A stretch of 64,000 bases of DNA from positions 62,001 to 126,000 of the forward strand of contig NZ_BCXI01000013.1 in NCBI RefSeq assembly GCF_001895025.1, read 5' to 3'. The notes beneath the pieces were generated by a model. It saw only the letters and a program-made list of their open reading frames with translations. It was not told where the DNA came from and did not search any database. Position 1 is the first letter of the stretch; each line of letters begins with the position of its first letter. The stretch is from Rhodococcus zopfii NBRC 100606 = JCM 9919. GTDB lineage: Bacteria; Actinomycetota; Actinomycetes; Mycobacteriales; Mycobacteriaceae. Positions 1-64,000 of the stretch are shown in pieces. The position numbers and the translations under genes were made by a program.

Positions 1-1272
1 ACACTGCAGCAGTCGCTGGCCGCGGCGTTCTCCCTCGGCGGCGCGATCCCGCCGCACGAGCTCGCAGTGTTCCTGCGCAAGCTCGTCATGTTCCTCACCA
101 GCAGCCTCGAACGACGCACCGGGGAATGGGAACACCAGACCTGGTCGCAGACGCTCGAGAGCGACGGAAAATCGCAGGGCTACCGCGACATCCTGGTATC
201 GGCGCTGACCCGGCAGCTCGTCGCGGCCCGGCCGGCGGTCGTCTCCACCCGGACCATCGGGATCATGGGACAGGCATTCGTGTGGAACGCAATGGGCACC
301 GTCCCCGCATACGGTCACCTCGATCGCCTGCTGTCCGCCCCGACCAACGAGGCGTGGATCGATCCGTGGGCCCAGCTGCTGCGCGACCGCGGTGTCCGAT
401 TCGAGATGGGTTGGGCCGCAGAGGCACTGGAAATGTCGGGCGGACGGATCAGCTCGGTCCGCATGATCGATCGCTCCGGCGGAGCCACGACCGTCGAGGC
501 GGACTGGTTCGTCGCGGCGATGCCCGTCGAACGCGCGGTTCCGCTGTGGTCACCGCAGATCCTCGCCGCGGACCCGCACCTGGAAGGGATGCGACAGCTC
601 CACACCGACTGGATGGTCGGCATCCAGTACTTCCTGCGCCGCCCCGCCCCGATCGCGAAAGGCCATGTCGCCTATCTCGGCTCACCGTGGGCGCTCACAT
701 CGATCAGTCAGGCGCAGTTCTGGCGCGGCGACTTCGCCGCGCGATACGGTGACGGCTCGGCACACGACTGCCTGTCGGTCGACATCTCCGATTGGGACAC
801 CCCCGGCATCCTGTTCGGGAAGACCGCCAAGGAGTGTTCCCGCGAGGAGATCGCGAAGGAGACGTGGGCACAGATGACGGCCTGCCTCGCCGACAGCGGC
901 GATGCACTCGACGAGAACGATGTGGCGTCCTGGTTCATCGACCCCGGATTGCACTGGGGCACAGGAGGAATCGCCAACGACACTCCGCTGCTCATCAACA
1001 CCGTGGGATCGTGGGCGAACCGTCCCGACGCGCGGACCGCGATCCCGAACCTGTTCCTGTCCGGCGACTATGTGCGCACCGACATCGACCTGGCGACGAT
1101 GGAATCGGCGAACGAATCGGCCCGCGCCGCGGTGACGGCCCTGCTCGAGGCCGCCGACTCCCCCGCCGCCCCACCGTCGCTGTACCGGCTCCACGAGCCG
1201 CCGGAACTCGAGCCCGCGCGGCGCATCGACGCCGACCGGTATCGGGCGGGCCTACCGCATCTGCTGGCGTAG
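1..1272 (+). CDS. FAD-dependent oxidoreductase, phytoene desaturase/amine oxidase type (5' partial)
   Basis: The frame is open from base 1, so the visible 423 codons are the C-terminal part of a longer flavoprotein; the N-terminal Rossmann GxGxxG must lie before the window. Near visible residue 353 is SGDYVRTDIDLATMESA, the C-terminal FAD-contacting segment shared by phytoene desaturases, hydroxysqualene dehydroxylases and related amine oxidases. The middle part would form the substrate domain. The substrate cannot be read from the sequence; a carotenoid, squalene or other lipid is possible. It is convergent with the acyl-CoA ligase gene on the other strand, 117 bases away. The family is clear, the function is not. 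Confidence 0.75.
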   Translation, partial: TLQQSLAAAFSLGGAIPPHELAVFLRKLVMFLTSSLERRTGEWEHQTWSQTLESDGKSQGYRDILVSALTRQLVAARPAVVSTRTIGIMGQAFVWNAMGTVPAYGHLDRLLSAPTNEAWIDPWAQLLRDRGVRFEMGWAAEALEMSGGRISSVRMIDRSGGATTVEADWFVAAMPVERAVPLWSPQILAADPHLEGMRQLHTDWMVGIQYFLRRPAPIAKGHVAYLGSPWALTSISQAQFWRGDFAARYGDGSAHDCLSVDISDWDTPGILFGKTAKECSREEIAKETWAQMTACLADSGDALDENDVASWFIDPGLHWGTGGIANDTPLLINTVGSWANRPDARTAIPNLFLSGDYVRTDIDLATMESANESARAAVTALLEAADSPAAPPSLYRLHEPPELEPARRIDADRYRAGLPHLLA

Positions 1273-1389
1273 CGGCAACCTGCACCGGTCCGGAAATGCC
1301 GCGCAGCGGGGATCGCGCAGGATCCGAGTCCCGAGACGCTCTCGCGGCGCATCCGGGCCGGATCCTGCGCGGTTGATCGCATTCGGACG

Positions 1390-2973
1390 CTAGGCGCCCG
1401 TCCGCAGGTCCTTCCGGAGAATCTTGCCGGCTGCCGACTTCGGCACCAGGTCGATGAACTGCACCTGGCGGATCTTCTTGTGCGGGGACACCCGCTCGGC
1501 GACGAACGTGATCACGTCGTCCTCGCTCAGTTCCGCGCCGGGCTGCAGCACCACGAACGCCTTGGGAACTTCCTCGCCGTCCGCGTCGAGCACGCCGACC
1601 ACGGCGGCGTCGGCGATCTTGGGATGCGTGAGCAGCAACGCCTCGAGCTCGGCCGGCGGCACCTGGTAGCCCTTGTACTTGATGAGTTCCTTGAGCCGGT
1701 CGACGATCGTGACCACGCCGCGTCCGTCGACGGTCGCGATGTCACCGGTGTGCAGGTAACCGTCGGCGTCGAGGGTCTCGGCGGTGGCTTCGGGGTTGCC
1801 GAGATAGCCGACCATGATGTTCGGCCCCTTGCACCACAGCTCTCCCGGCTCGGACACACCGGCGCCCTCCGGGTACGCGACCTCCTGCCCGGTGACCGGG
1901 TCGACGAGCTTGCATTCCATGTTCGCGACCGTAGGGCCGACGGAGTCGAGAGCGGTCTGGTCGTCGTCGAACGGGATCGCGTGGCTGACCGGGCTCATCT
2001 CGGACATGCCGTAACCCTGCCGGACCTTGCAGCCGAGCCGGCGCGCGACGGCCCCGCCGAGTTCCCGGTCGAGCGGCGCCGCACCCGAGAAGATCGTGTG
2101 CACGCTGGACAGGTCGTAGTCGTCGACGAGGGGATGCTTGGCCAGCGCAACCGCGACCGGCGGGGCGACGAACACGTAGGTGCACTTCTGCTCGGAGACG
2201 AGCGTGAGGAATTGGACGAGATCGAACTTGGGCATCGTGACGAGCGTCGCCCGATTGCACAGGGCGGCGTTGAGCAGCACGGTCATGCCGTAGATGTGGA
2301 AGAACGGCAGGACGGCGAGGATGCGATCATCGGCGCCGATGCCCATGCGCGGATTGATCTGGCACACGTTGGCCACGAGGTTGGTGTGGGTGAGCATCAC
2401 GCCCTTGGGCCGCCCGGTGGTGCCCGACGAGTACGGCAGCACCGCGAGGTGGGTGGCGGGATCGAAACTCACCTCCGGGGCCGGGGCGGCCTCGGTGAGC
2501 AGATCACGCAGCGACGGGTGACCCTCGGCGCCGTCGAGGACGATGAGCAGCTCGTCCGGGATCCCGATCTTCGCGGCGGCTTCCTTCGCATGCGGGAGCA
2601 GCGGCGAGACGGTGACGAGGATCTTCGCGTGTGAGTCCTGGAGCTGCTTGGCGATGTCCTCGGCGGTGTACAGCGCGTTGATGGTCGTCGCGGTCGCGCC
2701 GGCCCGCAGGATGCCGTGGAACACCGCGGCGAAGGCCGGGATGTTCGGCGCGAGCAGGCCGACGACATCTCCGATCCCGACACCGCGTGCGGCGAGCGCA
2801 CCGGCCACGCCGTTGATCTGCCCGATGAGCGTGCGGTAGTCCGTCACCTCACCCGAGAGACCGTCGACGAACGCGGGACGGTCCAGCTCGGCTTCGGCGA
2901 TGGAGCCGAACAGGAAGTCGTAGACACTCAGTGCCGGAATCTCGACGTCGGGGAACGGGCTGCGGAAACTCAT
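1390..2973 (-). CDS. AMP-binding acyl-CoA ligase (4-coumarate-CoA ligase-like)
   Basis: Predicted 527-residue ATP-dependent acid:CoA ligase of the ANL superfamily, making an acyl-adenylate and then an acyl-CoA. The P-loop is SSGTTGRPKG near residue 180, the A5 motif is GYGMSEMSP near residue 315, the adenylate-binding motif is HTGD, the hinge is DRLKELIKYKG, and the C-terminal catalytic lysine sits in SAAGKILRKDL. The layout fits 4-coumarate-CoA ligase-like enzymes more than long-chain FadD. The start at 2973 has GGAGGA just upstream; a longer reading to 3054 has no ribosome site. A perfect CRP/GlxR-type site lies about 70 bases upstream, so carbon-source control is likely. The true acid substrate is unknown. 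Confidence 0.88.
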   Translation of the reverse strand: MSFRSPFPDVEIPALSVYDFLFGSIAEAELDRPAFVDGLSGEVTDYRTLIGQINGVAGALAARGVGIGDVVGLLAPNIPAFAAVFHGILRAGATATTINALYTAEDIAKQLQDSHAKILVTVSPLLPHAKEAAAKIGIPDELLIVLDGAEGHPSLRDLLTEAAPAPEVSFDPATHLAVLPYSSGTTGRPKGVMLTHTNLVANVCQINPRMGIGADDRILAVLPFFHIYGMTVLLNAALCNRATLVTMPKFDLVQFLTLVSEQKCTYVFVAPPVAVALAKHPLVDDYDLSSVHTIFSGAAPLDRELGGAVARRLGCKVRQGYGMSEMSPVSHAIPFDDDQTALDSVGPTVANMECKLVDPVTGQEVAYPEGAGVSEPGELWCKGPNIMVGYLGNPEATAETLDADGYLHTGDIATVDGRGVVTIVDRLKELIKYKGYQVPPAELEALLLTHPKIADAAVVGVLDADGEEVPKAFVVLQPGAELSEDDVITFVAERVSPHKKIRQVQFIDLVPKSAAGKILRKDLRTGA

Positions 2974-3043
2974 GGGTTGTCCTCCGGTGCAGACGCGGTG
3001 GCACGCAGTGCCAGGTGGGTCGACGGGAATTCTACCCGACACG

Positions 3044-3059
3044 TGTGAAGACACTCACA
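3044..3059. promoter_or_regulatory. CRP/GlxR-type cAMP-receptor site
   Basis: TGTGA-AGACAC-TCACA is an exact match to the TGTGA-N6-TCACA palindrome bound by Crp and GlxR proteins. Its centre is about 78 bases upstream of the acyl-CoA ligase start codon, a position suited to activation or repression of that gene. Binding is inferred from the motif alone. Confidence 0.6.
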
Positions 3060-3122
3060 ATCACGATCGGACGCTACCCGAGATCGCCTCGGGGAATCGC
3101 GCGCTGTCGCGACCGAACGCAC

Positions 3123-3161
3123 CGAAGCCCCGCGCGCGAATATCTCGCGCACGGGGCTTCG
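3123..3161. terminator. Hairpin terminator after the Rpf-like gene
   Basis: A 10-bp stem (CGAAGCCCCG / CGGGGCTTCG) continues after one mismatch into a further 6-bp GCGCGA/TCGCGC stem with a short AT-rich loop. It lies 36 bases past the stop of the minus-strand Rpf-like gene and fits a factor-independent terminator, although a U-tract is missing as is common in actinobacteria. Confidence 0.6.
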
Positions 3162-3196
3162 TGGATGCGTCACCGGACCCACGGGTCCGGGCCGGA

Positions 3197-3984
<788 letters not shown>

Positions 3985-4542
3985 TTACGAACCCTGCTGC
4001 GCGTCCTCATCGGGCGCGTCGCTGCCGGAGATGTCCGGTGATTCCGTTCCCGCACCATCGTTTTCGATCAAGTGCCGGAACGGCTCGAGATTGCGCAGCG
4101 ACTCGCCGCGGGAGACCCGCCAGGCCCATTCCCGCTTGATCGACGTCAGGAAGCCCAGGCCCAGCAGAACATTGAAGTCGTAGTCGGCCGCCTCGAGGAT
4201 CTGCCCGAGCACCGCGTCGAGCTCCTCCGGCGTCACGGATTGCTCCGACAGCCGGCCGACCAGATAGATATCGCCGATCTTGTCGAGCGTGTACGCCACG
4301 CCGTACAGACGGCGGTTGCGCCGCAACAGGTACTTGTAGACGCCCTCGAAGTTCTCGTCGGGCTTACGGCACACGAACGCCTCGAATCGCACACCGTGGT
4401 TGCCGACGGTGAGCAGCGCCGTCGTCTCGAGCTTGTTCTCGCCGGGGAGGGTGACGACGAAGTGCCCGCCCTCCTTCCGCGAGAAATCGAGGCCGCGGTC
4501 GTGCAGCGTCGACTCGATCAGTTCGCTCAGGCTCGCACTCAT
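3985..4542 (-). CDS. YbjN domain-containing protein
   Basis: A 185-residue soluble protein of the YbjN family, a fold related to type III secretion chaperones. The exact role is unknown; E. coli YbjN affects stress tolerance and motility. The domain runs from about residue 5 to 140 and ends in an acidic tail of Asp, Glu and Ser. The ATG overlaps the stop of mshA as ATGA, so translation is coupled and the two genes share an mRNA. The same pair occurs in M. tuberculosis (Rv0486-Rv0487), which supports the start and suggests a link to mycothiol or sugar-phosphate metabolism. Confidence 0.8.
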
Positions 4543-5882
4543 GCCTTCACCCCACCTGTCCGCCGTAGCTTCCACAATCCGCGCTGTCTGCGCAGCGAGA
4601 ACTCGCCGGCCCCGAATGCCCGGTTCCGCCGCGCACCCGCGGTGCGATAGGCGGTGAGCAGTCCGTCCGCGGTGTGTTCCCACGAGAAGTTCTCCGCGTG
4701 CCGCGGCGCGGCCGCCGCCAGCACGTCGCGCCGGCCACGATCGGCGACCAGCGATCCCAATGCCGCCGCCCAGTCCTCGGTGCGGTGCCCGTCGACGAGC
4801 ACCCCCGTCTCGCCGTCGCGCACCGCCACCCCCAGACCCCCGACATTCGCGGCGAGAACCGGGACGCCACACGCCTGCGCCTCGATCGCAACCAAACCGA
4901 ACGACTCCGAATAACTCGGCACCGCAACGAGATCCGATGCCCGGTACACCTGCACCAACCGATCGGACGGCTGCGGAGGCAGGAACGTCACCCGCGCCGC
5001 GATCCCGAGGTCGGCGGCGAGTTCGATCAACGAATCCGGACGCTCGAGGCCGGTGCCGGACGGTCCACCCACGATCAGCACCCGCAACGGAAGGTCGGGC
5101 GCGTCGGCGACGGCGCGCGCGGCGGCGCGCAGCAACACGTCCGGCGCCTTGAGCGGCTGGATGCGACCGACGAACGTCACGATCGTCTCGCGCGGATCCA
5201 GCCCCAGTTCCGCCCGGGCGCGGTCGCGGTCGCCGGGGCGGTAGCGCGACAGGTCGGCGCCGGGCGCGACCACGTCGATCTTGGCCGGATCGGCACGGTA
5301 GATGCTCTCAAGCGCGTGCGCCTCGTCGACGGTGTTCGCGACCAACCGGTCCGATTCCGCGACGACCTGCTGCTCACCGATCTGCCGCGCCGCGGGCTCC
5401 GGGGTGTCTCCCGCCGCGAGGGACGCGTTCTTCACCGCGGCGAGCGTGTGGGCGGTGTGCACGAGCGGCACCCCCCAGCGGTCCCGCGCGAGCCAGCCGA
5501 CCTGCCCGGACAGCCAGTAGTGCGAATGCACCAGGTCGTAGTATCCGGGCGCGTGGCGGGCCTCTTCGCGTAGTACACCGGCCGCGAACGCGCACAGTTG
5601 GGTGGGCAGATCGTGCTTGTCGAGACCTTCGAACGGCCCGGCCTCGATGTTCCGGACCAGGACCCCGGGCGCAGCTTCCTGCACCGCAGGATCCGACGAC
5701 GACGTGGCCCGCGTGAAGATTTCGACCTCGACGCCGCGGCGGGCGAGCTGCAGGGAGGTCTGCAGTACGTAGACGTTCATTCCGCCTGCATCCCCGGTGC
5801 CGGGTTGCGCCAGCGGTGAGGTGTGCACCGAGATCACGGCCACTCGTCGGGGTCTGCCGGGCTGAGACGTCACGCGTTCCAT
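4539..5882 (-). CDS. mshA: D-inositol-3-phosphate glycosyltransferase, mycothiol synthesis step 1
   Basis: A 447-residue GT4-family retaining glycosyltransferase that moves GlcNAc from UDP-GlcNAc to 1L-myo-inositol-1-phosphate, the first committed step of mycothiol synthesis in the cytoplasm. The N-terminal [20 protein letters not shown] is the acceptor-site signature of MshA. The C-terminal nucleotide-sugar domain holds [17 protein letters not shown], the EX7E motif, near residue 325. The start at 5882 gives [10 protein letters not shown] and a length close to the family norm; the ribosome site is weak and a somewhat different start is possible. It is followed by a YbjN gene with a 4-base overlap. 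Confidence 0.95.
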
Positions 5883-5949
5883 ACTGCCCTGTCCGGCACC
5901 TCCGCTCCCATCTGCCTCCCCGTTGCGGGCGCGCCCCCTTCCCGTGCGC

Positions 5950-6780
5950 CTACTCCAGCGTGTCGACGAAGCGCACGACGTCCTCGGCGAATCGCCTCGG
6001 GTCCTCGACGAACAAACCGTGCTCGGCGCCGTCCCAATACGAGGTGGTCGCGCGCGGCAGCAGGCTCGCCGCATGCTCGGCCGCCGAGAGGTCGACCACG
6101 GAATCGGCGGTGCCGTGCAGCACCAGAACCGGAAGGTCGAGACCGCGCAGCAGGTCGTCGTTGCCCACGGCACGGGCGAACAGTGCCGATCGCACCCGCG
6201 GCGGCGTCCTCAGGCTGTTGCCGAGCAGCGCCTGGGCGATCGGCCCGGTCGCGGCGGACCGGCCCGCGCCGACGAGAGAGGCTCCGAATGCGTCGAGCGC
6301 CGCGAGCGCGATCTGCGGGTCCTCGGACATCGCGCCCGGGACCGCCGCGCGCATCGCCGCACCGACCTTGCCGCCCTTCTCACCGCGGCCGATGCTCGTG
6401 ATGGCACCGACCAGCACGACACCGGCGATGTCCGCGGTCCCGTGGACGGCGAGGTAGTCGCAGATGACCAGGCCGCCGTAGGACCAGCCGAGAAGCACCG
6501 CGCCGGTGCAGTTCTCGGCGGCCAGTACCGCCCGCACATCCGATGCCCACACGGCGCGGTCGTCGTATCCGTCCGCGGGCGCACCCGAATAGCCGTGCCC
6601 GCGCAGGTCGACCGCGATCACCCGGTACCGGCCGGCGAGGTCCTCCAGAAGCGGATCACCCCAGCAGCCCGAGGACTGCGCCCATCCGTGCAGCAGCACC
6701 AGCGGCCGCGACGAGGGGTCCCCGAAGGCCCGGTAGACGATGGGTGTGCCGTCGGCACCGAGAACTTCACGCACGGTCAT
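5950..6780 (-). CDS. Alpha/beta hydrolase
   Basis: A 276-residue alpha/beta-hydrolase-fold protein. It has the oxyanion HGW near residue 34, the nucleophile elbow GWSYGG (Ser near residue 98), and late Asp (HGTADSVVD) and His (GAEHGLF) for a complete triad. The family covers esterases, lipases, haloperoxidases and C-C hydrolases, and the substrate is not evident. The start at 6780 is chosen because upstream sequence runs into the MFS gene, which ends 10 bases away. It may be read with that MFS gene as a small operon. Confidence 0.8.
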
Positions 6781-6790
6781 GCCGGCTACG

Positions 6791-7993
6791 TTAGCCGTGC
6801 CGCAATCGAATTCCCGCAGCCAGGGCGCAGCCGACGAGTCCCGCCGCGATCGCCACCCCGATACCCGCGGAGGTGCCGGACCGGTCGATGACCTGTCCGA
6901 CCAGCGCCGATCCGGCGGCGACACCGACGCCGAGCCCGGTGACCGTCCACGTGATTCCCTCGGTGAGCCGTTCGGCGGGGACGACACGCTCGACGAGCGA
7001 CATCGTCACGATCATGGTCGGCGAGATCGTCACGCCGGCCAGCAGATAGAGCGCGGCCAGGGCAGGAACGGTGCCGGCGAGCAGCAGCGGCCACAGCAGC
7101 ACCGCGACCGCGGCGGTCGCGATCAGCAGTTGCCGGGTCAGCGGGGCGGCCACGTGCCGCGCCCCGAAGAAAAGCCCGCTCACGGCGGATCCGGTCGCGA
7201 ACAGGGCGAGCACGAACGTCGCGGCGCCGGGCGCGTCGCGGTCGGCGGTGAAGGCGACACCGACGACGTCGATCACCCCGAAGATCGTGCCCATCGCGAC
7301 CATCACGGCCGCGAGGGCGACCAGCACCGGGCTGAGCAGGGAGCCGCGGTGGGGACGCTCGGATCTCACAGCATCGGGACGCTCGGATTTCACCGGTGGT
7401 TCGGTGCGGCGCTGAGCTGCGAGGGTGAGGGTGCCGACCAGCAACAGCACCGCCCCCAGCAGCGGCCCCGACTCTGGGAACAGTGCGACGCTCAGCCCCA
7501 CCGACAGCACCGGGCCGACGATGAAACACACCTCGTCGATCACCGCTTCCAGGGCGAATGCGGTGCGCAACCGGTCGGTGCCGCGGTACAGCTCGGTCCA
7601 CCGGGCCCGGACCATCGCGCCGATCGTCGGCATGAGTCCGGCAGGGATCGCGCACAGGAACAGCAACACGGTCGGCGCCTCGAGCCGGACCGCGGCGAGC
7701 ATCGCGACGGTCGCGGCCGCACTGATCGCGGAGGCGGCCGGCAGCACCCGGTACTGGCCGTGCCGGTCCACCGCGCGGGACACCAGCGGCGTCAGGGCCG
7801 CGTACGACAACGCGAATACCGCGGACAACGCGCCGCCGAGGCCGTAGTCTCCGCGCAGCTGGGAGAACATCGTCACGATGCCGATCCCCACCATTGCTAT
7901 CGGCAGCCGCGCGACGAATCCGGCGGCGCAGAATGCGGCCGCGCCCGGCGCGGCGAACAAGGCGCGGTAGGAACTACCCGCTGTCGATGTCAC
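6791..7993 (-). CDS. MFS transporter
   Basis: A 400-residue membrane protein with about twelve hydrophobic helices and the loop 2-3 signature SRAVDRHGQYR, typical of drug-efflux-type major facilitator permeases. The central cytoplasmic loop carries a short in-frame duplication, SERPDAV then SERPH. The GTG at 7993 has GGAGAAGGA upstream and is the best start; the open frame continues upstream without a ribosome site. It is divergent from the PIG-L gene with about 60 bases between, and 10 bases ahead of the alpha/beta hydrolase. The substrate is unknown. Confidence 0.82.
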   Translation of the reverse strand: MTSTAGSSYRALFAAPGAAAFCAAGFVARLPIAMVGIGIVTMFSQLRGDYGLGGALSAVFALSYAALTPLVSRAVDRHGQYRVLPAASAISAAATVAMLAAVRLEAPTVLLFLCAIPAGLMPTIGAMVRARWTELYRGTDRLRTAFALEAVIDEVCFIVGPVLSVGLSVALFPESGPLLGAVLLLVGTLTLAAQRRTEPPVKSERPDAVRSERPHRGSLLSPVLVALAAVMVAMGTIFGVIDVVGVAFTADRDAPGAATFVLALFATGSAVSGLFFGARHVAAPLTRQLLIATAAVAVLLWPLLLAGTVPALAALYLLAGVTISPTMIVTMSLVERVVPAERLTEGITWTVTGLGVGVAAGSALVGQVIDRSGTSAGIGVAIAAGLVGCALAAGIRLRHG

Positions 7994-8053
7994 TGATGCT
8001 CGTCCTTCTCCAGGATTTCCCGCGTGTCGGTTATCCGTGCCAGCATGCACGGT

Positions 8054-8827
8054 ATGGGTGTCCTGGTCTGCTTTCACGCGCATCCCGACGACGAGGTGTT
8101 CACCACCGGCGGGGTGATGCGCCTCGCCGCCGACGCCGGCCACCGTGTGGTGCTGGTGGTCGCGACGGACGGCGCGGCCGGTGAGTCCCCGGAGGGTCTG
8201 CTGCGTCCCGGCGAGAGCCTCGCGGCCCGTCGGCTGACCGAGGTCGAGCGGTCCGCCGAGGCGCTCGGCGTGGCGCGGCTGGTTCCGCTCGGTTATCCCG
8301 ATTCCGGCATGGCGGGCACTCCCGAGAACGCGAACCCCGCGGCGTTCTGCAACGTCGACGTCGATGCGGCGGCCCGTCGGCTGGCCGCGGTGCTGGACGA
8401 GGAGGGCGCCGACGTCGTCACGATCTACGACCCGAACGGCGGCTACGGGCATCCCGATCACGTGCAGGTGCATCACGTCGGGTTGCGGGCGAGCGAACTG
8501 GTCGGTCATCACGCCGTCTACGAATCGGCATTGAACCGCGACCATCTGCGACGCATGTTCGCCGCGAATCCGGACATGATCGAAGACCGGACGCCCCCGG
8601 ACCTCGACTCGTTCGGCCTGCCGGAGTCGGAGCTGACCACCACGGTGGACGTCTCCTCGACGATGGCCGCCAAACGGGTTGCGATGCAGGCTCACGCGTC
8701 GCAGATCGGCGATTTCGGTCCGATGCTGTCGTTGCCGGACGAAATGTTGCGTGCGGCCTTCGGGTTCGAATGGTTCCGCCGGCTGGGCGCCGCGCCCGGG
8801 CTGGCCGAGACGGCACTGCCACTCTGA
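8054..8827 (+). CDS. PIG-L family deacetylase (MshB/LmbE-like)
   Basis: A 257-residue zinc-dependent de-N-acetylase of the PIG-L/LmbE family. The metal-binding AHPDDE is at residues 9-14 and HPDH near residue 133 supplies the third ligand. The family includes MshB, which deacetylates GlcNAc-inositol in mycothiol synthesis, and Mca. Its nearness to mshA (2 kb) is suggestive, but the C-terminal region is not diagnostic and an LmbE-type sugar deacetylase is equally possible. Starts at 8024 (GTG) and 8045 (ATG) are in the same frame; 8054 best fits the fold. It ends before a strong hairpin. Confidence 0.78.
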   Translation: MGVLVCFHAHPDDEVFTTGGVMRLAADAGHRVVLVVATDGAAGESPEGLLRPGESLAARRLTEVERSAEALGVARLVPLGYPDSGMAGTPENANPAAFCNVDVDAAARRLAAVLDEEGADVVTIYDPNGGYGHPDHVQVHHVGLRASELVGHHAVYESALNRDHLRRMFAANPDMIEDRTPPDLDSFGLPESELTTTVDVSSTMAAKRVAMQAHASQIGDFGPMLSLPDEMLRAAFGFEWFRRLGAAPGLAETALPL

Positions 8828-8868
8828 CCTTCAGCGGCCGAAACACCTGGGGCATATACTCTTTCGAG

Positions 8869-8912
8869 GACGCGCACACCCCTTCCGAGCTATCGGAAGG
8901 GGTGTGCGCGTC
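8869..8912. terminator. Bidirectional terminator, perfect 20-bp stem
   Basis: A perfect inverted repeat of 20 bases on each side of a GCTA loop. It lies between the convergent PIG-L and ROK genes and would end both transcripts. Confidence 0.85.
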
Positions 8913-8948
8913 GCAGCGGGGTTGTGTGCCCTGCCGACACGAGACCGC

Positions 8949-10289
8949 TCAGCCCTGCGATCGCCGCATCGAGCCGAGCGGATCGGAGTACAGCGAGCTC
9001 AGCGCCACCACACCCGATGCGTGCGCCTGCACCCGGTTACCGAATCCGGTGATGCGAATGTCCTTGCGCGGCAGGTTCGATGCCCGCGCAAACGCATCGG
9101 CGACGTGCGGCACACCGGCGGGATACTCGGTGAAGGCCTGCCCGCCGAGGGTGACGCGGTCCGGGTTGAACAGGTCGCGGAGCATCGCGACGGTACGGCC
9201 GAGGACGGTGGCGCGGTCGATGAGGATCTCGTGTGCGGGCCTCGAACCCTCACGGGCGAGCTTGTACAGCGCGCCGATCGTGGGATCCTCGACGTCGCCG
9301 AGCAGGCCGGCCTCGCGCGCCCGCAGCAACACCGCCCGGTCGCTGACGGTGGCCTCGAGGCAGCCGGTCGCGCCGCACGAGCACAGGGCCGTCGAACCGG
9401 TCGGCAGATGCGCGATCGAGCCGGGGCCACCGTTCGGGGTGTGCACTCGTCCATCGAAAGTGATTGCAATACCGGTGGTTTCGCGTGCGTAGAAGTAGAG
9501 GCCGGTGCCCTTGACGTCGGCTGCTTCCCGGTCCGGGGTGAGCAGCAGTTCCGACGCGGCCATCGCCTCGACGTGCGCGGCAACCGAGACGGGCAGCCCC
9601 ATGCCACGGCCGATGATCGCGCCGACACGCGCGCCGCTCCAGCCGAGACGCGGGTGGTCGACGAGGCCGGTCTCCGAGTCGACGCGGCCACCCAGTGCGA
9701 CCCCGACCCACAGCGGGGTGCGGCGATGCCAGCGGGATGCGAAGGCCCGCGCGCTCGCGGTGATCGCCCCGAGGACGACCTCCTGATCGCCTCGGGGCGT
9801 GGGGATCTCGACGGCGCCGATGATACGGCCGCGCAGATCGGCGGCGACGATGCCGGTGACGACGGCACCGATGTGGATGCCGATGGTCAGGTAGGGCTCG
9901 TGATCGACCTCGAACGGGACGCGGGGGCGACCGATGGCGCCGGACGCCGCGAGATCGGCCCGCTCACGGAGCAATCCGGCGGAGAGGAGGGCCGACACCT
10001 GCCGATTGACGGTGGCGATGCTCAGACCGGTGACCTTGGCGGCGACGTCGCGGGACACCGGGCCGCGCGCCGCGGCGACGCGGAACACCGACGCCGCGGT
10101 GCCGTCGGCGATCCGCAGGTCCGGCGCGACGATCTGCACCCGAGCAGTGGAACGGGCCCGGGCGGTTGCGGACTGCGAGAGCCCCCGGGCACCGGTGGAT
10201 GAGCGAGCGGACTGGACAGGAAGCGTGGAAGTCGACACAGGTGTGGATCCTCGTGATTCGGCCCGGCTGGGCTGTCGTGACACGGTCAT
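8949..10289 (-). CDS. ROK-family transcriptional regulator
   Basis: A 446-residue ROK (repressor, ORF, kinase) protein. A winged helix-turn-helix at about residues 65-125 (SVFRVAAARGPVSRDVAAKV) is followed by the sugar-kinase-like ROK domain with the zinc-binding CSCGATGCLE near residue 305. It probably binds a sugar and DNA. The place next to an SDR gene and near mshA matches Rv0485 of M. tuberculosis, a ROK regulator. The ATG at 10289 is preferred to one ten codons upstream. The first 50 residues are Ser/Arg-rich and low in complexity. Confidence 0.85.
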   Translation of the reverse strand: MTVSRQPSRAESRGSTPVSTSTLPVQSARSSTGARGLSQSATARARSTARVQIVAPDLRIADGTAASVFRVAAARGPVSRDVAAKVTGLSIATVNRQVSALLSAGLLRERADLAASGAIGRPRVPFEVDHEPYLTIGIHIGAVVTGIVAADLRGRIIGAVEIPTPRGDQEVVLGAITASARAFASRWHRRTPLWVGVALGGRVDSETGLVDHPRLGWSGARVGAIIGRGMGLPVSVAAHVEAMAASELLLTPDREAADVKGTGLYFYARETTGIAITFDGRVHTPNGGPGSIAHLPTGSTALCSCGATGCLEATVSDRAVLLRAREAGLLGDVEDPTIGALYKLAREGSRPAHEILIDRATVLGRTVAMLRDLFNPDRVTLGGQAFTEYPAGVPHVADAFARASNLPRKDIRITGFGNRVQAHASGVVALSSLYSDPLGSMRRSQG

Positions 10290-10743
10290 GAACGCGCCGA
10301 ACCGCCGCGACGTGCGCAAACACGTCGAACAGCCGATCAGAGGGAAAGCCAGAGCAGGCTCGAACCCGGCGCGAAACTACTTGATGGCACCGTGACTACG
10401 ACAACAGAGTTCCCGTGCCAGAGGCAGGCGCGAGCCCAGCGCGGCGGTCACGTATGTGACCCGCGGGGCGGAGTGGCGGCCTGCTGACATGCCGTCGAAC
10501 ATAACGCCCGCACGCGTGACTGTCCAATTCAGGCCGAAACGGTAGGGAATCGCCGCGGCGGTGGCCACCGCCCGAATCAGGGCGAGCCGAATGCTTCTCG
10601 CTCACCCGGCCCGGTGTTTGAATGGAACCAACCATCCATCGGCACGTTCTGCTCGGCACGCTGGCAGCGTCGCATCCGACCGTCGAGGTCGCCCGGCGCC
10701 CGGATCCTGCCTACCGACTCCGGCTGCGGCAAGGCGAACACCT
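10290..10743. other. Gene-free stretch upstream of the ROK gene
   Basis: There is no convincing gene in these 454 bases. They should hold the ROK promoter. A palindrome GTCAC-GTAT-GTGAC lies at 10447-10460; it has the reverse polarity to a CRP site and could be an operator for another factor. Confidence 0.4.
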
Positions 10744-10896
10744 GAGGAACATCACCAGAAACTCGAGTACACCACCCGGTTGGCCTGGCCGCTCGGTGAC
10801 GTCGCAATCCGAGACAACCGTGCCACCCGGCACTACGCGGTCGCCGGCGACGCGGGCGAGTACTCGATCGTCGAGACCGACACCATCCCCGCCTAG
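10744..10896 (+). pseudogene. Remnant of a TauD/TfdA-type dioxygenase C-terminus
   Basis: Fifty codons read as the end of an alpha-ketoglutarate-dependent TauD-type dioxygenase: KLEYTTRLAWPLGDVAIRDN followed by RATRHYAVAG. The family consensus here is close to GDVAIWDNRATQHYAV, including the distal iron-ligand His and the cosubstrate-binding Arg region. Trp is replaced by Arg, the upstream 250 residues are absent, and no start or ribosome site fits. It is the decayed tail of a lost gene, immediately before the SDR gene. Confidence 0.65.
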
Positions 10897-10906
10897 GATC
10901 GGGGCC

Positions 10907-11671
10907 ATGACCAACTCCCCGAATTTCCGTGTCGCCGATTCCCGCGTCGCCGTCGTCACCGGGGCCTCGTCCGGCATCGGCGAGGCCACCGCCCGCACGC
11001 TCGCCGCGCAGGGTTACCACGTCGTCGTCGGCGCCCGCCGTCTCGACCGGCTCGAAGAACTCGCCGAGGAGATCGGCGGCACCGCACTCGAACTCGATGT
11101 CACCGACGAGGATTCGGTCACCGCGTTCGCCACGGTGCTGCCCCGGGTGGACGTGCTGGTCAACAACGCCGGGGGCGCCAAGGGGCTGGCGACGGTCGCC
11201 GAGGCCGACGAGGACGACTGGCGGTGGATGTGGGAGACGAACGTCATCGGCACGATGCGCGTGACGAAGGCGCTGTTGCCGAAGCTGATCGATTCCGGGG
11301 ACGGCCTGATCGTCACGATCACCTCGGTCGCGGCGTTCGAAGCCTACGACAACGGCTCGGGGTACACCTCCGCCAAGCATGCCCAGGCGGTGGTGCACCG
11401 GACGCTGCGCGGCGAACTGCTCGGCAAGCCGGTGCGGCTGACCGAGATCGCCCCCGGCGCCGTCGAAACCGAGTTCTCGCTCGTGCGGTTCGAGGGCGAT
11501 CAGGAACGCGCCGACAAGGTGTACGAGGGCATCACGCCGCTCGTCGCACAGGACATCGCCGAGATCATCGGGTTCGTCGCGTCCCGTCCGTCGCACGTGA
11601 ACCTGGACCAGATCATCGTCAAGCCGCGTGATCAGGCGAGCGCCGGCCGGTTCCACCGCGTGAGCAACTGA
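10907..11671 (+). CDS. SDR family NAD(P)-dependent oxidoreductase
   Basis: A 254-residue classical short-chain dehydrogenase. The coenzyme-binding TGASSGIGE is at residues 15-23, NNAGG near residue 86, the catalytic Ser is in TSVAAF, and YTSAK supplies Tyr and Lys. The ARRLDRL segment suggests NADP. The substrate is unknown; YdfG-like serine/3-hydroxy acid dehydrogenases are the nearest type. An SDR gene sits in the same place in M. tuberculosis (Rv0484c). The start at 10907 has AGGATCGGGG before it, and the open frame further upstream is the dioxygenase remnant region. Confidence 0.85.
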   Translation: MTNSPNFRVADSRVAVVTGASSGIGEATARTLAAQGYHVVVGARRLDRLEELAEEIGGTALELDVTDEDSVTAFATVLPRVDVLVNNAGGAKGLATVAEADEDDWRWMWETNVIGTMRVTKALLPKLIDSGDGLIVTITSVAAFEAYDNGSGYTSAKHAQAVVHRTLRGELLGKPVRLTEIAPGAVETEFSLVRFEGDQERADKVYEGITPLVAQDIAEIIGFVASRPSHVNLDQIIVKPRDQASAGRFHRVSN

Positions 11672-11764
11672 TCGGCTGATTGCATGATCCGGTTCGGTGG
11701 TCGTAGGGCGATCGACTACCGACCGGTTCGGCATTTCCGTCAGACCCTCCCGCTATGGCCCGAC

Positions 11765-12471
11765 ATGCTTTCGAACAGGGTGGGCGGGGACGCGATCGAG
11801 GCACGGCTGACCGCCCTCGACGGCCTGCTCGGCGACGACATGACCGGGTTCTCCCGCGACATACCTGGTCGAGTTCTTCCAGCGCTTCGAAACCGTCCTG
11901 CGCAAGGCCACCGCGGTCGGGCACCGGGCGGTCGTCGAGGCGGTCGAACGACGGGTTCCCGAAGATCTCGGGTGCCGCTCGATCAACGACTTCCTCATCG
12001 GCACCCTGCCGATCTCCGCCGCCGACGCCGCCCGCCGCGTCAACGGCGCCCGGAAGGTCGGGGTGTGGCACGCCGCCTCGCATGGCTGCACCCGACCCGG
12101 CTGCGACGCCCCGGCCACCTTGACCGCGGTGCATCACACCACCGACTGGAAGGACGGCGGCCCCGCCGACATCACCAACGAGGACCGCGCCTGCGACGCC
12201 TGCCACGCACTCGTGCACGAGGGACCCGGCGGCTGGCAAACGAGAGTCGCACCAACAGAGTCGGAGTATCCGGGCCGCACCGACTGGATCCCGCCCCCCG
12301 CACATCGACCCGGACCGGACACCGCTGGTCAACCACCGGCATCGCCTCGGGGATCTGCTGGCCGCGGCGTTGGCGCACCACCGCGCCCGCCGCGACACCG
12401 AGCTGCGCGAACACCGACGACGCTGGCTGCGGGAACCGGCCGGGGACGCCGCCGGCGGCGAGGTTCCGTAG
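11765..12471 (+). pseudogene. Broken HNH endonuclease gene (DUF222/13E12 repeat type)
   Basis: Pieces of a 13E12-type HNH protein lie in different frames. It begins MLSNRVGGDAIEARLTALDG at 11765 in one frame, moves to a second frame near 11862 (YLVEFFQRFETVLRKATAV), and continues through GARKVG directly into an HNH region (CTRPGCDAP, HHTTDWKDGG, CHALVHEGPGGW). It then shifts again in a C-run near 12300 to finish HIDPDRTP...RRRWLREPAG. About 200 residues between the DUF222 part and the HNH part are missing. Two frameshifts plus an internal deletion make it non-functional. Such genes are multi-copy in Rhodococcus and Mycobacterium. Confidence 0.8.
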
Positions 12472-12513
12472 CGGATCGCCGCTCGGGGAATCCACCATCT
12501 AACCTCTGGAGGT

Positions 12514-13560
12514 ATGCAGCAGCAGCGTCTTTCACCCGGGCCACTGCTCGACGACCGCGGTCGCCTCGAACAGGCCGGCTGGGCCACCACCGAGATCCGC
12601 ACCTACGACCGGGCGCGGATCTCGGCGTCGCGGCTGCGGATCAAGGAGTGGGACTACTACTGCCTCATCTCCGACCCGGCCTCCGACGATGCTGCCGGCC
12701 CCGTCGGTCTCGCACTGACGGTTGCCGACAACGGGTACATGGGTCTGGTCGGGGTGAGCTGGCTGGATCTGGCCGCCGGCACGGAGGTCACCGAGAACAA
12801 GCTGATTCCGTTCCCGCTCGGCCGCATGCGGATGCCTTCGAGCGCCGACGCCGGTGACGTGGTCGTGCACCGGGGTGCGTTACGCGTCGAATTCCGCCAC
12901 GAGACGAGGGGGCGCCGCCTGATCGTCGACCATCCCGGTTTCGACGGCGGACGTGGACTGTCCGGGGAACTTCTGCTGCAGCAGCCCGCCGACGATCGCA
13001 TGGTGATCGCGACGCCGTTCCCACGGGCCCCGAAGGCGTTCTACTACAACCAGAAGGTCAACTGTCTTCCCGCTTCGGGCACGCTCACCGTCCGCGGCGT
13101 GCGGCACGAGTTCGACGCGGCCTCGACGTTCGGCGTCCTCGACTGGGGCCGCGGCGTGTGGACGTACGACAACACCTGGTACTGGGGGTCGGCGTCCGGC
13201 CTGCACCAGGGCGCCCGGTTCGGATTCAACATCGGATACGGCTTCGGCGACACCACCGCCGCATCCGAGAACATGCTGTTCCACGACGGGATCGCGCACA
13301 AACTCGACCGCGTCCACTTCCACCGCCCGCACGGCACATACGCCGGCGGACCGTGGCGTTTCACGAGCAGCGACAGCCGCTTCGAGATGGACTTCGAGCC
13401 GATCGTCGACCGCGCGGCCGATGTCGACGCCCTGGTCCTGCGGTCCACCCAGCATCAGGTGTTCGGGCGGTACAGCGGGCACGTGCTGCTCGACGACGGC
13501 ACTCGCCTCGAGATCGAGAACCTGCTCGGATTCGCCGAGGAGGTCCGCAACCGCTGGTAG
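12514..13560 (+). CDS. DUF2804 domain-containing protein
   Basis: A 348-residue protein of the DUF2804 family, a beta-rich fold probably related to hydroxysteroid/lipocalin-like AttH proteins. The diagnostic block is FGVLDWGRGVWTYDNTWYWG near residues 207-226. The function is unknown. The start is clear, with GGAGG five bases before the ATG. There is no signal peptide. It is convergent with the L,D-transpeptidase gene, 15 bases away, and stands alone as a transcription unit after the broken HNH gene. Confidence 0.85.
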   Translation: MQQQRLSPGPLLDDRGRLEQAGWATTEIRTYDRARISASRLRIKEWDYYCLISDPASDDAAGPVGLALTVADNGYMGLVGVSWLDLAAGTEVTENKLIPFPLGRMRMPSSADAGDVVVHRGALRVEFRHETRGRRLIVDHPGFDGGRGLSGELLLQQPADDRMVIATPFPRAPKAFYYNQKVNCLPASGTLTVRGVRHEFDAASTFGVLDWGRGVWTYDNTWYWGSASGLHQGARFGFNIGYGFGDTTAASENMLFHDGIAHKLDRVHFHRPHGTYAGGPWRFTSSDSRFEMDFEPIVDRAADVDALVLRSTQHQVFGRYSGHVLLDDGTRLEIENLLGFAEEVRNRW

Positions 13561-13575
13561 CCGGGGTCCGGATGC

Positions 13576-14757
13576 CTACAGTGCCGACATCGACTGCCAG
13601 GTCGGCCAATCCACGGCCCAGTCCCACAGGTCTCCGTCCGCTTCGGACAGGTCGATCGAGGTGCCGCTGACCTCCACCGGATCCCCGTACATCGCGATCG
13701 CGAAGTACTCCTGCGCGTCGGCCGTCGACAGGTTGATGCAACCGTTGGTGACGTTGGAAGCGCCCTGCTGGCCTGTGGTGAGCGGGTTGGCGTGGATGAA
13801 CTCGCCGTTGTTGGAGATCCGCACCGCCCAGCGCTCGCGCACGTTCTCGTAGTAGGGCGGGTTCGACATGAGGAAGTCCTCGTGTTTCTCGGTGACCACG
13901 TGGATGCCGCTGCGCGTGACGTTGCGGGCCTCGTTCCCCTCGCCGTAGCTGACCGGGATGTCCATCACGATCTGCCCGTCGCGCACCACCCGCATGCGGT
14001 GGCTCTGCGCGTCCGCGACGACGACCTGGCTGCGGCCGATCCCGAAGTCGAGGGACAGATCCTCTGCGCCGTACGCACCGTCGCCGTAGGCGAGTCCGTA
14101 GAGCCGCGCGTCCAGGCTCACCGTCGTGCCGGGCGCCCAATACTGCCGGGGCCGCCAGTGCGCCCGCGCACCGCCGTTGTCGTCGGGCAGCCATGCCCAG
14201 GCGCCCTCGGTCGGCGGGTTCGTGGTGACGACGAGCGCCTTCTCGACGGCGGCCTTGTCGCTGATCGGTCCGTCGAATTGCACGATGATCGGTGCGGCGA
14301 TCCCCACCTCCTGACCGTCGGCGATGTTGAGGGTCGCGGAGACCACTTCTCGCGGTTCGACGGTCGAGAAGCTGCCCTCCAGCGGGAACGTGTCGCCGCC
14401 GGGGGCGACCACGGTCCCCGACCATTCGTACGTCGCGCCGTATCCGAGCGGTTCGGTGACGGTGTAGGTGTGACCGTCCGCGGTGAGCGTCCCGTCGACG
14501 ACGAGCCCCGAGTCGCTGTTGGTCAGCGCGACGTCCCCGAGGGTGCCGCCGGTGGCGGTCACCGAGATCGGCGTGGTGGGGTCGACGTCGGTGGTGCCGT
14601 CGGCCGGGTTCACGGTGACCGACACGGCCGGCTCCGGGTCGCCGGTAATCGACCCTCCGCCCGACGTCGAACAAGCGGCGAGCACCGCCACGAGACCGAG
14701 GCACCAGAGCCACACCAACCGATTTGTCCGTTTCAGCAGGTCATGCACCCTTTTCAC
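13576..14757 (-). CDS. lprQ: L,D-transpeptidase lipoprotein (LprQ/LdtMt5-like)
   Basis: A 393-residue envelope enzyme with a signal peptide and lipobox LAACS, two immunoglobulin-like domains, then the YkuD catalytic domain near residues 225-350. These enzymes form 3-3 crosslinks in peptidoglycan. The nucleophile Cys is in [11 protein letters not shown]; the usual motif is (S/T)HGC, so the His before GC is Asn here. The upstream His of IHANP is kept. The gene beside murB corresponds to Rv0483 (lprQ). The GTG at 14757 is chosen from the signal peptide; GTG three codons later is also possible. Confidence 0.85.
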
Positions 14758-14830
14758 GGTACGCGCGGGCACAGTGTGGCCCAGCTCTCGGCGGCCGGCT
14801 CTCGACGGCTCCGGTCTCGGCGACCGGGAC

Positions 14831-15910
14831 TCAGATCTCGCAGCCGACCGGCACCGGTTCCGGTTCGAGCCGCACCCCGAACGCCTGCTGCACACCGTCC
14901 CGGACCTGTCGGGCCAGGGCCACCAGGTCCGCGGTGGTCGCGTTCCCCCGGTTGGTCAGGGCGAGGGTGTGCTTCGTCGACAGCCGCGCCGGGGCGTCCT
15001 CCGACGGGAACCCCTTGCCGAATCCGGCGCGTTCGATGAGCCAGCCGGCGGACAGCTTGGTACCTCCGTCCGCGGGAAACCGCGGGACCCGGACGTCGGC
15101 GCCGACCCGCGCGGCGACCGCCGCGAGCACCGCGGGCAGGGCATCGTCGGACACGATCGGGTTGGTGAAGAACGAGCCGGCGCTCCACGTGTCGTGATCG
15201 GCCGCGTCGAGAACCATGCCCTTGCCGCGGCGCAGTGCCAGCACCTGCTCGCGGACCTCCGCGGCCGGTCGTCGCTCACCCTCCTCCGCGCCGAGCGCGG
15301 TCGCGAGTTCCCGGTAGCCGAGCGGCGCGCTGGTCCCGTCGGGCCGCACCTCGAGCTCGACGTCGAGGACCAGTGCCGCGTCGGAGTGCTTGAGCACGCT
15401 CGTCCGGTATCCGAGACCGAGTGCCTCGGGACCCACCCACCGCACGTCGCCGGTGCGTCGATCCAGCAGCCGCACCCGGTGCAGTACCGAACCGACCTCG
15501 ACGCCGTACGCCCCCACGTTCTGGACGGGAGTCGCGCCGGCGGACCCGGGTATCCCGGACAGTGCCTCGAGACCACCGAACCCGGCGTCGACGGTTTTCG
15601 CGACGACGTCGTCCCACACCGCCCCGGCCTCGGCGCGCACCCGCCCGGCGCCGAGCTCGACCCCGGTGGTCGCGATCCTCACCACGACCCCGTCGAATCC
15701 CGCGTCCCCGACGACGAGGTTGGAGCCGCCGGCCAGGATCAGCGTCGGCACGCCCTCGGCGTCGAGCAGACGCACGACGTCGACGAGAACATCGGTCGTG
15801 GCGCATTCGGCGAGGACTCGGGCGGGTCCGCCGAGCCGCAGCGACGTCAGAGTCGACAACGGCACCTGCTCGGACACCGTGGCTCCCGATTCGGTGAGCC
15901 GGGACGTCAT
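14831..15910 (-). CDS. murB: UDP-N-acetylenolpyruvoylglucosamine reductase
   Basis: A 359-residue MurB, which reduces UDP-GlcNAc-enolpyruvate to UDP-MurNAc with NADPH and FAD in cytoplasmic peptidoglycan synthesis. It has the FAD-binding LAGGSNLVV near residue 55, [19 protein letters not shown] in the pyrophosphate loop, the catalytic Ser in SAGSFFTNP, and a C-terminal Glu in LEPEPVPVG. It is the type I-like actinobacterial form. The ATG at 15910 is favoured; the open frame upstream runs antisense to the DUF2505 gene. The neighbours (L,D-transpeptidase, DUF2505) match the mycobacterial murB locus. Confidence 0.95.
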
Positions 15911-15949
15911 ACGTGGATCGGGCACCCGCAAACGGTAGCGTGACGCCCC

Positions 15950-16456
15950 ATGGGTACCCCTATCGACCATTCCGCGCACTACGAGTTCCCCGCGGCGATC
16001 GTGCACGCGGCGCTCGTCGATCCGGATTACTGGCGGCAGCGCCTGACGAAGATCGGCGGCCCCGGCGCCACCATCGAGGACGTGACGACCGGCGCCGGCA
16101 CAATCGACCTGCACATGACGCAGGCCATCCCCGCCGAGCACCTGCCGAGCGTGGTCACCAGCATCCGGCCCGGCGACCTGGTCATCCACCGGCACGAATC
16201 GTGGAAGCCGCTCGACGGTGACCGTGCCCGCGGTCGGTTCTCCGCCGGCGTCGACGGGATGCCCGGCAAGGTCGAAGGTGCCGTCACGCTCGCTCCCGGC
16301 CGCACCGGGACGATCGTCGAGATCGACGGTGAGGTCGAGGTGAAGATCCCGTTCCTGGGAGGGAAGATCGAGGGCATGATCGCCGAACAGTTGATCGAGC
16401 TGTTCGACGCCGAGCAGGAGTTCACGACCGGCTGGCTGGGCCGATCCGGCTCCTGA
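15950..16456 (+). CDS. DUF2505 domain protein, first of a tandem pair
   Basis: A 168-residue START/SRPBCC-like protein of the DUF2505 family, which should form a hydrophobic ligand pocket. The fold is marked by the N-terminal YEFPAAIVHAALVDPDYW and the C-terminal IPFLGGKIEGMIAEQLIELF. The ligand is unknown; actinobacterial members are thought to handle lipids. It is divergent from murB with 39 bases between and 42 bases ahead of a paralogue, pointing to a short operon of two copies plus a methyltransferase. Confidence 0.8.
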   Translation: MGTPIDHSAHYEFPAAIVHAALVDPDYWRQRLTKIGGPGATIEDVTTGAGTIDLHMTQAIPAEHLPSVVTSIRPGDLVIHRHESWKPLDGDRARGRFSAGVDGMPGKVEGAVTLAPGRTGTIVEIDGEVEVKIPFLGGKIEGMIAEQLIELFDAEQEFTTGWLGRSGS

Positions 16457-16498
16457 CGATTTCCGGGTGATCGGGGCGAGCCGGTACCCTGGCCCGCT

Positions 16499-16999
16499 AT
16501 GGCACGGCGCATGGACTATTCCGCCCGCTATCCGTATCCAGCGGAGCGGGTGTACGCGGCGCTACGCGACCCGGCTCACTGGGAAGCCCGGATGGTGGAG
16601 ATGCGCAAGTATTCGCAGAACCATCTCGAGTCGTTCGAGGTGTCGGACTCCGGCATCTCGCTGGTGCTGCACCACATCCTGCCCCGGTCCGAACTGCCGG
16701 AGATCGCGCAGGCGGTGATGAAGAAGGACATGGTCATCACCCGCAAGGAGTCCTACAGCGCGTTCGACGGGAGGGCGACCGGTCGTTACGAGGCGTCGGT
16801 CCCGGCCGGTCCGGGCAGTCTCACCGGCACGATGGAACTGTTCGCCGGCGACGACGGGTGCACGCTGCGCACGACGTCGGAAGCGAAGGTGCACCTGCCG
16901 TTCGTCGGCGGCAAGCTCGAAGAGTTGATGCTGCAGAACCTCGTCGACCTGTTCCGCACCGAAGCGGAAATCACGGCCGACTGGCTGGCCCGGCGGTAG
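16499..16999 (+). CDS. DUF2505 domain protein, second of a tandem pair
   Basis: A 166-residue paralogue of the preceding gene, with the same START-like pattern (YSARYPYPAERVYAALRDP, then LPFVGGKLEELMLQNLVDLF). The two proteins are clearly related but diverged, so the duplication is old. It precedes the methyltransferase at 17013 by 13 bases and is very likely cotranscribed. It could bind a lipid precursor of the envelope given the murB setting; this is inference. Confidence 0.8.
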   Translation: MARRMDYSARYPYPAERVYAALRDPAHWEARMVEMRKYSQNHLESFEVSDSGISLVLHHILPRSELPEIAQAVMKKDMVITRKESYSAFDGRATGRYEASVPAGPGSLTGTMELFAGDDGCTLRTTSEAKVHLPFVGGKLEELMLQNLVDLFRTEAEITADWLARR

Positions 17000-17012
17000 G
17001 TCGGGTCCGATC

Positions 17013-17789
17013 GTGCGAGCGCCACGTCCGGAAGGTGTCGTCACCCGCGGCACCACCGGCATCAACCGTCTGCGTCGCAGCGACCGATGGGCGGTGCACC
17101 ATCCCGACATCGCCGGTGTCCTGCGGTCGGCCCCGGATCCGCTGGTCGTCGATCTGGGCTACGGCGCGATGCCGGTGACCACGTTGGAATTGGCGTCGCG
17201 GCTGCGCAGCGTCCGCCCGGATCTGCGGATGGTCGGTCTCGAGATCGACCCGGAACGGGTGGTTCCCGGCCGCGACGGTGTCCGCTTCGCGCGCGGTGGT
17301 TTCGAGCTGGCCGGGCTGCGGCCGGTGCTGGTGCGCGCGTTCAACGTGCTGCGGCAGTACCCGGAGGATGCGGTCGCACCCGTGTGGGAGCGGCTGCGGT
17401 CGGGGCTGGCACCGGGCGGTCTGCTCGTCGACGGCACGTGCGACGAACTGGGCCGGCGGTGCGCCTGGGTGCTGCTGGATCGGGACGGCCCGCGCACCCT
17501 GACGCTGGCGTGGAGTCCGTTCCACATCGACACCCCGTCCGATCTGGCCGAGCGGTTGCCGAAGGCACTGATCCACCGGAACGTTCCCGGCGAGCGGATC
17601 CACGACCTGTTGCAGGCCGCGGACCGGGCGTGGGCGACCGCGGCCCCGCACGCCGCGTTCGGGCCGCGCATCCGCTGGCGCGCCACCCTCGACCTTCTAC
17701 GCGCACAGGGGGTTCCGGTGTCCCCGCAGCGGCGACGCCTGCGCGACTGCGTACTGACCGTCCCGTGGGACGTGGTCGCGCCCGCCTGA
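17013..17789 (+). CDS. Class I SAM-dependent methyltransferase-like protein
   Basis: A 258-residue protein with a degenerate Rossmann methyltransferase core: VVDLGYGAMP near residue 48 replaces the usual motif I (E/DxGxGxG), GLEIDPERV follows as motif II, and LRSGLAPGGLLVDGTCDE fits motif V. It lacks a clear NPPY or similar substrate motif. It starts with GTG 13 bases after the DUF2505 gene, and so probably is the last gene of that operon. The function is unknown; a modified nucleotide or small molecule substrate is possible. Confidence 0.65.
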   Translation: MRAPRPEGVVTRGTTGINRLRRSDRWAVHHPDIAGVLRSAPDPLVVDLGYGAMPVTTLELASRLRSVRPDLRMVGLEIDPERVVPGRDGVRFARGGFELAGLRPVLVRAFNVLRQYPEDAVAPVWERLRSGLAPGGLLVDGTCDELGRRCAWVLLDRDGPRTLTLAWSPFHIDTPSDLAERLPKALIHRNVPGERIHDLLQAADRAWATAAPHAAFGPRIRWRATLDLLRAQGVPVSPQRRRLRDCVLTVPWDVVAPA

Positions 17790-17853
17790 CTGCGCTACCG
17801 CGCCGGTGTGCCCGTCGAGCTGGGCTGGTTCAACTGCCCGGAAGACACACGAC

Positions 17854-18471
17854 TCACCCTGCGGCGAGCAGCGCCAGCTCGATACGGTCGGCGACCGCGG
17901 CGGGCTGGTTCGCTACCGCCGCGTGCAGCTGGTCGGTGTTCGCGCGGCCGATCGCGATAGCGTCGCCGACGAGTTCGTCGAGCACTTCCTGGGACACGCC
18001 ACCGGCGGCGAGATCGACGGCGGTGCGCGCGGGGGTGGTCACGCGGAAGCACCCGACCATCTCGCAGTCCTCGTTCGTCAGCGCCCGGTGGTGCAGCGCG
18101 AGCCGGTTGCTCGGGACGGTGCGCTGATCGAGCGTCGACAGGTGCAGGAACCTCGGTTGCAGATGCCCCATCGCGTGGAGTTCCGCGGCGCTCTGGTGCG
18201 ACACGACCGCGGCGCCCTCGTACCAGGCGCACCACTGCGCGAACTCGTCGAATTTCGTGCGGGGGCTTTCGGCGAGCCGGAACAGCTCGTTCTCGACGCG
18301 CATCCACAGCCCCGCATCGATACGCGTGACGAACGCGTCCGCGTCGATACCGTGCCCGATCGCCTGTCGGGCGGTGAAGAATCCGGCCTGCGTCAGCGCG
18401 AGTCGGCGGAGCGCTTCGTCCGCGTCGGCCCGCCCGGAGGCCCCGTACCCAGAACCCGTCCAACTCGTCAT
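17854..18471 (-). CDS. AbiEi-like antitoxin-domain protein (orphan)
   Basis: A 205-residue protein of the AbiEi-like type: an N-terminal winged helix (LTQAGFFTARQAIGHGIDADA) then a domain starting WMRVENELFRL with a C-terminal region ending PARTAVDLAAGGV. In type IV toxin-antitoxin systems AbiEi represses the operon and counters the nucleotidyltransferase AbiEii. No AbiEii gene lies beside it, so it is solitary and may be a stand-alone regulator. ATG 18471 is favoured; an ATG seven codons upstream is in frame. It is convergent with the methyltransferase gene. Confidence 0.6.
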   Translation of the reverse strand: MTSWTGSGYGASGRADADEALRRLALTQAGFFTARQAIGHGIDADAFVTRIDAGLWMRVENELFRLAESPRTKFDEFAQWCAWYEGAAVVSHQSAAELHAMGHLQPRFLHLSTLDQRTVPSNRLALHHRALTNEDCEMVGCFRVTTPARTAVDLAAGGVSQEVLDELVGDAIAIGRANTDQLHAAVANQPAAVADRIELALLAAG

Positions 18472-18575
18472 GCCGCCAACAGTACCGAACAATTGTGGCC
18501 CAGCTCACAGTTTCGCGGGGCGGGTCGGCCCGCGCGGCTCAGAAGATCCTCAGAGTTGTCGGAAACAATCGGCTC

Positions 18576-19313
18576 ATGACCAACCCGAAGCGCTCCACCC
18601 TCGCCACCGTCGCCGCCGTGGTCGTCGTCGCGCTCGTCGCGGTGCTCGTCGGCGCCGAGGTCTACGTCCGCAACCGGGCGACGACGTGCCTTGCCCAATC
18701 ACTCGAATCCGAACTGGGAACCGGCGTCGACGTCGATCTCAGCTGGAAACCGGTGCTGCTGCAGCTGATCGACAAGAAGGTTCCGTCGGTGACGCTCGAC
18801 AGCGACGACGACGCGTTCGGTCCGGCCGAGGAGATGACCGTCCACGCCGTCGCGAAGGACGTCGATCTGAACGCGACGGCCGACAGCACCGGCACGATCG
18901 GCAGTTCCCGCGCCGAGGTCGTGTGGCCCGCGAGCGGCATCCTCGCGACCGTCCAGGGACAGGGCCTCGGTTCCCTCGTCACCGCCGTCACCCCGGACGC
19001 CGACGCGGGAACCCTGCGGTTCACCGTCGGCGGCGGCGGTCTCGCCGAGTTCACGGTGCGGCCGGTCGTCCAGGCCGGTGTCGTCGCGGTCGAGACCGTC
19101 GACGCGTCCGTGCTGGGATTCGGGTTGCCGACCGCGCTCGTCGACAGTGTCGTGCAGATCCTCGCGACCGGCCTGCAGCAGTATCCGCTCGGCATGCAGG
19201 CCACCGCGGTCGCCGTCGACGACAACGGCGTGAACCTCACCCTCGAAGGCGGCAGCTTCACGATGCCGCGCCCGCAGGAGGGTGCCCAGCAGCAGGGCTG
19301 CAGCCTGATCTGA
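18576..19313 (+). CDS. LmeA-family (DUF2993) phospholipid-binding protein
   Basis: A 245-residue exported protein: an N-terminal hydrophobic segment (residues 10-28), then the DUF2993 TULIP-like domain starting CLAQSLESELGTGVDVDLSW. LmeA in mycobacteria binds phospholipids in the periplasm and helps lipomannan mannan elongation. The end is Gln/Cys-rich. A membrane protein gene also sits next to deoC in M. tuberculosis (Rv0479c). The ATG at 18576 is 7 bases after a weak purine-rich run. A 14-base tandem repeat starts in its stop codon. Confidence 0.75.
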   Translation: MTNPKRSTLATVAAVVVVALVAVLVGAEVYVRNRATTCLAQSLESELGTGVDVDLSWKPVLLQLIDKKVPSVTLDSDDDAFGPAEEMTVHAVAKDVDLNATADSTGTIGSSRAEVVWPASGILATVQGQGLGSLVTAVTPDADAGTLRFTVGGGGLAEFTVRPVVQAGVVAVETVDASVLGFGLPTALVDSVVQILATGLQQYPLGMQATAVAVDDNGVNLTLEGGSFTMPRPQEGAQQQGCSLI

Positions 19314-19339
19314 CCGGTGCGATCCGACCGGTGCGATCC
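19312..19339. repeat. Two tandem 14-base copies at the lmeA-like/deoC junction
   Basis: GACCGGTGCGATCC occurs twice in a row, starting inside the stop codon of the LmeA-like gene and ending just before the convergent deoC stop. One of several short duplications at convergent gene ends. Confidence 0.85.
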
Positions 19340-19341
19340 GA

Positions 19342-20034
19342 CTACTGCCGCGGCGACCGCTCGTCGACCCGGTCCGGCAGTCCGTCGAGCACGGCACGCG
19401 AGGACGACAGGCCGAGCCGGGTGGCGCCGGCGTCGATCATCTCCAGCGCCGCCTCGGCCGTGCGGATGCCGCCGCTGGCCTTCACGCCGAGCCGGCCGCC
19501 CACGGTCTCGGCCATCAACCGCACCGCGTGCGCGGAGGCACCACCGGCCGGATGGAACCCGGTCGACGTCTTCACGAAGTCGGCCCCGGCGCGTTCGGCC
19601 GTGCGGCACGCTTCGACGATCGCGTCGTCGGACAACACCGCGGATTCGATGATCACCTTGAGCGCAGGATCGAAGCCGATCGCCTCGCGGACGGTGAGGA
19701 TGTCGGCGAGCACTGCGTTCCAGTCCCCGGCGACCGCTGCGCCGATGTCGATGACCATGTCCACCTCACGCGCGCCCTGCTCGACGGCCAGCCGCGCCTC
19801 GGCACCCTTGACCAGCGAATGATGCTTGCCCGACGGGAATCCCACGACGGTCGCGACGGTGACACCCTCGGCACGCAGCGGCAGCATCGACGGCGACACG
19901 CACACCGCGTACACACCGAGTTCGACGGCTTCGTCGACGAGCGCGCGCACGTCGGCAGCCGATGCCTCCGGCTTGAGCAGGGTGTGATCGATCATCGCGG
20001 CGACCTGGGCGCGGGTGTGTGCGGTGTCCGGCAT
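19342..20034 (-). CDS. deoC: Deoxyribose-phosphate aldolase
   Basis: A 230-residue class I aldolase that splits 2-deoxyribose-5-phosphate into glyceraldehyde-3-phosphate and acetaldehyde in deoxynucleoside catabolism. The Schiff-base lysine is in [10 protein letters not shown] and the second active lysine in VKASGGIRT; both are intact. The N-terminal [10 protein letters not shown] is typical. The ATG at 20034 has GGGAGG upstream; the frame extends six codons further without a better start. The place next to the LmeA-like gene matches Rv0478. Confidence 0.95.
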
Positions 20035-20135
20035 GCCGCCAGCCTCCCACACCGCCTCACCTCGGTGCGTCCGGCCGGTGAGCGGCCTGTTCCGGTACGC
20101 CCCACCGTTCTACGAGATCGGCTAGCGTTCCGGGC

Positions 20136-20987
20136 ATGGCCGATCCGATCGATCAGGTAGCCCGCACGTTCGACGATGCCAGCGACCGGTTCGACAGTCT
20201 GACCGCGACCGTGTGGGGACCGGCCGGGCAGTCGCTCGTGTTCGCTCTCGGACTGCACCCCGGCGACACCGTCCTCGACGTGTGCTGCGGCGCCGGAGCG
20301 TCCGCGTTGCCGGCCGCCGCAGCGGTCGGGCCGACCGGACGGGTCCACGCCGTCGATGTCGCCGCGGATCTGCTCGAGCTGGGTCGGTTGCGCGCCGAGG
20401 AACGTGCCCTGCAGAACATCGATTTCGTGTGCGCCGACGCCACCACGTGGGAGCCGCCGTCGTCGGTGCCCGAGGCCGGATACGACGCGCTCGCCGTCTC
20501 CTACGGGGTGTTCTTCCTGCCCCACATGGACGCGACTTTCGCGCGGCTCGTCGGCCTGGTCCGGCACGGCGGCCGGGTCGGTGTGACGGTGTGGCGGACC
20601 GGCGCGATGGCGGAGTTCACCGCGCTGGTGTTCGACGTCGCCGCCCGCTACTCCCCCGAGGTGGCCGACCGGTTGTCGCTCCGAGAACGCACGCCCCTGC
20701 ACCGCATCGACACCCCGGAGACACTCGGGGCGTGGCTCGCCGGCGCGGGCTGCCATTCGGTCGAGGTGGACATCCTGTCGAACCTGCTGCCCGCCACCGA
20801 CGAACTGTGCTGGAATCTGGTGGTGGGCAGCGGTTTACGCGGCGTTCTCGACGGGCTCGACGAGCCCCTGGTCGACGCGGTCCGACGCGATCTGCTGGCT
20901 GCGGTCACCGAGCGCGGTCTGCACACGATCGACGCGACCACCCTGGTCGGCACCGCGACCGTGCGACGTCCCCCGGCAACCGTCTGA
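20136..20987 (+). CDS. Class I SAM-dependent methyltransferase (UbiE-like)
   Basis: A 283-residue methyltransferase with a clear motif I, VLDVCCGAGAS (residues 46-56), an acidic motif II HAVDVAADLL, and post-I motif NIDFVCADATTW. The fold resembles UbiE/menaquinone methyltransferases and other small-molecule enzymes. It is divergent from deoC (101 bases) and precedes purU by 35 bases, so the two may be cotranscribed. The substrate is unknown. Confidence 0.8.
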   Translation: MADPIDQVARTFDDASDRFDSLTATVWGPAGQSLVFALGLHPGDTVLDVCCGAGASALPAAAAVGPTGRVHAVDVAADLLELGRLRAEERALQNIDFVCADATTWEPPSSVPEAGYDALAVSYGVFFLPHMDATFARLVGLVRHGGRVGVTVWRTGAMAEFTALVFDVAARYSPEVADRLSLRERTPLHRIDTPETLGAWLAGAGCHSVEVDILSNLLPATDELCWNLVVGSGLRGVLDGLDEPLVDAVRRDLLAAVTERGLHTIDATTLVGTATVRRPPATV

Positions 20988-21022
20988 CCGGCGGACGGAA
21001 CCCACCTGAGACAATCGGCGGC

Positions 21023-21907
21023 ATGACCGCTGCCTCGACCGACGACCGTCGCTACGTTCTGACCCTCGGCTGCCCGGACACCACCGGCATCGTGGCCCGG
21101 ATCGCCACCTTCCTCGCCGAGGTCGGCGGTTCCATCGTCGAAGCCGCCTACCACGCCGATCAGGACAGCGGCTGGTTCTTCACGCGGCAGGCGGTGCGCG
21201 CGTCGTCCATCCCGTTCGGGATCGACGAGCTGCGGGAGAAGTTCGCGGTCGTCGCCGAGGAAATCGGCCCGGAAACCGAGTGGACGCTGTCGGACACCGG
21301 CGAGACCAAGCGCGTCGTGCTGCTGGTGAGCAAGGAAGCGCACTGCCTGCACGACATCCTCGGACGCGTGGCGGCGGGCGAACTCAAGGCCGAGATCTGC
21401 GCGGTCGTCGGGAACCATCCGGAACTCGAGACGGTCGCGCGGCGGCACGGGATCGACTACCACTACGTGTCGTTCCCGAAGGACCCGGCCGAGCGCGGCC
21501 CGGCGTTCGAGCAGGTGCGCAAACTCGTCGACGTGCACGATCCGCACGCGGTGGTGCTGGCCCGGTTCATGCAGGTACTCCCCGCCGCGTTGTGCGAGCA
21601 CTGGGCGGGACGGGCCATCAACATCCACCACAGCTTCCTGCCGTCGTTCATCGGCGCCCGCCCCTACCACCAGGCGTTCACGCGCGGCGTGAAGCTGATC
21701 GGCGCGACCTGCCACTACGTGACCGCCGAGCTCGACGCGGGCCCGATCATCGAGCAGGACGTGATCCGCGTCGGTCACGGCGACACGGTGAGCGACATGG
21801 TGCGCCAGGGCCGCGACGTCGAGAAGCTCGTGCTGGCGCGGGGTCTGCGCTGGCATCTCGAGGATCGGGTGCTGGTGCACGGACGCAAGACCGTGGTGTT
21901 CAACTGA
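21023..21907 (+). CDS. purU: Formyltetrahydrofolate deformylase
   Basis: A 294-residue PurU: an N-terminal ACT domain (residues 10-90, LTLGCPDTTGIVARIATFL) and a C-terminal formyltransferase-like hydrolase domain. It releases formate from 10-formyl-THF and balances one-carbon pools for purine and glycine metabolism. The catalytic block is NIHHSFLPSFIGARPYHQA, with His and a later Asp in YVTAELDAGPII. Length and motifs are normal. The gene end and its stop codon have been copied into a 16-base tandem repeat. Confidence 0.95.
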   Translation: MTAASTDDRRYVLTLGCPDTTGIVARIATFLAEVGGSIVEAAYHADQDSGWFFTRQAVRASSIPFGIDELREKFAVVAEEIGPETEWTLSDTGETKRVVLLVSKEAHCLHDILGRVAAGELKAEICAVVGNHPELETVARRHGIDYHYVSFPKDPAERGPAFEQVRKLVDVHDPHAVVLARFMQVLPAALCEHWAGRAINIHHSFLPSFIGARPYHQAFTRGVKLIGATCHYVTAELDAGPIIEQDVIRVGHGDTVSDMVRQGRDVEKLVLARGLRWHLEDRVLVHGRKTVVFN

Positions 21908-21939
21908 TCCGGTGTTCGACTGATCCGGTGTTCGACTGA
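21896..21939. repeat. 16-base tandem repeat copying the purU stop region
   Basis: GTGTTCAACTGATCCG, the last codons and stop of purU, is followed by GTGTTCGACTGATCCG and a partial third copy GTGTTCGACTGA. The copies fill the gap to the convergent oxidoreductase gene, supplying extra TGA triplets. Confidence 0.85.
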
Positions 21940-21951
21940 CACGAGACGCCC

Positions 21952-23538
21952 TCACCCGACCGTGACGGTGCGGCTGTGCAGACCCGTCGCACCGTCCGGT
22001 ACCGGCGGGCGCCGCTGCTCGTCCTGCCCCGCCCCGGTACCGTCGACGGCCCGGACCTCCAGCCTGTGCTCGCCGGGGCTCGCGTCCCACACCCACCGCC
22101 ATTGGCGCCAGGTGTCCGCCGAATACTCGGTGGCCGGTTCCGTCTCCTGCCAGGGACCTCCGTCGACTCGGATCTCGACCCGGCCGATGCCGCGGTGCTG
22201 CGCCCATGCGGTGCCGGCCACGACGACGGGCCCGGCCGTGATCCGCGCGAACGGAGCGGGCACGTCGATCCGCGACGCGGTGCGGATCGGGCCCTGCGGC
22301 GCCCAGCCGCGTTGCGTCCAGTAGGCCTGCGCGCGGTCGAACCGGGTCAGTTCCCAGTCGACGACCCATTTCGTCGCCGAGACGTAGCCGTAGAGCCCGG
22401 GCACCACCTGCCGTGCCGGATAGCCGTGCTCGAGCGGAAGCGGTTCGCCGTTCATCGCGACGGCGAGAAGCGCGTCACGACCGTCGCGTACCACCGCGAC
22501 CGGTGTCCCCACGGTGAACCCGTCGACGCTGGTGGACAGCAGCATGTCGGCGTCGGGCCGGACGCCGACGCGGTCGAGGATCTCCGACATGCGGTAGCCG
22601 GTCCAGCGGGCGTTGCCCGCGAGGTCGCCGCCGATCTCGTTGGATACGCACGTCAACGTCACCAACCGCTCGACCACCTCGAAGCCGGCAAGATCGTCCC
22701 AGGTCAGCGTCGTCTCCCCGTCCACCATGCCGTGGATGCGCAGTCGCCAGTCCGCGGTGGTGAGGCGCGGCACCTGCAGCGCGGTGTCGATGCGGTAGAA
22801 GTCGCGGTTCGTCGTGACGAACGAGGTGGCGCCGGGCACCGCGCGCGGTCCGGTCGTCAGGTCGCTGCCGGACGGGACGACCGGGGCGGCGTCGGCGGCG
22901 AGCGGCACCCGGAATCGGCTGCGGTCCTCGAGGACCTGCGCCAGCCGGTCCCCCAGGTACCGGCCTGCGGCTCCGGCGGCGACCGCGACCGCGGCACCCG
23001 CGCCGAGGACGGCCAGGAAACGCCTGCGGTCGATACCCGACGACGAGGACGGACCGCCCCCGCGCCGCGGCGTCCACAGCACCCGGATCGCGAACTGCAG
23101 GAACAACATTCCGGCCACGACCGCGATCACGGTCGGGACCGCCGCGGACGCGGTGGCCCCGGGGCGGTTCAGCACCGCGTACACCCCGACCGCCCCGAGC
23201 GCCGCGAGCAAAGCGCCGCCGTAGGGTCGCCGCGGACGCTCGATCAGGCCGGCCACGACCGCGCACGTCGCGAGGAGGACCGACATGCCGACGAACAGCG
23301 CCGGCTTGTCGGCGGTGCCGAACGTGCCGATCGCGAACTCGCGTGCCCACGCGGGCGCCCGGTCGACGGTCGTCGCGCCGACCGCGAAGTACGGCGACGC
23401 GTCCGGGCCGGTCGTCGCGGCGAGCAGTTCACCGAGCCCGAGCACCAGCCCGGCCGCGACGACCCCGGCCCCGGCACGCGAGAGCATCCCGGGCGTACGG
23501 GGGGTCGGCGGCGGTCGGGTGCTCGACGGTGTGGCCAT
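21952..23538 (-). CDS. Membrane-anchored molybdopterin-dependent oxidoreductase (SuoX/YedY-like)
   Basis: A 528-residue protein: about five N-terminal membrane helices (residues 18-155), a twin-arginine-like DRRRFLAVLG, then a sulfite-oxidase-type molybdopterin domain from about residue 230. The molybdenum-ligand Cys is in TLTCVSNEIGGDLAGNARW; GYPARQVVPGLYG and KWVVDWE are further cofactor-site motifs. A Mo-co dimerisation (Ig-like) domain closes the protein. There is no heme domain. Electron acceptor and substrate are unknown. GGAGGA precedes the ATG. It is the last gene of an operon with a hydrolase and a diiron protein, 60 bases after the hydrolase. Confidence 0.88.
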   Translation of the reverse strand: MATPSSTRPPPTPRTPGMLSRAGAGVVAAGLVLGLGELLAATTGPDASPYFAVGATTVDRAPAWAREFAIGTFGTADKPALFVGMSVLLATCAVVAGLIERPRRPYGGALLAALGAVGVYAVLNRPGATASAAVPTVIAVVAGMLFLQFAIRVLWTPRRGGGPSSSSGIDRRRFLAVLGAGAAVAVAAGAAGRYLGDRLAQVLEDRSRFRVPLAADAAPVVPSGSDLTTGPRAVPGATSFVTTNRDFYRIDTALQVPRLTTADWRLRIHGMVDGETTLTWDDLAGFEVVERLVTLTCVSNEIGGDLAGNARWTGYRMSEILDRVGVRPDADMLLSTSVDGFTVGTPVAVVRDGRDALLAVAMNGEPLPLEHGYPARQVVPGLYGYVSATKWVVDWELTRFDRAQAYWTQRGWAPQGPIRTASRIDVPAPFARITAGPVVVAGTAWAQHRGIGRVEIRVDGGPWQETEPATEYSADTWRQWRWVWDASPGEHRLEVRAVDGTGAGQDEQRRPPVPDGATGLHSRTVTVG

Positions 23539-23598
23539 GGCGATCCTCCGGTGTCCCCGGTGGTTCGGACCTGCAGCGCCGTCGGATGGGTCGGTGGG

Positions 23599-24648
23599 TC
23601 AGCCGCCGACGGGTTGGCGGGCGAGTTCGAAGAGGTGCTGCAGTTCGGAGTTGAACACGTCGATCGCCTCGACCGAACTCATGTGTCCGATGCCGTCGAC
23701 GACGACGAGGTGCTCGAGGTTGCCGGCTTCGTCGAGTTCGGCGGCCAGGCGACGCGCGTGGCTCGGCGGGGTGAGCCGGTCGGCGGTGCCCACCAGGACC
23801 GTCGTCGGGACGGTGAGGTTCGCGAGCCCGTCGTGGACGTCGAGGCCGCTCAGCGCGATACCCCAGCCGCCGCGGGTGCGGGGCGGGCAGCCGAGCACGA
23901 TCTTCTCGCAGAACGCGACCGCAGCGGGCGTCGCGGTCCGCGACAGGGCGACGTACTTGATCGCGCGGGTCGTGACCGGAGATGCGACGAGCGGCACGGT
24001 CGCGCCCATCAGCCGGCGCGCGACGGGTACCGGGACGCGAGGGGCGCGCTGCGGCAGCGGCACCACCGTCGAGGACGCGACGAGATTGTCCATGCCGGTG
24101 CTCGCGAGGAGCACCCCCGACACCTTGCCGCGCACCTGGTCGGGGTGCCGTTCGGCCCACGCCATGATGCTGATTCCCCCCATGCTGTGACCGGCGAGCA
24201 CGGCCGTGCGGCCGGCGGGAACGGTCGCGGCGAGCACCGCGGCGAGATCGTCGGCGAGCACGTCGGGTCCGAAGACGCGGCTGCCGGCTTCACTGCGCCC
24301 GTGTCCGCGCTGGTCGTAGACGACGACGCGGTACTTCTCGGCGAACGCGTTGATCTGCGGCGTCCAGAATTCGGTGGAGCAGGTCCAGCCGTGGCTCAGC
24401 ACGAGGATGTCGGCGTCGGGATCTCCGTAGGCACGGACGTGCAGGCGTGCACCGTCGTCCGTGGTGACTTCGACGTCGTCGTGCCCGACCTGCGGATCCG
24501 CGAGGAGGGCATCGCTGGGATCCCCGGGTACCGCCACACGGGTGCGGGGTGCGGCGCGGCGGCGACGGGCCGCCACGGCTCCGAGGGTGGCGCCGACGAC
24601 GACGAGTCCGGCGACCGTGAGCACGGTCCGGCGGGAGGGCTTCTTCAC
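23599..24648 (-). CDS. Membrane-anchored or exported alpha/beta hydrolase
   Basis: A 349-residue alpha/beta hydrolase with a basic N-terminal membrane segment (residues 8-28, twin-arginine-like SRRTVLT). Catalytic features: HGWTCS oxyanion loop near residue 89, nucleophile in GHSMGG (Ser near 153), Asp in GTADRLTPP, and His in GIGHMSS. It begins with GTG at 24648, preceded by GGAGAAG. It lies between the diiron protein gene (39 bases) and the molybdopterin oxidoreductase gene (60 bases), so all three probably act in one envelope pathway. The substrate is unknown. Confidence 0.82.
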   Translation of the reverse strand: MKKPSRRTVLTVAGLVVVGATLGAVAARRRRAAPRTRVAVPGDPSDALLADPQVGHDDVEVTTDDGARLHVRAYGDPDADILVLSHGWTCSTEFWTPQINAFAEKYRVVVYDQRGHGRSEAGSRVFGPDVLADDLAAVLAATVPAGRTAVLAGHSMGGISIMAWAERHPDQVRGKVSGVLLASTGMDNLVASSTVVPLPQRAPRVPVPVARRLMGATVPLVASPVTTRAIKYVALSRTATPAAVAFCEKIVLGCPPRTRGGWGIALSGLDVHDGLANLTVPTTVLVGTADRLTPPSHARRLAAELDEAGNLEHLVVVDGIGHMSSVEAIDVFNSELQHLFELARQPVGG

Positions 24649-24687
24649 CTGTGTTCTTCTCCGATCTGGGATGTGGCGGGTGCCGGG

Positions 24688-25599
24688 TCAGATGATGTGT
24701 GCGCGGCGCAGCAACACGGTCGAGGGACCACCGATCAGCCCGACCCCGTCAAGGAAGTCGACGGTGCGGCGCGAGGCGTGGCGGATGCGGTCCTGATAGT
24801 GGGTGTTGGTCCGGGCCGCCGCCTTCGCCTCGTCGACGTCGAGACCGGCTGCCGCGTAGACGCGGGGGTTCACCAGGTTCGTGACGATGAAGTACGCGGA
24901 GACACCGAGATGCATCCGGATCCACGTGCGTTCGAGGCGGGACGCGTCGCGCATGCGGCGCGCGGTCTCCTCGCGGGCGTAGCGGATGTGCCGCGATTCC
25001 TCGATCACGTGGATCCGGCTCACGGTCCGGGTGATCGGCTGGACGCGCTCGTCGCGCATGAAGTCGCGCTGCATCGCGTCGAGGATCTCTTCGGCGAACA
25101 GTGCCCCGCCGAACGCGAGTGCGCCGGCGGCGACCGCTTTGAAAGCACGTCCGGATTCGCGAACCCAGCGTGGCGGCCGATAGGAGGGGACCCCGAAGTG
25201 CTGCGCGGATCGGGCGAACATCGTCGAGTGTCGGCATTCGTCGGCGATCTCGGTGAGGCCGAACTGCACGTAGGGCGTCGCGGGGTCGTGCCGGTAGAGG
25301 TCGCGCACGAGCATCTGCATGAGGATCATCTCGAACCAGATCCCGGTTCCGGCGATGCTGGCGGCCTCGTGCCGGGTCAGGGTGATGCGCTGATCTTCGG
25401 TCATACGGTCCCACAGGTCGGTGCCGTAGAGGCTGGACCATTCGGGACTCATGCCGTACTTGTCCGGCGGGATCGGCGCGTCCCAGTCGATTTCGATCCC
25501 CGGATCGAAGGACGAGCGTGCGGCGGAATCGAGCAGCCGCGCGGCGGTGTCCTGTCGGTCACCGGTGCGGACGGGTCGGGTGAGCGTCACGGCGATCAC
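24688..25599 (-). CDS. AurF-type diiron protein (putative N-oxygenase)
   Basis: A 303-residue ferritin-like diiron protein of the AurF (p-aminobenzoate N-oxygenase) family. The likely iron ligands are Glu/His in the ECRHS and HVIEESRHIRYAREE blocks and Glu in FEMILMQML, matching the seven-ligand AurF pattern. AurF oxidises aryl amines; many bacterial homologues have unknown substrates and act in fatty-acid or detoxification roles. It starts with GTG at 25599; a second GTG nine bases later is also possible. TTGACA lies about 65 bases upstream. First gene of the operon with the hydrolase and molybdopterin enzyme. Confidence 0.78.
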   Translation of the reverse strand: MIAVTLTRPVRTGDRQDTAARLLDSAARSSFDPGIEIDWDAPIPPDKYGMSPEWSSLYGTDLWDRMTEDQRITLTRHEAASIAGTGIWFEMILMQMLVRDLYRHDPATPYVQFGLTEIADECRHSTMFARSAQHFGVPSYRPPRWVRESGRAFKAVAAGALAFGGALFAEEILDAMQRDFMRDERVQPITRTVSRIHVIEESRHIRYAREETARRMRDASRLERTWIRMHLGVSAYFIVTNLVNPRVYAAAGLDVDEAKAAARTNTHYQDRIRHASRRTVDFLDGVGLIGGPSTVLLRRAHII

Positions 25600-25670
25600 C
25601 TCGTCTCGGAAATTTAGCCGTAACTCCGAGTGTCACTATCTCGCCGTCCGGTGTCAAGGGACGGCATGTG

Positions 25671-25961
25671 TCACCAGCGCGGGCGCTGCACCTCTTCCAC
25701 GCGCGGCCGGACGTCCACCAGATACACGGACACCGCCACAACCCCGACGATGCCCAGCATCCCGATGGCTCCGAACAGGAACAGCACGATCAGCGCGACC
25801 GCGAGGATCCCGATCCACACCGGCTTGGTGAGCTTGTCCACGGCGGGGAACGCCTCCGCCGGCTGACGCACCGCGTGCACCAACGCGAAGACCGCACCCG
25901 CGATCGCCAGGACCTGCAGGGCGAAGAGGATCAGACCGGCAAGAGAATCGACATTTGGCAC
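25671..25961 (-). CDS. DUF2516 family membrane protein
   Basis: A 96-residue membrane protein with three hydrophobic helices (about residues 7-30, 48-64 and 66-84) and a basic C-terminal tail, typical of DUF2516. The function is unknown. It follows hbhA in the same order as Rv0476 in M. tuberculosis. The GTG at 25961 has GGGGGAG upstream, and a 40-bp perfect palindrome lies directly before that ribosome site. Confidence 0.8.
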   Translation of the reverse strand: MPNVDSLAGLILFALQVLAIAGAVFALVHAVRQPAEAFPAVDKLTKPVWIGILAVALIVLFLFGAIGMLGIVGVVAVSVYLVDVRPRVEEVQRPRW

Positions 25962-25975
25962 TCCCCCATCCTACG

Positions 25976-26015
25976 AGAATCGGCCCCCGTGCGACGTCGC
26001 ACGGGGGCCGATTCT
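25976..26015. terminator. 40-bp perfect palindrome between hbhA and the DUF2516 gene
   Basis: Arms of 20 bases (AGAATCGGCCCCCGTGCGAC and its complement) meet with no spacer, giving an extremely stable hairpin 25 bases after the hbhA stop. It should terminate hbhA transcripts, and because it ends four bases before the ribosome site of the DUF2516 gene it may tune that gene. Confidence 0.8.
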
Positions 26016-26040
26016 CCGGTGTTGCTGCGAGGACCTGCGA

Positions 26041-26892
26041 TCAGGCGCCGGTGGTCTTGCGCGGGGCAGCCTTCTTCGCCGGAGCCTTCGCCGCGGCGGA
26101 CTTGGCGGGCGCCTTGGCCGGAGCAGCCTTGGCGGGAGCCTTTTCCGCAGCAGCCGTCTCCGGGGCAGACTTTTCCGGGGCGGACTTCTCCGTCACGGAC
26201 TTGACTGCCTCGTCCATCTCCAGCGCGGCGACCTCGACGCGGTCGGCAGCCTCGTCGGCGACCTCTTCGGCCTGGTCCGCAAGGTCGAGGACCTTCATCG
26301 CCGCCTCGTCGCCGGCGTCGGAGATGGCCTCGCCCACGCCCTCGGCGGTCTCGGAGATGCGGCCGGCGGCCATGCCGGCCAGCTTCGCCGCACGCTCGCC
26401 GACGGCGCGCGTCTGACGAGCGACGGTGCCGAGGGCGTCCTCGGTCAGATCGACGGCGTCACCGAACGCAGCTTCGGCGCGCCCGAGACCCTCCTCGACG
26501 GCGGGCTGCTTGCGGAGCCGCTCGACGGTCTCCTCGCCACGCTCGGCGAGCGAGGTGTACAGGTCGGACGCGACCTTCAAGTACGCCTCGGCTACCTTGC
26601 GCAGCTCCTCGGGGGTGAACTTCTCGCGCAGATCCGCGAGCTCTTCGGGGAGCTCGGCGGGGAGGCCGGCGAGACGCTCGCGCAGGGACTCGACGGTCTC
26701 GGTCAGGTCGCCGAACTTCTCGCGGGCGGTGCCGACGCGCTCGTTGACGTCGTTCCGGTTGGATTCGGCGCGCTCGCGCACCTGGGCGACGACGTCGGCG
26801 ACCGCCTGGACCACAGCATCGCCCGCGCCGACCGCGGCGTAGAGGGAGGTACGGATGGAGACATTGGGATTGGAGACATTGGGATCGGTCAT
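26041..26892 (-). CDS. hbhA: Heparin-binding hemagglutinin-like protein
   Basis: A 283-residue HBHA homologue: a long central coiled coil rich in Ala, Glu and Arg, followed by a C-terminal tail of Lys/Ala/Pro repeats (KAPAKAAPAKAPAK). In mycobacteria the lysine tail binds heparan sulfate and is methylated, and the protein associates with membranes and lipid droplets. No signal peptide is visible, as in M. tuberculosis. AGGAG sits before the ATG, which is one base after the stop of the XRE gene, so the two are cotranscribed. The order matches Rv0474-Rv0475-Rv0476. Confidence 0.9.
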   Translation of the reverse strand: MTDPNVSNPNVSIRTSLYAAVGAGDAVVQAVADVVAQVRERAESNRNDVNERVGTAREKFGDLTETVESLRERLAGLPAELPEELADLREKFTPEELRKVAEAYLKVASDLYTSLAERGEETVERLRKQPAVEEGLGRAEAAFGDAVDLTEDALGTVARQTRAVGERAAKLAGMAAGRISETAEGVGEAISDAGDEAAMKVLDLADQAEEVADEAADRVEVAALEMDEAVKSVTEKSAPEKSAPETAAAEKAPAKAAPAKAPAKSAAAKAPAKKAAPRKTTGA

Positions 26893-26893
26893 G

Positions 26894-27397
26894 TCATTTC
26901 TCCTGTTCATCGGGATCGGTCTCGTACAGGGCGGCGGTCCCGGGATCCGTGTCCGGCGCCTGCCCGGGCGGGGCGGACTCGTTCTCGCGACAGAACGAGT
27001 CGTAGATGTCGAGCAGAACCTGCTTCTGCCGCTCAGTGAGGACGGCGTCGGCCAGGAGCGCGTCACGTACCGCGCTGTGCGGGCGCTGCTCGAGAATCCC
27101 GGCCCGCACGTAGAGAACCTCCGCGGACAACCGGAGGCCCTTCGCGATCTGTCCTAACACCTCCGCAGAGGGCTTGCGCAGCCCACGTTCGATCTGGCTG
27201 AGATAGGGATTGCTGACGCCGGCGAGCTGCGACAACTGCCGCAGCGACACCTGCGCCGCCTCGCGCTGGGCACGGATGAACCCGCCGATGTCCTGAGCGG
27301 CGGAGTTCACGACGCGCGACGCGAGGTCGCCCGGTCCGGTGGTTCCGTCGACGTCCGAGCCGTCGACCGGTGCGGCGTCCCCTTCGATCGTGGGCAT
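26894..27397 (-). CDS. XRE-family helix-turn-helix regulator upstream of hbhA
   Basis: A 167-residue regulator: XRE helix-turn-helix at about residues 36-95 (LRQLSQLAGVSNPYLSQIER) and an acidic tail. It is the equivalent of Rv0474, which lies before hbhA. The start at 27397 is supported by TTGCTC-N17-TATGCT ending seven bases before the ATG, implying a leaderless mRNA; an upstream ATG at 27409 falls inside the -10 box. An inverted repeat flanks the -35 region, suggesting autoregulation. It is translated just ahead of hbhA. Confidence 0.85.
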   Translation of the reverse strand: MPTIEGDAAPVDGSDVDGTTGPGDLASRVVNSAAQDIGGFIRAQREAAQVSLRQLSQLAGVSNPYLSQIERGLRKPSAEVLGQIAKGLRLSAEVLYVRAGILEQRPHSAVRDALLADAVLTERQKQVLLDIYDSFCRENESAPPGQAPDTDPGTAALYETDPDEQEK

Positions 27398-27404
27398 GCT
27401 CTCA

Positions 27405-27448
27405 AGCATACGATCATGTGCTAGCTGGAGCAAGCACTCTGCTAGCAC
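27405..27448 (-). promoter_or_regulatory. Promoter and putative operator of the XRE-hbhA unit
   Basis: On the minus strand TTGCTC (27428-27433) and TATGCT (27405-27410) are 17 bases apart. Inverted repeats GTGCTAGC and GCTAGCAC (27418-27425 and 27441-27448) flank the -35 box with 15 bases between, as expected for an autoregulatory operator. The -10 box ends seven bases before the ATG. Confidence 0.5.
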
Positions 27449-27458
27449 GTGGGCGGCC

Positions 27459-28730
27459 TCACGAGAACAGCAGCTGGGACACCGTATAGATGGCCAGGCC
27501 GGCGAGCGATCCGACGACGGTGCCGTTGATGCGGATGAACTGCAGGTCCCGCCCGACGGCCAGCTCGATCTTGCGGCTCGCCTCGTCGGCGTCCCACCGC
27601 TCGACGGTTTCCCTGATGACCGCGGTGATCTCGTCGGCGTAGTTCGAGGCGATGTACCGGGCGCCGCCGAGCAGCCAGCCGTCGACCTTGCCGCGCAACT
27701 CGTCGTCGTCGCGCAGGCGTGCGCCGAAGTGCATGACGTTCTCGGCAACCTTGGTGCGCAGGGTGCTGTTCGGATCGTCGACGGATTCGAGAATCATGCG
27801 CTTGGCGGTCCGCCACGTGGCGGCCGCGAGCTGCGTCACTTCGTCCCGGCCCATGATCTCCGCCTTGACGCGTTCGGCCTTGGCGATCGTCGCGGGATCG
27901 GTCTGCAGGTCGCGGGCGTAGTCGGCGAGGAACTTGTTCGCGGCGAGCCGGACCTCGTGCCCGGGATTGGACCGGACCTTCCAGGTGAATTCGACGAGTT
28001 CGCGGTGGATCTTCTCGCCGAGCAGCATGTCGACGAACTTCGGCGACCACGACGGCGAGTCCCGCGAGATGATCCGGTCGATGGTCTCCTGGCTGCCCAG
28101 CGCCCACTGGTGGGCCCGCTCGGCGAGCATGTCAATCAGCGGCAGGTGGCGTTCCTCGGCGATGAGCTCGGTCAGCACCCGGCCGATCGGCGGCCCCCAC
28201 TCCGGCTCCGCGATGCGCTTGACGATCGTGTTGTCGATGATCTGCTGGATGTCCTCCTCGCGCAGCACCGTCACGATGCCGCGCAGCACCGTCGAGGTCT
28301 CCTGCGCGACCCGCTGGGCGTTCGCCGGCTGGGCCATCCAGCCGCCGACGCGCAGCGGGATCTGCGCGGACTCGATCTTGGCCGACACGACCTCCGGAGC
28401 CAGGAAGTTGGTGCCGACGAACGAACTCAGGCTTGCCCCGAGCTGATCCTTCTTCTTCTTGATGATCGCGGTGTGCGGCACCGGGATACCGAGGGGATGC
28501 CGGAACAGGGCGGTCACGGCGAACCAGTCGGCGAGCGCACCGACCATGCCCGCCTCCGCGGCCGCCCGCACGTAGCCGACCCATTCGCCGGCTCCGCGGG
28601 TTTCCTGCCAGCGGCAGAAGAGATACACCACCGTGGCGAAGACCAGGAACCCGGTGGCAACCGCCTTCATTCGGCGGAGATCCCCGCGCTTGACGTCGTC
28701 GTCGTTGCTCAGAAGCTGCACCTTCGCCAT
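27459..28730 (-). CDS. DUF445 family membrane protein
   Basis: A 423-residue DUF445 protein with two N-terminal membrane segments (residues 24-40 and 57-75, the latter with AGMVGALADWFAVTALFRHP, the family signature), a long soluble central part with repeated helices, and a C-terminal hydrophobic helix. The function is unknown; it corresponds to Rv0473. The ATG at 28730 is the first Met; upstream is the divergent TetR gene with about 100 bases between. It probably heads the DUF445-XRE-hbhA string. Confidence 0.85.
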   Translation of the reverse strand: MAKVQLLSNDDDVKRGDLRRMKAVATGFLVFATVVYLFCRWQETRGAGEWVGYVRAAAEAGMVGALADWFAVTALFRHPLGIPVPHTAIIKKKKDQLGASLSSFVGTNFLAPEVVSAKIESAQIPLRVGGWMAQPANAQRVAQETSTVLRGIVTVLREEDIQQIIDNTIVKRIAEPEWGPPIGRVLTELIAEERHLPLIDMLAERAHQWALGSQETIDRIISRDSPSWSPKFVDMLLGEKIHRELVEFTWKVRSNPGHEVRLAANKFLADYARDLQTDPATIAKAERVKAEIMGRDEVTQLAAATWRTAKRMILESVDDPNSTLRTKVAENVMHFGARLRDDDELRGKVDGWLLGGARYIASNYADEITAVIRETVERWDADEASRKIELAVGRDLQFIRINGTVVGSLAGLAIYTVSQLLFS

Positions 28731-28828
28731 TGTGCCGAAACGGGAGGGACGCCCGCGGAACCCCCGACAAGAAGCCGCTCACCGTAGACTGAGCCGACGA
28801 TCGAAGACCGAACGGATGTGCCAACCCA

Positions 28829-29575
28829 GTGCCCAGCAAAAGCGCGACCTCCCCGACCACACCTCCCGAATCCGCAGCCCCGCAGCCGACGCCCGCCAAG
28901 CAGGACGGACGTAAGCGCCGCTGGCACGAGCACAAGATCGCGCGGCGCGAGGAACTCGTCGACGGCACGATCGCCGCGATCCGGGTGCGCGGCCACGACG
29001 TCGGGATGGACGAGATCGCCGCGGAGATCGGTGTCTCGAAGACGGTGCTCTACCGCTATTTCACGGACAAGAACGACCTGACGACCGCGACGATGATGCG
29101 GTACGTCGAGCGAATTCTGGCACCGCAGATCTACGCCGCGGTCGCCGAGGATCTCGACGAGTACGAACTGACCCGGGTGGCGATCGCCGCATACGTCGAA
29201 ACGGTCGCATCCGATCCCGAGGTCTACCTCTACGTGATGAGCAACAGCTCGTCGGCGAGCCGCGACGTGGTCGCCGATTCCGAGCGGATGATCGCCGAGC
29301 TGGTGGCGACGGTCCTCGGTGAGCGCCTGCGGCTGCTGGAGATGGATTCGGGAGGGTCGGTGCCGTGGGCGTACGGCATCGTCGGCGGAATCCAGCTCGC
29401 CACGCACTGGTGGATCTCGAACAAGTCGATGACCGCGGAAGACCTCATCGACTACCTGACGATGATGACCTGGGGCGGTATGACCGGTATCGCGTCGGCA
29501 GGCGGTTCGCCCGTCAGGTTCAAGTCGCAGCCTCATCCGTTGCGCCGCGAGGACCGCGAGGCAGTAGCGGAGTGA
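28829..29575 (+). CDS. TetR-family transcriptional regulator
   Basis: A 248-residue TetR regulator: a disordered 30-residue start, the helix-turn-helix at about residues 42-88 (GMDEIAAEIGVSKTVLYRYF), and a C-terminal ligand domain. It corresponds to Rv0472c. It begins with GTG at 28829, divergent from the DUF445 gene. A perfect 21-bp palindrome lies just after its stop and overlaps the promoter of the next gene, so it may control that gene. The ligand is unknown. Confidence 0.85.
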   Translation: MPSKSATSPTTPPESAAPQPTPAKQDGRKRRWHEHKIARREELVDGTIAAIRVRGHDVGMDEIAAEIGVSKTVLYRYFTDKNDLTTATMMRYVERILAPQIYAAVAEDLDEYELTRVAIAAYVETVASDPEVYLYVMSNSSSASRDVVADSERMIAELVATVLGERLRLLEMDSGGSVPWAYGIVGGIQLATHWWISNKSMTAEDLIDYLTMMTWGGMTGIASAGGSPVRFKSQPHPLRREDREAVAE

Positions 29576-29582
29576 CCCGTTT

Positions 29583-29603
29583 CACGTAACTTGTAGTTAC
29601 GTG
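29583..29603. promoter_or_regulatory. Perfect palindromic operator, likely TetR-type
   Basis: CACGTAACT-TGT-AGTTACGTG, 9-bp arms with a 3-base centre, directly upstream of a -10 box TAAAAT (29604-29609) of the DUF4873 gene. A protein bound here would block that promoter. The neighbouring TetR protein is the natural candidate. Confidence 0.55.
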
Positions 29604-29616
29604 TAAAATCGGGGCC

Positions 29617-30000
29617 ATGTCCGAGGGATACCGTGGCCGCGCAGAGATCCTCGTCGACGGCAGGCAGGTCGTCGTCGACGTCCAGCTCGCCGACTGGTTC
29701 GATCCGATCAGCGGCCGCCACCGCTGGCGCGGTCGGTTGCGCGACCTGGCCGCCGCGCTCGCACCGGACGCTCCGCCGTCCACCGGGACCGAACTGACGG
29801 TGACGGTTCTCGACACCGGCCGTGCCGCCGCGACCGCGCGCGTCACCGACATCGACCTGTGGGGCAGCCACATGATCGACGGCATCTCCGCGCCGCCCTA
29901 TCCGGCCGGACCGGACGAACTCGACCTGCTCGACGGCGACCGACCCGACCCGGGTCTTCCGGCCACCGACACGGCCGACATTCGTCGCGAACAGCGCTGA
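29617..30000 (+). CDS. DUF4873 domain-containing protein
   Basis: A 127-residue protein of the DUF4873 type, beginning GYRGRAEILVDGRQVVVDVQ and holding FDPISGRHRWRGR, a beta-rich domain also found fused to flavin monooxygenases. The function is unknown. TAAAAT ends seven bases before the ATG, which suggests a leaderless transcript, and a perfect palindrome covers the -35 region. It sits 41 bases after the TetR gene. The acidic tail is low in complexity. Confidence 0.7.
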   Translation: MSEGYRGRAEILVDGRQVVVDVQLADWFDPISGRHRWRGRLRDLAAALAPDAPPSTGTELTVTVLDTGRAAATARVTDIDLWGSHMIDGISAPPYPAGPDELDLLDGDRPDPGLPATDTADIRREQR

Positions 30001-30031
30001 CGACCACAGCGTGTGTGGCACGCTTCGTGCC

Positions 30032-30895
30032 ATGCCGAACGACGCCGAGAACAGCCCGTGGACGAAGCCCGTCACCGAAGCGCTGCGCGCCGGACCGGAC
30101 ACCCGTGTCGCCGACATCGATACGGACGCCACACCCGGATTCGAGGGCGACAAGGAACTCGGCACACGACTGCTCGAGGAACGCGGCACGTACCTGTCGC
30201 AGCTGCAGGAGAAGCTGTTCGCGAACGGCCGGTCGGGCGACCGCAGATCGGTGCTGCTGATCCTGCAGGGCATGGACACCGCAGGCAAGGGCGGAATGGT
30301 GCGTCACGTGATCGGGCACGTCGATCCGCAGGGCGTCGATCACGCGTCGTTCGGGGTGCCGACCCCGGAGGAGCTGCGGCACCACTACCTGTGGCGGATC
30401 AACAAGGCACTGCCGCGCGCTGGGCAGATCGGCGTGTTCGACCGCTCACACTACGAGGACGTGCTCGTCGTGCGCGTGCACGATCTCGTACCGGAACGGG
30501 TCTGGAGCGCCCGGTACGACGAGATCAACCAGTTCGAACGCGAGATCGTCGAGAACGGCACGACGATCGTGAAGGTCGCCATGTTCATCTCTCTCGACGA
30601 ACAGAAGAAGCGCCTGGCCGAACGCCTCGAGCGCCCGGACAAGTACTGGAAGTACAACCCGTCGGACGTCAGCGAACGCGCCCTGTGGCCCGCCTACCAG
30701 GAGGCATATCAGGCCATGCTCGACAAGACCAACACCGAGCACGCACCGTGGTATGTCATCCCGGCCAACCGCAAGTGGTACAGCCGAGTCGCGGTCGGCG
30801 AACTCATGATCGACGCCCTGGAGCGTTTCCGCCTGGACTGGCCCGCAGCGATGTTCGACGTCGAACTCGAGAAGAAACGACTGGCACTGTCCTGA
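30032..30895 (+). CDS. ppk2: PPK2-family polyphosphate kinase
   Basis: A 287-residue PPK2 enzyme using polyphosphate to phosphorylate nucleotides. Walker A is GMDTAGKGG (residues 80-88), Walker B lies in GVFDRSHYEDVLV near residue 138, and the lid with conserved Arg follows (ERLERPDKYWKY). The single domain and its motifs fit class I or III, which phosphorylate NDP or NMP/NDP. The start at 30032 follows the DUF4873 gene by 31 bases. Together with an exopolyphosphatase at 49866 it would set polyphosphate levels in stress. Confidence 0.9.
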   Translation: MPNDAENSPWTKPVTEALRAGPDTRVADIDTDATPGFEGDKELGTRLLEERGTYLSQLQEKLFANGRSGDRRSVLLILQGMDTAGKGGMVRHVIGHVDPQGVDHASFGVPTPEELRHHYLWRINKALPRAGQIGVFDRSHYEDVLVVRVHDLVPERVWSARYDEINQFEREIVENGTTIVKVAMFISLDEQKKRLAERLERPDKYWKYNPSDVSERALWPAYQEAYQAMLDKTNTEHAPWYVIPANRKWYSRVAVGELMIDALERFRLDWPAAMFDVELEKKRLALS

Positions 30896-30918
30896 GGGCC
30901 CCGCAGCCCTCAGGACAG
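30887..30918. terminator. Bidirectional terminator, 13-bp stem
   Basis: CTGTCCTGAGGGC and GCCCTCAGGACAG flank a 6-base loop. The stem includes the ppk2 stop codon, and it lies 22 bases past the convergent small membrane protein gene. Confidence 0.75.
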
Positions 30919-30940
30919 CGCCGGTCGGACACTGTGCCGG

Positions 30941-31162
30941 TCAGAACAATTTGGGAGTGACCTGGTGCACCTTGTGGTCGTGGCGGATCGTGCCGCCGAT
31001 CATCGCCATCGCCAGCCCGGCCGCGACGACAGTGCCGATCCCGGCGACGATCGCCGGTCCGGTGTGGCCGTAACCCGCGGCAAGCAGGAACAGGGCGAGT
31101 GAGGCGACCGCGAGTAACCCGAGGGTGTATCCCGCCCAGGCGACGAAGAGGTTGAGTTTCAT
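30941..31162 (-). CDS. Small two-helix membrane protein
   Basis: A 73-residue protein: two hydrophobic helices (about residues 6-28 and 34-56) and a short basic, His-containing tail (IRHDHKVHQ). No family was recognised. The start is firm: GGAAGGAG lies seven bases before the ATG at 31162. A GGGTAC box on the same strand at 31211-31216 could belong to a SigF-type promoter, but the -35 is poor. It stands alone between ppk2 and the DUF6328 gene. Confidence 0.6.
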   Translation of the reverse strand: MKLNLFVAWAGYTLGLLAVASLALFLLAAGYGHTGPAIVAGIGTVVAAGLAMAMIGGTIRHDHKVHQVTPKLF

Positions 31163-31293
31163 CCGACGCTCCTTCCTCGTGGACGAATACCGAGGCCGGT
31201 GCAGCCGACGGTACCCCACGGTGATGCGCGTCACAAGGTTGCGAAACGCGCACATCGGCCCTGCCGAGCCCGGCAGCATGACAACTTTGACCC

Positions 31294-31848
31294 ATGACGA
31301 GTTCCGACCGGTTCGACGACGAGGACGAGCTGCCCGGCGCCCGATACTCGCGGCGTTACGAGAGCGACGCCCAGCAGCTCGACCGGAACTGGTCCAGCCT
31401 GCTGCAGGAACTTCGCGTCGTACAGACCGGAGTGCAACTGCTGACCGGCTTCCTCCTGACCCTGCCGTTCCAGAGCGGGTTCGCCGCCCTGTCGAACAAC
31501 GAGAAGGGCGTCTATCTCGTCACCGTGCTCGCCTCGATCGCGGCGACGATTCTGCTCGTCGCGCCCGTCAGCATGCACCGGCTGCTGTTCCGGCGCAGGC
31601 AACTCGACCGGCTGGTGCTCACCGCGCACCGGTTCGCGCTTGCGGGCCTGCTGCTGCTCGGGGTGTCGCTGACCGGCGTCGTCGTCCTCGTTGTCGGGCT
31701 CGTCGTGAACTCGACCGTGGCGACCATCGCCGGAATCTGCACCGCCGTGCTGTTCGTCGCGATCTGGCTGGTCTACCCGTGGCGTTTCCGCCGTCGCGCC
31801 ACGCGCTTCCCCGAACCGGAACAGAGCGAACAGCACCGGAACGAGTGA
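31294..31848 (+). CDS. DUF6328 family membrane protein
   Basis: A 184-residue membrane protein with four helices after a charged start. The block NWSSLLQELRVVQTGVQLLT (residues 32-51) leading into the first helix is the DUF6328 signature. The function is unknown. The stop is followed by two tandem copies of a 24-base sequence at the junction with the convergent SDR gene. Confidence 0.8.
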   Translation: MTSSDRFDDEDELPGARYSRRYESDAQQLDRNWSSLLQELRVVQTGVQLLTGFLLTLPFQSGFAALSNNEKGVYLVTVLASIAATILLVAPVSMHRLLFRRRQLDRLVLTAHRFALAGLLLLGVSLTGVVVLVVGLVVNSTVATIAGICTAVLFVAIWLVYPWRFRRRATRFPEPEQSEQHRNE

Positions 31849-31856
31849 CCGCACAC

Positions 31857-31911
31857 GGTCAGCATCGATCGACCGCTCGCGGTCAGCATCGATCGACCGC
31901 TCGCGGTCAGC
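31857..31911. repeat. 24-base tandem duplication at the DUF6328/SDR junction
   Basis: GGTCAGCATCGATCGACCGC plus TCGC is present twice (31857-31880 and 31881-31904) with a third partial copy that contains the stop codon of the SDR gene. It belongs to the set of duplications at convergent gene ends. Confidence 0.85.
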
Positions 31912-32773
31912 CGGGCAGCGTCTCGCCCCCGATCGGCGCCAGCACCTCGCCGCTGTAGTACGACGACATCGTGTTCGACGCGAAGAACACATAGGACGGT
32001 GCGATCTCGTCGGGCTGCGCCGCGCGCCCGTACGGCGCCTGCTTGCCGAAGTCCGCGACCTTCCCTTCGTCGAGAGTGGCCGGGACCAACGGGGTCCACA
32101 CCGGCCCCGGCGCGACGCAGTTGACTCGAATTCCCCTGTCCTGCAAGGCCTGTGCGAGCGAGTAGGTCAGCGCCAGCACGGCGCCCTTGGTGGCCGCGTA
32201 GTCGATGAGTGTCTTGTTCCCGCGCAGCCCGTTGATCGAGGACGTGTTGATGATCGACGATCCGGACGGCAGGTGTTCGAGCGCGGCCCGCGTGACGTGG
32301 AAGAAGCTGTCGATGTTCACCGCGAACGTGCGGCGCCACTGCGCTTCGTCCAGATCGGCGAAGTCGTCGACCGGTTCCTGGTAGGCCACGTTGTTCACCA
32401 CGATCTGCAGACCCCCGAGCCGGTCGGCCGCCTCGGCCACCACCTCCCGGCAATGTGCCGGATCGGCGAGATCGCCCGGGAACAGGTGACACTCACGCCC
32501 TTCGCGCCGGACCAGCTCCGCGGTGTGCTCGGCGTCCCGGTCCTCTTCGAGATAGGCAATGGCGACATCCGCGCCTTCCTTGGCGAACGCGATCGCCACC
32601 GCGCGGCCGATCCCGGAGTCCCCGCCGGTGATCAGCGCCTTGCGTCCCTCGAGCAGTCCGCGACCGCGGTATCCGCGCATCTCGTCCTGGGGGGCGTCGG
32701 CCATGTCGGCGGTGTCGCCGGGGTAGTCGATCGTGTGCGGGGGATGTACGTGTTCCTGGTCATCGATGCTCAT
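31907..32773 (-). CDS. SDR family stress oxidoreductase (YghA/YhdF-like)
   Basis: A 288-residue short-chain dehydrogenase of the long-N-terminus type found in general-stress proteins such as Bacillus YdaD and YhdF. The N-terminal part (DEMRGYRGRGLLEGRKALIT) precedes TGGDSGIGRA, NNVAYQ, the catalytic Ser in INTSSING and YAATK. The substrate is unknown; sugar or aldehyde reduction is likely. GGTGT-N15-GGGTAT ends nine bases before the ATG, implying SigF-type leaderless expression, and it is divergent from the heme-oxygenase-like gene, which has the same arrangement. Confidence 0.88.
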   Translation of the reverse strand: MSIDDQEHVHPPHTIDYPGDTADMADAPQDEMRGYRGRGLLEGRKALITGGDSGIGRAVAIAFAKEGADVAIAYLEEDRDAEHTAELVRREGRECHLFPGDLADPAHCREVVAEAADRLGGLQIVVNNVAYQEPVDDFADLDEAQWRRTFAVNIDSFFHVTRAALEHLPSGSSIINTSSINGLRGNKTLIDYAATKGAVLALTYSLAQALQDRGIRVNCVAPGPVWTPLVPATLDEGKVADFGKQAPYGRAAQPDEIAPSYVFFASNTMSSYYSGEVLAPIGGETLPG

Positions 32774-32782
32774 GACCAGCGG

Positions 32783-32808
32783 ATACCCCTCGATACCCGG
32801 TTCACACC
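32783..32808 (-). promoter_or_regulatory. SigF-type promoter of the SDR gene
   Basis: Minus strand GGTGT (32804-32808), 15 bases, GGGTAT (32783-32788). The -10 box ends nine bases before the ATG. Confidence 0.6.
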
Positions 32809-32812
32809 CACC

Positions 32813-32839
32813 GGTTTCCTTTGGTCCCGGTCCGGGTAT
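32813..32839 (+). promoter_or_regulatory. SigF-type promoter of the heme-oxygenase-like gene
   Basis: GGTTT (32813-32817), 16 bases, GGGTAT (32834-32839), an exact match to the mycobacterial SigF consensus. The start codon follows nine bases after the -10 box. Confidence 0.75.
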
Positions 32840-32848
32840 CCGGCGGTC

Positions 32849-33865
32849 ATGCGTGATCCTGCCTCCGCCCCGCTGCCCCGGCCGCGCGGGCCGGTTTCCG
32901 ACGCCGTCATCACCCGGCTCGCCGGGACGCCGGACGAGTCGCCGTGGCCGCGGCCTCCCGCGGACGTCGACCCGTACGGCGACGATGCGCAGTTGACCCT
33001 GACGGTGCTGTACGAATTGCACTACCGGGGGTTTTCGGGCGTCGATCCCGGTTGGGAGTGGGCGCCGGGTCCGCTCGGTGTGCGGGCCGCGCTCGAACGG
33101 GCGTTCCTGGACCGCCTGCGCACCGACGTCCCGGCCGGTGTGGATGTCGACGCGACCTTCGATGCGGTGTGCCGGGAGCCGCGCGACGCATGGAGCGTGT
33201 CCCATCACCTGGCCGAGCAGGGCACGTGGCCGCAGTTGCGGGAGTACTTCGTGCACCGATCCATCTACCAGCTCAAGGAAGCCGATCCGCAGGCGTGGGC
33301 GATTCCGCGACTCACCGGCCGGGCCAAGGCGACGCTGGTGGCCGTCGAATTCGACGAGTACGGCGGCGGGCACCACGACCGTGTGCATGCGCAGCTGTTC
33401 GCCGATCTGATGGTCGCGGCCGGCCTGGACGACAGCTACCTGGGATGTCTCGACCGCGTACCCGCGCTGACCCTGGCGCCGGTGAACTTCATGTCGATGT
33501 GCGGGTTGCACCGGTCCCGCATCGGCATGCTCGTCGGCCAGTTCGCGGCCGCCGAGATGACGACCGGCCCGAGTGCGCGCCGGCTGGTGCGGGCGCTCGA
33601 ACGCCTGGAGGCCGCACCGGCGTGCGTGCGGTTCTATACCGAGCACGTCGAGGCGGATGCGGTGCACGAACTGGTGTTGCGGCACGACGTCGTCGGGGAC
33701 CTGCTCGAGCGCGATCCGGGCGCGGCACGCGACGTGGTGTTCGGGGCCGAGGCCATCGAGTTTCTCGAGGGCCGGCTCGGCAGCCACCTGCTCGACCGGT
33801 GGTCCCGCGACGAGTCATCGCTGCTCGAACCGGCAGAGCTGCTCGAAACCGAAGAGGCGACCTGA
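32849..33865 (+). CDS. Iron-containing redox enzyme, heme-oxygenase-like fold
   Basis: A 338-residue helical protein of the heme-oxygenase-like (Haem_oxygenas_2 / iron-containing redox enzyme) family. Possible metal ligands are Glu and His in VEFDEYGGGHHDRVHAQLF near residue 168 and in FYTEHVEADAVHE near residue 262. Relatives include diiron oxidases, so heme degradation should not be assumed. The N-terminal 90 residues are extra. The ATG at 32849 follows a consensus SigF-type promoter at the leaderless distance. It is divergent from the SDR gene. Confidence 0.75.
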   Translation: MRDPASAPLPRPRGPVSDAVITRLAGTPDESPWPRPPADVDPYGDDAQLTLTVLYELHYRGFSGVDPGWEWAPGPLGVRAALERAFLDRLRTDVPAGVDVDATFDAVCREPRDAWSVSHHLAEQGTWPQLREYFVHRSIYQLKEADPQAWAIPRLTGRAKATLVAVEFDEYGGGHHDRVHAQLFADLMVAAGLDDSYLGCLDRVPALTLAPVNFMSMCGLHRSRIGMLVGQFAAAEMTTGPSARRLVRALERLEAAPACVRFYTEHVEADAVHELVLRHDVVGDLLERDPGAARDVVFGAEAIEFLEGRLGSHLLDRWSRDESSLLEPAELLETEEAT

Positions 33866-33872
33866 GTCCCGT

Positions 33873-34253
33873 TCAGCTTCTGTCGATGTCGTCCTCGTCG
33901 ACGATGTGCACGGCCGCTTCCTCGGCCGCAGCTCCCGCACCGTCGATGCCGACGTCCTCGGCGATGAGTTCGGATTCGGTGTCCTCCCCCGTTCCCTCGT
34001 CCGGTGCGACGAGCCGGCCCGCGCGCCGGGTGTCGGCGCCGCGGGGTCCGGTGTCCGGTTCCTCCTCCGCCAGACGCGAATCGAGGTCGTCGTGCGGTTC
34101 GAGGGCGACCGGACGTTCGGGCGGCGAGATCCCTTCGTCCAGAACGTCGTCGACTCCGCGATCGATGAGGGTGTCCTCGCGCTGCAACTGATCCTCGTCG
34201 TCGACGCTGTATTCACCCGGGACACTCGCCCCGGGATTTTCCGAAGTAGGCAT
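33873..34253 (-). CDS. DUF5709 domain-containing protein
   Basis: A 126-residue highly acidic soluble protein (DUF5709), starting MPTSENPG and holding YSVDDEDQLQREDTLIDRG followed by LDEGISPPERP, the family core. It is rich in Asp and Glu, likely largely disordered, and of unknown function; such proteins are common in actinobacterial stress regulons. ATG 34253 is used. It is convergent with the heme-oxygenase-like gene, seven bases away. No SigF box was found before it. Confidence 0.75.
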   Translation of the reverse strand: MPTSENPGASVPGEYSVDDEDQLQREDTLIDRGVDDVLDEGISPPERPVALEPHDDLDSRLAEEEPDTGPRGADTRRAGRLVAPDEGTGEDTESELIAEDVGIDGAGAAAEEAAVHIVDEDDIDRS

Positions 34254-34366
34254 GTTACGACCATGCCACCGCCGGGCGGGTTGCGCCACATCTGTGGAAT
34301 CCGGTGTGGGAAAGGGTATCCAACAGGCTCGGCCGGCGCGCGGGGGATTTCCGTCCGCTGGCGGGG

Positions 34367-34392
34367 GGTTTGAAATGCCCTGATCGGGGTAT
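34367..34392 (+). promoter_or_regulatory. SigF-type promoter of the DUF6131 gene
   Basis: GGTTT (34367-34371), 15 bases, GGGTAT (34387-34392). Consensus match; it would give a leader of about 50 bases. Confidence 0.7.
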
Positions 34393-34448
34393 TCACTCCC
34401 ATCGTCCGAGCCAATTCGAGCACGGGCACCGACAGCAAGGTGACGATC

Positions 34449-34604
34449 ATGATCATCCTCGGCTTGATCCTGCTGGTGGTCGGATTCCTGACCGGGATCT
34501 CGATCCTGTGGACGCTCGGCATCATCCTCGTCGTGGTGGGCGTCATTCTGGCACTGCTCGGCGCCACCGGACGGGCGGTCGGTGGCCGCAAGTACTGGTA
34601 TTGA
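34449..34604 (+). CDS. DUF6131 family micro-membrane protein
   Basis: A 51-residue protein with two hydrophobic helices, MIILGLILLVVGFLTGISIL at the start and ILVVVGVILALLGATG after it, ending VGGRKYWY. This fits the DUF6131 family of small actinobacterial membrane proteins of unknown role. AAGGTGA lies six bases before the ATG and a consensus SigF-type promoter lies 57 bases upstream. It is too short for standard ORF cut-offs and easily missed. Confidence 0.75.
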   Translation: MIILGLILLVVGFLTGISILWTLGIILVVVGVILALLGATGRAVGGRKYWY

Positions 34605-34670
34605 CACTTCCCACCCCCGGCACTTCTCACCGCCGGAGCCTCCGGCACTTCTCACCGCCGGAGCCTCCGG
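34605..34670. repeat. 25-base tandem repeats after the DUF6131 gene
   Basis: CACTTCTCACCGCCGGAGCC plus TCCGG occurs twice (34621-34645, 34646-34670), flanked by degenerate copies on both sides (34605-34620 and 34671-34686). The last copy forms the left arm of the terminator of both genes. Confidence 0.85.
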
Positions 34671-34716
34671 CACCAGTCACCGCCGGGGCGTGCGCGCGCT
34701 CCGGCGGTGACTGGTG
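34671..34716. terminator. Bidirectional terminator, 16-bp stem
   Basis: CACCAGTCACCGCCGG and its perfect complement flank a 14-base loop. The stem overlaps the last codons and stop of the CDGSH gene and follows the convergent DUF6131 gene. Confidence 0.7.
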
Positions 34717-34907
34717 TCGCACAACGGATAGATGCCGCTGCGATGGCAGCGGCACACCGCGACCACGAAACGATCCGACGTCACTTCGGTGCCGTCCTCA
34801 CCCACAATCCGCACCGGTCCCTCGACGAGCATCGGGCCGCCCGGCACGAGCCGGACGGTCCGGGCGTCTGTTCGCAGGTCACCGGGTGTGTTCCGGTCGA
34901 TCGGCAC
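34677..34907 (-). CDS. CDGSH-type iron-sulfur protein
   Basis: A 76-residue protein with one CDGSH (mitoNEET-like) motif: CRCHRSGIYPLCDTSH, giving three Cys and one His for a redox-active 2Fe-2S cluster. It may sense or relay redox state. The GTG start at 34907 overlaps the end of the methyltransferase gene by 29 bases, so it is the last gene of a three-gene operon. The last residues (RRSARTPRR) are encoded in a terminator hairpin. Confidence 0.85.
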   Translation of the reverse strand: MPIDRNTPGDLRTDARTVRLVPGGPMLVEGPVRIVGEDGTEVTSDRFVVAVCRCHRSGIYPLCDTSHRRSARTPRR

Positions 34908-35577
34908 GGATCACCACCACTTCCTCGGTCTCGGTTCCGGCCTTGCTCTCGATCGCGACAACGGAAGCATCTGCCGCAGAATCTGTTCGACGGTGCTGCA
35001 GGTAGTCGGCACGACTGCGCATCACCGGGCCGAACGGTATCCGCTCCCGCGCGACCACGGTGGCTTTCACGCCGCCGGCCCGCAGCATGTCGAGCGTGGT
35101 GTCCACGCCGGTGAATTCGGAGTGCACGACGAGGGCGAATCCACCCGGCCGCAACAACTCCGGGATCTCCCGGCACAGCGGGTCGACGACGGAGCGCCCG
35201 TCGGGGCCGGCATCCCAGCGCGGGTCGTGAGCCCCACTGGGTGCCGGCACGTAGGGGGGATTCGAGACGATCACGTCGAACGGTGCGAGTCTGCGCGCAA
35301 CTCCGAGGCCGCCACGAAGAACCCTGATGGGCAGTCGCCGTGACCATGCGTTGAGCCGAGCGGTGAGTACCGCGCGGGGCGCGATATCCAGTGCCGTCAC
35401 CGATTTCGCGCCGGCCCGCGCCGCCGCAACCGCCAGGATTCCGGTGCCCGTGCAGAAGTCGAGGACCTTTGCGTCCGGGGGTGGACCGGCGCAGCCGAAG
35501 GCGTGCTCGAGCAGCCACGAATCCTCTTGCGGCCGGTACACACCCGGCATCCGCCATACCACTCCCGATCGCGTCAC
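34879..35577 (-). CDS. HemK/PrmC-like methyltransferase
   Basis: A 232-residue SAM-dependent methyltransferase with the N-terminal VYRPQEDSWLLEHAF, motif I VLDFCTGTGILAVAAA and the glutamine-methylation signature NPPYVP near residue 108, as in PrmC/HemK2 release-factor methyltransferases. The short length without the PrmC N-terminal domain suggests the HemK2/MTQ2 side of the family. The GTG at 35577 overlaps the stop of the upstream gene (TAGTG) and gives coupling; ATG at 35550 is an alternative. Substrate in vivo is not known. Confidence 0.8.
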   Translation of the reverse strand: MTRSGVVWRMPGVYRPQEDSWLLEHAFGCAGPPPDAKVLDFCTGTGILAVAAARAGAKSVTALDIAPRAVLTARLNAWSRRLPIRVLRGGLGVARRLAPFDVIVSNPPYVPAPSGAHDPRWDAGPDGRSVVDPLCREIPELLRPGGFALVVHSEFTGVDTTLDMLRAGGVKATVVARERIPFGPVMRSRADYLQHRRTDSAADASVVAIESKAGTETEEVVVIRADRPEHTR

Positions 35578-35843
35578 TACAGGACTCCAGGCTCGTGGGT
35601 GGAGGTGCCGCCGGATCCGCCCAGCCGGCGCCGCCGGAAGTTGAGAACGATCATCACTGCACCGACGACGAGGAGGGCGACGGCAACGATCGTTGCGACG
35701 GCCGTCCAGCCTTCGAAACCGCCTCCGGCAGCGGTCAGGACCAGAGCTATCGCGACGACACCCGCCAGGACACACGCAAACCCGACCCAGCCCGCGAGCC
35801 GGGTTCCCGTCGTGGGGCCACCGCGATTCGTTGTATTCGCCAT
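35577..35843 (-). CDS. Small two-helix membrane protein
   Basis: An 88-residue membrane protein with helices at about residues 17-41 and 47-68 and a basic tail (RRRRLGGSGG). No family was recognised. GGTTT-N16-GGGTAA ends eight bases before the ATG, so it is the first gene of a SigF-type, probably leaderless operon with the HemK-like and CDGSH genes; its stop overlaps the next start. Divergent from the aldo-keto reductase gene. Confidence 0.7.
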   Translation of the reverse strand: MANTTNRGGPTTGTRLAGWVGFACVLAGVVAIALVLTAAGGGFEGWTAVATIVAVALLVVGAVMIVLNFRRRRLGGSGGTSTHEPGVL

Positions 35844-35851
35844 GCGGGCGG

Positions 35852-35878
35852 TTACCCATCCGTGCGGTCACCGAAACC
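35852..35878 (-). promoter_or_regulatory. SigF-type promoter of the small membrane protein-HemK-CDGSH operon
   Basis: Minus strand GGTTT (35874-35878), 16 bases, GGGTAA (35852-35857), ending eight bases before the ATG. Confidence 0.65.
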
Positions 35879-35946
35879 GGACCGGAGCAGCACCGGAATC
35901 CGGCCGGGCCCGGAACACGATCACGGTCTCGATCGTTGCTCCGGGT

Positions 35947-36798
35947 ATGACTTCCGTGAATCCGGTACCGAATGTGGCGCTCAGCGACGGAAACTCGATT
36001 CCACAGATCGGGTTCGGAGTCTGGCAGGTGCCCGACGACGAGTGTTTCACCGCGGTCACCAGCGCTCTGACCATCGGATATCGCAGTATCGACACGGCTG
36101 CGATCTACGGGAACGAGGTCGGAACCGGACGGGCGATCGCGGCGGCCGGGGTGCCGCGCGACGAATTGTTCGTCACCACCAAGCTGTGGAACAGCGCCGA
36201 TCGACCGTGGACCAGGGACCGCGTGCTCGCCGAGTTCGACACGTCCCTGGACCGCCTGGGGCTGGACTACGTCGACCTGTACCTGATCCACTGGCCGCGG
36301 CCGATGCGCGAGGACTACCGCACGATCTGGCAGGCGTTCACCGAGTTGCAGGCAGACGGTCGGGCCCGGTCAATCGGCGTGTCCAATTTCCAGCCGGCTC
36401 AGCTGCGCACGATCATCGCGGACACGGGCGTGGCGCCGGTGATCAACCAGATCGAGGTGCATCCGGATTTCGCGCAGGCCGAACTGCGGGCGGTGCACAA
36501 GGAACTGGGCATCGTCACCGAGGCGTGGTCGCCACTCGGCCAGGGACGGGGCCTGCTCGACGATCCCACGCTCACGCGGATCGCACTCGAACGTGATCGC
36601 ACTGCCGCGCAGGTGGTGCTTCGGTGGCATCTGCAGATCGGCAATGTGGCGATCCCGAAGTCGGTGACACCGCATCGGATCCGGCAGAACCTCGAGATAT
36701 TCGACTTCGAGCTCGATGCGGCCGAGATCGAGGCGATCGAGGCGCTGGACACCGCGAATCGGCTCGGCGGCGACCCCGCCACCTTCGACGTGGGGTGA
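35947..36798 (+). CDS. Aldo/keto reductase
   Basis: A 283-residue NADPH-dependent aldo-keto reductase of the AKR5 type (2,5-diketo-gluconate reductase-like). Catalytic residues are in DTAAIYGNE (Asp, Tyr), TTKLWNS (Lys) and YLIHWPRP (His); [13 protein letters not shown] binds NADPH. It likely reduces toxic aldehydes or sugar ketones in stress. The ATG at 35947 overlaps a GGGTAT box at 35943-35948. If that box is a SigF -10, the real start is the GTG at 35956, three codons later. The pairing is uncertain because no good -35 is seen. Confidence 0.88.
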
Positions 36799-36841
36799 CG
36801 GGGCAGCGGGTCGATCCGTTCGCACGGCTACGATTCGCCGG

Positions 36842-37501
36842 GTGACCGACTACGACGATTTCGACATGTTCGGCGGCCTCGACGCCTCGTCCCTGCCGCT
36901 GCGTCAGCAGCAGATCCTGGCGGTGATCCGGGACTGGGCGGCGGCCAACGGATGTGCGCCGAGCACCCGGCAGATCGGGGATGCGGTCGGACTGCGGTCG
37001 ACGTCGTCGGTGTCCAAACATCTCCGCAGCCTCGAGGACAAGGGGTTCCTGCGGCGGGGTTCGGCGGTGGCGCGCCAGCTGGATGTGCGCCCGTTCCTCG
37101 CCGCATCGGCTCCGGCCGGGTCCGACCGGACGGTCGCGGTTCCGGTCGTAGGCGACATCGCGGCCGGGATGCCGATACTCGCCGAGCAGCACACCGACGA
37201 CGTGCTGGCGCTGCCGCGCGAGCTCGTCGGTTCCGGCACGGTGTTCGGCTTGCGGGTGCGTGGCGATTCGATGGTCGACGCGGCGATCTGCGACGGTGAC
37301 GTCGTGGTGGTGCGGCAGCAGAGCGAGGCGCATTCGGGCGAGATCGTGGCCGCGATGATCGACGGCGAGGCCACCGTCAAGGTACTGCGCCGGCGCAACG
37401 GGCATGTGCAGCTCGAGCCCCGGAATTCTGCGTATCCGGTTCTCGACGGTGATGGCGCCGTCGTGCTGGGCAAGGTGGTGTCGGTGATGCGGCGGATCTG
37501 A
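36842..37501 (+). CDS. lexA: LexA-family repressor
   Basis: A 219-residue LexA: a winged helix-turn-helix (residues 20-80, [19 protein letters not shown]) and an S24 self-cleaving domain. The cleavage site is in DIAAGMPI, the catalytic Ser in [13 protein letters not shown] and the Lys in EATVKVLRR; all are present, so RecA-triggered cleavage is expected. The N-terminus ([12 protein letters not shown]) differs from the usual actinobacterial LexA, and the spacer is short. It may be a second LexA paralogue; the rest of the genome is not visible. No SOS box was seen before its GTG start. Confidence 0.8.
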
Positions 37502-37582
37502 CCTGCGCGCCCGGTCAGGGCGGGCGACGAAATCTACGACGAGAAGTAGTAAACGGACGTGGATCGGTCCTACCATCGGCCT

Positions 37583-40258
37583 GTGAGCACCACGCGCCCG
37601 GCGAAGCGACCCAAGAGCTGGCACCAGCGCGCCGGAATGCCCGTGCGTGTCTGGCTCGTGCTGCTGGTCCTCGCGGGTCTGACGCACCCGTTCCTCCCCG
37701 AATCCCGATGGCTGCTGGTGCATCTGTTCACCCTCGGTGCCGTCACCAATTCGATCGTGGTGTGGTCCCAGACCCTCGCCGAACGATTTCTCGGCTATCA
37801 CCTTCCCGAGAGCGCCCGCGCACCGCAGCTCGCCAAGATCTACCTGCTCAACGCGGGCATCGTCGTCACCGTTGCCGGTGTCCTCGGCGGATGGTTCCCC
37901 GTCACACTCGTGGGTGCGGTCCTCGTCGGCGCGATGCTCGCATGGCATGCCGTCTCGCTGCTGCTGCTGATCCGTCGGGCCCAGCGGTCGCGGGCGGCCG
38001 GCGGCGAGGAACCCGCACTGCACGCGCAGAGCGTGTGGTTCCTCGTCGCGTCGTCGGCGCTGCTGCCCATCGGAGCCGGATTCGGTGCCGCACTCGCCTA
38101 CGGACAGACCGACAGCACCGAAGCCGGGTTCCTGCTCGCCCACCAGGCGATGAACCTGCTGGGCTTCCTCGGCCTGGCCGCCGCCGGGGTGCTGACGGTG
38201 ATGTACCCGAACCTGATCGGCATGGACAGCGGCAGCGACACCCCCCGTCGCTCCGCTCGCCCCGACACCCCCCATCGCTCCGCTCGCCCCGGCACCGGGG
38301 CACGCCGACGACCGGTCGCGCTCGCGGTCCTGCTCACCGGAATCGCCGTGCTCCTCGTCGGCGCCCTGACCGCGCATCCGCTGGCCGCGGCGGCCGGATG
38401 CGCGATCTACCTGGCCGGATGGGTCGTCGTCGCAGGTCCGCTGCTGCGCGGAGCCGTGTCACATCCCCCCGCCGGGTTCGCGCCTGCCTCGATCACCGCG
38501 GCGATGCTGTGGCTGCTCGGGTCGTTGCTGAGCCTGACCGTCGTGCTCGCGACCGGTCCCATGACCCCCGAGCGCGCCACGCTGATGACCGTGCCGTTCC
38601 TGGCCGGCTTCGCGGCACAGTTGCTGTTCGGCGTGATGAGTCATCTGCTGCCCACCCTGATGGGCGGCGGGCCGGCTGTCGTCGGCGCCGGCGTCGACAA
38701 GATGAACCGGTGGTGGGTGTGGCGGCTCGTCGTCGTCAACGTGGGGCTGCTGCTGTGGTTGCTGCCGCTCGCGAGCTGGATGCGCGTGGGTGTCTCCGCG
38801 ATCGTCATGCTCGCGTTCGTGCTGTTCCTGCCCATCATGGTCACCAGCGCCAAGGCTTCGGTGGCGGGCCGCCGCGCCGTGATGTCCGGCAACGCCGCGC
38901 CCGAGTACACACCGGCACCCCAGCACCGCGGGTTGCAGGCCACCGCCGCCCTCGCGTGTCTCGCACTCGTCGCCGCCGTCACCGCGGGTATCGGCGGAAC
39001 CGGTTTCGACAACGCCGACGCCTCCGCGGGGGTGACACCCACCGGCAACACCACCGAGGTGCAGGTCGACATGGTCGGGATGCGTTTCGTCCCGGACCGG
39101 ATCACGGTGCCGGCCGGCGACCGGCTGATCCTGACCGTCACCAACTCCGACGATCAGGTCCACGACCTGGTGCTGTCCACCGGCCAGGACAGCGGCCGGG
39201 TCGCGTCCGGCGGGACCGCGACGGTCGATGTCGGGGTCGTCGGCACCGACATCGACGGATGGTGCTCGATCGTCGGGCACCGGCAGCAGGGGATGCTCCT
39301 GAGCATCACCGCCGAAGGCACCGACAGCACCGCCGAAGGCACCGACAGCAGCGGTGCAGGCGTGCACGATCACGGCTCGGGCGGTCCACCGGACGTCGAT
39401 CTCGCCGCCGCCCCGGACGACGGCTTCGTCGCCCGCGATCCGGTCCTCGCCCCGGCACCCGGCGGCACCACCCACCGCTACACGTTCGAGGTCACCGAAG
39501 TTCAGGGCGACTACGCGGTCGGTGCGCGACAGACCATGTGGACGTACAACGGGCAGCCCATGGGGCCGACACTGCGCGGCCGCCTGGGCGATGTCTTCGA
39601 GATCAGGCTGGTCAACAACGGAACCATGGGCCACTCCATCGACTTCCACGCCGGGATGGTCGGGCCGGACGAACCGATGCGCACCATCGACCCCGGCGCG
39701 GAACTCGTCTACCGGTTTCGTGCCGAACACAGCGGAATCTGGTTGTATCACTGCGCAACCGCCCCGATGGCCGTACACATTGCCGCGGGCATGTTCGGTG
39801 CGGTCGTGATCGATCCGCCGAGCTTGACACCGGTCGACGCCGAATATCTCGTGGTGCAGTCGGACGTGTATCTCGGCGACGGCACGGTCGACGCGGACAA
39901 GGTCGTCGCGGCGGCGCCGGATCTGGTGGTGTTCAACGGTTTCGCGAACCAGTACGTGCACCGGCCGCTGCGCGCGAAGGTCGGCGACCGAATCCGCGTC
40001 TGGGTGCTCGATGCCGGCCCGGCCGAGAGCGTCAGCTTCCATGTCGTCGGAAGCCAGTTCGACACCGTATACAAGGAAGGCGCGTATCTGTTGCGCGCGG
40101 GCGACCCCGATCGCGGCGGTGCCCAGGCGCTCGATCTGGCGGTGGCGCAGGGCGGATTCGTCGAAATGGAGATCCTCGAACCCGGGACCTACACCTTCCT
40201 CAACCATCGGATGTTCGATGCCGAACGCGGCGCGAAGGGCAAGATCGTCGTCGAGTGA
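37583..40258 (+). CDS. Membrane-cupredoxin-copper nitrite reductase-like fusion
   Basis: An 891-residue protein in three parts: about ten to twelve membrane helices (residues 20-450), a cupredoxin-like domain (485-590, MRFVPDRITVPAGDRL and a CSIVGHRQQGM copper loop), and a C-terminal two-domain multicopper oxidase part. The latter has copper sites GHSIDFHAG, YHCATAPMAVHIAAGM and SVSFHVVG in the order of NirK nitrite reductases. It may reduce nitrite to nitric oxide or oxidise copper. Two in-frame tandem repeats sit in linkers. GTG 37583 is preferred; a longer start at 37559 exists. Confidence 0.85.
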   Translation: MSTTRPAKRPKSWHQRAGMPVRVWLVLLVLAGLTHPFLPESRWLLVHLFTLGAVTNSIVVWSQTLAERFLGYHLPESARAPQLAKIYLLNAGIVVTVAGVLGGWFPVTLVGAVLVGAMLAWHAVSLLLLIRRAQRSRAAGGEEPALHAQSVWFLVASSALLPIGAGFGAALAYGQTDSTEAGFLLAHQAMNLLGFLGLAAAGVLTVMYPNLIGMDSGSDTPRRSARPDTPHRSARPGTGARRRPVALAVLLTGIAVLLVGALTAHPLAAAAGCAIYLAGWVVVAGPLLRGAVSHPPAGFAPASITAAMLWLLGSLLSLTVVLATGPMTPERATLMTVPFLAGFAAQLLFGVMSHLLPTLMGGGPAVVGAGVDKMNRWWVWRLVVVNVGLLLWLLPLASWMRVGVSAIVMLAFVLFLPIMVTSAKASVAGRRAVMSGNAAPEYTPAPQHRGLQATAALACLALVAAVTAGIGGTGFDNADASAGVTPTGNTTEVQVDMVGMRFVPDRITVPAGDRLILTVTNSDDQVHDLVLSTGQDSGRVASGGTATVDVGVVGTDIDGWCSIVGHRQQGMLLSITAEGTDSTAEGTDSSGAGVHDHGSGGPPDVDLAAAPDDGFVARDPVLAPAPGGTTHRYTFEVTEVQGDYAVGARQTMWTYNGQPMGPTLRGRLGDVFEIRLVNNGTMGHSIDFHAGMVGPDEPMRTIDPGAELVYRFRAEHSGIWLYHCATAPMAVHIAAGMFGAVVIDPPSLTPVDAEYLVVQSDVYLGDGTVDADKVVAAAPDLVVFNGFANQYVHRPLRAKVGDRIRVWVLDAGPAESVSFHVVGSQFDTVYKEGAYLLRAGDPDRGGAQALDLAVAQGGFVEMEILEPGTYTFLNHRMFDAERGAKGKIVVE
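38237..38290. repeat. In-frame 27-base tandem repeat in the copper-protein fusion
   Basis: Two copies encode DTPRRSARP then DTPHRSARP in a cytoplasmic-type loop between membrane helices. A second in-frame repeat (21 bases, TAEGTDS twice) is at 39308-39349. Confidence 0.85.
39308..39349. repeat. In-frame 21-base tandem repeat in the copper-protein fusion
   Basis: Two identical copies encode TAEGTDS twice in the linker between the cupredoxin and nitrite-reductase-like domains, just before a His/Gly-rich stretch. Confidence 0.8.
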
Positions 40259-40358
40259 AGGTTCCGTCACCGAAAATGCTCACGGATTCGGAATCCGCCC
40301 GCTCTACAGCGTGTCGAGGATTCGGACCCACCGCGTAGACACCAGGTGGCGGGTCGGC

Positions 40359-40385
40359 CGTTTTCTCCCATGGCTTCCGGGGTAC
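40359..40385 (+). promoter_or_regulatory. SigF-type promoter of the DUF2231 gene
   Basis: CGTTT (40359-40363), 16 bases, GGGTAC (40380-40385), ending nine bases before the ATG. Confidence 0.6.
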
Positions 40386-40394
40386 GCGTCGAGC

Positions 40395-41033
40395 ATGTCC
40401 ACGTCGAACATCTCCACACAGACTCCCCATCGTTCCCCGCCGCTCGCACGACTGCTCGAGAGCACCGAATCGGCGTCCTGGCTCGACCGTCCCGCGACGA
40501 GGGTCCGCGCACTGGTGCGGCCGCTCGCCGACGGCCCGGCCGGGGGCGTGCTGCGCGGCGACTTCCTCGGCCATCCGCTGCATCCCGCACTGGTGGCGGT
40601 CCCTATCGGCGCATGGTCCTCGGCAGCGGTCTTCGATCTGGTCTTCCGCCGCCCGGATGCGGCCCGGCGCCTGCTGGGAATCGGCCTGGCCGCGACCCCG
40701 CCGACGCTGGCCACCGGATGGTCCGACTGGTCCCGGTGCACCACGGTCCAGCGGCGAGTCGGTCTGATCCACGCGGTGACGAATGCCGCGGGCATCGCGC
40801 TGACGGCCGCGTCCTATCGACGCCGGCGGTGCGCCTCCGAATCCTCGGCGTCCGCGGTGGCGCTGAGCCTCGCCGGTCTCGGGCTGATCGGTGTCGGCGG
40901 CACGCTCGGCGGGCACCTGGCATACGTCCTCGGCGCCAGGGTGTCACCGCACGCGGACGTGCCCGATGCCGAGGCGAACGGTCCCGCATACGATCCCGTG
41001 CTCGCCGAACCGGTCACGCCGGCAGATCGGTGA
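40395..41033 (+). CDS. DUF2231 domain-containing membrane protein
   Basis: A 212-residue protein with the DUF2231 domain, four membrane helices starting near GHPLHPALVAVPIGAWSSAAV (the family signature around residue 57), and a helical cap of 45 residues before it. Members are thought to be heme- or redox-linked membrane proteins, but the role is unknown. A SigF-type promoter places its -10 box nine bases before the ATG at 40395. It is convergent with the alcohol dehydrogenase gene. Confidence 0.8.
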   Translation: MSTSNISTQTPHRSPPLARLLESTESASWLDRPATRVRALVRPLADGPAGGVLRGDFLGHPLHPALVAVPIGAWSSAAVFDLVFRRPDAARRLLGIGLAATPPTLATGWSDWSRCTTVQRRVGLIHAVTNAAGIALTAASYRRRRCASESSASAVALSLAGLGLIGVGGTLGGHLAYVLGARVSPHADVPDAEANGPAYDPVLAEPVTPADR

Positions 41034-41058
41034 GCCGGGATCCCAGGTATCTCCAGAC

Positions 41059-42240
41059 TCAGGGTTCGAGGAGGATCTTCACGGCCCCGTCCGCCTTGCG
41101 CTGGAAGATGTCGTAGGCGTGGGGTGCCTCGGACAGCGGGAGCCGGTGCGTGGCGAACGTGTCGACGCCGAGCGGATCATCGTCGGTGAGCAGGGGGATG
41201 ATCTCCGGCACCCAGCGATTCACGTTGGCCTGCCCCATGCGCAGCGTGATCTGCTTGTCGAACAGGGTGAGCATGGGCAGCGGGTCGGCCGCGCCGCCGT
41301 ACACGCCGCTGAGCGAGATGGTGCCGCCGCGCCGCACCACGTCGATCGCGCTGTAGAGGGCGGCGAGCCGGTCGACGCCTGCCTTCTGCATCAGCGGTTC
41401 GGCGATCGCCGACGGCAGCAACCCGGCCGCGGTCTGGGCCAGTTTCGCCACGGGACTGCCGTGCGCCTCCATGCCGACCGCGTCGATCACGGAGTCGGTG
41501 CCGCGCCCGTCGGTGAGGTCACGGATCCGGTCGCCGAGTGCACCGTCGGTCCCGTTCAGGTCGATCGTCTCGATTCCCCGGGCGTCGGCGCGGGCCAGAC
41601 GCTCCGGCACGAGGTCGACGCCGATGACCCGGGCACCTCGATGGTGCGCGATCCGGGCGGACATGTCGCCGATCGGACCGAGGCCGAGGACCGTGACCGT
41701 GCCACCCTCGGGAATGTCGGCGTACTCGACCGCCTGCCATGCGGTCGGCAGCACGTCGGACAGGTATACGAACCGGGAATCGGGCGGACCGTCGGGAACC
41801 GTGATGTGCGTGGACTGTGCATGCGGGACCCGCAGGTACTCCGCCTGGCCACCGGGAACACTTCCGTACAGCTTCGAGTATCCGAACAACGCTGCCCCGC
41901 TGCCATATTCGCGCACCTGGGTTGTCTCGCACTGTGAGAACAGGCCGTGCCCGCACATGAAGCAGCCGCCGCACGAGACCTGGAACGGGATCACGACCCG
42001 GTCCCCGGCCTTCAGGTTCGTCACCTCGCTGCCAACTTCCTCGACGATCCCCATCGGTTCGTGTCCGAGGATGTCGCCCGGCGTCATGAACGCGCCGAGC
42101 ACCTCGTACAGGTGCAGATCCGAGCCGCAGATGTTGGTGGTGGTGACGCGGACGACGGCGTCGGTCGGCTCCTCGATCCGCGGGTCCGGCACCGTACCGA
42201 CCTCGACCTTGCGCTTGCCCTGCCACGTCACGGCCTTCAT
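41059..42240 (-). CDS. Zinc-dependent alcohol dehydrogenase (formaldehyde dehydrogenase-like)
   Basis: A 393-residue medium-chain dehydrogenase of the glutathione-independent formaldehyde dehydrogenase type. Catalytic zinc ligands are in NICGSDLH and GHEPMG; structural zinc in CGGCFMCGHGLFSQC; NAD-binding GLGPIG near residue 180; and VDLVPERL for NAD preference. Length fits FdhA-like enzymes. Such genes are frequent in stress islands and may clear aldehydes. A 17-base duplication covers the start codon region (42233-42266), so the translation start is at 42240 and an upstream ATG leads to a quick stop. Confidence 0.85.
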   Translation of the reverse strand: MKAVTWQGKRKVEVGTVPDPRIEEPTDAVVRVTTTNICGSDLHLYEVLGAFMTPGDILGHEPMGIVEEVGSEVTNLKAGDRVVIPFQVSCGGCFMCGHGLFSQCETTQVREYGSGAALFGYSKLYGSVPGGQAEYLRVPHAQSTHITVPDGPPDSRFVYLSDVLPTAWQAVEYADIPEGGTVTVLGLGPIGDMSARIAHHRGARVIGVDLVPERLARADARGIETIDLNGTDGALGDRIRDLTDGRGTDSVIDAVGMEAHGSPVAKLAQTAAGLLPSAIAEPLMQKAGVDRLAALYSAIDVVRRGGTISLSGVYGGAADPLPMLTLFDKQITLRMGQANVNRWVPEIIPLLTDDDPLGVDTFATHRLPLSEAPHAYDIFQRKADGAVKILLEP

Positions 42241-42266
42241 CGCTGCATCGCCTTCATCGCTGCATC
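42233..42266. repeat. 17-base tandem duplication over an alcohol dehydrogenase start codon
   Basis: Two copies of GCCTTCATCGCTGCATC (plus strand). On the coding strand this doubles ATGAAGGC, and the outer copy runs into TGA after five codons, so only the inner ATG opens the gene. Confidence 0.75.
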
Positions 42267-42327
42267 CTTCCCGGTTCTTCTCCGGCCTGGTTCGTTCCTG
42301 TCCTCGATTACCGCCGAGCGGTGCCGT

Positions 42328-42474
42328 TCAAACGCCCCGGAGCCACCCGACGGGAGTCGCGCTCGCCGGAGCACTGACGGTCGCCGTCGCCGCGGCGCCG
42401 AGGTAGGCGAAACGGCGGCCACGCCGCACCCGCCGGATACCGGACGAGGTGGTCACGCTGCGCCGCAACCTCAT
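42328..42474 (-). CDS. Possible 48-residue basic peptide
   Basis: A short frame, MRLRRSVTTSSGIRRVRRGR then FAYLGAAATATVSAPASATP, with GGAGGGA five bases before the ATG. The start is very Arg-rich and the rest Ala-rich, which could be a small membrane or DNA-binding peptide. The ribosome site and GC-rich third positions support it, but there is no recognised family. Confidence 0.3.
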   Translation of the reverse strand: MRLRRSVTTSSGIRRVRRGRRFAYLGAAATATVSAPASATPVGWLRGV

Positions 42475-42557
42475 CCGTCCCTCCACTCGACGCGTTCCGT
42501 CTTCGGAGGAATATCCGGATTGGGCCTCTCCTACACTCCCGCCCCGCGGGTACCCGG

Positions 42558-42582
42558 TGTTTCCCCACCCGGTTGCGGGTAC
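42558..42582 (+). promoter_or_regulatory. SigF-type promoter of the DJ-1/PfpI gene
   Basis: TGTTT (42558-42562), 14 bases, GGGTAC (42577-42582). It would give a leader of about 25 bases with AAGGA before the start. Confidence 0.55.
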
Positions 42583-42613
42583 CCCATGGCGGACGACGAA
42601 AGGACGGTCAACC

Positions 42614-43171
42614 ATGAATTCTTCGGATACCGGCCCGCTGGCGTCGCGCCGGGTCGCGATCCTGGCCACCGACGGGGTGGAGGAGGTCGAACTCGTCGAA
42701 CCGCGGCGCGCCGTCGAACGCGCCGGCGCCGAGACCCGGCTGCTCTCGCTGTCCTCGGGAGAGATCCAGGCGATGAACTCCGACGTGAATCCGGCGGGTA
42801 AGCACCACGTCGATCAGGTCGTGGCCGACGCCTCGGTCGATGACTTCGATGCTCTGCTCCTACCGGGCGGCACCACGAACCCCGATCACCTGCGCCAGGA
42901 TTCGGACGCGGTGGCGTTCGTCCGGGACTTCGTCTCGTCGGGACGCCCGGTGGGCGTCATCTGCCACGGGCCGTGGACGCTCGTCGAGGCGGATGTGGTG
43001 CGCGACCGTACCCTCACCTCGTATCCGAGTGTGCGCACGGACATCCGCAATGCCGGCGGCACGGTGGTCGACCAGGAGGTGGTCATCGACCGGAACCTCG
43101 TGTCGAGCCGCAACCCCGGCGATCTGCCCGCGTTCTGCGACGCCGTCGTCGACGTGTTCTCCAGAGCCTGA
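42614..43171 (+). CDS. DJ-1/PfpI family protein
   Basis: A 185-residue class I glutamine-amidotransferase-like protein of the PfpI/YhbO type. The nucleophile-elbow Cys is in GVICHGPWTL near residue 119, an upstream Glu is in GVEEVELVEP, and VRTDIRNAGG closes the fold. Such proteins protect against oxidative and carbonyl stress; protease, deglycase and chaperone activities have been proposed. A SigF-type promoter lies upstream. It ends at a palindromic terminator shared with the Dps gene. Confidence 0.9.
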   Translation: MNSSDTGPLASRRVAILATDGVEEVELVEPRRAVERAGAETRLLSLSSGEIQAMNSDVNPAGKHHVDQVVADASVDDFDALLLPGGTTNPDHLRQDSDAVAFVRDFVSSGRPVGVICHGPWTLVEADVVRDRTLTSYPSVRTDIRNAGGTVVDQEVVIDRNLVSSRNPGDLPAFCDAVVDVFSRA

Positions 43172-43207
43172 CACCCGCGAGAGCCGGACACCCACAATCA
43201 GACAGGA

Positions 43208-43237
43208 CAGCCGCACACGGATATCCGTGTGCGGCTG
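43208..43237. terminator. Bidirectional terminator, 30-bp perfect palindrome
   Basis: CAGCCGCACACGGAT meets its complement without spacer and is followed by a pyrimidine run on the plus strand. It lies between the convergent PfpI and Dps genes. Confidence 0.85.
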
Positions 43238-43260
43238 CCTCTTTCGTCTTCGGATTCCGC

Positions 43261-43803
43261 CTATGCGCGGGCCTTGTCGGCGGCTTTGCGTTCGGTCGCG
43301 GCCCCGCTGTTCGCGAGGCTTCCGGACGCGTTCTCGAGGTGCGCACGCACGAACCACTGGAACTTCTCGAGCTGGCCGGTCTGCCCGATGAGCAGGTCCT
43401 CGGTGATGGGATCGAGTTCTCCCACTTCGGATATCGCCTTGCGATTGCCCGCGATCAGCCCGTCGTACACCAGATCGAGGGCGGCCAGATGCGCCTGCGC
43501 GCTGTCACGCCCCACCGAGTAGTCGTCCCAGGTGCGATGCTTCTCGATCGCACCTGGCGTACCCTGCGGCGAAGCCCCCAGCGCTGCAATACGTTCGGCG
43601 ACATCGTCGGCGTAGGACCGCACGAGTTCCACCTGGGGGTCGATCATCTCGTGCACCCCGATAAAGTTGGGGCCCACCACGTTCCAGTGAATATGCTTGA
43701 GCGTGAGGTGAAGATCATTGTAGGCACTCAGACGTTCCTGGAGGACCTCCGCGACGCGCTCGCCGTCCTTCTCGCTCAGACCCGGAACTGTGAACTTACC
43801 CAT
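43261..43803 (-). CDS. dps: Dps-family DNA-protecting ferritin
   Basis: A 180-residue Dps protein that forms a 12-mer, oxidises and stores iron and can bind DNA. Ferroxidase ligands are in LKHIHWNVVGPNFIGVHEMI (His, Glu region) and in the paired YADDVAERI. The extended C-terminal tail (ENASGSLANSGAATERKAAD) is Lys-rich and may bind DNA, as in the mycobacterial Dps1. GGTTT-N16-GGGTAG lies upstream, so SigF-type control is expected; a normal ribosome site follows. Confidence 0.92.
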   Translation of the reverse strand: MGKFTVPGLSEKDGERVAEVLQERLSAYNDLHLTLKHIHWNVVGPNFIGVHEMIDPQVELVRSYADDVAERIAALGASPQGTPGAIEKHRTWDDYSVGRDSAQAHLAALDLVYDGLIAGNRKAISEVGELDPITEDLLIGQTGQLEKFQWFVRAHLENASGSLANSGAATERKAADKARA

Positions 43804-43874
43804 GTGTTCTCCTCTCGACTACACCGTCCGCCCGACCGCGGAATCGGCACCACGGTAGCGACGATGGGTAACAT

Positions 43875-43901
43875 CTACCCGTTCGATCTCACCGGTAAAC
43901 C
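43875..43901 (-). promoter_or_regulatory. SigF-type promoter of dps
   Basis: Minus strand GGTTT (43897-43901), 16 bases, GGGTAG (43875-43880), about 70 bases upstream of the ATG. Confidence 0.65.
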
Positions 43902-44079
43902 TCGCCGAATTCCGAAGTCTCAGAACCTCCGTGGTGATACAATCGCGCCACCGGATCCGAACTACGGACCGCAGTTCCGTGAGGAGGACCGCAGTTCATA
44001 GGGGCCTTTCGGGACGACTTCCGAAGGCCGTGGCGTCGCCACGTTCGCCGGAACACCGGGCGTCGGCGCCGCCGGAATC

Positions 44080-45504
44080 GTGAAACAGGGGCTGAAAATC
44101 GTGATAGATGCGACTCACGCAGATTTCCTGGTAGTGGCCAATCGGCTGCCCGTCGACCTCGAACCCGATCCGGAGGGTGGTCCGGGAACGTGGCACCGCA
44201 GCCCCGGTGGCCTGGTCACCGCGCTCGAACCGATCCTGCGGCACGCGAACGGCGCGTGGGTGGGCTGGCCGGGAACACCCGACGTCGATCTCGATCCGTT
44301 CATCGAAGACGGGCTGAAACTGCATCCGGTCGGGCTCACAGAAACCGAGGTCGCCGAATACTACGAAGGTTTCTCCAACACCTCCCTGTGGCCGCTCTAC
44401 CACGATGCCGTGGTCACGCCCACTTTCGACCGCCGCTGGTGGCGGACGTACGTGCAGGTCAACGAGAAATTCGCGCAAGCAGCCGCCCGCGCGGCAGCGC
44501 CCGGGGCGACGGTGTGGGTGCACGACTACCAGCTCCAGCTCGTGCCGCGCATGCTCCGGGAGGCACGACCGGACCTGACGATCGGTTTCTTTCTGCACAT
44601 CCCGTTCCCGCCCCCGGAACTGTTCCTCCAGCTGCCGTGGCGCTCGGAGATCGTCCAGGGTCTGCTCGGAGCCGATCTGGTCGGATTTCACCTTCCCGGC
44701 GGCGCCGAGAACTTCCGGTTCCTGACGCGGCGGCTGTTCTCCGCGTCCCGGGTCGGATCCCTCGGCGCGGTCGACACCGGGGAACGCCTCGTACGAGTCG
44801 GCGCGTATCCGATCTCGATCGACTCGGCGCACATCGACGAGCAGTCACGCTCGGCCTCGACGCAGTTGCGGGCCAAGCAGATCCGGGTCGAGCTCGGCGA
44901 CCCGGACATCGTCCTGCTGGGCGTCGACAGGCTCGATTACACGAAGGGCATCGACATCCGGCTCGATGCGCTGCGTGAGCTTCTCGAGGAAGGCACGCTG
45001 GACCCGGCGAAGGCGGTCATGGTGCAACTCGCGACGCCGAGCCGCGAACGACTCACCGCCTACGCGCAGCTCCGCGACGACGTGGAACGGCAGGTCGGGA
45101 ACATCAACGGCGAATTCGGCCGGCTCGGCCGCCCGGTCGTGCACTATCTGCACCGGCCGGTGGACCGCGACGAGCTGATCGCGATGTACGCGTGTGCCGA
45201 CGCCATGCTCGTCACTCCCCTGCGCGACGGGATGAATCTTGTCGCCAAGGAGTACGTGGCCTGTCACGGCGACGGCAGCGGCGCCCTCGTCCTCAGCGAA
45301 TTCGCGGGTGCCGCCTCGGAACTGCGCCGCGCGCACCTGGTGAATCCGCACGATCTCGACGCGGTCAAGCGTGCGATCGTCGCCGCCGTGACGGAAGAAC
45401 CCGCGGTCGCGGCGCGACGGATGCGCTCGATGCACAACCAGGTGATGAAGCACGACGTCGACCGATGGGCACGAACGTTTCTGGACGATCTTCGCGCCGG
45501 GTGA
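44080..45504 (+). CDS. otsA: Trehalose-6-phosphate synthase
   Basis: A 474-residue GT20 glycosyltransferase making trehalose-6-phosphate from UDP-glucose (or ADP/GDP-glucose) and glucose-6-phosphate. Seen: [10 protein letters not shown] near the start, [20 protein letters not shown], the glucose-phosphate site DRLDYTKGI, and [16 protein letters not shown]. The residues match the E. coli OtsA pattern. GTG 44080 is used; GTG seven codons later is also possible. No otsB phosphatase gene is visible nearby. In mycobacteria the trehalose pathway is part of stress and SigF-linked responses; no SigF box was found here. Confidence 0.93.
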
Positions 45505-45705
45505 TCAGCTGCTGGGTTCGGGCAGACGGCAGTCCTCGATCCTCGGGTTGACCCCGAAGTAGTTGAGCGGACCCGCGATCACCGTCACCACCACAGTGGC
45601 GACACCCGCGCAGTTCTGCTCGGAATTGCTGAAATAGCCCCGCTGCCCGGCGGCGACGGCACCGACCACCAGCCAGATCAACACCACGAGCGTGAGAATC
45701 CGCAC
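45505..45705 (-). CDS. Small conserved membrane protein
   Basis: A 66-residue protein with one N-terminal helix (VRILTLVVLIWLVVGAVAAGQ), then a small domain with two Cys residues (SEQNCAGVATVVVTVIAGPL and NPRIEDCRLPEP). It resembles a widespread short actinobacterial protein of unknown role. The GTG at 45705 has GGAGGTG upstream. It follows the CsbD-like gene by 68 bases and may be cotranscribed with it. Its stop abuts that of otsA. Confidence 0.65.
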   Translation of the reverse strand: MRILTLVVLIWLVVGAVAAGQRGYFSNSEQNCAGVATVVVTVIAGPLNYFGVNPRIEDCRLPEPSS

Positions 45706-45773
45706 GACTGTGACACCTCCCTGTGACGGCAGTGCGGCCGGGTCCGCAGGACACCGGCCGCACCGCGAGGACC

Positions 45774-46010
45774 TCACTGTTGTGAGCGCTGCCTGGCTTC
45801 GTCCGCCTCGGCCTTCGCCCTGGCCTTCTCCGCCTCCGCTTCCTTGCGGGCGACCTCACGCTGGTCTTCTGCCTTGTCCTGCTGGGCGCGACCTTCGCGG
45901 GTCAGATCGTCGTTGCCGCTGACGGCACCGACGGCCTCCTTTGCCTTGCCCTTGACGTCCTCCACGACGCCCTTGACGCCCTCGCTGGGACCACTCTTCT
46001 CGTCTGCCAT
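45774..46010 (-). CDS. CsbD-like stress protein
   Basis: A 78-residue CsbD-like protein: GVKGVVEDVKGKAKEAVGAV is the CsbD core, followed by a charged helical tail rich in Glu, Ala and Lys. CsbD proteins are general-stress proteins of unknown biochemical role, induced by SigB in Bacillus. AGGA precedes the ATG at 46010. GGTTG-N15-GGGTAG upstream fits SigF-type control. Confidence 0.85.
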   Translation of the reverse strand: MADEKSGPSEGVKGVVEDVKGKAKEAVGAVSGNDDLTREGRAQQDKAEDQREVARKEAEAEKARAKAEADEARQRSQQ

Positions 46011-46050
46011 GCGAATCCTCCTGTCGGATCTCTTCACGGACACAGGGGGT

Positions 46051-46076
46051 CTACCCCACCGTCGCCGGTCTCAACC
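46051..46076 (-). promoter_or_regulatory. SigF-type promoter of the CsbD-like gene
   Basis: Minus strand GGTTG (46072-46076), 15 bases, GGGTAG (46051-46056), giving a leader of about 35 bases. Confidence 0.6.
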
Positions 46077-46091
46077 GGTCCGGGAGCGGGT

Positions 46092-46346
46092 TCACACCAT
46101 CGCGGCGATCAGACCGATGATGACGGCGACGAAAACGATCACGATCACGATCACCGCGCCGAGCGTCATCCAACCCGTCGCGGGGAAACGCTTCCGGGTC
46201 TCCGGCTCCGGGGCGGACAGCCCCGAGGTGCCGGCCGATTCGGGAGGCGTGGTTCCGGGCGGTACTCCCCCACCGGGCTCGAGACCGGGCGTGCTGTCGG
46301 GATCGGGATCGGTGTTGCCGTGTTGTTCGGGATCGGGAACGGTCAT
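46092..46346 (-). CDS. DUF6480 family membrane protein
   Basis: An 84-residue protein: a Pro/Gly/Thr-rich soluble start (PDSTPGLEPGGGVPPGTTPP is the DUF6480 hallmark), then one membrane helix (GWMTLGAVIVIVIVFVAVII). The function is unknown. The ATG at 46346 has GGAAGGTG upstream and is better than the GTG three codons earlier. Its SigF-type promoter overlaps the end of the DUF6292-like gene. Confidence 0.75.
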   Translation of the reverse strand: MTVPDPEQHGNTDPDPDSTPGLEPGGGVPPGTTPPESAGTSGLSAPEPETRKRFPATGWMTLGAVIVIVIVFVAVIIGLIAAMV

Positions 46347-46385
46347 CGGACCCACCTTCCGGACGGAACGTGCTGTCCTGATCGC

Positions 46386-46412
46386 ATACCCTCACTCGAC
46401 GGCCGCGACACC
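46386..46412 (-). promoter_or_regulatory. SigF-type promoter of the DUF6480 gene
   Basis: Minus strand GGTGT (46408-46412), 16 bases, GGGTAT (46386-46391). It lies across the stop of the preceding gene. Confidence 0.55.
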
Positions 46413-46814
46413 TCCCCCTACACCGCCGTAGTCGGCGACCGCCCGCAGCGCCTCCTCGCGGGTCCCGTGGGCCGGGGTCGTGCGCAGCGCCCGTCCGTCG
46501 CGTCGGAGACGTTCCACGAACGACCGCACCGCCGACGGCGGCGGGACCCGCGCCGACCCGAGGTAGCCCGCGAGGATCATGTCCTCACCCGATCCGGTCT
46601 CCACGGCCAGCGCCCATCCTTCGTCCGGATTCCACACGAGCGCCACCTCACGACCGGGGTACAACTCCAGCTCCGGGATACCGACGTAACCCTCCCAGGC
46701 ATCGTCGTCGCGCACCGCCCAGTTCCCCGCCGGAACGCCCAGCTCCTGAGCCACCCGCTCGGTGTAGTGGGCGAATCCTCGGACCATCACCTCGTCACCC
46801 GACGGCCGTACCAT
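46392..46814 (-). CDS. DUF6292-like protein
   Basis: A 140-residue protein. A possible DUF6292 domain runs over residues 10-110 (GFAHYTERVAQELGVPAGNW and VALVWNPDEGWALAVETGSG). The function is unknown. GAGGAG lies six bases before the ATG at 46814, and GGTGT-N16-GGGTAT lies about 55 bases upstream, so SigF-type control is likely. It has no membrane segment. It is the first of three minus-strand small genes before otsA. Confidence 0.65.
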   Translation of the reverse strand: MVRPSGDEVMVRGFAHYTERVAQELGVPAGNWAVRDDDAWEGYVGIPELELYPGREVALVWNPDEGWALAVETGSGEDMILAGYLGSARVPPPSAVRSFVERLRRDGRALRTTPAHGTREEALRAVADYGGVGGGVAAVE

Positions 46815-46869
46815 CACGCTCTCCTCACTTCCGCAGGATCCGCTCGGCGCGGATCCAGCGGAAACGGGA

Positions 46870-46896
46870 ATACCCACGCCGGACGAATCCGACACC
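46870..46896 (-). promoter_or_regulatory. SigF-type promoter of the DUF6292-like gene
   Basis: Minus strand GGTGT (46892-46896), 16 bases, GGGTAT (46870-46875), with a leader of about 50 bases. Confidence 0.6.
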
Positions 46897-47000
46897 GGTG
46901 CGTGCTCCTCAGTATCCTCCCGGATCCTCCCGGCGCATCTCGTTTGGCCGGGTACCGACAGGGGCACCCGATCGGAGAGTCCTAGGAAGGGAGCGATCTC

Positions 47001-47243
47001 ATGGCTACGTGCGACACCTGCGGAAACGATTACGACAAGACTTTCACCGTGACCCGTGACAGCGTCACCGGCACCTACGACAGCTTCGAATGTGCGGTCA
47101 ACGCGATGGCCCCGGTCTGCGCGCACTGCGACTGCCGGATCCTCGGCCACGGCGTCGAGGTCGACAGCACCATCTACTGCTGCGCGCACTGCGCGCGTGC
47201 TGCCGGTCGGCCCGAAGTCGTCGACCGCGCCGAGCACCGCTGA
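47001..47243 (+). CDS. Cysteine-rich metal-binding small protein
   Basis: An 80-residue protein with at least nine Cys and several His residues in CDTCGNDYD, FECAVNAM, CAHCDCRILGHGV and YCCAHCARAAG. The spacing resembles prokaryotic metallothionein-like proteins or a double zinc ribbon, so it likely binds zinc or copper. AGGAAGGGAG precedes the ATG. It is followed by a membrane protein gene seven bases later, and the two form an operon of unknown role before the catalase gene. Confidence 0.75.
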   Translation: MATCDTCGNDYDKTFTVTRDSVTGTYDSFECAVNAMAPVCAHCDCRILGHGVEVDSTIYCCAHCARAAGRPEVVDRAEHR

Positions 47244-47250
47244 GGACCCC

Positions 47251-47616
47251 ATGACCCAGGACGTCGAGAAGCGCTGGCGCGACCCAGCGACCTTCCGGTC
47301 GGCGATGTGGTACGCGGCGATCGTCGTCGCCATTGCACTGCTGGTGATGGCGGTCGCGGTGGTGTGGGGGCTTGCCGTCTCCGACGACCGCTGCGTCGAG
47401 GAGTCGTTCGCGGTGTGCACCGCGCCGGCGAAGCAGATCCTCGCGTTCGGGCCGCCCCTGGTCCTGTTGATCGGCGGGCTCGGGGCCCTGCTCCGCGCCT
47501 ACCGCACGTGGCGGCGTCACGGCACGTGGCCGATCTGGCAGGGCGTCGGATGGGCTCTGCTCGTGGGGATGATCGTGTTCCTGATGTTCTCGTTCGGGGT
47601 CCTCGTCGGCAGTTGA
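47251..47616 (+). CDS. Three-helix membrane protein
   Basis: A 121-residue membrane protein with three helices (about residues 18-42, 65-83 and 98-119) and a loop with two Cys (RCVEESFAVCTAPAKQ) outside. No family was recognised. It starts seven bases after the metallothionein-like gene and has an Arg-rich loop between helices two and three (RAYRTWRRHG). Possibly a partner of the Cys-rich protein in metal handling; this is inference. Confidence 0.6.
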   Translation: MTQDVEKRWRDPATFRSAMWYAAIVVAIALLVMAVAVVWGLAVSDDRCVEESFAVCTAPAKQILAFGPPLVLLIGGLGALLRAYRTWRRHGTWPIWQGVGWALLVGMIVFLMFSFGVLVGS

Positions 47617-47626
47617 CCTGCGTCCG

Positions 47627-47652
47627 GGTTTGCCGGTCGAGTCTGGGGGTAG
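47627..47652 (+). promoter_or_regulatory. SigF-type promoter of katE
   Basis: GGTTT (47627-47631), 15 bases, GGGTAG (47647-47652), with a leader of about 50 bases. Confidence 0.7.
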
Positions 47653-47706
47653 CCACGGTGTGAGCACTGCTGGCAACACCGTCGCACCCCCGGAACGGAG
47701 CGCAGC

Positions 47707-49845
47707 ATGACGAAGAGCGATCCCGGCGGCTCCGCCCGCGAGCCCGAGAATCGTGACCCGAAGGACAAGCAGCTCGACGGATTCCGCGTCGACCGCAACT
47801 CCGGATATCTCACCACGCAACAGGGGGTACGGGTCGACCACGACGACGACTCTCTCACCGCCGGGACCCGGGGGCCGACCCTTCTGGAGGACTTCCACGC
47901 TCGGGAGAAAATCACCCACTTCGACCACGAACGCATTCCGGAAAGGGTCGTGCATGCGCGCGGCGCCGGTGCCTACGGCTTCTTCGAGCCGTACGACGAT
48001 TCGCTCGCCCAGGTGACTGCCGCCCGGTTTCTCACCACCCCGGGATTGCGTACCCCGGTGTTCGTGCGGTTCTCGACCGTCGCGGGGTCCCGAGGCTCCG
48101 CGGACACGGTCCGCGACGTCCGAGGTTTCGCGACGAAGTTCTACACCGATCAGGGCAACTACGATCTGGTCGGAAACAACTTTCCGGTCTTTTTCATCCA
48201 GGACGGCATCAAGTTCCCGGACTTCGTGCACGCGGTGAAACCCGAGCCGGACAACGAAATTCCGCAGGCTCAATCCGCCCACGACACCTTCTGGGATTTC
48301 GTGTCGCTGCAGCCGGAGACACTGCACACGGTGATGTGGCTGATGTCGGACCGGGCACTGCCGCGCAGCTATCGGATGATGCAGGGCTTCGGCGTCCACA
48401 CGTTCCGGTTCGTCGATGCGCACGGCATCGGAACATTCGTCAAGTTCCACTGGACTCCGAAGCTGGGAACGCACTCACTGGTCTGGGACGAATGCCAGAA
48501 GATCGCCGGTAGGGACCCGGACTTCAACCGCCGCGACCTGTGGGACGCCATCGAGGCCGGGCAGTATCCCGAATGGGAACTCGGTGTGCAGCTGGTGGCA
48601 GAGTCCGACGAATTCGCTTTCGACTTCGATCTTCTCGACGCCACGAAGATCATCCCCGAAGAGCAGGTGCCCGTGCAGCCGGTCGGGCGGATGGTGCTCG
48701 ACCGGAACCCGGACAACTTCTTCGCCGAGACCGAGCAGGTCGCGTTCCACACCGCGAACCTGGTGCCGGGCATCGACTTCACGAACGATCCGCTGCTGCA
48801 GGCCCGCAACTTCTCCTATCTGGATACCCAGTTGATCCGGCTGGGCGGACCGAATTTCTCGCAGCTGCCGGTCAACCGGCCTGTCACCGAGGTGCACACC
48901 CATCAGCACGACGGCTACAGCCAGCCCACGATCCAGCGCGGAAAGGCGTCGTACCACAAGAATTCGCTCGGCAGCGGATGTCCGGCCCTGGCCGACGAGG
49001 AAGTCTTCACGCACTACGCGAAGCATGTGGACGGACACGTCGTGCGGGCCCGTAGCGACAGTTTCACCGACCACTACAGCCAGCCGCGCCTGTTCTGGCG
49101 CAGCATGTCCGACGTCGAAGCCGAGCACATCGTCGCGGCCTTCGGCTTCGAACTCGGGAAGGTCACCAACGTCGACATTCGCGAACGTGTCGTCGCCCAA
49201 CTCGATCTCGTCGATCACCGCCTGGCGTCGCGGGTCGCGGCGCAACTCGGCCTCGACATCCCACCCGAGTCACCGGTCGTCGACATCGCGCCGCCCTCCC
49301 CGGCACTGTCGCAGCTGAACACCGCAATGGACAGCATTCTCAGCAGGCGGGTCGCGGTACTCGCCGCGGACGGTGTCGACGTCACCGGCGTCGAACGGCT
49401 CGTCGAGGCGCTCTCCGAACGCGGCGCGATCGTCGAGGTGCTCGCGCCCAAGGGCGGTGGCGTACTCACCGGCGGTTCCGGCGGCGAGATCGCCGTCGAC
49501 CGCGCGATCACCACGATGGCCTCCGTGCTCTACGACGCGGTGGTCGTCCCGTGCGGCCCCGACTCGATCGCAACCCTCCGGGACGACGGCTACGCGCTGC
49601 ACTTCCTGGCCGAGGCGTACAAGCACGCCAAGCCGATCGCCGCGTTCGGCGCGGGTCTGGACCTGCTGCCCGCCGCCGGTCTGCACTGTCCGGTCGCCGA
49701 GGGACCCGACATCCTCGCCCATGCCGGCGTGGTGACCTCGACCGCCGCCGAGGCATCGCTGTCGGACGAGTTCTTCGATGTCTTCGCCGACATCATGGCG
49801 CGGCATCGGGCCTGGGAGCGCGACGTCGACGCCGTGGTGGCGTGA
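47707..49845 (+). CDS. katE: Large-subunit catalase (HPII/KatE type)
   Basis: A 712-residue heme catalase breaking hydrogen peroxide into water and oxygen. The active-site His is in [13 protein letters not shown] near residue 82, Asn in [12 protein letters not shown], and the heme-ligand Tyr in [11 protein letters not shown]. The C-terminal 170 residues ([20 protein letters not shown]) form the flavodoxin-like DJ-1/PfpI-type domain of large-subunit catalases. The SigF-type promoter upstream fits the stationary-phase role of KatE proteins. It is convergent with the exopolyphosphatase gene. Confidence 0.95.
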
Positions 49846-49868
49846 CACGCGATCCCCGCTGCGTGTCA
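49843..49868. terminator. Short hairpin between katE and ppx
   Basis: TGACACGC and GCGTGTCA (8 bp) flank a 10-base loop and include both stop codons of the convergent genes. A modest terminator candidate. Confidence 0.45.
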
Positions 49869-50876
49869 GATCTGCTTCGGCAGCGTGGTCACCGTCGCGC
49901 CGTCCTCCGAGCGCGCCGGCAACGTCTGCAGGGGCAGCGCATCACGGTCGTCGGCGAGGGATGACAAGTGCCGCAACACAATTCCCTCCCGCAGCGCCCA
50001 CGGACTGATTTCTAGGCTGTCCAAGTCCAGTGCCGTCATCGCACAATCTGCCACGATCGCACCGGCGAGCACCTGCCGGGCGCGGGATTCGGAGACACCC
50101 GACAGCCGGCTCCGATGCTGGGCGGGCATTCCCGCGAGCTTCTCGATGACACGATGCAGATCGTCGCGCCGCAGGGTGCGGGCCACGAACGGTCCCTTGC
50201 GCTGAGCCGGGGAACCGGTGAGCCTCGCCAACTGCTTGAACGTTTTCGACGCTCCGACGGTGACGTGCGGATCGCCCTCCCACTTCAGGCGGTCCGACGC
50301 GTCGCCGAGGGTGTCCCGCACATCCCGGCGCATCCGCTTGAGTTCCTTCGACGTGGGTGGGTCGCTTTCGAGATAGCGGCGCGTCAGCCGATTGGCACCG
50401 AGCGGGAGAGACAGCGCGATATCCGGATCGGTGTTTCGTCCGAGCGCCAGCTCCATGGAACCGCCGCCGATGTCGAGAACCAGCAACCGGCCGGCGGACC
50501 AGCCGTACCACGCGTGCACCGCCAGATAGGTCAACCGTGCCTCCTGGTCGCCCGAGAGATATTCGGGGCGGATACCGGATGCCTGCACGATCCGGTCGAG
50601 CACGAGATCCCGGTTCTCGGCGTCGCGGATCGCCGCGGTCACGAACGGGAAGAGCCGATCCACCCCGTAGCGATACGCCGCGTCGACTGCGGTCGCGACC
50701 GCGTTGGCCGCGCGGTCTGCGCCCGCAACGCTCAGGGATCCGTCGGGCTGAACCTCGTCGGCCAGCCGTGTCGGCACCCGGATCGCGTGCACGGGCAGTG
50801 GTGGCGCACCGACGGCTGCCTCGACGATCTGCAGCTGCGCCGAGTTGGAACCGATGTCGAGAAGACCGAGCCTCAC
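49866..50876 (-). CDS. ppx: Ppx/GppA exopolyphosphatase
   Basis: A 336-residue ASKHA phosphatase that trims polyphosphate or hydrolyses pppGpp. Motifs: LGLLDIGSNSAQLQIVEA at the start, LLVLDIGGGSMELALG near residue 138, and SGVSESRARQVLAGAIVA later. Length matches short actinobacterial Ppx1/Ppx2 proteins. A GGGTAT box ends nine bases before the GTG at 50876, so the start is chosen there and a leaderless mRNA is expected; the frame is open further upstream. With ppk2 it connects the island to polyphosphate. Confidence 0.88.
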   Translation of the reverse strand: MRLGLLDIGSNSAQLQIVEAAVGAPPLPVHAIRVPTRLADEVQPDGSLSVAGADRAANAVATAVDAAYRYGVDRLFPFVTAAIRDAENRDLVLDRIVQASGIRPEYLSGDQEARLTYLAVHAWYGWSAGRLLVLDIGGGSMELALGRNTDPDIALSLPLGANRLTRRYLESDPPTSKELKRMRRDVRDTLGDASDRLKWEGDPHVTVGASKTFKQLARLTGSPAQRKGPFVARTLRRDDLHRVIEKLAGMPAQHRSRLSGVSESRARQVLAGAIVADCAMTALDLDSLEISPWALREGIVLRHLSSLADDRDALPLQTLPARSEDGATVTTLPKQI

Positions 50877-50885
50877 CCCCACGGG

Positions 50886-50891
50886 ATACCC
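50886..50891 (-). promoter_or_regulatory. SigF-type -10 box before ppx
   Basis: GGGTAT on the minus strand, nine bases before GTG. The -35 match is weak (GTGTG at N15). Confidence 0.4.
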
Positions 50892-50929
50892 GTTCGGGGT
50901 GGTGACCACACTCGATTCGCGCGATCGTT

Positions 50930-52408
50930 CTACTGCGCGACCACGCGAAACGTGTCGAGTTTCGGATCGGTGGCGTCGGGCACCGCCATTCCGGCGGCGA
51001 GCCCGCTGCGCAGGTACTCGACGACGGCATCGTCGAGCACCTCGCCGGGCACGGCCACCGGGATACCCGGCGGATAGGGCGTCAACTGCTCGGCCGCGAG
51101 TCGTCCGGGCGCCTGTGCGGCGGGTACGTCCTCCACCTTCTCGGCGAAGAACGCCTCCCGCGGCGACATACGGGATTCGAGCTGCAGCTTGTCGGGAGAG
51201 GGCAGGCGGATCGGTGGGGGCGGATCGAGCCCATCCACGGCGGCCACGCACGCTTCGAACGCCCGGACCAGCCGATCGGCGGTGTCGGGTCCGTCGGCCA
51301 TCGACATCGTGGCCATGATGCGGCGGTGGTCGGAAAGGCCCATGTCGACCCGCTGGTGTTCACGGATCCAGTCCGCGAATTGGTATCCGGAGGCCCCGGT
51401 CTCGCTGACGTCGACGAGGATCTGCATGCGGTCCAGATCGTGCGATGCTTCCTTGCCGAGCAACTCGTCCTCGAGGACCCGCAACCCCGGTATCCGCGAA
51501 AGCCGTTCGCGTAGTTGCCTGCTCAACCCCAGCGCATCGCCGAGCAATCTCTCGCCGCGCTCGACCATCTGGCGGCGCCACGCGTCGATTCCGCAATAGA
51601 CGAGCACGTTCGGGCTGGTCGTCATCAGCAGGTCCGCGCACGTCGACAGATACGCGAAGTCGACGAGATCGCCCTGGGTGTGGAAGACCGAGCCTTGCTC
51701 GAACCCGGCTCCCATCTTGTGCACGCTGACAACGCAGACGTCGGCGCCGGCGTTCATCGCCCACGTGGGCAGATCGTCGTGGAACGGCAGATGCGCACCC
51801 CACGCCTCGTCTACGATGAGCGGCTTACCCCGCTCGTGACAGACCTCGGCAATACCCTCGATGTCCGCGCACGTCCCGTACGGGCTGGGCGAGACGATCA
51901 GCGCTCCCGCCGCGTCGGGATACTTCTCCCAGCCGTCGCGAATCTGCTCCGGCGACGGCGGGTGCGACATGTGGCGCTCGGCGTCCCACTGCGGGGTGAC
52001 CCACCGCGGCTGGATTCCACCGAAGATCAGCCCTCCCACGACGGACTTGTGGCTGTCGCGGCTGAGCAGCAGGCCACCGGAGCTGGGCCCGGCCACCGCG
52101 GTCATCGCCGCCTTCACCGACAGGGAGCTGCCGCATGTCGAGAAGAACGTGTGTTCGGCGCCGACGGCGTCGGCCATCAGGTCCTCCGCGTCGGACAGGT
52201 ACTGGTTGCGCGCGAGCCGGTCGTCGAGTCCACCGGTCGACAGCACGTCCGACCGATAGGCGTCACCGAGCACATCCAGGGCACGGGGGTCGGCGCCGCG
52301 GCCCTGGCGATGCCCCGGTGGGCTGAATCCGTAGCGGTCCTGCCGACGGTAGTCCGCGAGCGCGTCGAGCAGCGGCGCCCTCCCCTGATCCTTCCGATCT
52401 CCGCTCAT
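50930..52408 (-). CDS. Orn/Lys/Arg decarboxylase family PLP enzyme
   Basis: A 492-residue PLP-dependent fold-type I decarboxylase of the Orn/Lys/Arg major domain type. The PLP lysine is in VSVHKMGAGFEQGS, the Asp binding the pyridine N in VDEAWGAHLPF, and the N-terminal substrate region has FSPPGHRQGRGAD. It makes a polyamine such as cadaverine or agmatine and consumes a proton, useful in acid stress. ATG 52408 lies ten bases after a GGGTAC box on the same strand. It is divergent from a 27-residue gene. Confidence 0.88.
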   Translation of the reverse strand: MSGDRKDQGRAPLLDALADYRRQDRYGFSPPGHRQGRGADPRALDVLGDAYRSDVLSTGGLDDRLARNQYLSDAEDLMADAVGAEHTFFSTCGSSLSVKAAMTAVAGPSSGGLLLSRDSHKSVVGGLIFGGIQPRWVTPQWDAERHMSHPPSPEQIRDGWEKYPDAAGALIVSPSPYGTCADIEGIAEVCHERGKPLIVDEAWGAHLPFHDDLPTWAMNAGADVCVVSVHKMGAGFEQGSVFHTQGDLVDFAYLSTCADLLMTTSPNVLVYCGIDAWRRQMVERGERLLGDALGLSRQLRERLSRIPGLRVLEDELLGKEASHDLDRMQILVDVSETGASGYQFADWIREHQRVDMGLSDHRRIMATMSMADGPDTADRLVRAFEACVAAVDGLDPPPPIRLPSPDKLQLESRMSPREAFFAEKVEDVPAAQAPGRLAAEQLTPYPPGIPVAVPGEVLDDAVVEYLRSGLAAGMAVPDATDPKLDTFRVVAQ

Positions 52409-52418
52409 GTCGCACCGG

Positions 52419-52424
52419 GTACCC
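52419..52424 (-). promoter_or_regulatory. SigF-type -10 box before the decarboxylase gene
   Basis: GGGTAC on the minus strand, ten bases before the ATG at the leaderless distance. There is no good -35. Confidence 0.35.
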
Positions 52425-52453
52425 ACCGGCGGCGGGTTCGATTCGTCGCCACC

Positions 52454-52459
52454 GGGTAT
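52454..52459 (+). promoter_or_regulatory. SigF-type -10 box of the 27-residue gene
   Basis: GGGTAT, with GGTTC 14 bases upstream (52435-52439). The -10 box ends nine bases before the ATG at 52469, the same leaderless distance as other island genes. Confidence 0.5.
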
Positions 52460-52468
52460 CCCTCCGCC

Positions 52469-52552
52469 ATGGAATTGATCGCAATCCTCATCCTGATCGG
52501 CGTCGTCGTCTTCGTGATCGCCAAGAGGTCGGGGCCACGCCAGCAGGGATGA
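52469..52552 (+). CDS. 27-residue membrane micropeptide
   Basis: MELIAILILIGVVVFVIAKR followed by SGPRQQG: one membrane helix with a short basic tail. The start codon is nine bases after GGGTAT, the same distance as in the SDR, heme-oxygenase-like, DUF2231 and ppx genes, which supports expression as a leaderless stress mRNA. No family was recognised. It lies divergent from the decarboxylase and convergent with the PRC-barrel-like gene. Confidence 0.5.
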   Translation: MELIAILILIGVVVFVIAKRSGPRQQG

Positions 52553-52583
52553 AGCCCGCCCCGCAGGGATCCCGCAGCGATGC

Positions 52584-52615
52584 AGCACAGAATCACGGCA
52601 GCACAGAGTCACGGC
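52584..52615. repeat. 16-base tandem duplication at the 27-aa/PRC-like junction
   Basis: AGCACAGAATCACGGC is followed by AGCACAGAGTCACGGC. The second copy contains the stop codon of the minus-strand gene. Confidence 0.8.
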
Positions 52616-52926
52616 AGCGCGGGCGCGAACTTGCGGTACCCGTCGCGCACTTCGACCCGCCCGTCCCCGATGCGTCGCACATCGGCCCATCGGACCAGGA
52701 ACGCACCCCGGTGCCGCCATCGCAGATAGCGTGCGATCAGCGCGGGAGCGTCGACCGAACGCCGTTCGTAACCGAGGAACGAGCCACCGGACCTAGGGCT
52801 GACCAGCAGCGCCACCAGGGTCAGGCTCATGCCCTCGTCGTAGCTGAACCGGACGTCGACGACCGTGCCGAGACGGTGGCCCCCGCCGTCTCGGGCTTGC
52901 GCACCGATGATCTCACTCAGCCGCAC
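52609..52926 (-). CDS. PRC-barrel-like small protein
   Basis: A 105-residue protein. The start MRLSEIIGAQARDGGGHRLG followed by TVVDVRF resembles the beta-barrel of PRC domains, which bind ribosome maturation or photosynthetic complexes and also occur in bacterial stress proteins. It overlaps the end of the upstream gene by 14 bases and is the last gene of the lipoprotein-NRAMP operon. The function is unknown. Confidence 0.5.
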   Translation of the reverse strand: MRLSEIIGAQARDGGGHRLGTVVDVRFSYDEGMSLTLVALLVSPRSGGSFLGYERRSVDAPALIARYLRWRHRGAFLVRWADVRRIGDGRVEVRDGYRKFAPALP

Positions 52927-53317
52927 GACGACCTCCGGGGATGCGTCCGATGAGGCGGTCGCGGGTCCACCGTTCGACCCACAGGTGGTCGAGATCCTCG
53001 CCGCGCACGTTCAGGTGCACCGCAACGTCGATGCGATCGACGTCGGTCCAGTCGATGCGGTCCAGCCGCGAGTCCGGTGGCCTGCCACCGAAGATGCGGG
53101 TCGGCAGCGCGTTGCCGCTCAGGATGGCCTCCACCCGGGGCGGCGCCGACCCGGCCGGGATCTCCCGGCCCGCTTCGACGCCGTCGAGTTCCAGATCGTC
53201 GACGGTCGTGACCGGAAGGCCGTCGACGTCGACGAGGAGCCGGTCCAGCAAGTGCAGCCGCGCGTCGAGGACTCGGCCGTCGGCCGGCAGCGGAGGTAGT
53301 GCGTCGGATTCGGTCAT
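52913..53317 (-). CDS. PRC-barrel-like protein
   Basis: A 134-residue protein with a likely PRC-type barrel at the start (VLDARLHLLDRLLVDVDGLP then VTTVDDLEL) and another beta stretch toward the end (RIDVAVHLNVRGEDLDHLWV). The ATG overlaps the stop of the NRAMP gene as ATGA, so it is translated together with the transporter. The two barrel proteins may bind to its cytoplasmic face or couple to metal sensing; this is inference. Confidence 0.5.
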   Translation of the reverse strand: MTESDALPPLPADGRVLDARLHLLDRLLVDVDGLPVTTVDDLELDGVEAGREIPAGSAPPRVEAILSGNALPTRIFGGRPPDSRLDRIDWTDVDRIDVAVHLNVRGEDLDHLWVERWTRDRLIGRIPGGRRAAE

Positions 53318-54543
53318 GCACCCGCTCCCGTCATGATCAGCAGGGGTACCGCAGCGGCCGCGACCACGAGGATCACGGGCACGTAAGCCAGTGCGAATGC
53401 GTTGACGATCCGGCCGTTGACGTGCTCGCCCATGTACTCGGGGTCGTTCGCGACGATGAGGATCGGAATGTAGGTCAAGGGCAGCGCCACGGCCGAGAAC
53501 ACCACCGAAACCTCGGTCACCAGAACGGGATCGACACCGGTGGCGAGGACCGCGAGTCCGACGAGCAGCGACACGATCATCACGAGATGGAAGCGGGCGG
53601 CGTTCGCAGGCGCCCGGAACTTGCCCCACCGCCAGCCGAAGAACTGCGCGAGCGTGTAACCACTGGAAAGCGTCGTCTCGAGGGCGGCGCCGAAGGTCGC
53701 GGCGACGATCCCGACGATCGCGAACGCCAGCGCCAGCCGACCGCCGGCCTCCGCCACGGGCAGCGCGATCTGGGAGAGGGATTCGACGGCGATACTCTGC
53801 GGAAGCAGCACCACCGCGGCGCATGCGGCCACGGACAACGACAGGACCCCGCCGAGCGGGAAGCCGACGAGCACATTGAGCCGGGACTTACCCAGATCGT
53901 CGACGGTCCACTTCTCCTCCACCGCGCCCGACGAGAAGAAGAACACCTCGTACGGCGTCATCGCCGCACCGAACAACGCGACCGCATAGAACCAGTACAC
54001 CGACGTCGATTCCGATGCGGGGACGGCCGGGGCGAGGATCTGTTCGCCGAGTTCGCCCCAGTCGGGCCCTAGCAGGAACAACACGACCGCGAACACGATC
54101 AGGCACAGGCCGGCCAGTCCGGTGGCATTCTCCATGACGGTGAAACGCACCCGCCAGATCACGAGCCACACCGCGAACCCCGCAACGGGCAGCCACATCA
54201 TCGGCCCGATCCCGGACGCGAGTTGCAGCGCCAGCGCGATGCCGCCGACCTCGGCGGTGAGCGTCATGAGATTGATGAGGAACGACGCTGCGAGGTTCGC
54301 CAGCGCAGAGCGAGCGCCGAGACGCTCACGGACGATCTCGAACGTCGCGCGCCCACTGACCGCGGCGACCCGTCCGGCCATGTTGGCGTACAGGCAGATT
54401 CCCCCGACGCCGAGCACGACGACCCAGGCCAGACTCAGGCCGAACCGAGACCCGACAACGGCGTTGGTGACCAGATCCCCGATGTCGAGGAATCCGCCGA
54501 TGGCGGTGAGAACGCCGAGTGCGACGGCGAACAGCTTCGTCAC
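53314..54543 (-). CDS. NRAMP-like transporter with altered metal site
   Basis: A 409-residue membrane protein with eleven helices in the NRAMP (Mn/Fe transporter) fold. Helix 1 has FLDIGDLVTNAVVGS where canonical NRAMPs have DPGN, and helix 6 has MTPYEVFFFSS in place of the MPH motif; both are metal-coordinating sites. This suggests another substrate, such as Mg, Al or Ca, as in NRMT-type relatives. GTG 54543 overlaps the upstream lipoprotein stop (GTGA), with GGAGAAGG upstream. Part of a four-gene operon. Confidence 0.8.
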   Translation of the reverse strand: MTKLFAVALGVLTAIGGFLDIGDLVTNAVVGSRFGLSLAWVVVLGVGGICLYANMAGRVAAVSGRATFEIVRERLGARSALANLAASFLINLMTLTAEVGGIALALQLASGIGPMMWLPVAGFAVWLVIWRVRFTVMENATGLAGLCLIVFAVVLFLLGPDWGELGEQILAPAVPASESTSVYWFYAVALFGAAMTPYEVFFFSSGAVEEKWTVDDLGKSRLNVLVGFPLGGVLSLSVAACAAVVLLPQSIAVESLSQIALPVAEAGGRLALAFAIVGIVAATFGAALETTLSSGYTLAQFFGWRWGKFRAPANAARFHLVMIVSLLVGLAVLATGVDPVLVTEVSVVFSAVALPLTYIPILIVANDPEYMGEHVNGRIVNAFALAYVPVILVVAAAAVPLLIMTGAGA

Positions 54544-54983
54544 CGGGCACCTTCTCCGAACGCCGACAGGGTGTCGGTGAGCCGGCCGAGTTCCTGGTCC
54601 AGGGATGCCGCGTCCGGCGAACCCGGCACGCCGGCGACGTGCCCGCGGGCCTCGCCGAGCACGGATGCCGCGTCGTCGAGGTAACCGAGAAGCACGTCCT
54701 GATGTCCGGATTCGTCCTGCGACGACGTCTCGGCCGTAGCCGCGGCGCTGTAGGAGGTGAGCACCGACTCGAGGGCCTCGTCGAGCACCACCTCGGCGTG
54801 GTTTCCGGTGGTGCGGTGCGCGGCCACCAGCGACAGACCGAGTCGCGCCGACGCGGTCGCCGAGGCCGCATCCGCGGCCGCCCTCGACAGGTCGCCTTCC
54901 GTTCCGCCCGGCAGACCCGAGCAGCCGCAGGACAGAGACACGGCGACCAGTCCTGCGACCACGCCTCGACGCCAACGCAACAC
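54540..54983 (-). CDS. Lipoprotein heading the NRAMP-like operon
   Basis: A 147-residue lipoprotein: signal peptide and lipobox LSCGCSG (Cys near residue 21), then an Ala-rich helical domain (LVAAHRTTGNHAEVVLDEAL and YLDDAASVLGEARGHV), possibly a ferritin-like four-helix bundle of the DUF4439/DUF305 kind. AGGAGG lies six bases before the GTG at 54983, which fixes the start; an upstream GTG at 55004 lacks a ribosome site. Its stop overlaps the transporter start. Confidence 0.65.
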   Translation of the reverse strand: MLRWRRGVVAGLVAVSLSCGCSGLPGGTEGDLSRAAADAASATASARLGLSLVAAHRTTGNHAEVVLDEALESVLTSYSAAATAETSSQDESGHQDVLLGYLDDAASVLGEARGHVAGVPGSPDAASLDQELGRLTDTLSAFGEGAR

Positions 54984-55129
54984 CGGGAACCTCCTGAGCT
55001 GCACCGCCGCATGTGGTGGGTACCGGAGTACCCGCGCCCGGGGTTTTCAATCCGTGTGGTCGGTTTTGTGCCCGGTCACGGGCGGGGGCACTGCGCTCGC
55101 GGAAAGGTTCCGCCCGGCATAATCGTGAA

Positions 55130-55855
55130 ATGACCGATTCCACCCCCGACGCCCGCGCGGCCGAGCACCCGTGCCCGGACAGGCCACCGCGTCCGGACAG
55201 GCCACAGCGGGTGGGCAGCTTCCGGTTCATCGTCGCCACCGACGAGTGGGAGTGGTCCGACGCAGTGGCCAGAATGCACGGATACGAGCCCGGCACCGTA
55301 CACCCGACAACAGAACTGGTTCTGTCCCACAAGCATCCGGACGACCTGGCGCAGATCACCGAGGTGTTGAACTCCCAGCGCACGACCGGCAGACCGTTCA
55401 GCAGCCGGCACCGGATCATCGATACCGACGGAAACGTCAAGCAGGTCGTCGTGGTCGGCGACCAGCTGCTCGACGCGGCCGGCACGGTCATCGGGACGTC
55501 CGGGTTCTACGTCGACCTCACCGACAGCTACGCGGACGACATCCGCGAGAACGTCGACGAAGCACTGTCCACTCTCGCCGAGTCACGCGCGATCATCGAG
55601 CAGGCCAAGGGGGTGCTGATGCTCGTGTACGGGATTTCCGCCGATCACGCATTCGAGATACTCACCTGGCGGTCGCAGGAGACCAACATCAAGCTCCGGG
55701 CGCTCGCTCAGCGGATCGTGGACATCGTTGCCGAGGGATCGGGACCCAGAATTTCCGACTCCGCGCGCAACGAGTTCGACCACTTCCTGATGACCGTGCA
55801 CCGGACGGTGCCGCACCCGGATCACTCGGTGACCCGCACCGAATCCGGCTCCTAG
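55130..55855 (+). CDS. PAS-ANTAR RNA-binding regulator
   Basis: A 241-residue regulator: a PAS domain at about residues 25-130 (WEWSDAVARMHGYEPGTV) and an ANTAR domain at the end (IIEQAKGVLMLVYGISADHA). ANTAR proteins bind RNA hairpins and prevent termination. The N-terminal linker holds an in-frame duplication (PDRPPRPDRPQR). CATAAT lies six bases before the ATG at 55130, so a leaderless start is likely. It is convergent with the hemerythrin gene. The signal detected by the PAS domain is unknown. Confidence 0.88.
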   Translation: MTDSTPDARAAEHPCPDRPPRPDRPQRVGSFRFIVATDEWEWSDAVARMHGYEPGTVHPTTELVLSHKHPDDLAQITEVLNSQRTTGRPFSSRHRIIDTDGNVKQVVVVGDQLLDAAGTVIGTSGFYVDLTDSYADDIRENVDEALSTLAESRAIIEQAKGVLMLVYGISADHAFEILTWRSQETNIKLRALAQRIVDIVAEGSGPRISDSARNEFDHFLMTVHRTVPHPDHSVTRTESGS

Positions 55856-55893
55856 GGCTCACGCCGGACAAGCGGATTCGGCACGGCCCGTTC

Positions 55894-56469
55894 TCACCGT
55901 TCGGTTCCGCGCCGGGTCACCGCGTCACGCATGCGATCGAGCAGGCCGGTGACCGGGCCGAGCAGCTTGTCGCCCGGCGGTTCGTCCGGGGCGGACGGGT
56001 GCGGCCGCGTCGGAGCGATCTTTTTCGTCGATTCCACCTTCCTGCCGAGGTCGACCAACTCCTCCTCGGTGAAAACGCTGCGCATGTGCGGGAACATTTC
56101 GCTCTCTTCCTCGGCGACATGTTCGCGGATCTCGTGCATCAGCAATGCGAGCTGGGCTTCGAACTCCGGCTCGTCCGGCTTCAGCCCCTCGAGCCGCTTC
56201 ATCGTCCGCTCGGCTTCGGCGTGCTCCTCCTTGGCGTGTTCGGCCTCGCTCTCGCTGACCTTCTTCTTGACGGCCGGATACACGTCGGCCTCCTCCGCGA
56301 CCGAGTGCCGCACCAGCTCGATCGTCACCTGATCGGTGAGATCCTTGCGCCGCTGCCGCGCCTCGTGGGTTTCGATGCCGTGGAGTGCCTCGAGTTCGGC
56401 GAACATCCGTTCCACTTCGCGGTGATCGTGGGTGAGGACCTCGATCACGTCGCGCTGGCTCGCTGTCAT
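55894..56469 (-). CDS. Hemerythrin HHE domain protein
   Basis: A 191-residue hemerythrin-like protein: the diiron ligands are in LTHDHREVERMFAELE, VRHSVAEEADVYPAV and MHEIREHVAEEESEMFPHMR. Such proteins bind oxygen, handle iron, or protect from nitric oxide; in mycobacteria one is part of the SigF response to peroxide. GGGAAGG precedes the ATG and GGTTT-N15-GGGTTA lies 40 bases upstream. The C-terminus is a disordered charged tail. Confidence 0.9.
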   Translation of the reverse strand: MTASQRDVIEVLTHDHREVERMFAELEALHGIETHEARQRRKDLTDQVTIELVRHSVAEEADVYPAVKKKVSESEAEHAKEEHAEAERTMKRLEGLKPDEPEFEAQLALLMHEIREHVAEEESEMFPHMRSVFTEEELVDLGRKVESTKKIAPTRPHPSAPDEPPGDKLLGPVTGLLDRMRDAVTRRGTER

Positions 56470-56505
56470 CGCGCTACCTTCCCTTCGAACTGCTCCTGTG
56501 GCGGG

Positions 56506-56531
56506 TAACCCCTTCTGCTTCAGCGGAAACC
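56506..56531 (-). promoter_or_regulatory. SigF-type promoter of the hemerythrin gene
   Basis: Minus strand GGTTT (56527-56531), 15 bases, GGGTTA (56506-56511), with a leader of about 30 bases. Confidence 0.6.
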
Positions 56532-56579
56532 GTCCCGAGATTGCGGTGCGGCCCCGGCATTCGCAGCGGCCGGCACCTT

Positions 56580-57008
56580 CTACGCGTAGTGCCGGCCTTC
56601 CCGGCCGGTGCCGCCCTCGTCCGCCCGCACGTCCCGCTGCGGTTCCGTGTCGACCGACGACGGAGCCTGGGCGTCGGGATCGAGGCGGTCGGCGCGCTCA
56701 CGCTGTTCGTCCAGCGCACTGCGGGTCGATTCGGCTTCCTCCCGCTGCACCTTCGCACGGTTCTCCAGGCGGACCGCCTCGGCCTGCTTCTCGGAGGCCT
56801 CCGCGGCGGCCCGGCGGGCCTTGGCGGCGGTCTCGTCGGCGATGGCCGCGCGCTGTTCGGCGGCCGGTGCGCGTTCGGCGATCTGTGCACGAAGGTGAGC
56901 CGCTTCGGTGCGGCGATGCTGTGTCCGGCGCCTGGTCAGCAGCCATACCAGCAGCAGTACGACGATGACGACGACGACTGCCAGCACTATCCAGCCCAAC
57001 GTATCCAT
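56580..57008 (-). CDS. Membrane-anchored coiled-coil protein
   Basis: A 142-residue protein with one N-terminal membrane helix (LGWIVLAVVVVIVVLLLVWL) then a long charged helix rich in Ala, Glu, Arg (residues 35-100) and a disordered acidic end. No family was recognised; it resembles small stress-island proteins with an antenna-like coil. GGTTT-N16-GGGTAT, an exact SigF-type match, lies upstream. The ATG at 57008 has GGAGGATT before it. Confidence 0.65.
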   Translation of the reverse strand: MDTLGWIVLAVVVVIVVLLLVWLLTRRRTQHRRTEAAHLRAQIAERAPAAEQRAAIADETAAKARRAAAEASEKQAEAVRLENRAKVQREEAESTRSALDEQRERADRLDPDAQAPSSVDTEPQRDVRADEGGTGREGRHYA

Positions 57009-57043
57009 ATCGAATCCTCCGATCGGATCGGGTTTTCCCGGGC

Positions 57044-57070
57044 ATACCCGCCGACTCGAATCCGGAAACC
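57044..57070 (-). promoter_or_regulatory. SigF-type promoter of the coiled-coil gene
   Basis: Minus strand GGTTT (57066-57070), 16 bases, GGGTAT (57044-57049), with a leader of about 28 bases. Confidence 0.75.
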
Positions 57071-57126
57071 ACGGGCCGTCGAACCGGCCGCCGGCGGAAC
57101 GGTCGACCGCGCGTCCGTCCCACTGA

Positions 57127-58005
57127 TCAGCGAGCGCCGAATCCGTCGAGGAGCGCGGTGTTCACCGCGGCGGCCGGGTACAGGGGCAGCGTGTGGTGCG
57201 TGGCATCGTCGAGCACAACCGTTCGCGCGGCCGGAAGTACCCGCCGGACCGCTTCTTCGACGTGAGTGCTGTCGTGCACCTTGCTGCCGCGAGCGAGGAT
57301 CACCGTGGTGGCGACGTCGAAGTCTTCGAACGCCTTCGCGGGCGGTCGTTTCGGGACGATCGTCTTCGATGCCGGGAAGGCCGCACCGAGCGCGAGCACT
57401 TCCAGCCACTCCTCGTCCAGCTCGCGTCCTCCGGTTTCCCACGTGACGAGGGCTCGTTCACGCTGTTCACTCGGGCGCAGCAGGACCGGCAGTGCGCGCC
57501 ACAGATAACCCGGCTTCATCCCCGCGAAACACGAATTCGGCTCGAGCAGAACGAGATCGACCACCCGGTCGGGCACGCGCAGGGCGGCGGCGAGCGCGAT
57601 CATCGCACCGTACGAGTGCCCGGCGAGCCCGAAGGTGCCCAGCCCGAGTCCGTCGACGACGCCGACGAACCACGCGAGCAGATCGTCGACGGTGCGCGGC
57701 GGGCGCGAGCCGACGACACTGCGTCCGGCATCTCCGAGAATGTCGACGGCGTAGATGCGGTGCCGCGCGCCGAGTGCCGCGACATTGGCGAACCACACCG
57801 TCGATGTCGCACCCCCGCCGGGCAGCAGCACGACGGGCGGCGCCTCCGGCGGCCCGTACGCGTTGATCCGGGTGCTGCCGTGCTCGGATTCGAGGTCGAA
57901 CGAGGTGGTGCCGTCGGGCCATCGGGACAGGACGGTGTCGTAGGCACGGTAGAACGCGGCGCCTGCCGCGGTGTTCGCGAATTCGTCGATCGTCGGTTGG
58001 GACAT
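57127..58005 (-). CDS. Alpha/beta hydrolase
   Basis: A 292-residue alpha/beta hydrolase. Oxyanion GGGATS near residue 65, nucleophile in GHSYGA (Ser near 130), acid residue in ARGSKVHDSTH and His in DDATHHTLPLYP. The substrate is unknown. GGAGG lies four bases before the ATG at 58005. It is divergent from a MarR gene with a perfect palindrome between, so it is probably repressed by that MarR and induced by its ligand, perhaps a phenolic or ester substrate. Confidence 0.82.
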   Translation of the reverse strand: MSQPTIDEFANTAAGAAFYRAYDTVLSRWPDGTTSFDLESEHGSTRINAYGPPEAPPVVLLPGGGATSTVWFANVAALGARHRIYAVDILGDAGRSVVGSRPPRTVDDLLAWFVGVVDGLGLGTFGLAGHSYGAMIALAAALRVPDRVVDLVLLEPNSCFAGMKPGYLWRALPVLLRPSEQRERALVTWETGGRELDEEWLEVLALGAAFPASKTIVPKRPPAKAFEDFDVATTVILARGSKVHDSTHVEEAVRRVLPAARTVVLDDATHHTLPLYPAAAVNTALLDGFGAR

Positions 58006-58023
58006 GGCAACCTCCGCTTGTGA

Positions 58024-58046
58024 ATTATCTCGATGATCGAGATAAT
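58024..58046. promoter_or_regulatory. MarR-type operator between the hydrolase and MarR genes
   Basis: ATTATCTCGAT-G-ATCGAGATAAT, 11-bp arms around one central base, in the 81-base gap between divergent genes. Typical of MarR-family operators controlling both directions. Confidence 0.75.
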
Positions 58047-58086
58047 AGGCTGACGAGGCAACTACGTCGAGCCGGAGGAGCAGAAG

Positions 58087-58566
58087 GTGGCAGCCAGGGA
58101 GGACAGCCGAACTCCGGCGATGGTGCACGGCCTGCGGGAACTCGTGGTGCAGCTGAACCTGTTCGGGTCCGAATTCGCACGCACGCACGGGCTTCACACC
58201 ACCGATGTGCGAGCGCTCATCGCGCTGCTCGACGCCGCCCGTGCCGGCCGTATCGCGACACCTGGATGGCTGGGACAGCAACTCGGCCTGAACTCCGCGT
58301 CGACCACCGCGCTCGTCGACCGGCTCGAGAAGGACGGCCTGGTGTCGCGGGAGCGCGACGCGCGGGACCGACGACGCGTGAAACTTCAGGTCACCGAGTC
58401 CGCCGAACAACTCGGCTGGAGCTTCTTCGGACCCCTCATCGGACAGGCCGTCGGCGTTCTCGACTCGTTCTCCCCCGACGAACTCGCCACGATCGACGAG
58501 TTCCTCGCGAGAATGCGGGCCGTGGTCGAGAATGTCCGCGAGACCGGGGCCGGACCCGTCCCCTAG
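58087..58566 (+). CDS. MarR-family transcriptional regulator
   Basis: A 159-residue MarR regulator with the winged helix at about residues 50-105 (PGWLGQQLGLNSASTTALVD then RERDARDRRRVKLQVT). GGAGGAG precedes the GTG at 58087. It is divergent from the alpha/beta hydrolase gene with a strong palindrome between, and a DUF2834 gene follows 25 bases later. It likely represses both sides until a small aromatic or lipid ligand binds. Confidence 0.88.
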   Translation: MAAREDSRTPAMVHGLRELVVQLNLFGSEFARTHGLHTTDVRALIALLDAARAGRIATPGWLGQQLGLNSASTTALVDRLEKDGLVSRERDARDRRRVKLQVTESAEQLGWSFFGPLIGQAVGVLDSFSPDELATIDEFLARMRAVVENVRETGAGPVP

Positions 58567-58591
58567 CCGTCACCGTCGGAGGTCAGCACCC

Positions 58592-58957
58592 GTGCAGGAG
58601 AAACATCTCGCGTTCTTGTTCGCTGCGCTGACAGCGGTCGGTGTCGTCGTTCCGTACGCCGCGCTGGTTCCGTTCCTGTTCGAACACGGCGTTGACACCA
58701 CCCGGATCGTGGACGAGATCACCGCGACCCGGCTGGGCGCCTTCGCGTGGCTCGACGTACTGATCTCCGCCCTCGTACTGCTGCTTGCCGCCTTCGGCAC
58801 CGGTTGGATCAGCACCGGCCGCGCCCTGGGGGTCACGCTGGCCACGTGCCTGGTGGGCGTGTCGGCGGGACTTCCGCTGTTCTTCTTCGTCGTCGGAAAC
58901 CGGATGTCCGACCCGACAGATCACCCTCGCCGACCGATGTCCGGCCGGCGAGGGTGA
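58592..58957 (+). CDS. DUF2834 membrane protein
   Basis: A 121-residue membrane protein with three helices (FLFAALTAVGVVVPYAALV first) and the DUF2834 features TATRLGAFAWLDVLIS near residue 45. The function is unknown. GGAGG precedes the GTG at 58592, 25 bases after the MarR gene, so the two are probably cotranscribed. The last residues are read through the left arm of a terminator. Confidence 0.75.
   Translation: MQEKHLAFLFAALTAVGVVVPYAALVPFLFEHGVDTTRIVDEITATRLGAFAWLDVLISALVLLLAAFGTGWISTGRALGVTLATCLVGVSAGLPLFFFVVGNRMSDPTDHPRRPMSGRRG
58921..58957. terminator. Hairpin at the DUF2834/STAS junction
   Basis: TCACCCTCGCCG and CGGCGAGGGTGA (12 bp) flank a 13-base loop. The hairpin covers the DUF2834 stop and ends before the convergent STAS gene. 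Confidence 0.6.
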
Positions 58958-58965
58958 CCCTCCGT

Positions 58966-59382
58966 TCACGCTGAACGCCGAAGCGCTCCCATCGCACTCT
59001 CGAGCGATGTATGCAGTTGCAGACGGGTCTCCCCCGCGGCGAGCAACAGCCGTTGCACCGGGCGGTTCCCGACGAGCACCCACCGTGCGTCGCACTGGTG
59101 CGCTCTCGCGTCGAGACCCTCGAACACCGAAAGCCCTGCGGATCCGATGAATTCGACTTCGGACAGGTCGAGCACCATCCGAGCGGACGGACGCAGCCGC
59201 GCGCTGGCGTAGCGCCGCAGCGCCGGGGCGTTGAGCAGGTCGATCTCGCCCTGCACCTCGACCCTCATCATGTCACCGCTGATCCGCTCGGTCTTGAAGC
59301 GCGCACCGGCGGATGTTTCGTCGGGCACGCCCGCGCGGGCAGCCCAACGTGTCGCGGCACGGAAATTGGGTACAGCAGTCAT
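58966..59382 (-). CDS. STAS anti-anti-sigma factor
   Basis: A 138-residue STAS protein of the RsbV/SpoIIAA type. After a 30-residue tail the domain holds MRVEVQGEIDLLNAPALRRY and LDLSEVEFIGSAGLSVFEGL; the Ser of GSAG is the usual phosphorylation site for the anti-sigma kinase. When unphosphorylated it would bind and remove the RsbW-like protein encoded 1 kb away. The GGGAG ribosome site lies in a 9-bp inverted repeat just before the ATG. Its own promoter is unclear. Confidence 0.88.
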   Translation of the reverse strand: MTAVPNFRAATRWAARAGVPDETSAGARFKTERISGDMMRVEVQGEIDLLNAPALRRYASARLRPSARMVLDLSEVEFIGSAGLSVFEGLDARAHQCDARWVLVGNRPVQRLLLAAGETRLQLHTSLESAMGALRRSA

Positions 59383-59387
59383 GGCAC

Positions 59388-59406
59388 TCCCATCGAGTCG
59401 ATGGGA
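59388..59406 (-). promoter_or_regulatory. Inverted repeat hiding the STAS ribosome site
   Basis: TCCCATCGA-G-TCGATGGGA, 9-bp arms, immediately upstream of the STAS start. On the mRNA the GGGAG ribosome site is inside the right arm, so translation may depend on this hairpin opening. Confidence 0.4.
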
Positions 59407-59535
59407 AGAATCGCAGAAAGGGGCAGCCGTCCACGGATGCCCGCTCGCGCGATGCTTCCTGGTCCAGGCTGTGTGCTCAACCTTCAAACAGGCTACTTCA
59501 GTCGGCAGCACCACTCAACGAAAGGCCGCGAGATA

Positions 59536-60258
59536 TCACAATTCGGACTCGCCGGCGGTTCGTCTCAGCGTTTCAACCACCTGTTTCGCCACGCCCGACA
59601 GCCGGAGGTTCATCCGCTGGGATGCCTCCCTGAGCAATGTGAACGCCTCTTCCTCGGACGTCTCGTGCAGTGCCATGAGCAGTCCAATCGCCTTCCCGAT
59701 CTCCCGGTTGCTGTCGAGACCCAGACGCAGGGTGGCCGCTTGCTCCCGGTGTGCCCTCGCGGTCAGCGCCACCGAAATGAACGCAGCAAGGACCGCACCC
59801 GAGTCGAGCGACTCCTCGGTCAACGCGTCCGGGGTGTCGGAGAAGATGTTGAGGGCCGCGACATCCGCACCCTCCACGAGCAGGCGGAATCCCGCTGCTC
59901 CCCGAACCGGCGTGTAGTCGAGAATCCACTTGGTCAGCGCGGGCCAGCGGGTTCGGACGGTCAGGTCCGCATCGAGTTCCGCGATGTCGTGGTGCAGCAC
60001 GTCCATGCACGGGCCTTCGCCGAGTTCACGTTCGGCAGCGTCGATTCGGCGGGCCATGTCGTCACCGGCCGCGATGGTGCGGATCGACGTCCCACGCCGG
60101 AGCATCAGACTCGCCCGATCGCAACCGGGGACGAGCAGCGGAGCGGCAATGCACAGCGCGGCACACATCTCCTCGTAGCTCTCGGTGCCGTACACGATCC
60201 CCGCGAGCCTCGTGAAGACGGCCGCGGCCTCCTGGCGCTGTGCATCCTGGTTGCTCAT
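59536..60258 (-). CDS. GAF-ANTAR RNA-binding regulator
   Basis: A 240-residue regulator: a GAF domain (residues 15-160) and an ANTAR domain (EIGKAIGLLMALHETSEEEA, then QRMNLRLSGVAKQVVETLRR). ANTAR proteins bind twin RNA hairpins and act against termination. The start at 60258 is followed by a divergent RsbW-sigF operon. The DNA between this gene and rsbW holds a GGGTAT box for the other direction. The GAF ligand is unknown. It is the second ANTAR protein of the island. Confidence 0.88.
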   Translation of the reverse strand: MSNQDAQRQEAAAVFTRLAGIVYGTESYEEMCAALCIAAPLLVPGCDRASLMLRRGTSIRTIAAGDDMARRIDAAERELGEGPCMDVLHHDIAELDADLTVRTRWPALTKWILDYTPVRGAAGFRLLVEGADVAALNIFSDTPDALTEESLDSGAVLAAFISVALTARAHREQAATLRLGLDSNREIGKAIGLLMALHETSEEEAFTLLREASQRMNLRLSGVAKQVVETLRRTAGESEL

Positions 60259-60280
60259 CCGAATCACCTTTCGCGGTAGC

Positions 60281-60306
60281 GATTGATTCACCACCTTCCT
60301 GGGTAT
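60281..60306 (+). promoter_or_regulatory. SigF-type promoter of the rsbW-sigF operon
   Basis: GATTG (60281-60285), 15 bases, GGGTAT (60301-60306), about 80 bases upstream of the anti-sigma gene. The -35 is weaker than in other cases. It would let the sigma factor activate its own operon. Confidence 0.5.
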
Positions 60307-60384
60307 TCTGCGCTCGAACGGGAGATGCCGGCTCACGTCGACCCCGGGCACCGACCGAGAATCCGACTGGAAAGGCCAGGACCC

Positions 60385-60813
60385 ATGGCGACGACCGCTT
60401 CGATCGACTCAGATCGCGCACACACGCATCCCATCGTGGAGTTGCGCGTCCGCGCCGACCCGGGCCAACTCCCGGTGCTGCGAGCCGTCGCCGCCGCGAT
60501 CGCGCTCCAGCACGACTGCGATCTCGATACCGTCGCCGATGTGAAGCTCGCCGTGGACGAAGCCGCCACGCGCCTGATCATGAGTGCGGTCGACGGAACC
60601 GACGTGACGTGCCGCTTCCAGACGATCGCGCCGACCCTGCGCATCAGTGTCTCCGCCACGACCCGGCCCTCCCCCACCAGTTCGGCCCGCACGTTCGGCT
60701 GGCACGTCCTCAACTCCCTCGCCGATTCGGTGGACGTGCGCCTCGACGACACCGCGTCCGGCAGCGTCACCACCATCGACCTGTCGGTCACCGAAGGGAG
60801 CGCCCCTCGGTGA
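60385..60813 (+). CDS. rsbW: RsbW-type anti-sigma factor (serine kinase)
   Basis: A 142-residue anti-sigma factor with a GHKL ATP-binding fold like RsbW, SpoIIAB and UsfX. The N-box region is DVKLAVDEAATRLIMSAV near residue 52, and a late ATP-lid part is ARTFGWHVLNSLADSVDV. It would hold the sigma factor, or phosphorylate the STAS protein. The ATG at 60385 has AGGACCC before it. Its stop overlaps the GTG of the sigma gene (GTGA), so the two proteins are made in step. Confidence 0.85.
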   Translation: MATTASIDSDRAHTHPIVELRVRADPGQLPVLRAVAAAIALQHDCDLDTVADVKLAVDEAATRLIMSAVDGTDVTCRFQTIAPTLRISVSATTRPSPTSSARTFGWHVLNSLADSVDVRLDDTASGSVTTIDLSVTEGSAPR

Positions 60814-61595
60814 GCGGACACAGGCGCGACCCCGACGAGTACGCCGACGTCCTCGAGCTGTTCACCGAGATCGGGTCCCACAGTGCGGACGACCCGGCCC
60901 GTGCGGAACTGCGCGAGAAGATCGTCGAGCGATGCCTGCCGCTCGCCGAACACATCGCGCGTCGTTTCGACGGGCGCGGGGAAGCGTTCGACGATCTGGT
61001 GCAGGTAGCACGGCTCGGCCTGGTCAACGCCGTGGACCGGTTCGATCCGGAACGCGGCTCGGACTTCGTGTCGTTCGCCGTCCCCACGATCATGGGCGAG
61101 GTACGACGGCACTTCCGCGACACCGGGTGGGCGGTGCGGGTTCCGCGCCGGATGAAGGAACTCCACATCGCCCTGAACAAGGCGACCGGCGAACTGTCGC
61201 AGCGGCTCGGTCGTGCACCCACCGTCGGGGAGCTGGCCGCCGAGCTGGACCTGGACCGCGAGGAGGTCGCCGAGGGCCTGGTCGCCGGGAACGCCTACCA
61301 GACCGTGTCGGTCGATCGCAGCGCGCAGACCGATTCCGGCGGGAACGGCGTCACCCTCGCCGACACGCTCGGCGAGTACGACGCCGCGCTGTCCGAAGTC
61401 GAGAACCACGAGACATTGCGCCCTCTGCTGGAGGCGCTGCCCGAACGCGAACGCACGGTGGTGCTGCTGCGGTTCTTCGGGAACATGACGCAGACGCAGA
61501 TCGCCGAGCGGGTCGGCGTTTCCCAGATGCACGTCTCACGGCTGCTCACCAAGACCCTGGCCCAGTTGCGTGAGCAACTCGGCGACCAGTTCTGA
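60810..61595 (+). CDS. sigF: SigF/SigB-family stress sigma factor
   Basis: A 261-residue sigma factor of the SigB/SigF/SigG group: region 2 has FDDLVQVARLGLVNAVDRFD and VSFAVPTIMGEVRRHFRD, region 3 LNKATGELSQRLGRAP, region 4 MTQTQIAERVGVSQMHVSRL for the -35 contact. Such sigmas recognise GTTT...GGGTA promoters, the type found before many genes here. GTG 60810 overlaps the rsbW stop. With rsbW and the STAS gene it forms a partner-switching module controlling the stress island. Confidence 0.93.
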   Translation: MSGHRRDPDEYADVLELFTEIGSHSADDPARAELREKIVERCLPLAEHIARRFDGRGEAFDDLVQVARLGLVNAVDRFDPERGSDFVSFAVPTIMGEVRRHFRDTGWAVRVPRRMKELHIALNKATGELSQRLGRAPTVGELAAELDLDREEVAEGLVAGNAYQTVSVDRSAQTDSGGNGVTLADTLGEYDAALSEVENHETLRPLLEALPERERTVVLLRFFGNMTQTQIAERVGVSQMHVSRLLTKTLAQLREQLGDQF

Positions 61596-61617
61596 ACCCT
61601 GGGCCGCGTATCGTGTC

Positions 61618-62658
61618 TCAGATCGTGGCCGCGTCGATGACGAAGCGGTAGCGCACGTCGCTCGCGACCACCCGATCGTATGCGTCGTTGATCTGCTCGG
61701 CGGAGATCAGTTCGATCTCGGCGCCGATGCCGTGCTCGGCACAGAAATCCAGCATCTCCTGGGTTTCGCCGATGCCGCCGACGCTGGATCCGGCCACCGC
61801 GCGATTGTTGGCCCCGAGGCTGAACGCGCGCAGGGTCAACGGGTGTTCCGGCAGGCCCAGTTCGACGAGGACGCCGTTCAGCCGCAGCAGCGACAGGTAC
61901 CGGTCCATGTCGAGGTTCACCGACACGGTGTTGAGGATCAGGTCGAAGCGGTTGCGCAGCTCCTTGAAGACGCTCGGGTCGCTGGTCGCCCGGTAGTCGA
62001 CGGCGCCGAACCGCAGGCCGTCGCCCTTCTTCGACAGGGAATGGCCGAGCACCGTGACCTCGGCTCCGAGCGCGGCGGCGATCTTGACGCCGACGTGCCC
62101 GAGGCCGCCCATCCCGATGATCGCGACACGAGTGCCCGGTCCGGCACCGTAGCGACGGAGCGGGGAGTACAGGGTGATCCCGGCGCACAGCAGCGGGGCG
62201 GCCGCCGCGGGATCCACACCGGCCGGCACCCTCAGCACGAAATGCTCGGTGACGACGATGTGCGTCGAGTATCCGCCCTGGGTGACCTCGCCGTCGGAGC
62301 CGATCGCGTTGTACGTGCCGGTGACGCGGTTCTCGCAGTGTTGTTCGGCTCCTGCCCTGCAGGCGTCGCATTCACGGCAGGACGCGACGAAGCAGCCCAC
62401 GCCGACACGGTCACCCACCGCGTGCTTCGTGACGTCGGAGCCGACGGCTTCGACGATGCCGACGATCTCGTGTCCCGGGACGAGGGGATAGCGTGTGCGG
62501 CCCCACTCGTTGCGGGCGGTGTGGATGTCGGAGTGGCAGATTCCGGCGTACTCGATCCGGATGAGCACATCCAGCGGGCCCGGTTCCCGGCGCTCGATGG
62601 TGGTCTTGGTGAGGGGTGCGTCTGCGGCGGGCGCAGCGTAGGCGGCGACGGTCGTCAT
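61618..62658 (-). CDS. Zinc-dependent alcohol dehydrogenase (AdhC/YahK, cinnamyl type)
   Basis: A 346-residue NADPH-dependent medium-chain alcohol dehydrogenase. Catalytic zinc ligands are in GICHSDIH and PGHEIVG; structural zinc in [15 protein letters not shown]; coenzyme-binding GMGGLGHVG near residue 177, followed by GHSLSKK that fits NADP. The type is YahK/YjgB, reducing a broad set of aldehydes, including mycobacterial AdhC. It is convergent with sigF, 22 bases away. No SigF box was found before it. Confidence 0.9.
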
Positions 62659-62682
62659 CTTTCATGCCTACACCCGAAGCGA

Positions 62683-62721
62683 CGGTGCGCACCCGCGGGG
62701 GCTGTCCACGGGTGCGCACCG
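62683..62721. terminator. Terminator of the MetE-like gene
   Basis: CGGTGCGCACCCG and CGGGTGCGCACCG (13 bp) flank a 13-base loop, 16 bases after the MetE-like stop on the minus strand. Confidence 0.7.
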
Positions 62722-62737
62722 ATCGGGCGGGATGCTG

Positions 62738-64000
62738 CTACTGCTGGGCGGCGACGCGGCGCCGCAACCGGCGTGCCGCCGCGACGAGGTTGCGCAGCGA
62801 CGGTTCGAGCTGCCAGTGATGGCGGGTCTTGAGCCCGCCGTCCGGGTTGGCCCACAACCGGTCCGGGTCCACCGACTCGGCGGCCTCGGTGAGCAGTTCG
62901 TCCAGCTCGTCGATGTCCGGGATCCGCGCCGAGCGGCTCTCGTACACGCCGGGACCGACGCCGTGTGTGAGCGCGTGGTCCTTGATCGCCTCGAGCACCC
63001 AGCGGATGGACCGGGTCGCGACGATCGCGGTGACGTCCGCGTCGAGCCGTTCGATCGCCTCGACCACCGACTGCTGCCCGGAGTACGTCAGGTGCGTGTG
63101 GATCTGCGTCTCCGGCTTCGCACCGCCGGTCGCGAGCCGGAACGCGTCGACGGCCCAGTCCAGGTACTCCGCGCGGCCGTCCTGCCGGAGCGGCAGCAGT
63201 TCCCGGATCGCCGGCTCGTCGACCTGGATGATCGCGATACCCGCCCGCTCGAGATCGGCGATCTCGTCGCGGATGGCCAGCGCGAGCTGGTCGGCGGTTT
63301 CGTGCAGCGGCTGATCCTGGCGCATGTACGACCGGGCGAGCATCGTCACCGGGCCGGTGAGCATGCCCTTGACCGGCTTGTCGGTGAGCGACTGCGCAAA
63401 CGCGATCCACTCGACGGTCATCGGCTTCGGCCGCACGATGTCGCCGTAGAGGATCGGCGGACGCGTGCACCGGGAGCCGTAGGCCTGCACCCAGCCGAAG
63501 TGCGTGGTGGCGAAGCCCTCCAGCAGCTCGGCGAAGTACTGGATCATGTCGTTGCGCTCGTGCTCACCGTGCACGAGCACATCGAGGCCGATATCCTCCT
63601 GCAGCCGGATGGTGGACTCGATCTCTTCGCGGATCCGTTTGACGTAGTCGTCGTACGAGATCCGGCCTTCGCCGAGGTCGTGGCGGACCTTGCGGATCTC
63701 GTCGGTCTGCGGGAACGACCCGAGAGTGGTCGCGGGGACCGGCGGCAGGTTCAGCCGTTCCTGCTGCGCAGCGCGACGCTGCTCGTACGGCGCGCGCATG
63801 CGGTGTTCGGGCTTCAGCGCATTGATCCGCGCGCGGACGGTGTGCTTCTGCTTGAAGTGCACCGATGTCGGCGGCACGCGCCACTTCTCCTCGGCGCCGG
63901 TGGTCAGTGCCTTGGCGAGCGAGACCACCTCGCCGACCTTCTGCTTCGCGAAGGCGAGGCGGTCGGCGACGTCACCGGGGATGTCGTATTCGACGAGCAG
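62738..64000 (-). CDS. metE: MetE-like methionine synthase, C-terminal part (5' end beyond the window), zinc ligands lost
   Basis: The visible 420 codons cover the C-terminal catalytic barrel and the linker of a cobalamin-independent methionine synthase. Family blocks are clear: TTLGSFPQTDEIRKVRHDL, GLDVLVHGEHERNDMIQYF, KPVKGMLTGPVTML, IIQVDEPAIRELLPLR. The zinc-binding residues are not: the usual HTHMCYS is HTHLTYS (Cys to Thr), the Glu of ITIETSRS is Val in TAIVATRS, and the Cys of NPDCGLKTR is Gly in NPDGGLKTR. Only the His remains. The protein may have another role or be inactive. The frame is open to base 64000. Confidence 0.9.
   Translation of the reverse strand: MLVEYDIPGDVADRLAFAKQKVGEVVSLAKALTTGAEEKWRVPPTSVHFKQKHTVRARINALKPEHRMRAPYEQRRAAQQERLNLPPVPATTLGSFPQTDEIRKVRHDLGEGRISYDDYVKRIREEIESTIRLQEDIGLDVLVHGEHERNDMIQYFAELLEGFATTHFGWVQAYGSRCTRPPILYGDIVRPKPMTVEWIAFAQSLTDKPVKGMLTGPVTMLARSYMRQDQPLHETADQLALAIRDEIADLERAGIAIIQVDEPAIRELLPLRQDGRAEYLDWAVDAFRLATGGAKPETQIHTHLTYSGQQSVVEAIERLDADVTAIVATRSIRWVLEAIKDHALTHGVGPGVYESRSARIPDIDELDELLTEAAESVDPDRLWANPDGGLKTRHHWQLEPSLRNLVAAARRLRRRVAAQQ

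Follow-up and report, generated by a model that had tools for sequence, protein, structure and literature searches.

The closest described counterpart of the locus reported here is the SigF stress gene cluster of M. smegmatis, MSMEG_1750-1804 (PMC5445863, PMC4694148), in which a sigF mutant shows reduced expression of 28 listed genes between MSMEG_1758 and MSMEG_1804 in both growth phases, by our own count from the accessible Table 1 (PMC4694148). The SigF consensus and regulon have been published (PMC4694148, PMC7693655, PMC7390352), the consensus being given in the accessible part of one report as GGWWT-N16-17-GGGTAY (PMC7693655). As far as the available parts of these sources describe it, the M. 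smegmatis cluster has sigF at its edge, an rsbW-sigF operon, and many separate GTTT-N15-17-GGGTA promoters, together with a putative methylase, dehydrogenases, and small proteins, all of which have counterparts, for the genes by annotation, in the locus described below.

The window, a 64,000-nucleotide stretch of the Rhodococcus zopfii genome, very probably holds at 31907-61595 a general-stress cluster centred on a SigF of the mycobacterial type. This stress-gene island is 29.7 kb long and has 38 genes, with a short-chain dehydrogenase (SDR) gene as the outer edge and sigF as the other. Many SigF-type promoters lie within tens of kb of sigF, which is what characterizes a clustered SigF regulon, and enrichment, footprint conservation, and comparison with six relatives give strong support to the clustering of such a regulon next to sigF. 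The sites, their excess, the conserved footprint, and the gene families were computed directly; predicted SigF-type sites are sequence matches, scored with a matrix of published M. smegmatis SigF promoters, and family names come from Pfam unless another source is given.

At the outer edge, the SDR gene (31907..32773, -; PF13561) has the predicted promoter GGTGT-N15-GGGTAT (32783..32808, -), which is kept in the close relative G015, and the divergent gene for an iron-containing, haem-oxygenase-like redox enzyme (32849..33865, +; PF14518) has GGTTT-N16-GGGTAT (32813..32839, +), with a site also in G005, G006, G008, G009, and G014. The DUF6131 gene, encoding a small membrane protein of 54 aa (34440..34604, +), follows GGTTT-N15-GGGTAT (34367..34392, +; motif scan and G015 comparison). 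A probable operon (34677..35843, -) encodes an 88-aa membrane protein, a HemK2/MTQ2-type methyltransferase (34879-35550, -; TIGR00537, 98.2 bits, cut-off 87), and a CDGSH iron-sulphur protein (34677-34907, -); its site, GGTTT-N16-GGGTAA (35852..35878, -), has an equally distant counterpart in each of the six relatives.

Further along, motif scans placed sites before the genes for DUF2231 (40515-41033; CGTTT-N16-GGGTAC, 40359..40385, +), PfpI/DJ-1 (42614-43171; GGTGT-N16-GGGTAC, 42556..42582, +, also from relatives), Dps (43261-43803, Ferritin family; GGTTT-N16-GGGTAG, 43875..43901, -), a CsbD-like protein whose Pfam match falls short of the curated cut-off (45774-46010; GGTTG-N15-GGGTAG, 46051..46076, -), DUF6480 (46092-46346; GGTGT-N16-GGGTAT, 46386..46412, -), and DUF6292 (46392-46814; GGTGT-N16-GGGTAT, 46870..46896, -, also from relatives). 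Similarly, katE (47707-49845, catalase HPII type), whose product scores 1016 bits with an NCBIfam model, under that model's cut-off of 1102, follows GGTTT-N15-GGGTAG (47627..47652, +), and the genes for hemerythrin (55894-56469) and a coiled-coil membrane protein (56580-57008) have GGTTT-N15-GGGTTA (56506..56531, -) and GGTTT-N16-GGGTAT (57044..57070, -), both also backed by G015 comparison. A weaker site, CGATT-N16-GGGTAT (60280..60306, +; score 12.0, -10 at 60301-60306), precedes rsbW-sigF.

An earlier note had listed 14 sites upstream of island genes and oriented toward them, and all 14 are present in the correct orientation. Four gene-facing sites had been overlooked: CGTTT-N16-CGGTAA (42308..42334, -; -10 at 42313) before a zinc-type alcohol dehydrogenase gene (ADH, 41059-42240); CGTTT-N16-GGGCAC (46941..46967, +; -10 at 46962) before genes for an 80-aa Cys-rich protein and a 139-aa membrane protein (47001-47616), neither of which matched a Pfam family; AGTGT-N16-GGGTAT (50886..50912, -; -10 at 50891) before the Ppx/GppA phosphatase gene ppx, whose start was re-set to GTG 50876; and GGATT-N15-GGGTAC (55028..55053, -; score 12.4, -10 at 55033) before a lipoprotein-like-NRAMP-134-aa-PRC operon (52609-54962), this last site differing by one -35 base in G015. 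From the first base of the -10 to the start codon, 17 gene-facing sites measure 14-135 nt, with a median of 46.

The 18 sites plausibly serve 26 of the 38 genes (own count, co-oriented neighbours joined). The remaining 12 have no site of score at least 11 within 250 bases, namely the genes for DUF5709, AKR, LexA-like, multicopper oxidase, OtsA, OKR decarboxylase, PAS-ANTAR, alpha/beta hydrolase, MarR, DUF2834, STAS, and GAF-ANTAR proteins; among these only PAS-ANTAR has a weak site (score 9.2), and a spacer-13 site before the aldo-keto reductase gene (35925+) was left out of the count. Rfam yielded no family at gathering score in positions 31000-62000, and two simple patterns found no SOS box before the LexA-like gene. 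The clustering of the regulon stands from the earlier proposal that about 30 kb form one stress island under one sigma factor, while control of the whole 30 kb does not, given the 12 site-less genes, and a single sigma factor is not established, given the SigF2 of this genome discussed below. Rhodococcus now has a compact SigF regulon open to testing, with 18 promoters and 26 genes named, through which several unnamed small proteins become linked to the SigF response.

The sigma factor at the cluster end (60810..61595, +) is of the mycobacterial SigF type (NCBIfam NF005514, 429.5 bits, cut-off 372), and the mycobacterial SigF promoter type, GTTT-N15-17-GGGTA, is present before target genes. 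It forms an operon with rsbW (60385..60813, +), which ends at 60813 and thus beyond the sigF start at 60810, and the operon has its own site. The RsbW-type anti-sigma factor is 142 aa long after its start was re-set by eye from 60436 to 60385, PF13581 having been matched on the 60436-start version. The kinase N-box of RsbW proteins reads Glu-x3-Asn. Here it reads EAATR, and the Asn is absent from all 59 RsbW matches found at 80 named sigF loci; because of this missing residue, the label of kinase given previously to the island RsbW is probably wrong. Two RsbW-type genes at C3 carry EALAN. The STAS protein, a candidate anti-sigma antagonist (58966..59328, -), and a GAF-ANTAR protein divergent from rsbW (59536..60258, -) have no SigF site upstream, and the usual target-serine position of the STAS protein varies among relatives.

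We infer a SigF reading of the sites, a partner switch, and stress induction. In unstressed cells, RsbW from the same operon would hold SigF, which an antagonist would release. That antagonist would be the local STAS protein or else, if RsfB-RsbW2 of M. smegmatis is a guide, the STAS-kinase pairs that lie at other places in the genome. Once free, SigF would start transcription at the 18 GGTTT/GGTGT-N15/16-GGGTA-type island promoters, its own included, and at promoters outside the island, so that catalase, Dps, hemerythrin, redox enzymes, metal handling, and small membrane proteins would go up.

The promoters might instead be of a SigB/SigF-type family that several sigma factors share, and be read partly or mainly by a second SigF, or by both. 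SigF2 (C3:146548-147366), elsewhere in the genome, is 52% identical to SigF and also adjoins SigF-type sites, and in the available part of one report the SigB homologues of Streptomyces cross-recognise nearly all of the 24 promoters tested (PMC8346170). Against this, a genus search gave a second SigF match at E <= 1e-40 in only three of 18 genomes (G000, G004, and G015), and five other genus members examined keep the island and its sites. The recognition stretches of the two proteins, compared by hand, are identical at 28/48 and 19/32 positions, which does not settle the division of promoters. SigF2 could share some island promoters, and a partial or main role for it is unlikely.

The island was compared across G015 and five further genus members, which represent about two clades and not six independent cases. 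The gene-order comparison proposed earlier found the island in all six, with sigF, rsbW, and the gene downstream kept in each. The five further members have a compact island of about 19 kb with changed gene order and many promoters kept; all five have sites before HO2, DUF6131, the small membrane protein, the HemK2-type gene, PfpI, Dps, a 66-aa gene, and rsbW, the last being GGATT or TGATT-N15-GGGTA. These promoters are not universally kept, since none of the five has a site of score at least 9 before SDR, OtsA, or CDGSH; before STAS, two lack a site and the other three have one whose score is uneven. Because order changed yet many promoters stayed, what maintains the cluster appears to be the linkage of separate units, each a gene with its promoter. 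Recent acquisition of a foreign island carrying its own sigma factor could explain the approximately 10 kb of genes that the window genome and G015 share and the other five islands lack, but it is very improbable: the GC content is 67.8% against a background mean of 68.9%, the tetranucleotide distances of 0.088 and 0.102 compare with a background median of 0.077 and 90% point of 0.130, no tRNA gene lies in 25000-64000, so that neither deviant composition nor a tRNA border was found, and the sigF core persists in every relative examined.

Across 65 of 80 named sigF loci (15 shorter ones dropped), sites of score at least 13 average 3.1 in the 10 kb upstream of sigF against 1.4 downstream, with 41 loci favouring upstream, 16 ties, and 8 favouring downstream; dense clustering is therefore pronounced in some Rhodococcus and slight in many other genomes. 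SigF-type sites can also cluster away from sigF, as in G138, where nine exact sites at C1:800796-837667 lie about 2 Mb from its sigF; the resemblance to island proteins there is confined to a KatE-like gene, which has a site, and a weak SDR match. G155 has a HemK2-type-CDGSH-HO2-hemerythrin group, also with sites, some 1.6 Mb away from its best sigF.

The excess of sites was measured with the literature matrix at a score of at least 13, overlapping matches merged, against 797 kb of the same genome from stretches of six contigs chosen for convenience. In the island this gave 20 sites, of which 16 face a gene and 4 do not, against 1.93 expected (Poisson P 3e-14), while the other 34 kb of the window has one and the background 53; the equal density that would have spoken against the earlier proposal was not seen. 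Exact counts over the 6.3-Mb genome, which include chance and ribosomal RNA matches, place in the island 6 of 17 GGTTT-N13-17-GGGTA (P 1e-10; backward control 4 genome-wide), 7 of 28 GTTT-N15-16-GGGTA (P 6e-11; control 6), and 5 of 48 GGTGT-N14-17-GGGTA (P 3e-6), for which a control of 24 implies that about half of the matches are chance; one of those five, 57157+, falls inside a gene. The consensus at its strict published spacing, GGWWT-N16-17-GGGTAY, gives 2 of 13 (P 0.002), and the wider N15-17 gives 4 of 22 (P 3e-6; control 2).

In G015, the 18 gene-facing sites keep 160/162 motif bases against 193/282 spacer bases (Fisher P 6e-18), whereas eight orphan sites keep 62/72 and 102/124 (P 0.55). 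That a GC-rich motif common everywhere was picked by eye is barely credible and, taking the 18 gene-facing sites together, already refuted: of 26 island matches of score at least 11, 8 have no gene ahead of them, and at seven of the 8 the motif is broken in G015, but the excess over the same genome and the conservation of motif above spacer at gene-facing sites oppose it. The seven with a broken motif (40911+, 43450-, 48048+, 50133-, 50978+, 57511-, and 59368+) were rejected as real promoters, and with them an sRNA from 59368+. Separately, 52454+ alone retains all nine motif bases and faces no gene.

Of 87 family genomes, 38 have a HemK2-type methyltransferase gene no more than 30 kb from a sigF-like gene, and 12 of 19 genera include such a genome, where about 1.5 genomes would be expected under random placement; for a listed sigF-like gene, the count is 0 of 9 in both g11 and g6 genomes. 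This linkage across the family is new here and hints that the stress response includes a protein-modification step not yet studied. We tentatively suggest that selection may hold sigF targets near sigF as movable gene-plus-promoter units, the cluster being repeatedly reshuffled and not dispersed in many Mycobacteriaceae. The pair of HemK2-type methyltransferase and CDGSH genes would then be the companion that stays with it most persistently, and hence probably belong to the core of the SigF response.

Compared with Bacillus SigB and Streptomyces SigB-SigF, as covered in the available sources, the island SigF belongs to the same sigma family (TIGR02980), with a similar promoter consensus and partner-switch regulators, whereas its RsbW lacks the kinase N-box Asn. 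In the M. smegmatis partner switch RsbW1/RsfA/RsfB/RsbW2, as here, the anti-sigma factor is encoded with sigF and STAS-kinase pairs lie elsewhere, and that anti-sigma factor has no kinase activity, matching the absent Asn in Rhodococcus (PMC7693655); unlike in M. smegmatis, the Rhodococcus pairs adjoin the second SigF gene. Gene content overlaps only partially by annotation: for MSMEG_1758-1804, methylase, short-chain dehydrogenase type, dehydrogenase, RsbW, and SigF agree. The accessible M. smegmatis list has UsfY copies and chaB, whereas general Pfam scans of the island showed no family so named. In turn, the Rhodococcus island itself contains katE, dps, ppx, NRAMP, and hemerythrin, whereas the KatA catalase, the starvation-induced DNA protecting protein, and the hemerythrins of the M. 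smegmatis SigF list, in its available part, have locus numbers far from 1804. No description of a Rhodococcus version was found in a literature search that covered mainly papers outside subscription. With clustering beside sigF already published for M. smegmatis, the Rhodococcus island is a well-supported further case, and it offers a setting in which to ask why an alternative sigma factor should keep its targets next to its own gene.

The clustering of SigF-type sites in the island (window 31857-61595) claimed by the earlier note is real and very unlikely to have arisen by chance. Against circularity, sites were scored with a matrix built from 47 M. smegmatis SigF-regulon promoters listed in Table 1 of PMC4694148. 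They were hand-chosen for the GTTT/GTGT/GTTG/GTTC register and mostly lie within 100 bp of the start, to the exclusion of entries in a different register or far from the gene. At a score of at least 13, with overlaps merged, 20 sites were found in the island and one in the remaining window; a 797-kb background from this genome has 53, which predicts 1.93 for the island (P 3e-14); at a score of at least 15, the island has 17 against 0.68 expected. A gene start is faced by 16 of the 20 and 14 of the 17, respectively. Exact-pattern counts over the whole genome agree with the enrichment. The published GGWWT-N16-17-GGGTAY, with strict spacing, has only two of its 13 matches in the island (P 0.002); GTTT-N15-16-GGGTA has 28 matches genome-wide, compared with six for a backward-pattern control, and at least two of the 28 are presumably ribosomal RNA sequence, judging by the way they recur as a pair in other genomes. 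Among 40 background stretches of this genome, sites of score 13 or more are densest in C10:1-20000 (L091) and C10:80001-100000 (L100), 20-kb stretches that contain seven and five of them.

The window corresponds to C13:62001-126000 of a 6.3-Mb genome in 146 contigs, and among named SigF proteins the closest comes from Rhodococcus phenolicus DSM 44812 (95% identity), on which basis the organism was assigned to Rhodococcus. Genes were called with an in-house codon-score script, the SDR and haem-oxygenase-like genes being set by hand afterwards and the rsbW start shifted by eye to ATG 60385; families were assigned with Pfam and NCBIfam. A LexA-family protein within the island (36842-37501) is a second copy (200 bits), the stronger being at C12:19262-19906 (260 bits); no SigF site precedes its gene, and two simple patterns found no SOS-box-like match in the window. 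ANTAR domains usually bind RNA, and the island encodes two proteins with this domain near its sigF end, PAS-ANTAR (55211-55855) and GAF-ANTAR (59536-60258). An Rfam scan of window 31000-62000 gave no match at gathering score.

At a score of at least 11, the island has 26 matches, among which 18 face a gene start 14-135 bases away (for ppx, measured from its re-set start); the lowest two of the 18, at rsbW and the lipoprotein operon, score 12.0-12.4. The sites listed in the earlier note are confirmed among these 18, and the four gene-facing sites that it had missed were recorded before any alignment. All 26 could be aligned with the close relative G015. At the 18 gene-facing sites, 160/162 motif bases are kept as against 193/282 spacer bases (P 6e-18), in a division that follows gene positions and was scripted after these alignments had been seen; all nine motif bases are intact at 16 of them. 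The other eight keep 62/72 motif and 102/124 spacer bases (P 0.55), six being intragenic, so that their spacers are constrained too. Among the eight, only 52454+ (window 52435-52459, GGTTC-N14 or GGGTT-N15, GGGTAT) keeps all nine motif bases, with no called gene ahead. Four promoters (starts 32773, 32849, 35843 and 50876) have a distance of only 14-15 bases from the -10 to the start codon and would yield nearly leaderless transcripts.

The reading of the island as a SigF regulon is right in the main, its extent having been drawn too wide, and a single sigma factor for the whole island is unproven; a second paralogue, SigF2, is present at C3 of the same genome. GHKL kinases carry Glu-x3-Asn, and the island RsbW has EAATR at this position, without the Asn, so its description as a kinase was probably wrong. 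Of the 59 RsbW matches obtained from 80 named loci, none has Asn there. At its usual phosphoserine position, STAS has Ser, Thr, Ala or others, a variability that speaks against control by phosphorylation. The second SigF-type module (C3:142287-147366; L108:2259-7366 = C3:142259-147366) comprises two STAS-RsbW pairs with the kinase motif EALAN, a SigF-type site ahead of the first pair, an Hsp20-like gene, a third, RsbW-like gene without the N-box Asn, and SigF2, found by protein search; two RsbW were labeled by Pfam, and STAS, Hsp20 and the third RsbW from their translations. A second SigF match occurs in 3/18 genomes of the genus. By analogy with M. smegmatis, antagonists phosphorylated by the C3 kinases may act on the island RsbW. 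According to PMC7693655, RsbW2 keeps the N, G1 and G2 motifs, and RsfB is phosphorylated only by RsbW2.

Within the genus, G015 has 37 of the 38 island genes, DUF2834 being the sole absentee. A version of approximately 19 kb is kept in G005, G006, G008, G009 and G014, close kin that amount to about one independent case; it holds SDR, HO2 (haem-oxygenase-like), small membrane protein, Dps, DUF6131, CDGSH and HemK2-type (HemK2/MTQ2-type methyltransferase) genes, together with PfpI, OtsA, a 66-aa protein, a 139-aa membrane protein, STAS, RsbW and SigF. Its gene order differs from that of the window: Dps is flanked by the small membrane protein gene on one side and DUF6131 on the other, and the small membrane protein gene is separated from HemK2-type-CDGSH. 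In all five, a site of score 9 or more precedes HO2, DUF6131, HemK2-type, PfpI, Dps, rsbW and the genes of the small membrane protein and the 66-aa protein. Four of the five have one ahead of the 139-aa gene as well, and for SDR, OtsA and CDGSH no such site was found in any of them. Site counts drop sharply past sigF and past the SDR-HO2 edge in 7/7 genomes.

Among the matches listed, SigF-like genes (E <= 1e-60) occur in 105/151 family genomes and 22/31 genera; HemK2-type genes (E <= 1e-40) occur in 103/151 and 22/31. The two lie within 30 kb of each other in at least 38 of the 87 genomes with both listed, where random placement predicts about 1.5. Beyond the window's genus, the matches listed give linkage in 28/77 genomes; HemK2-type matches there are 44-62% identical, so that some may be paralogues. 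Counted by genus over the whole set, the matches listed give at least one case in 12/19 and none in seven, including 0/9 genomes in each of the genera g6 and g11. In several linked cases, the neighbor is the genome's second SigF-like gene, not the best match. The sigF neighborhoods of six genomes of other genera resemble the island to varying degrees: G151 has HemK2-type and site-bearing homologues of DUF6131, ADH and CsbD; in G155, CsbD comes with a site, and homologues of NRAMP, PRC and PAS-ANTAR are present; the remaining four have few island homologues. In G138, nine exact SigF-type sites within 37 kb (C1:800796-837667, L169-L171) form a grouped set approximately 2 Mb from its own sigF.

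No earlier description of the HemK2 linkage, the promoter map or this cluster member was found in the literature searched. This kind of cluster is itself already known. PMC5445863 ties the stress response gene cluster MSMEG_1750-1804 to sigF, and by our own count of Table 1 in PMC4694148, 28 genes from MSMEG_1758 to 1804 are down in the sigF mutant in both growth phases. For illuminated R. erythropolis, the protein data in PMC9416670 give 2.4-fold more SigF and 2.6-fold more KatE at 40 h, with KatE unchanged at 122 h; Dps showed no change at 40 h (0.98) and a 2.0-fold rise at 122 h.
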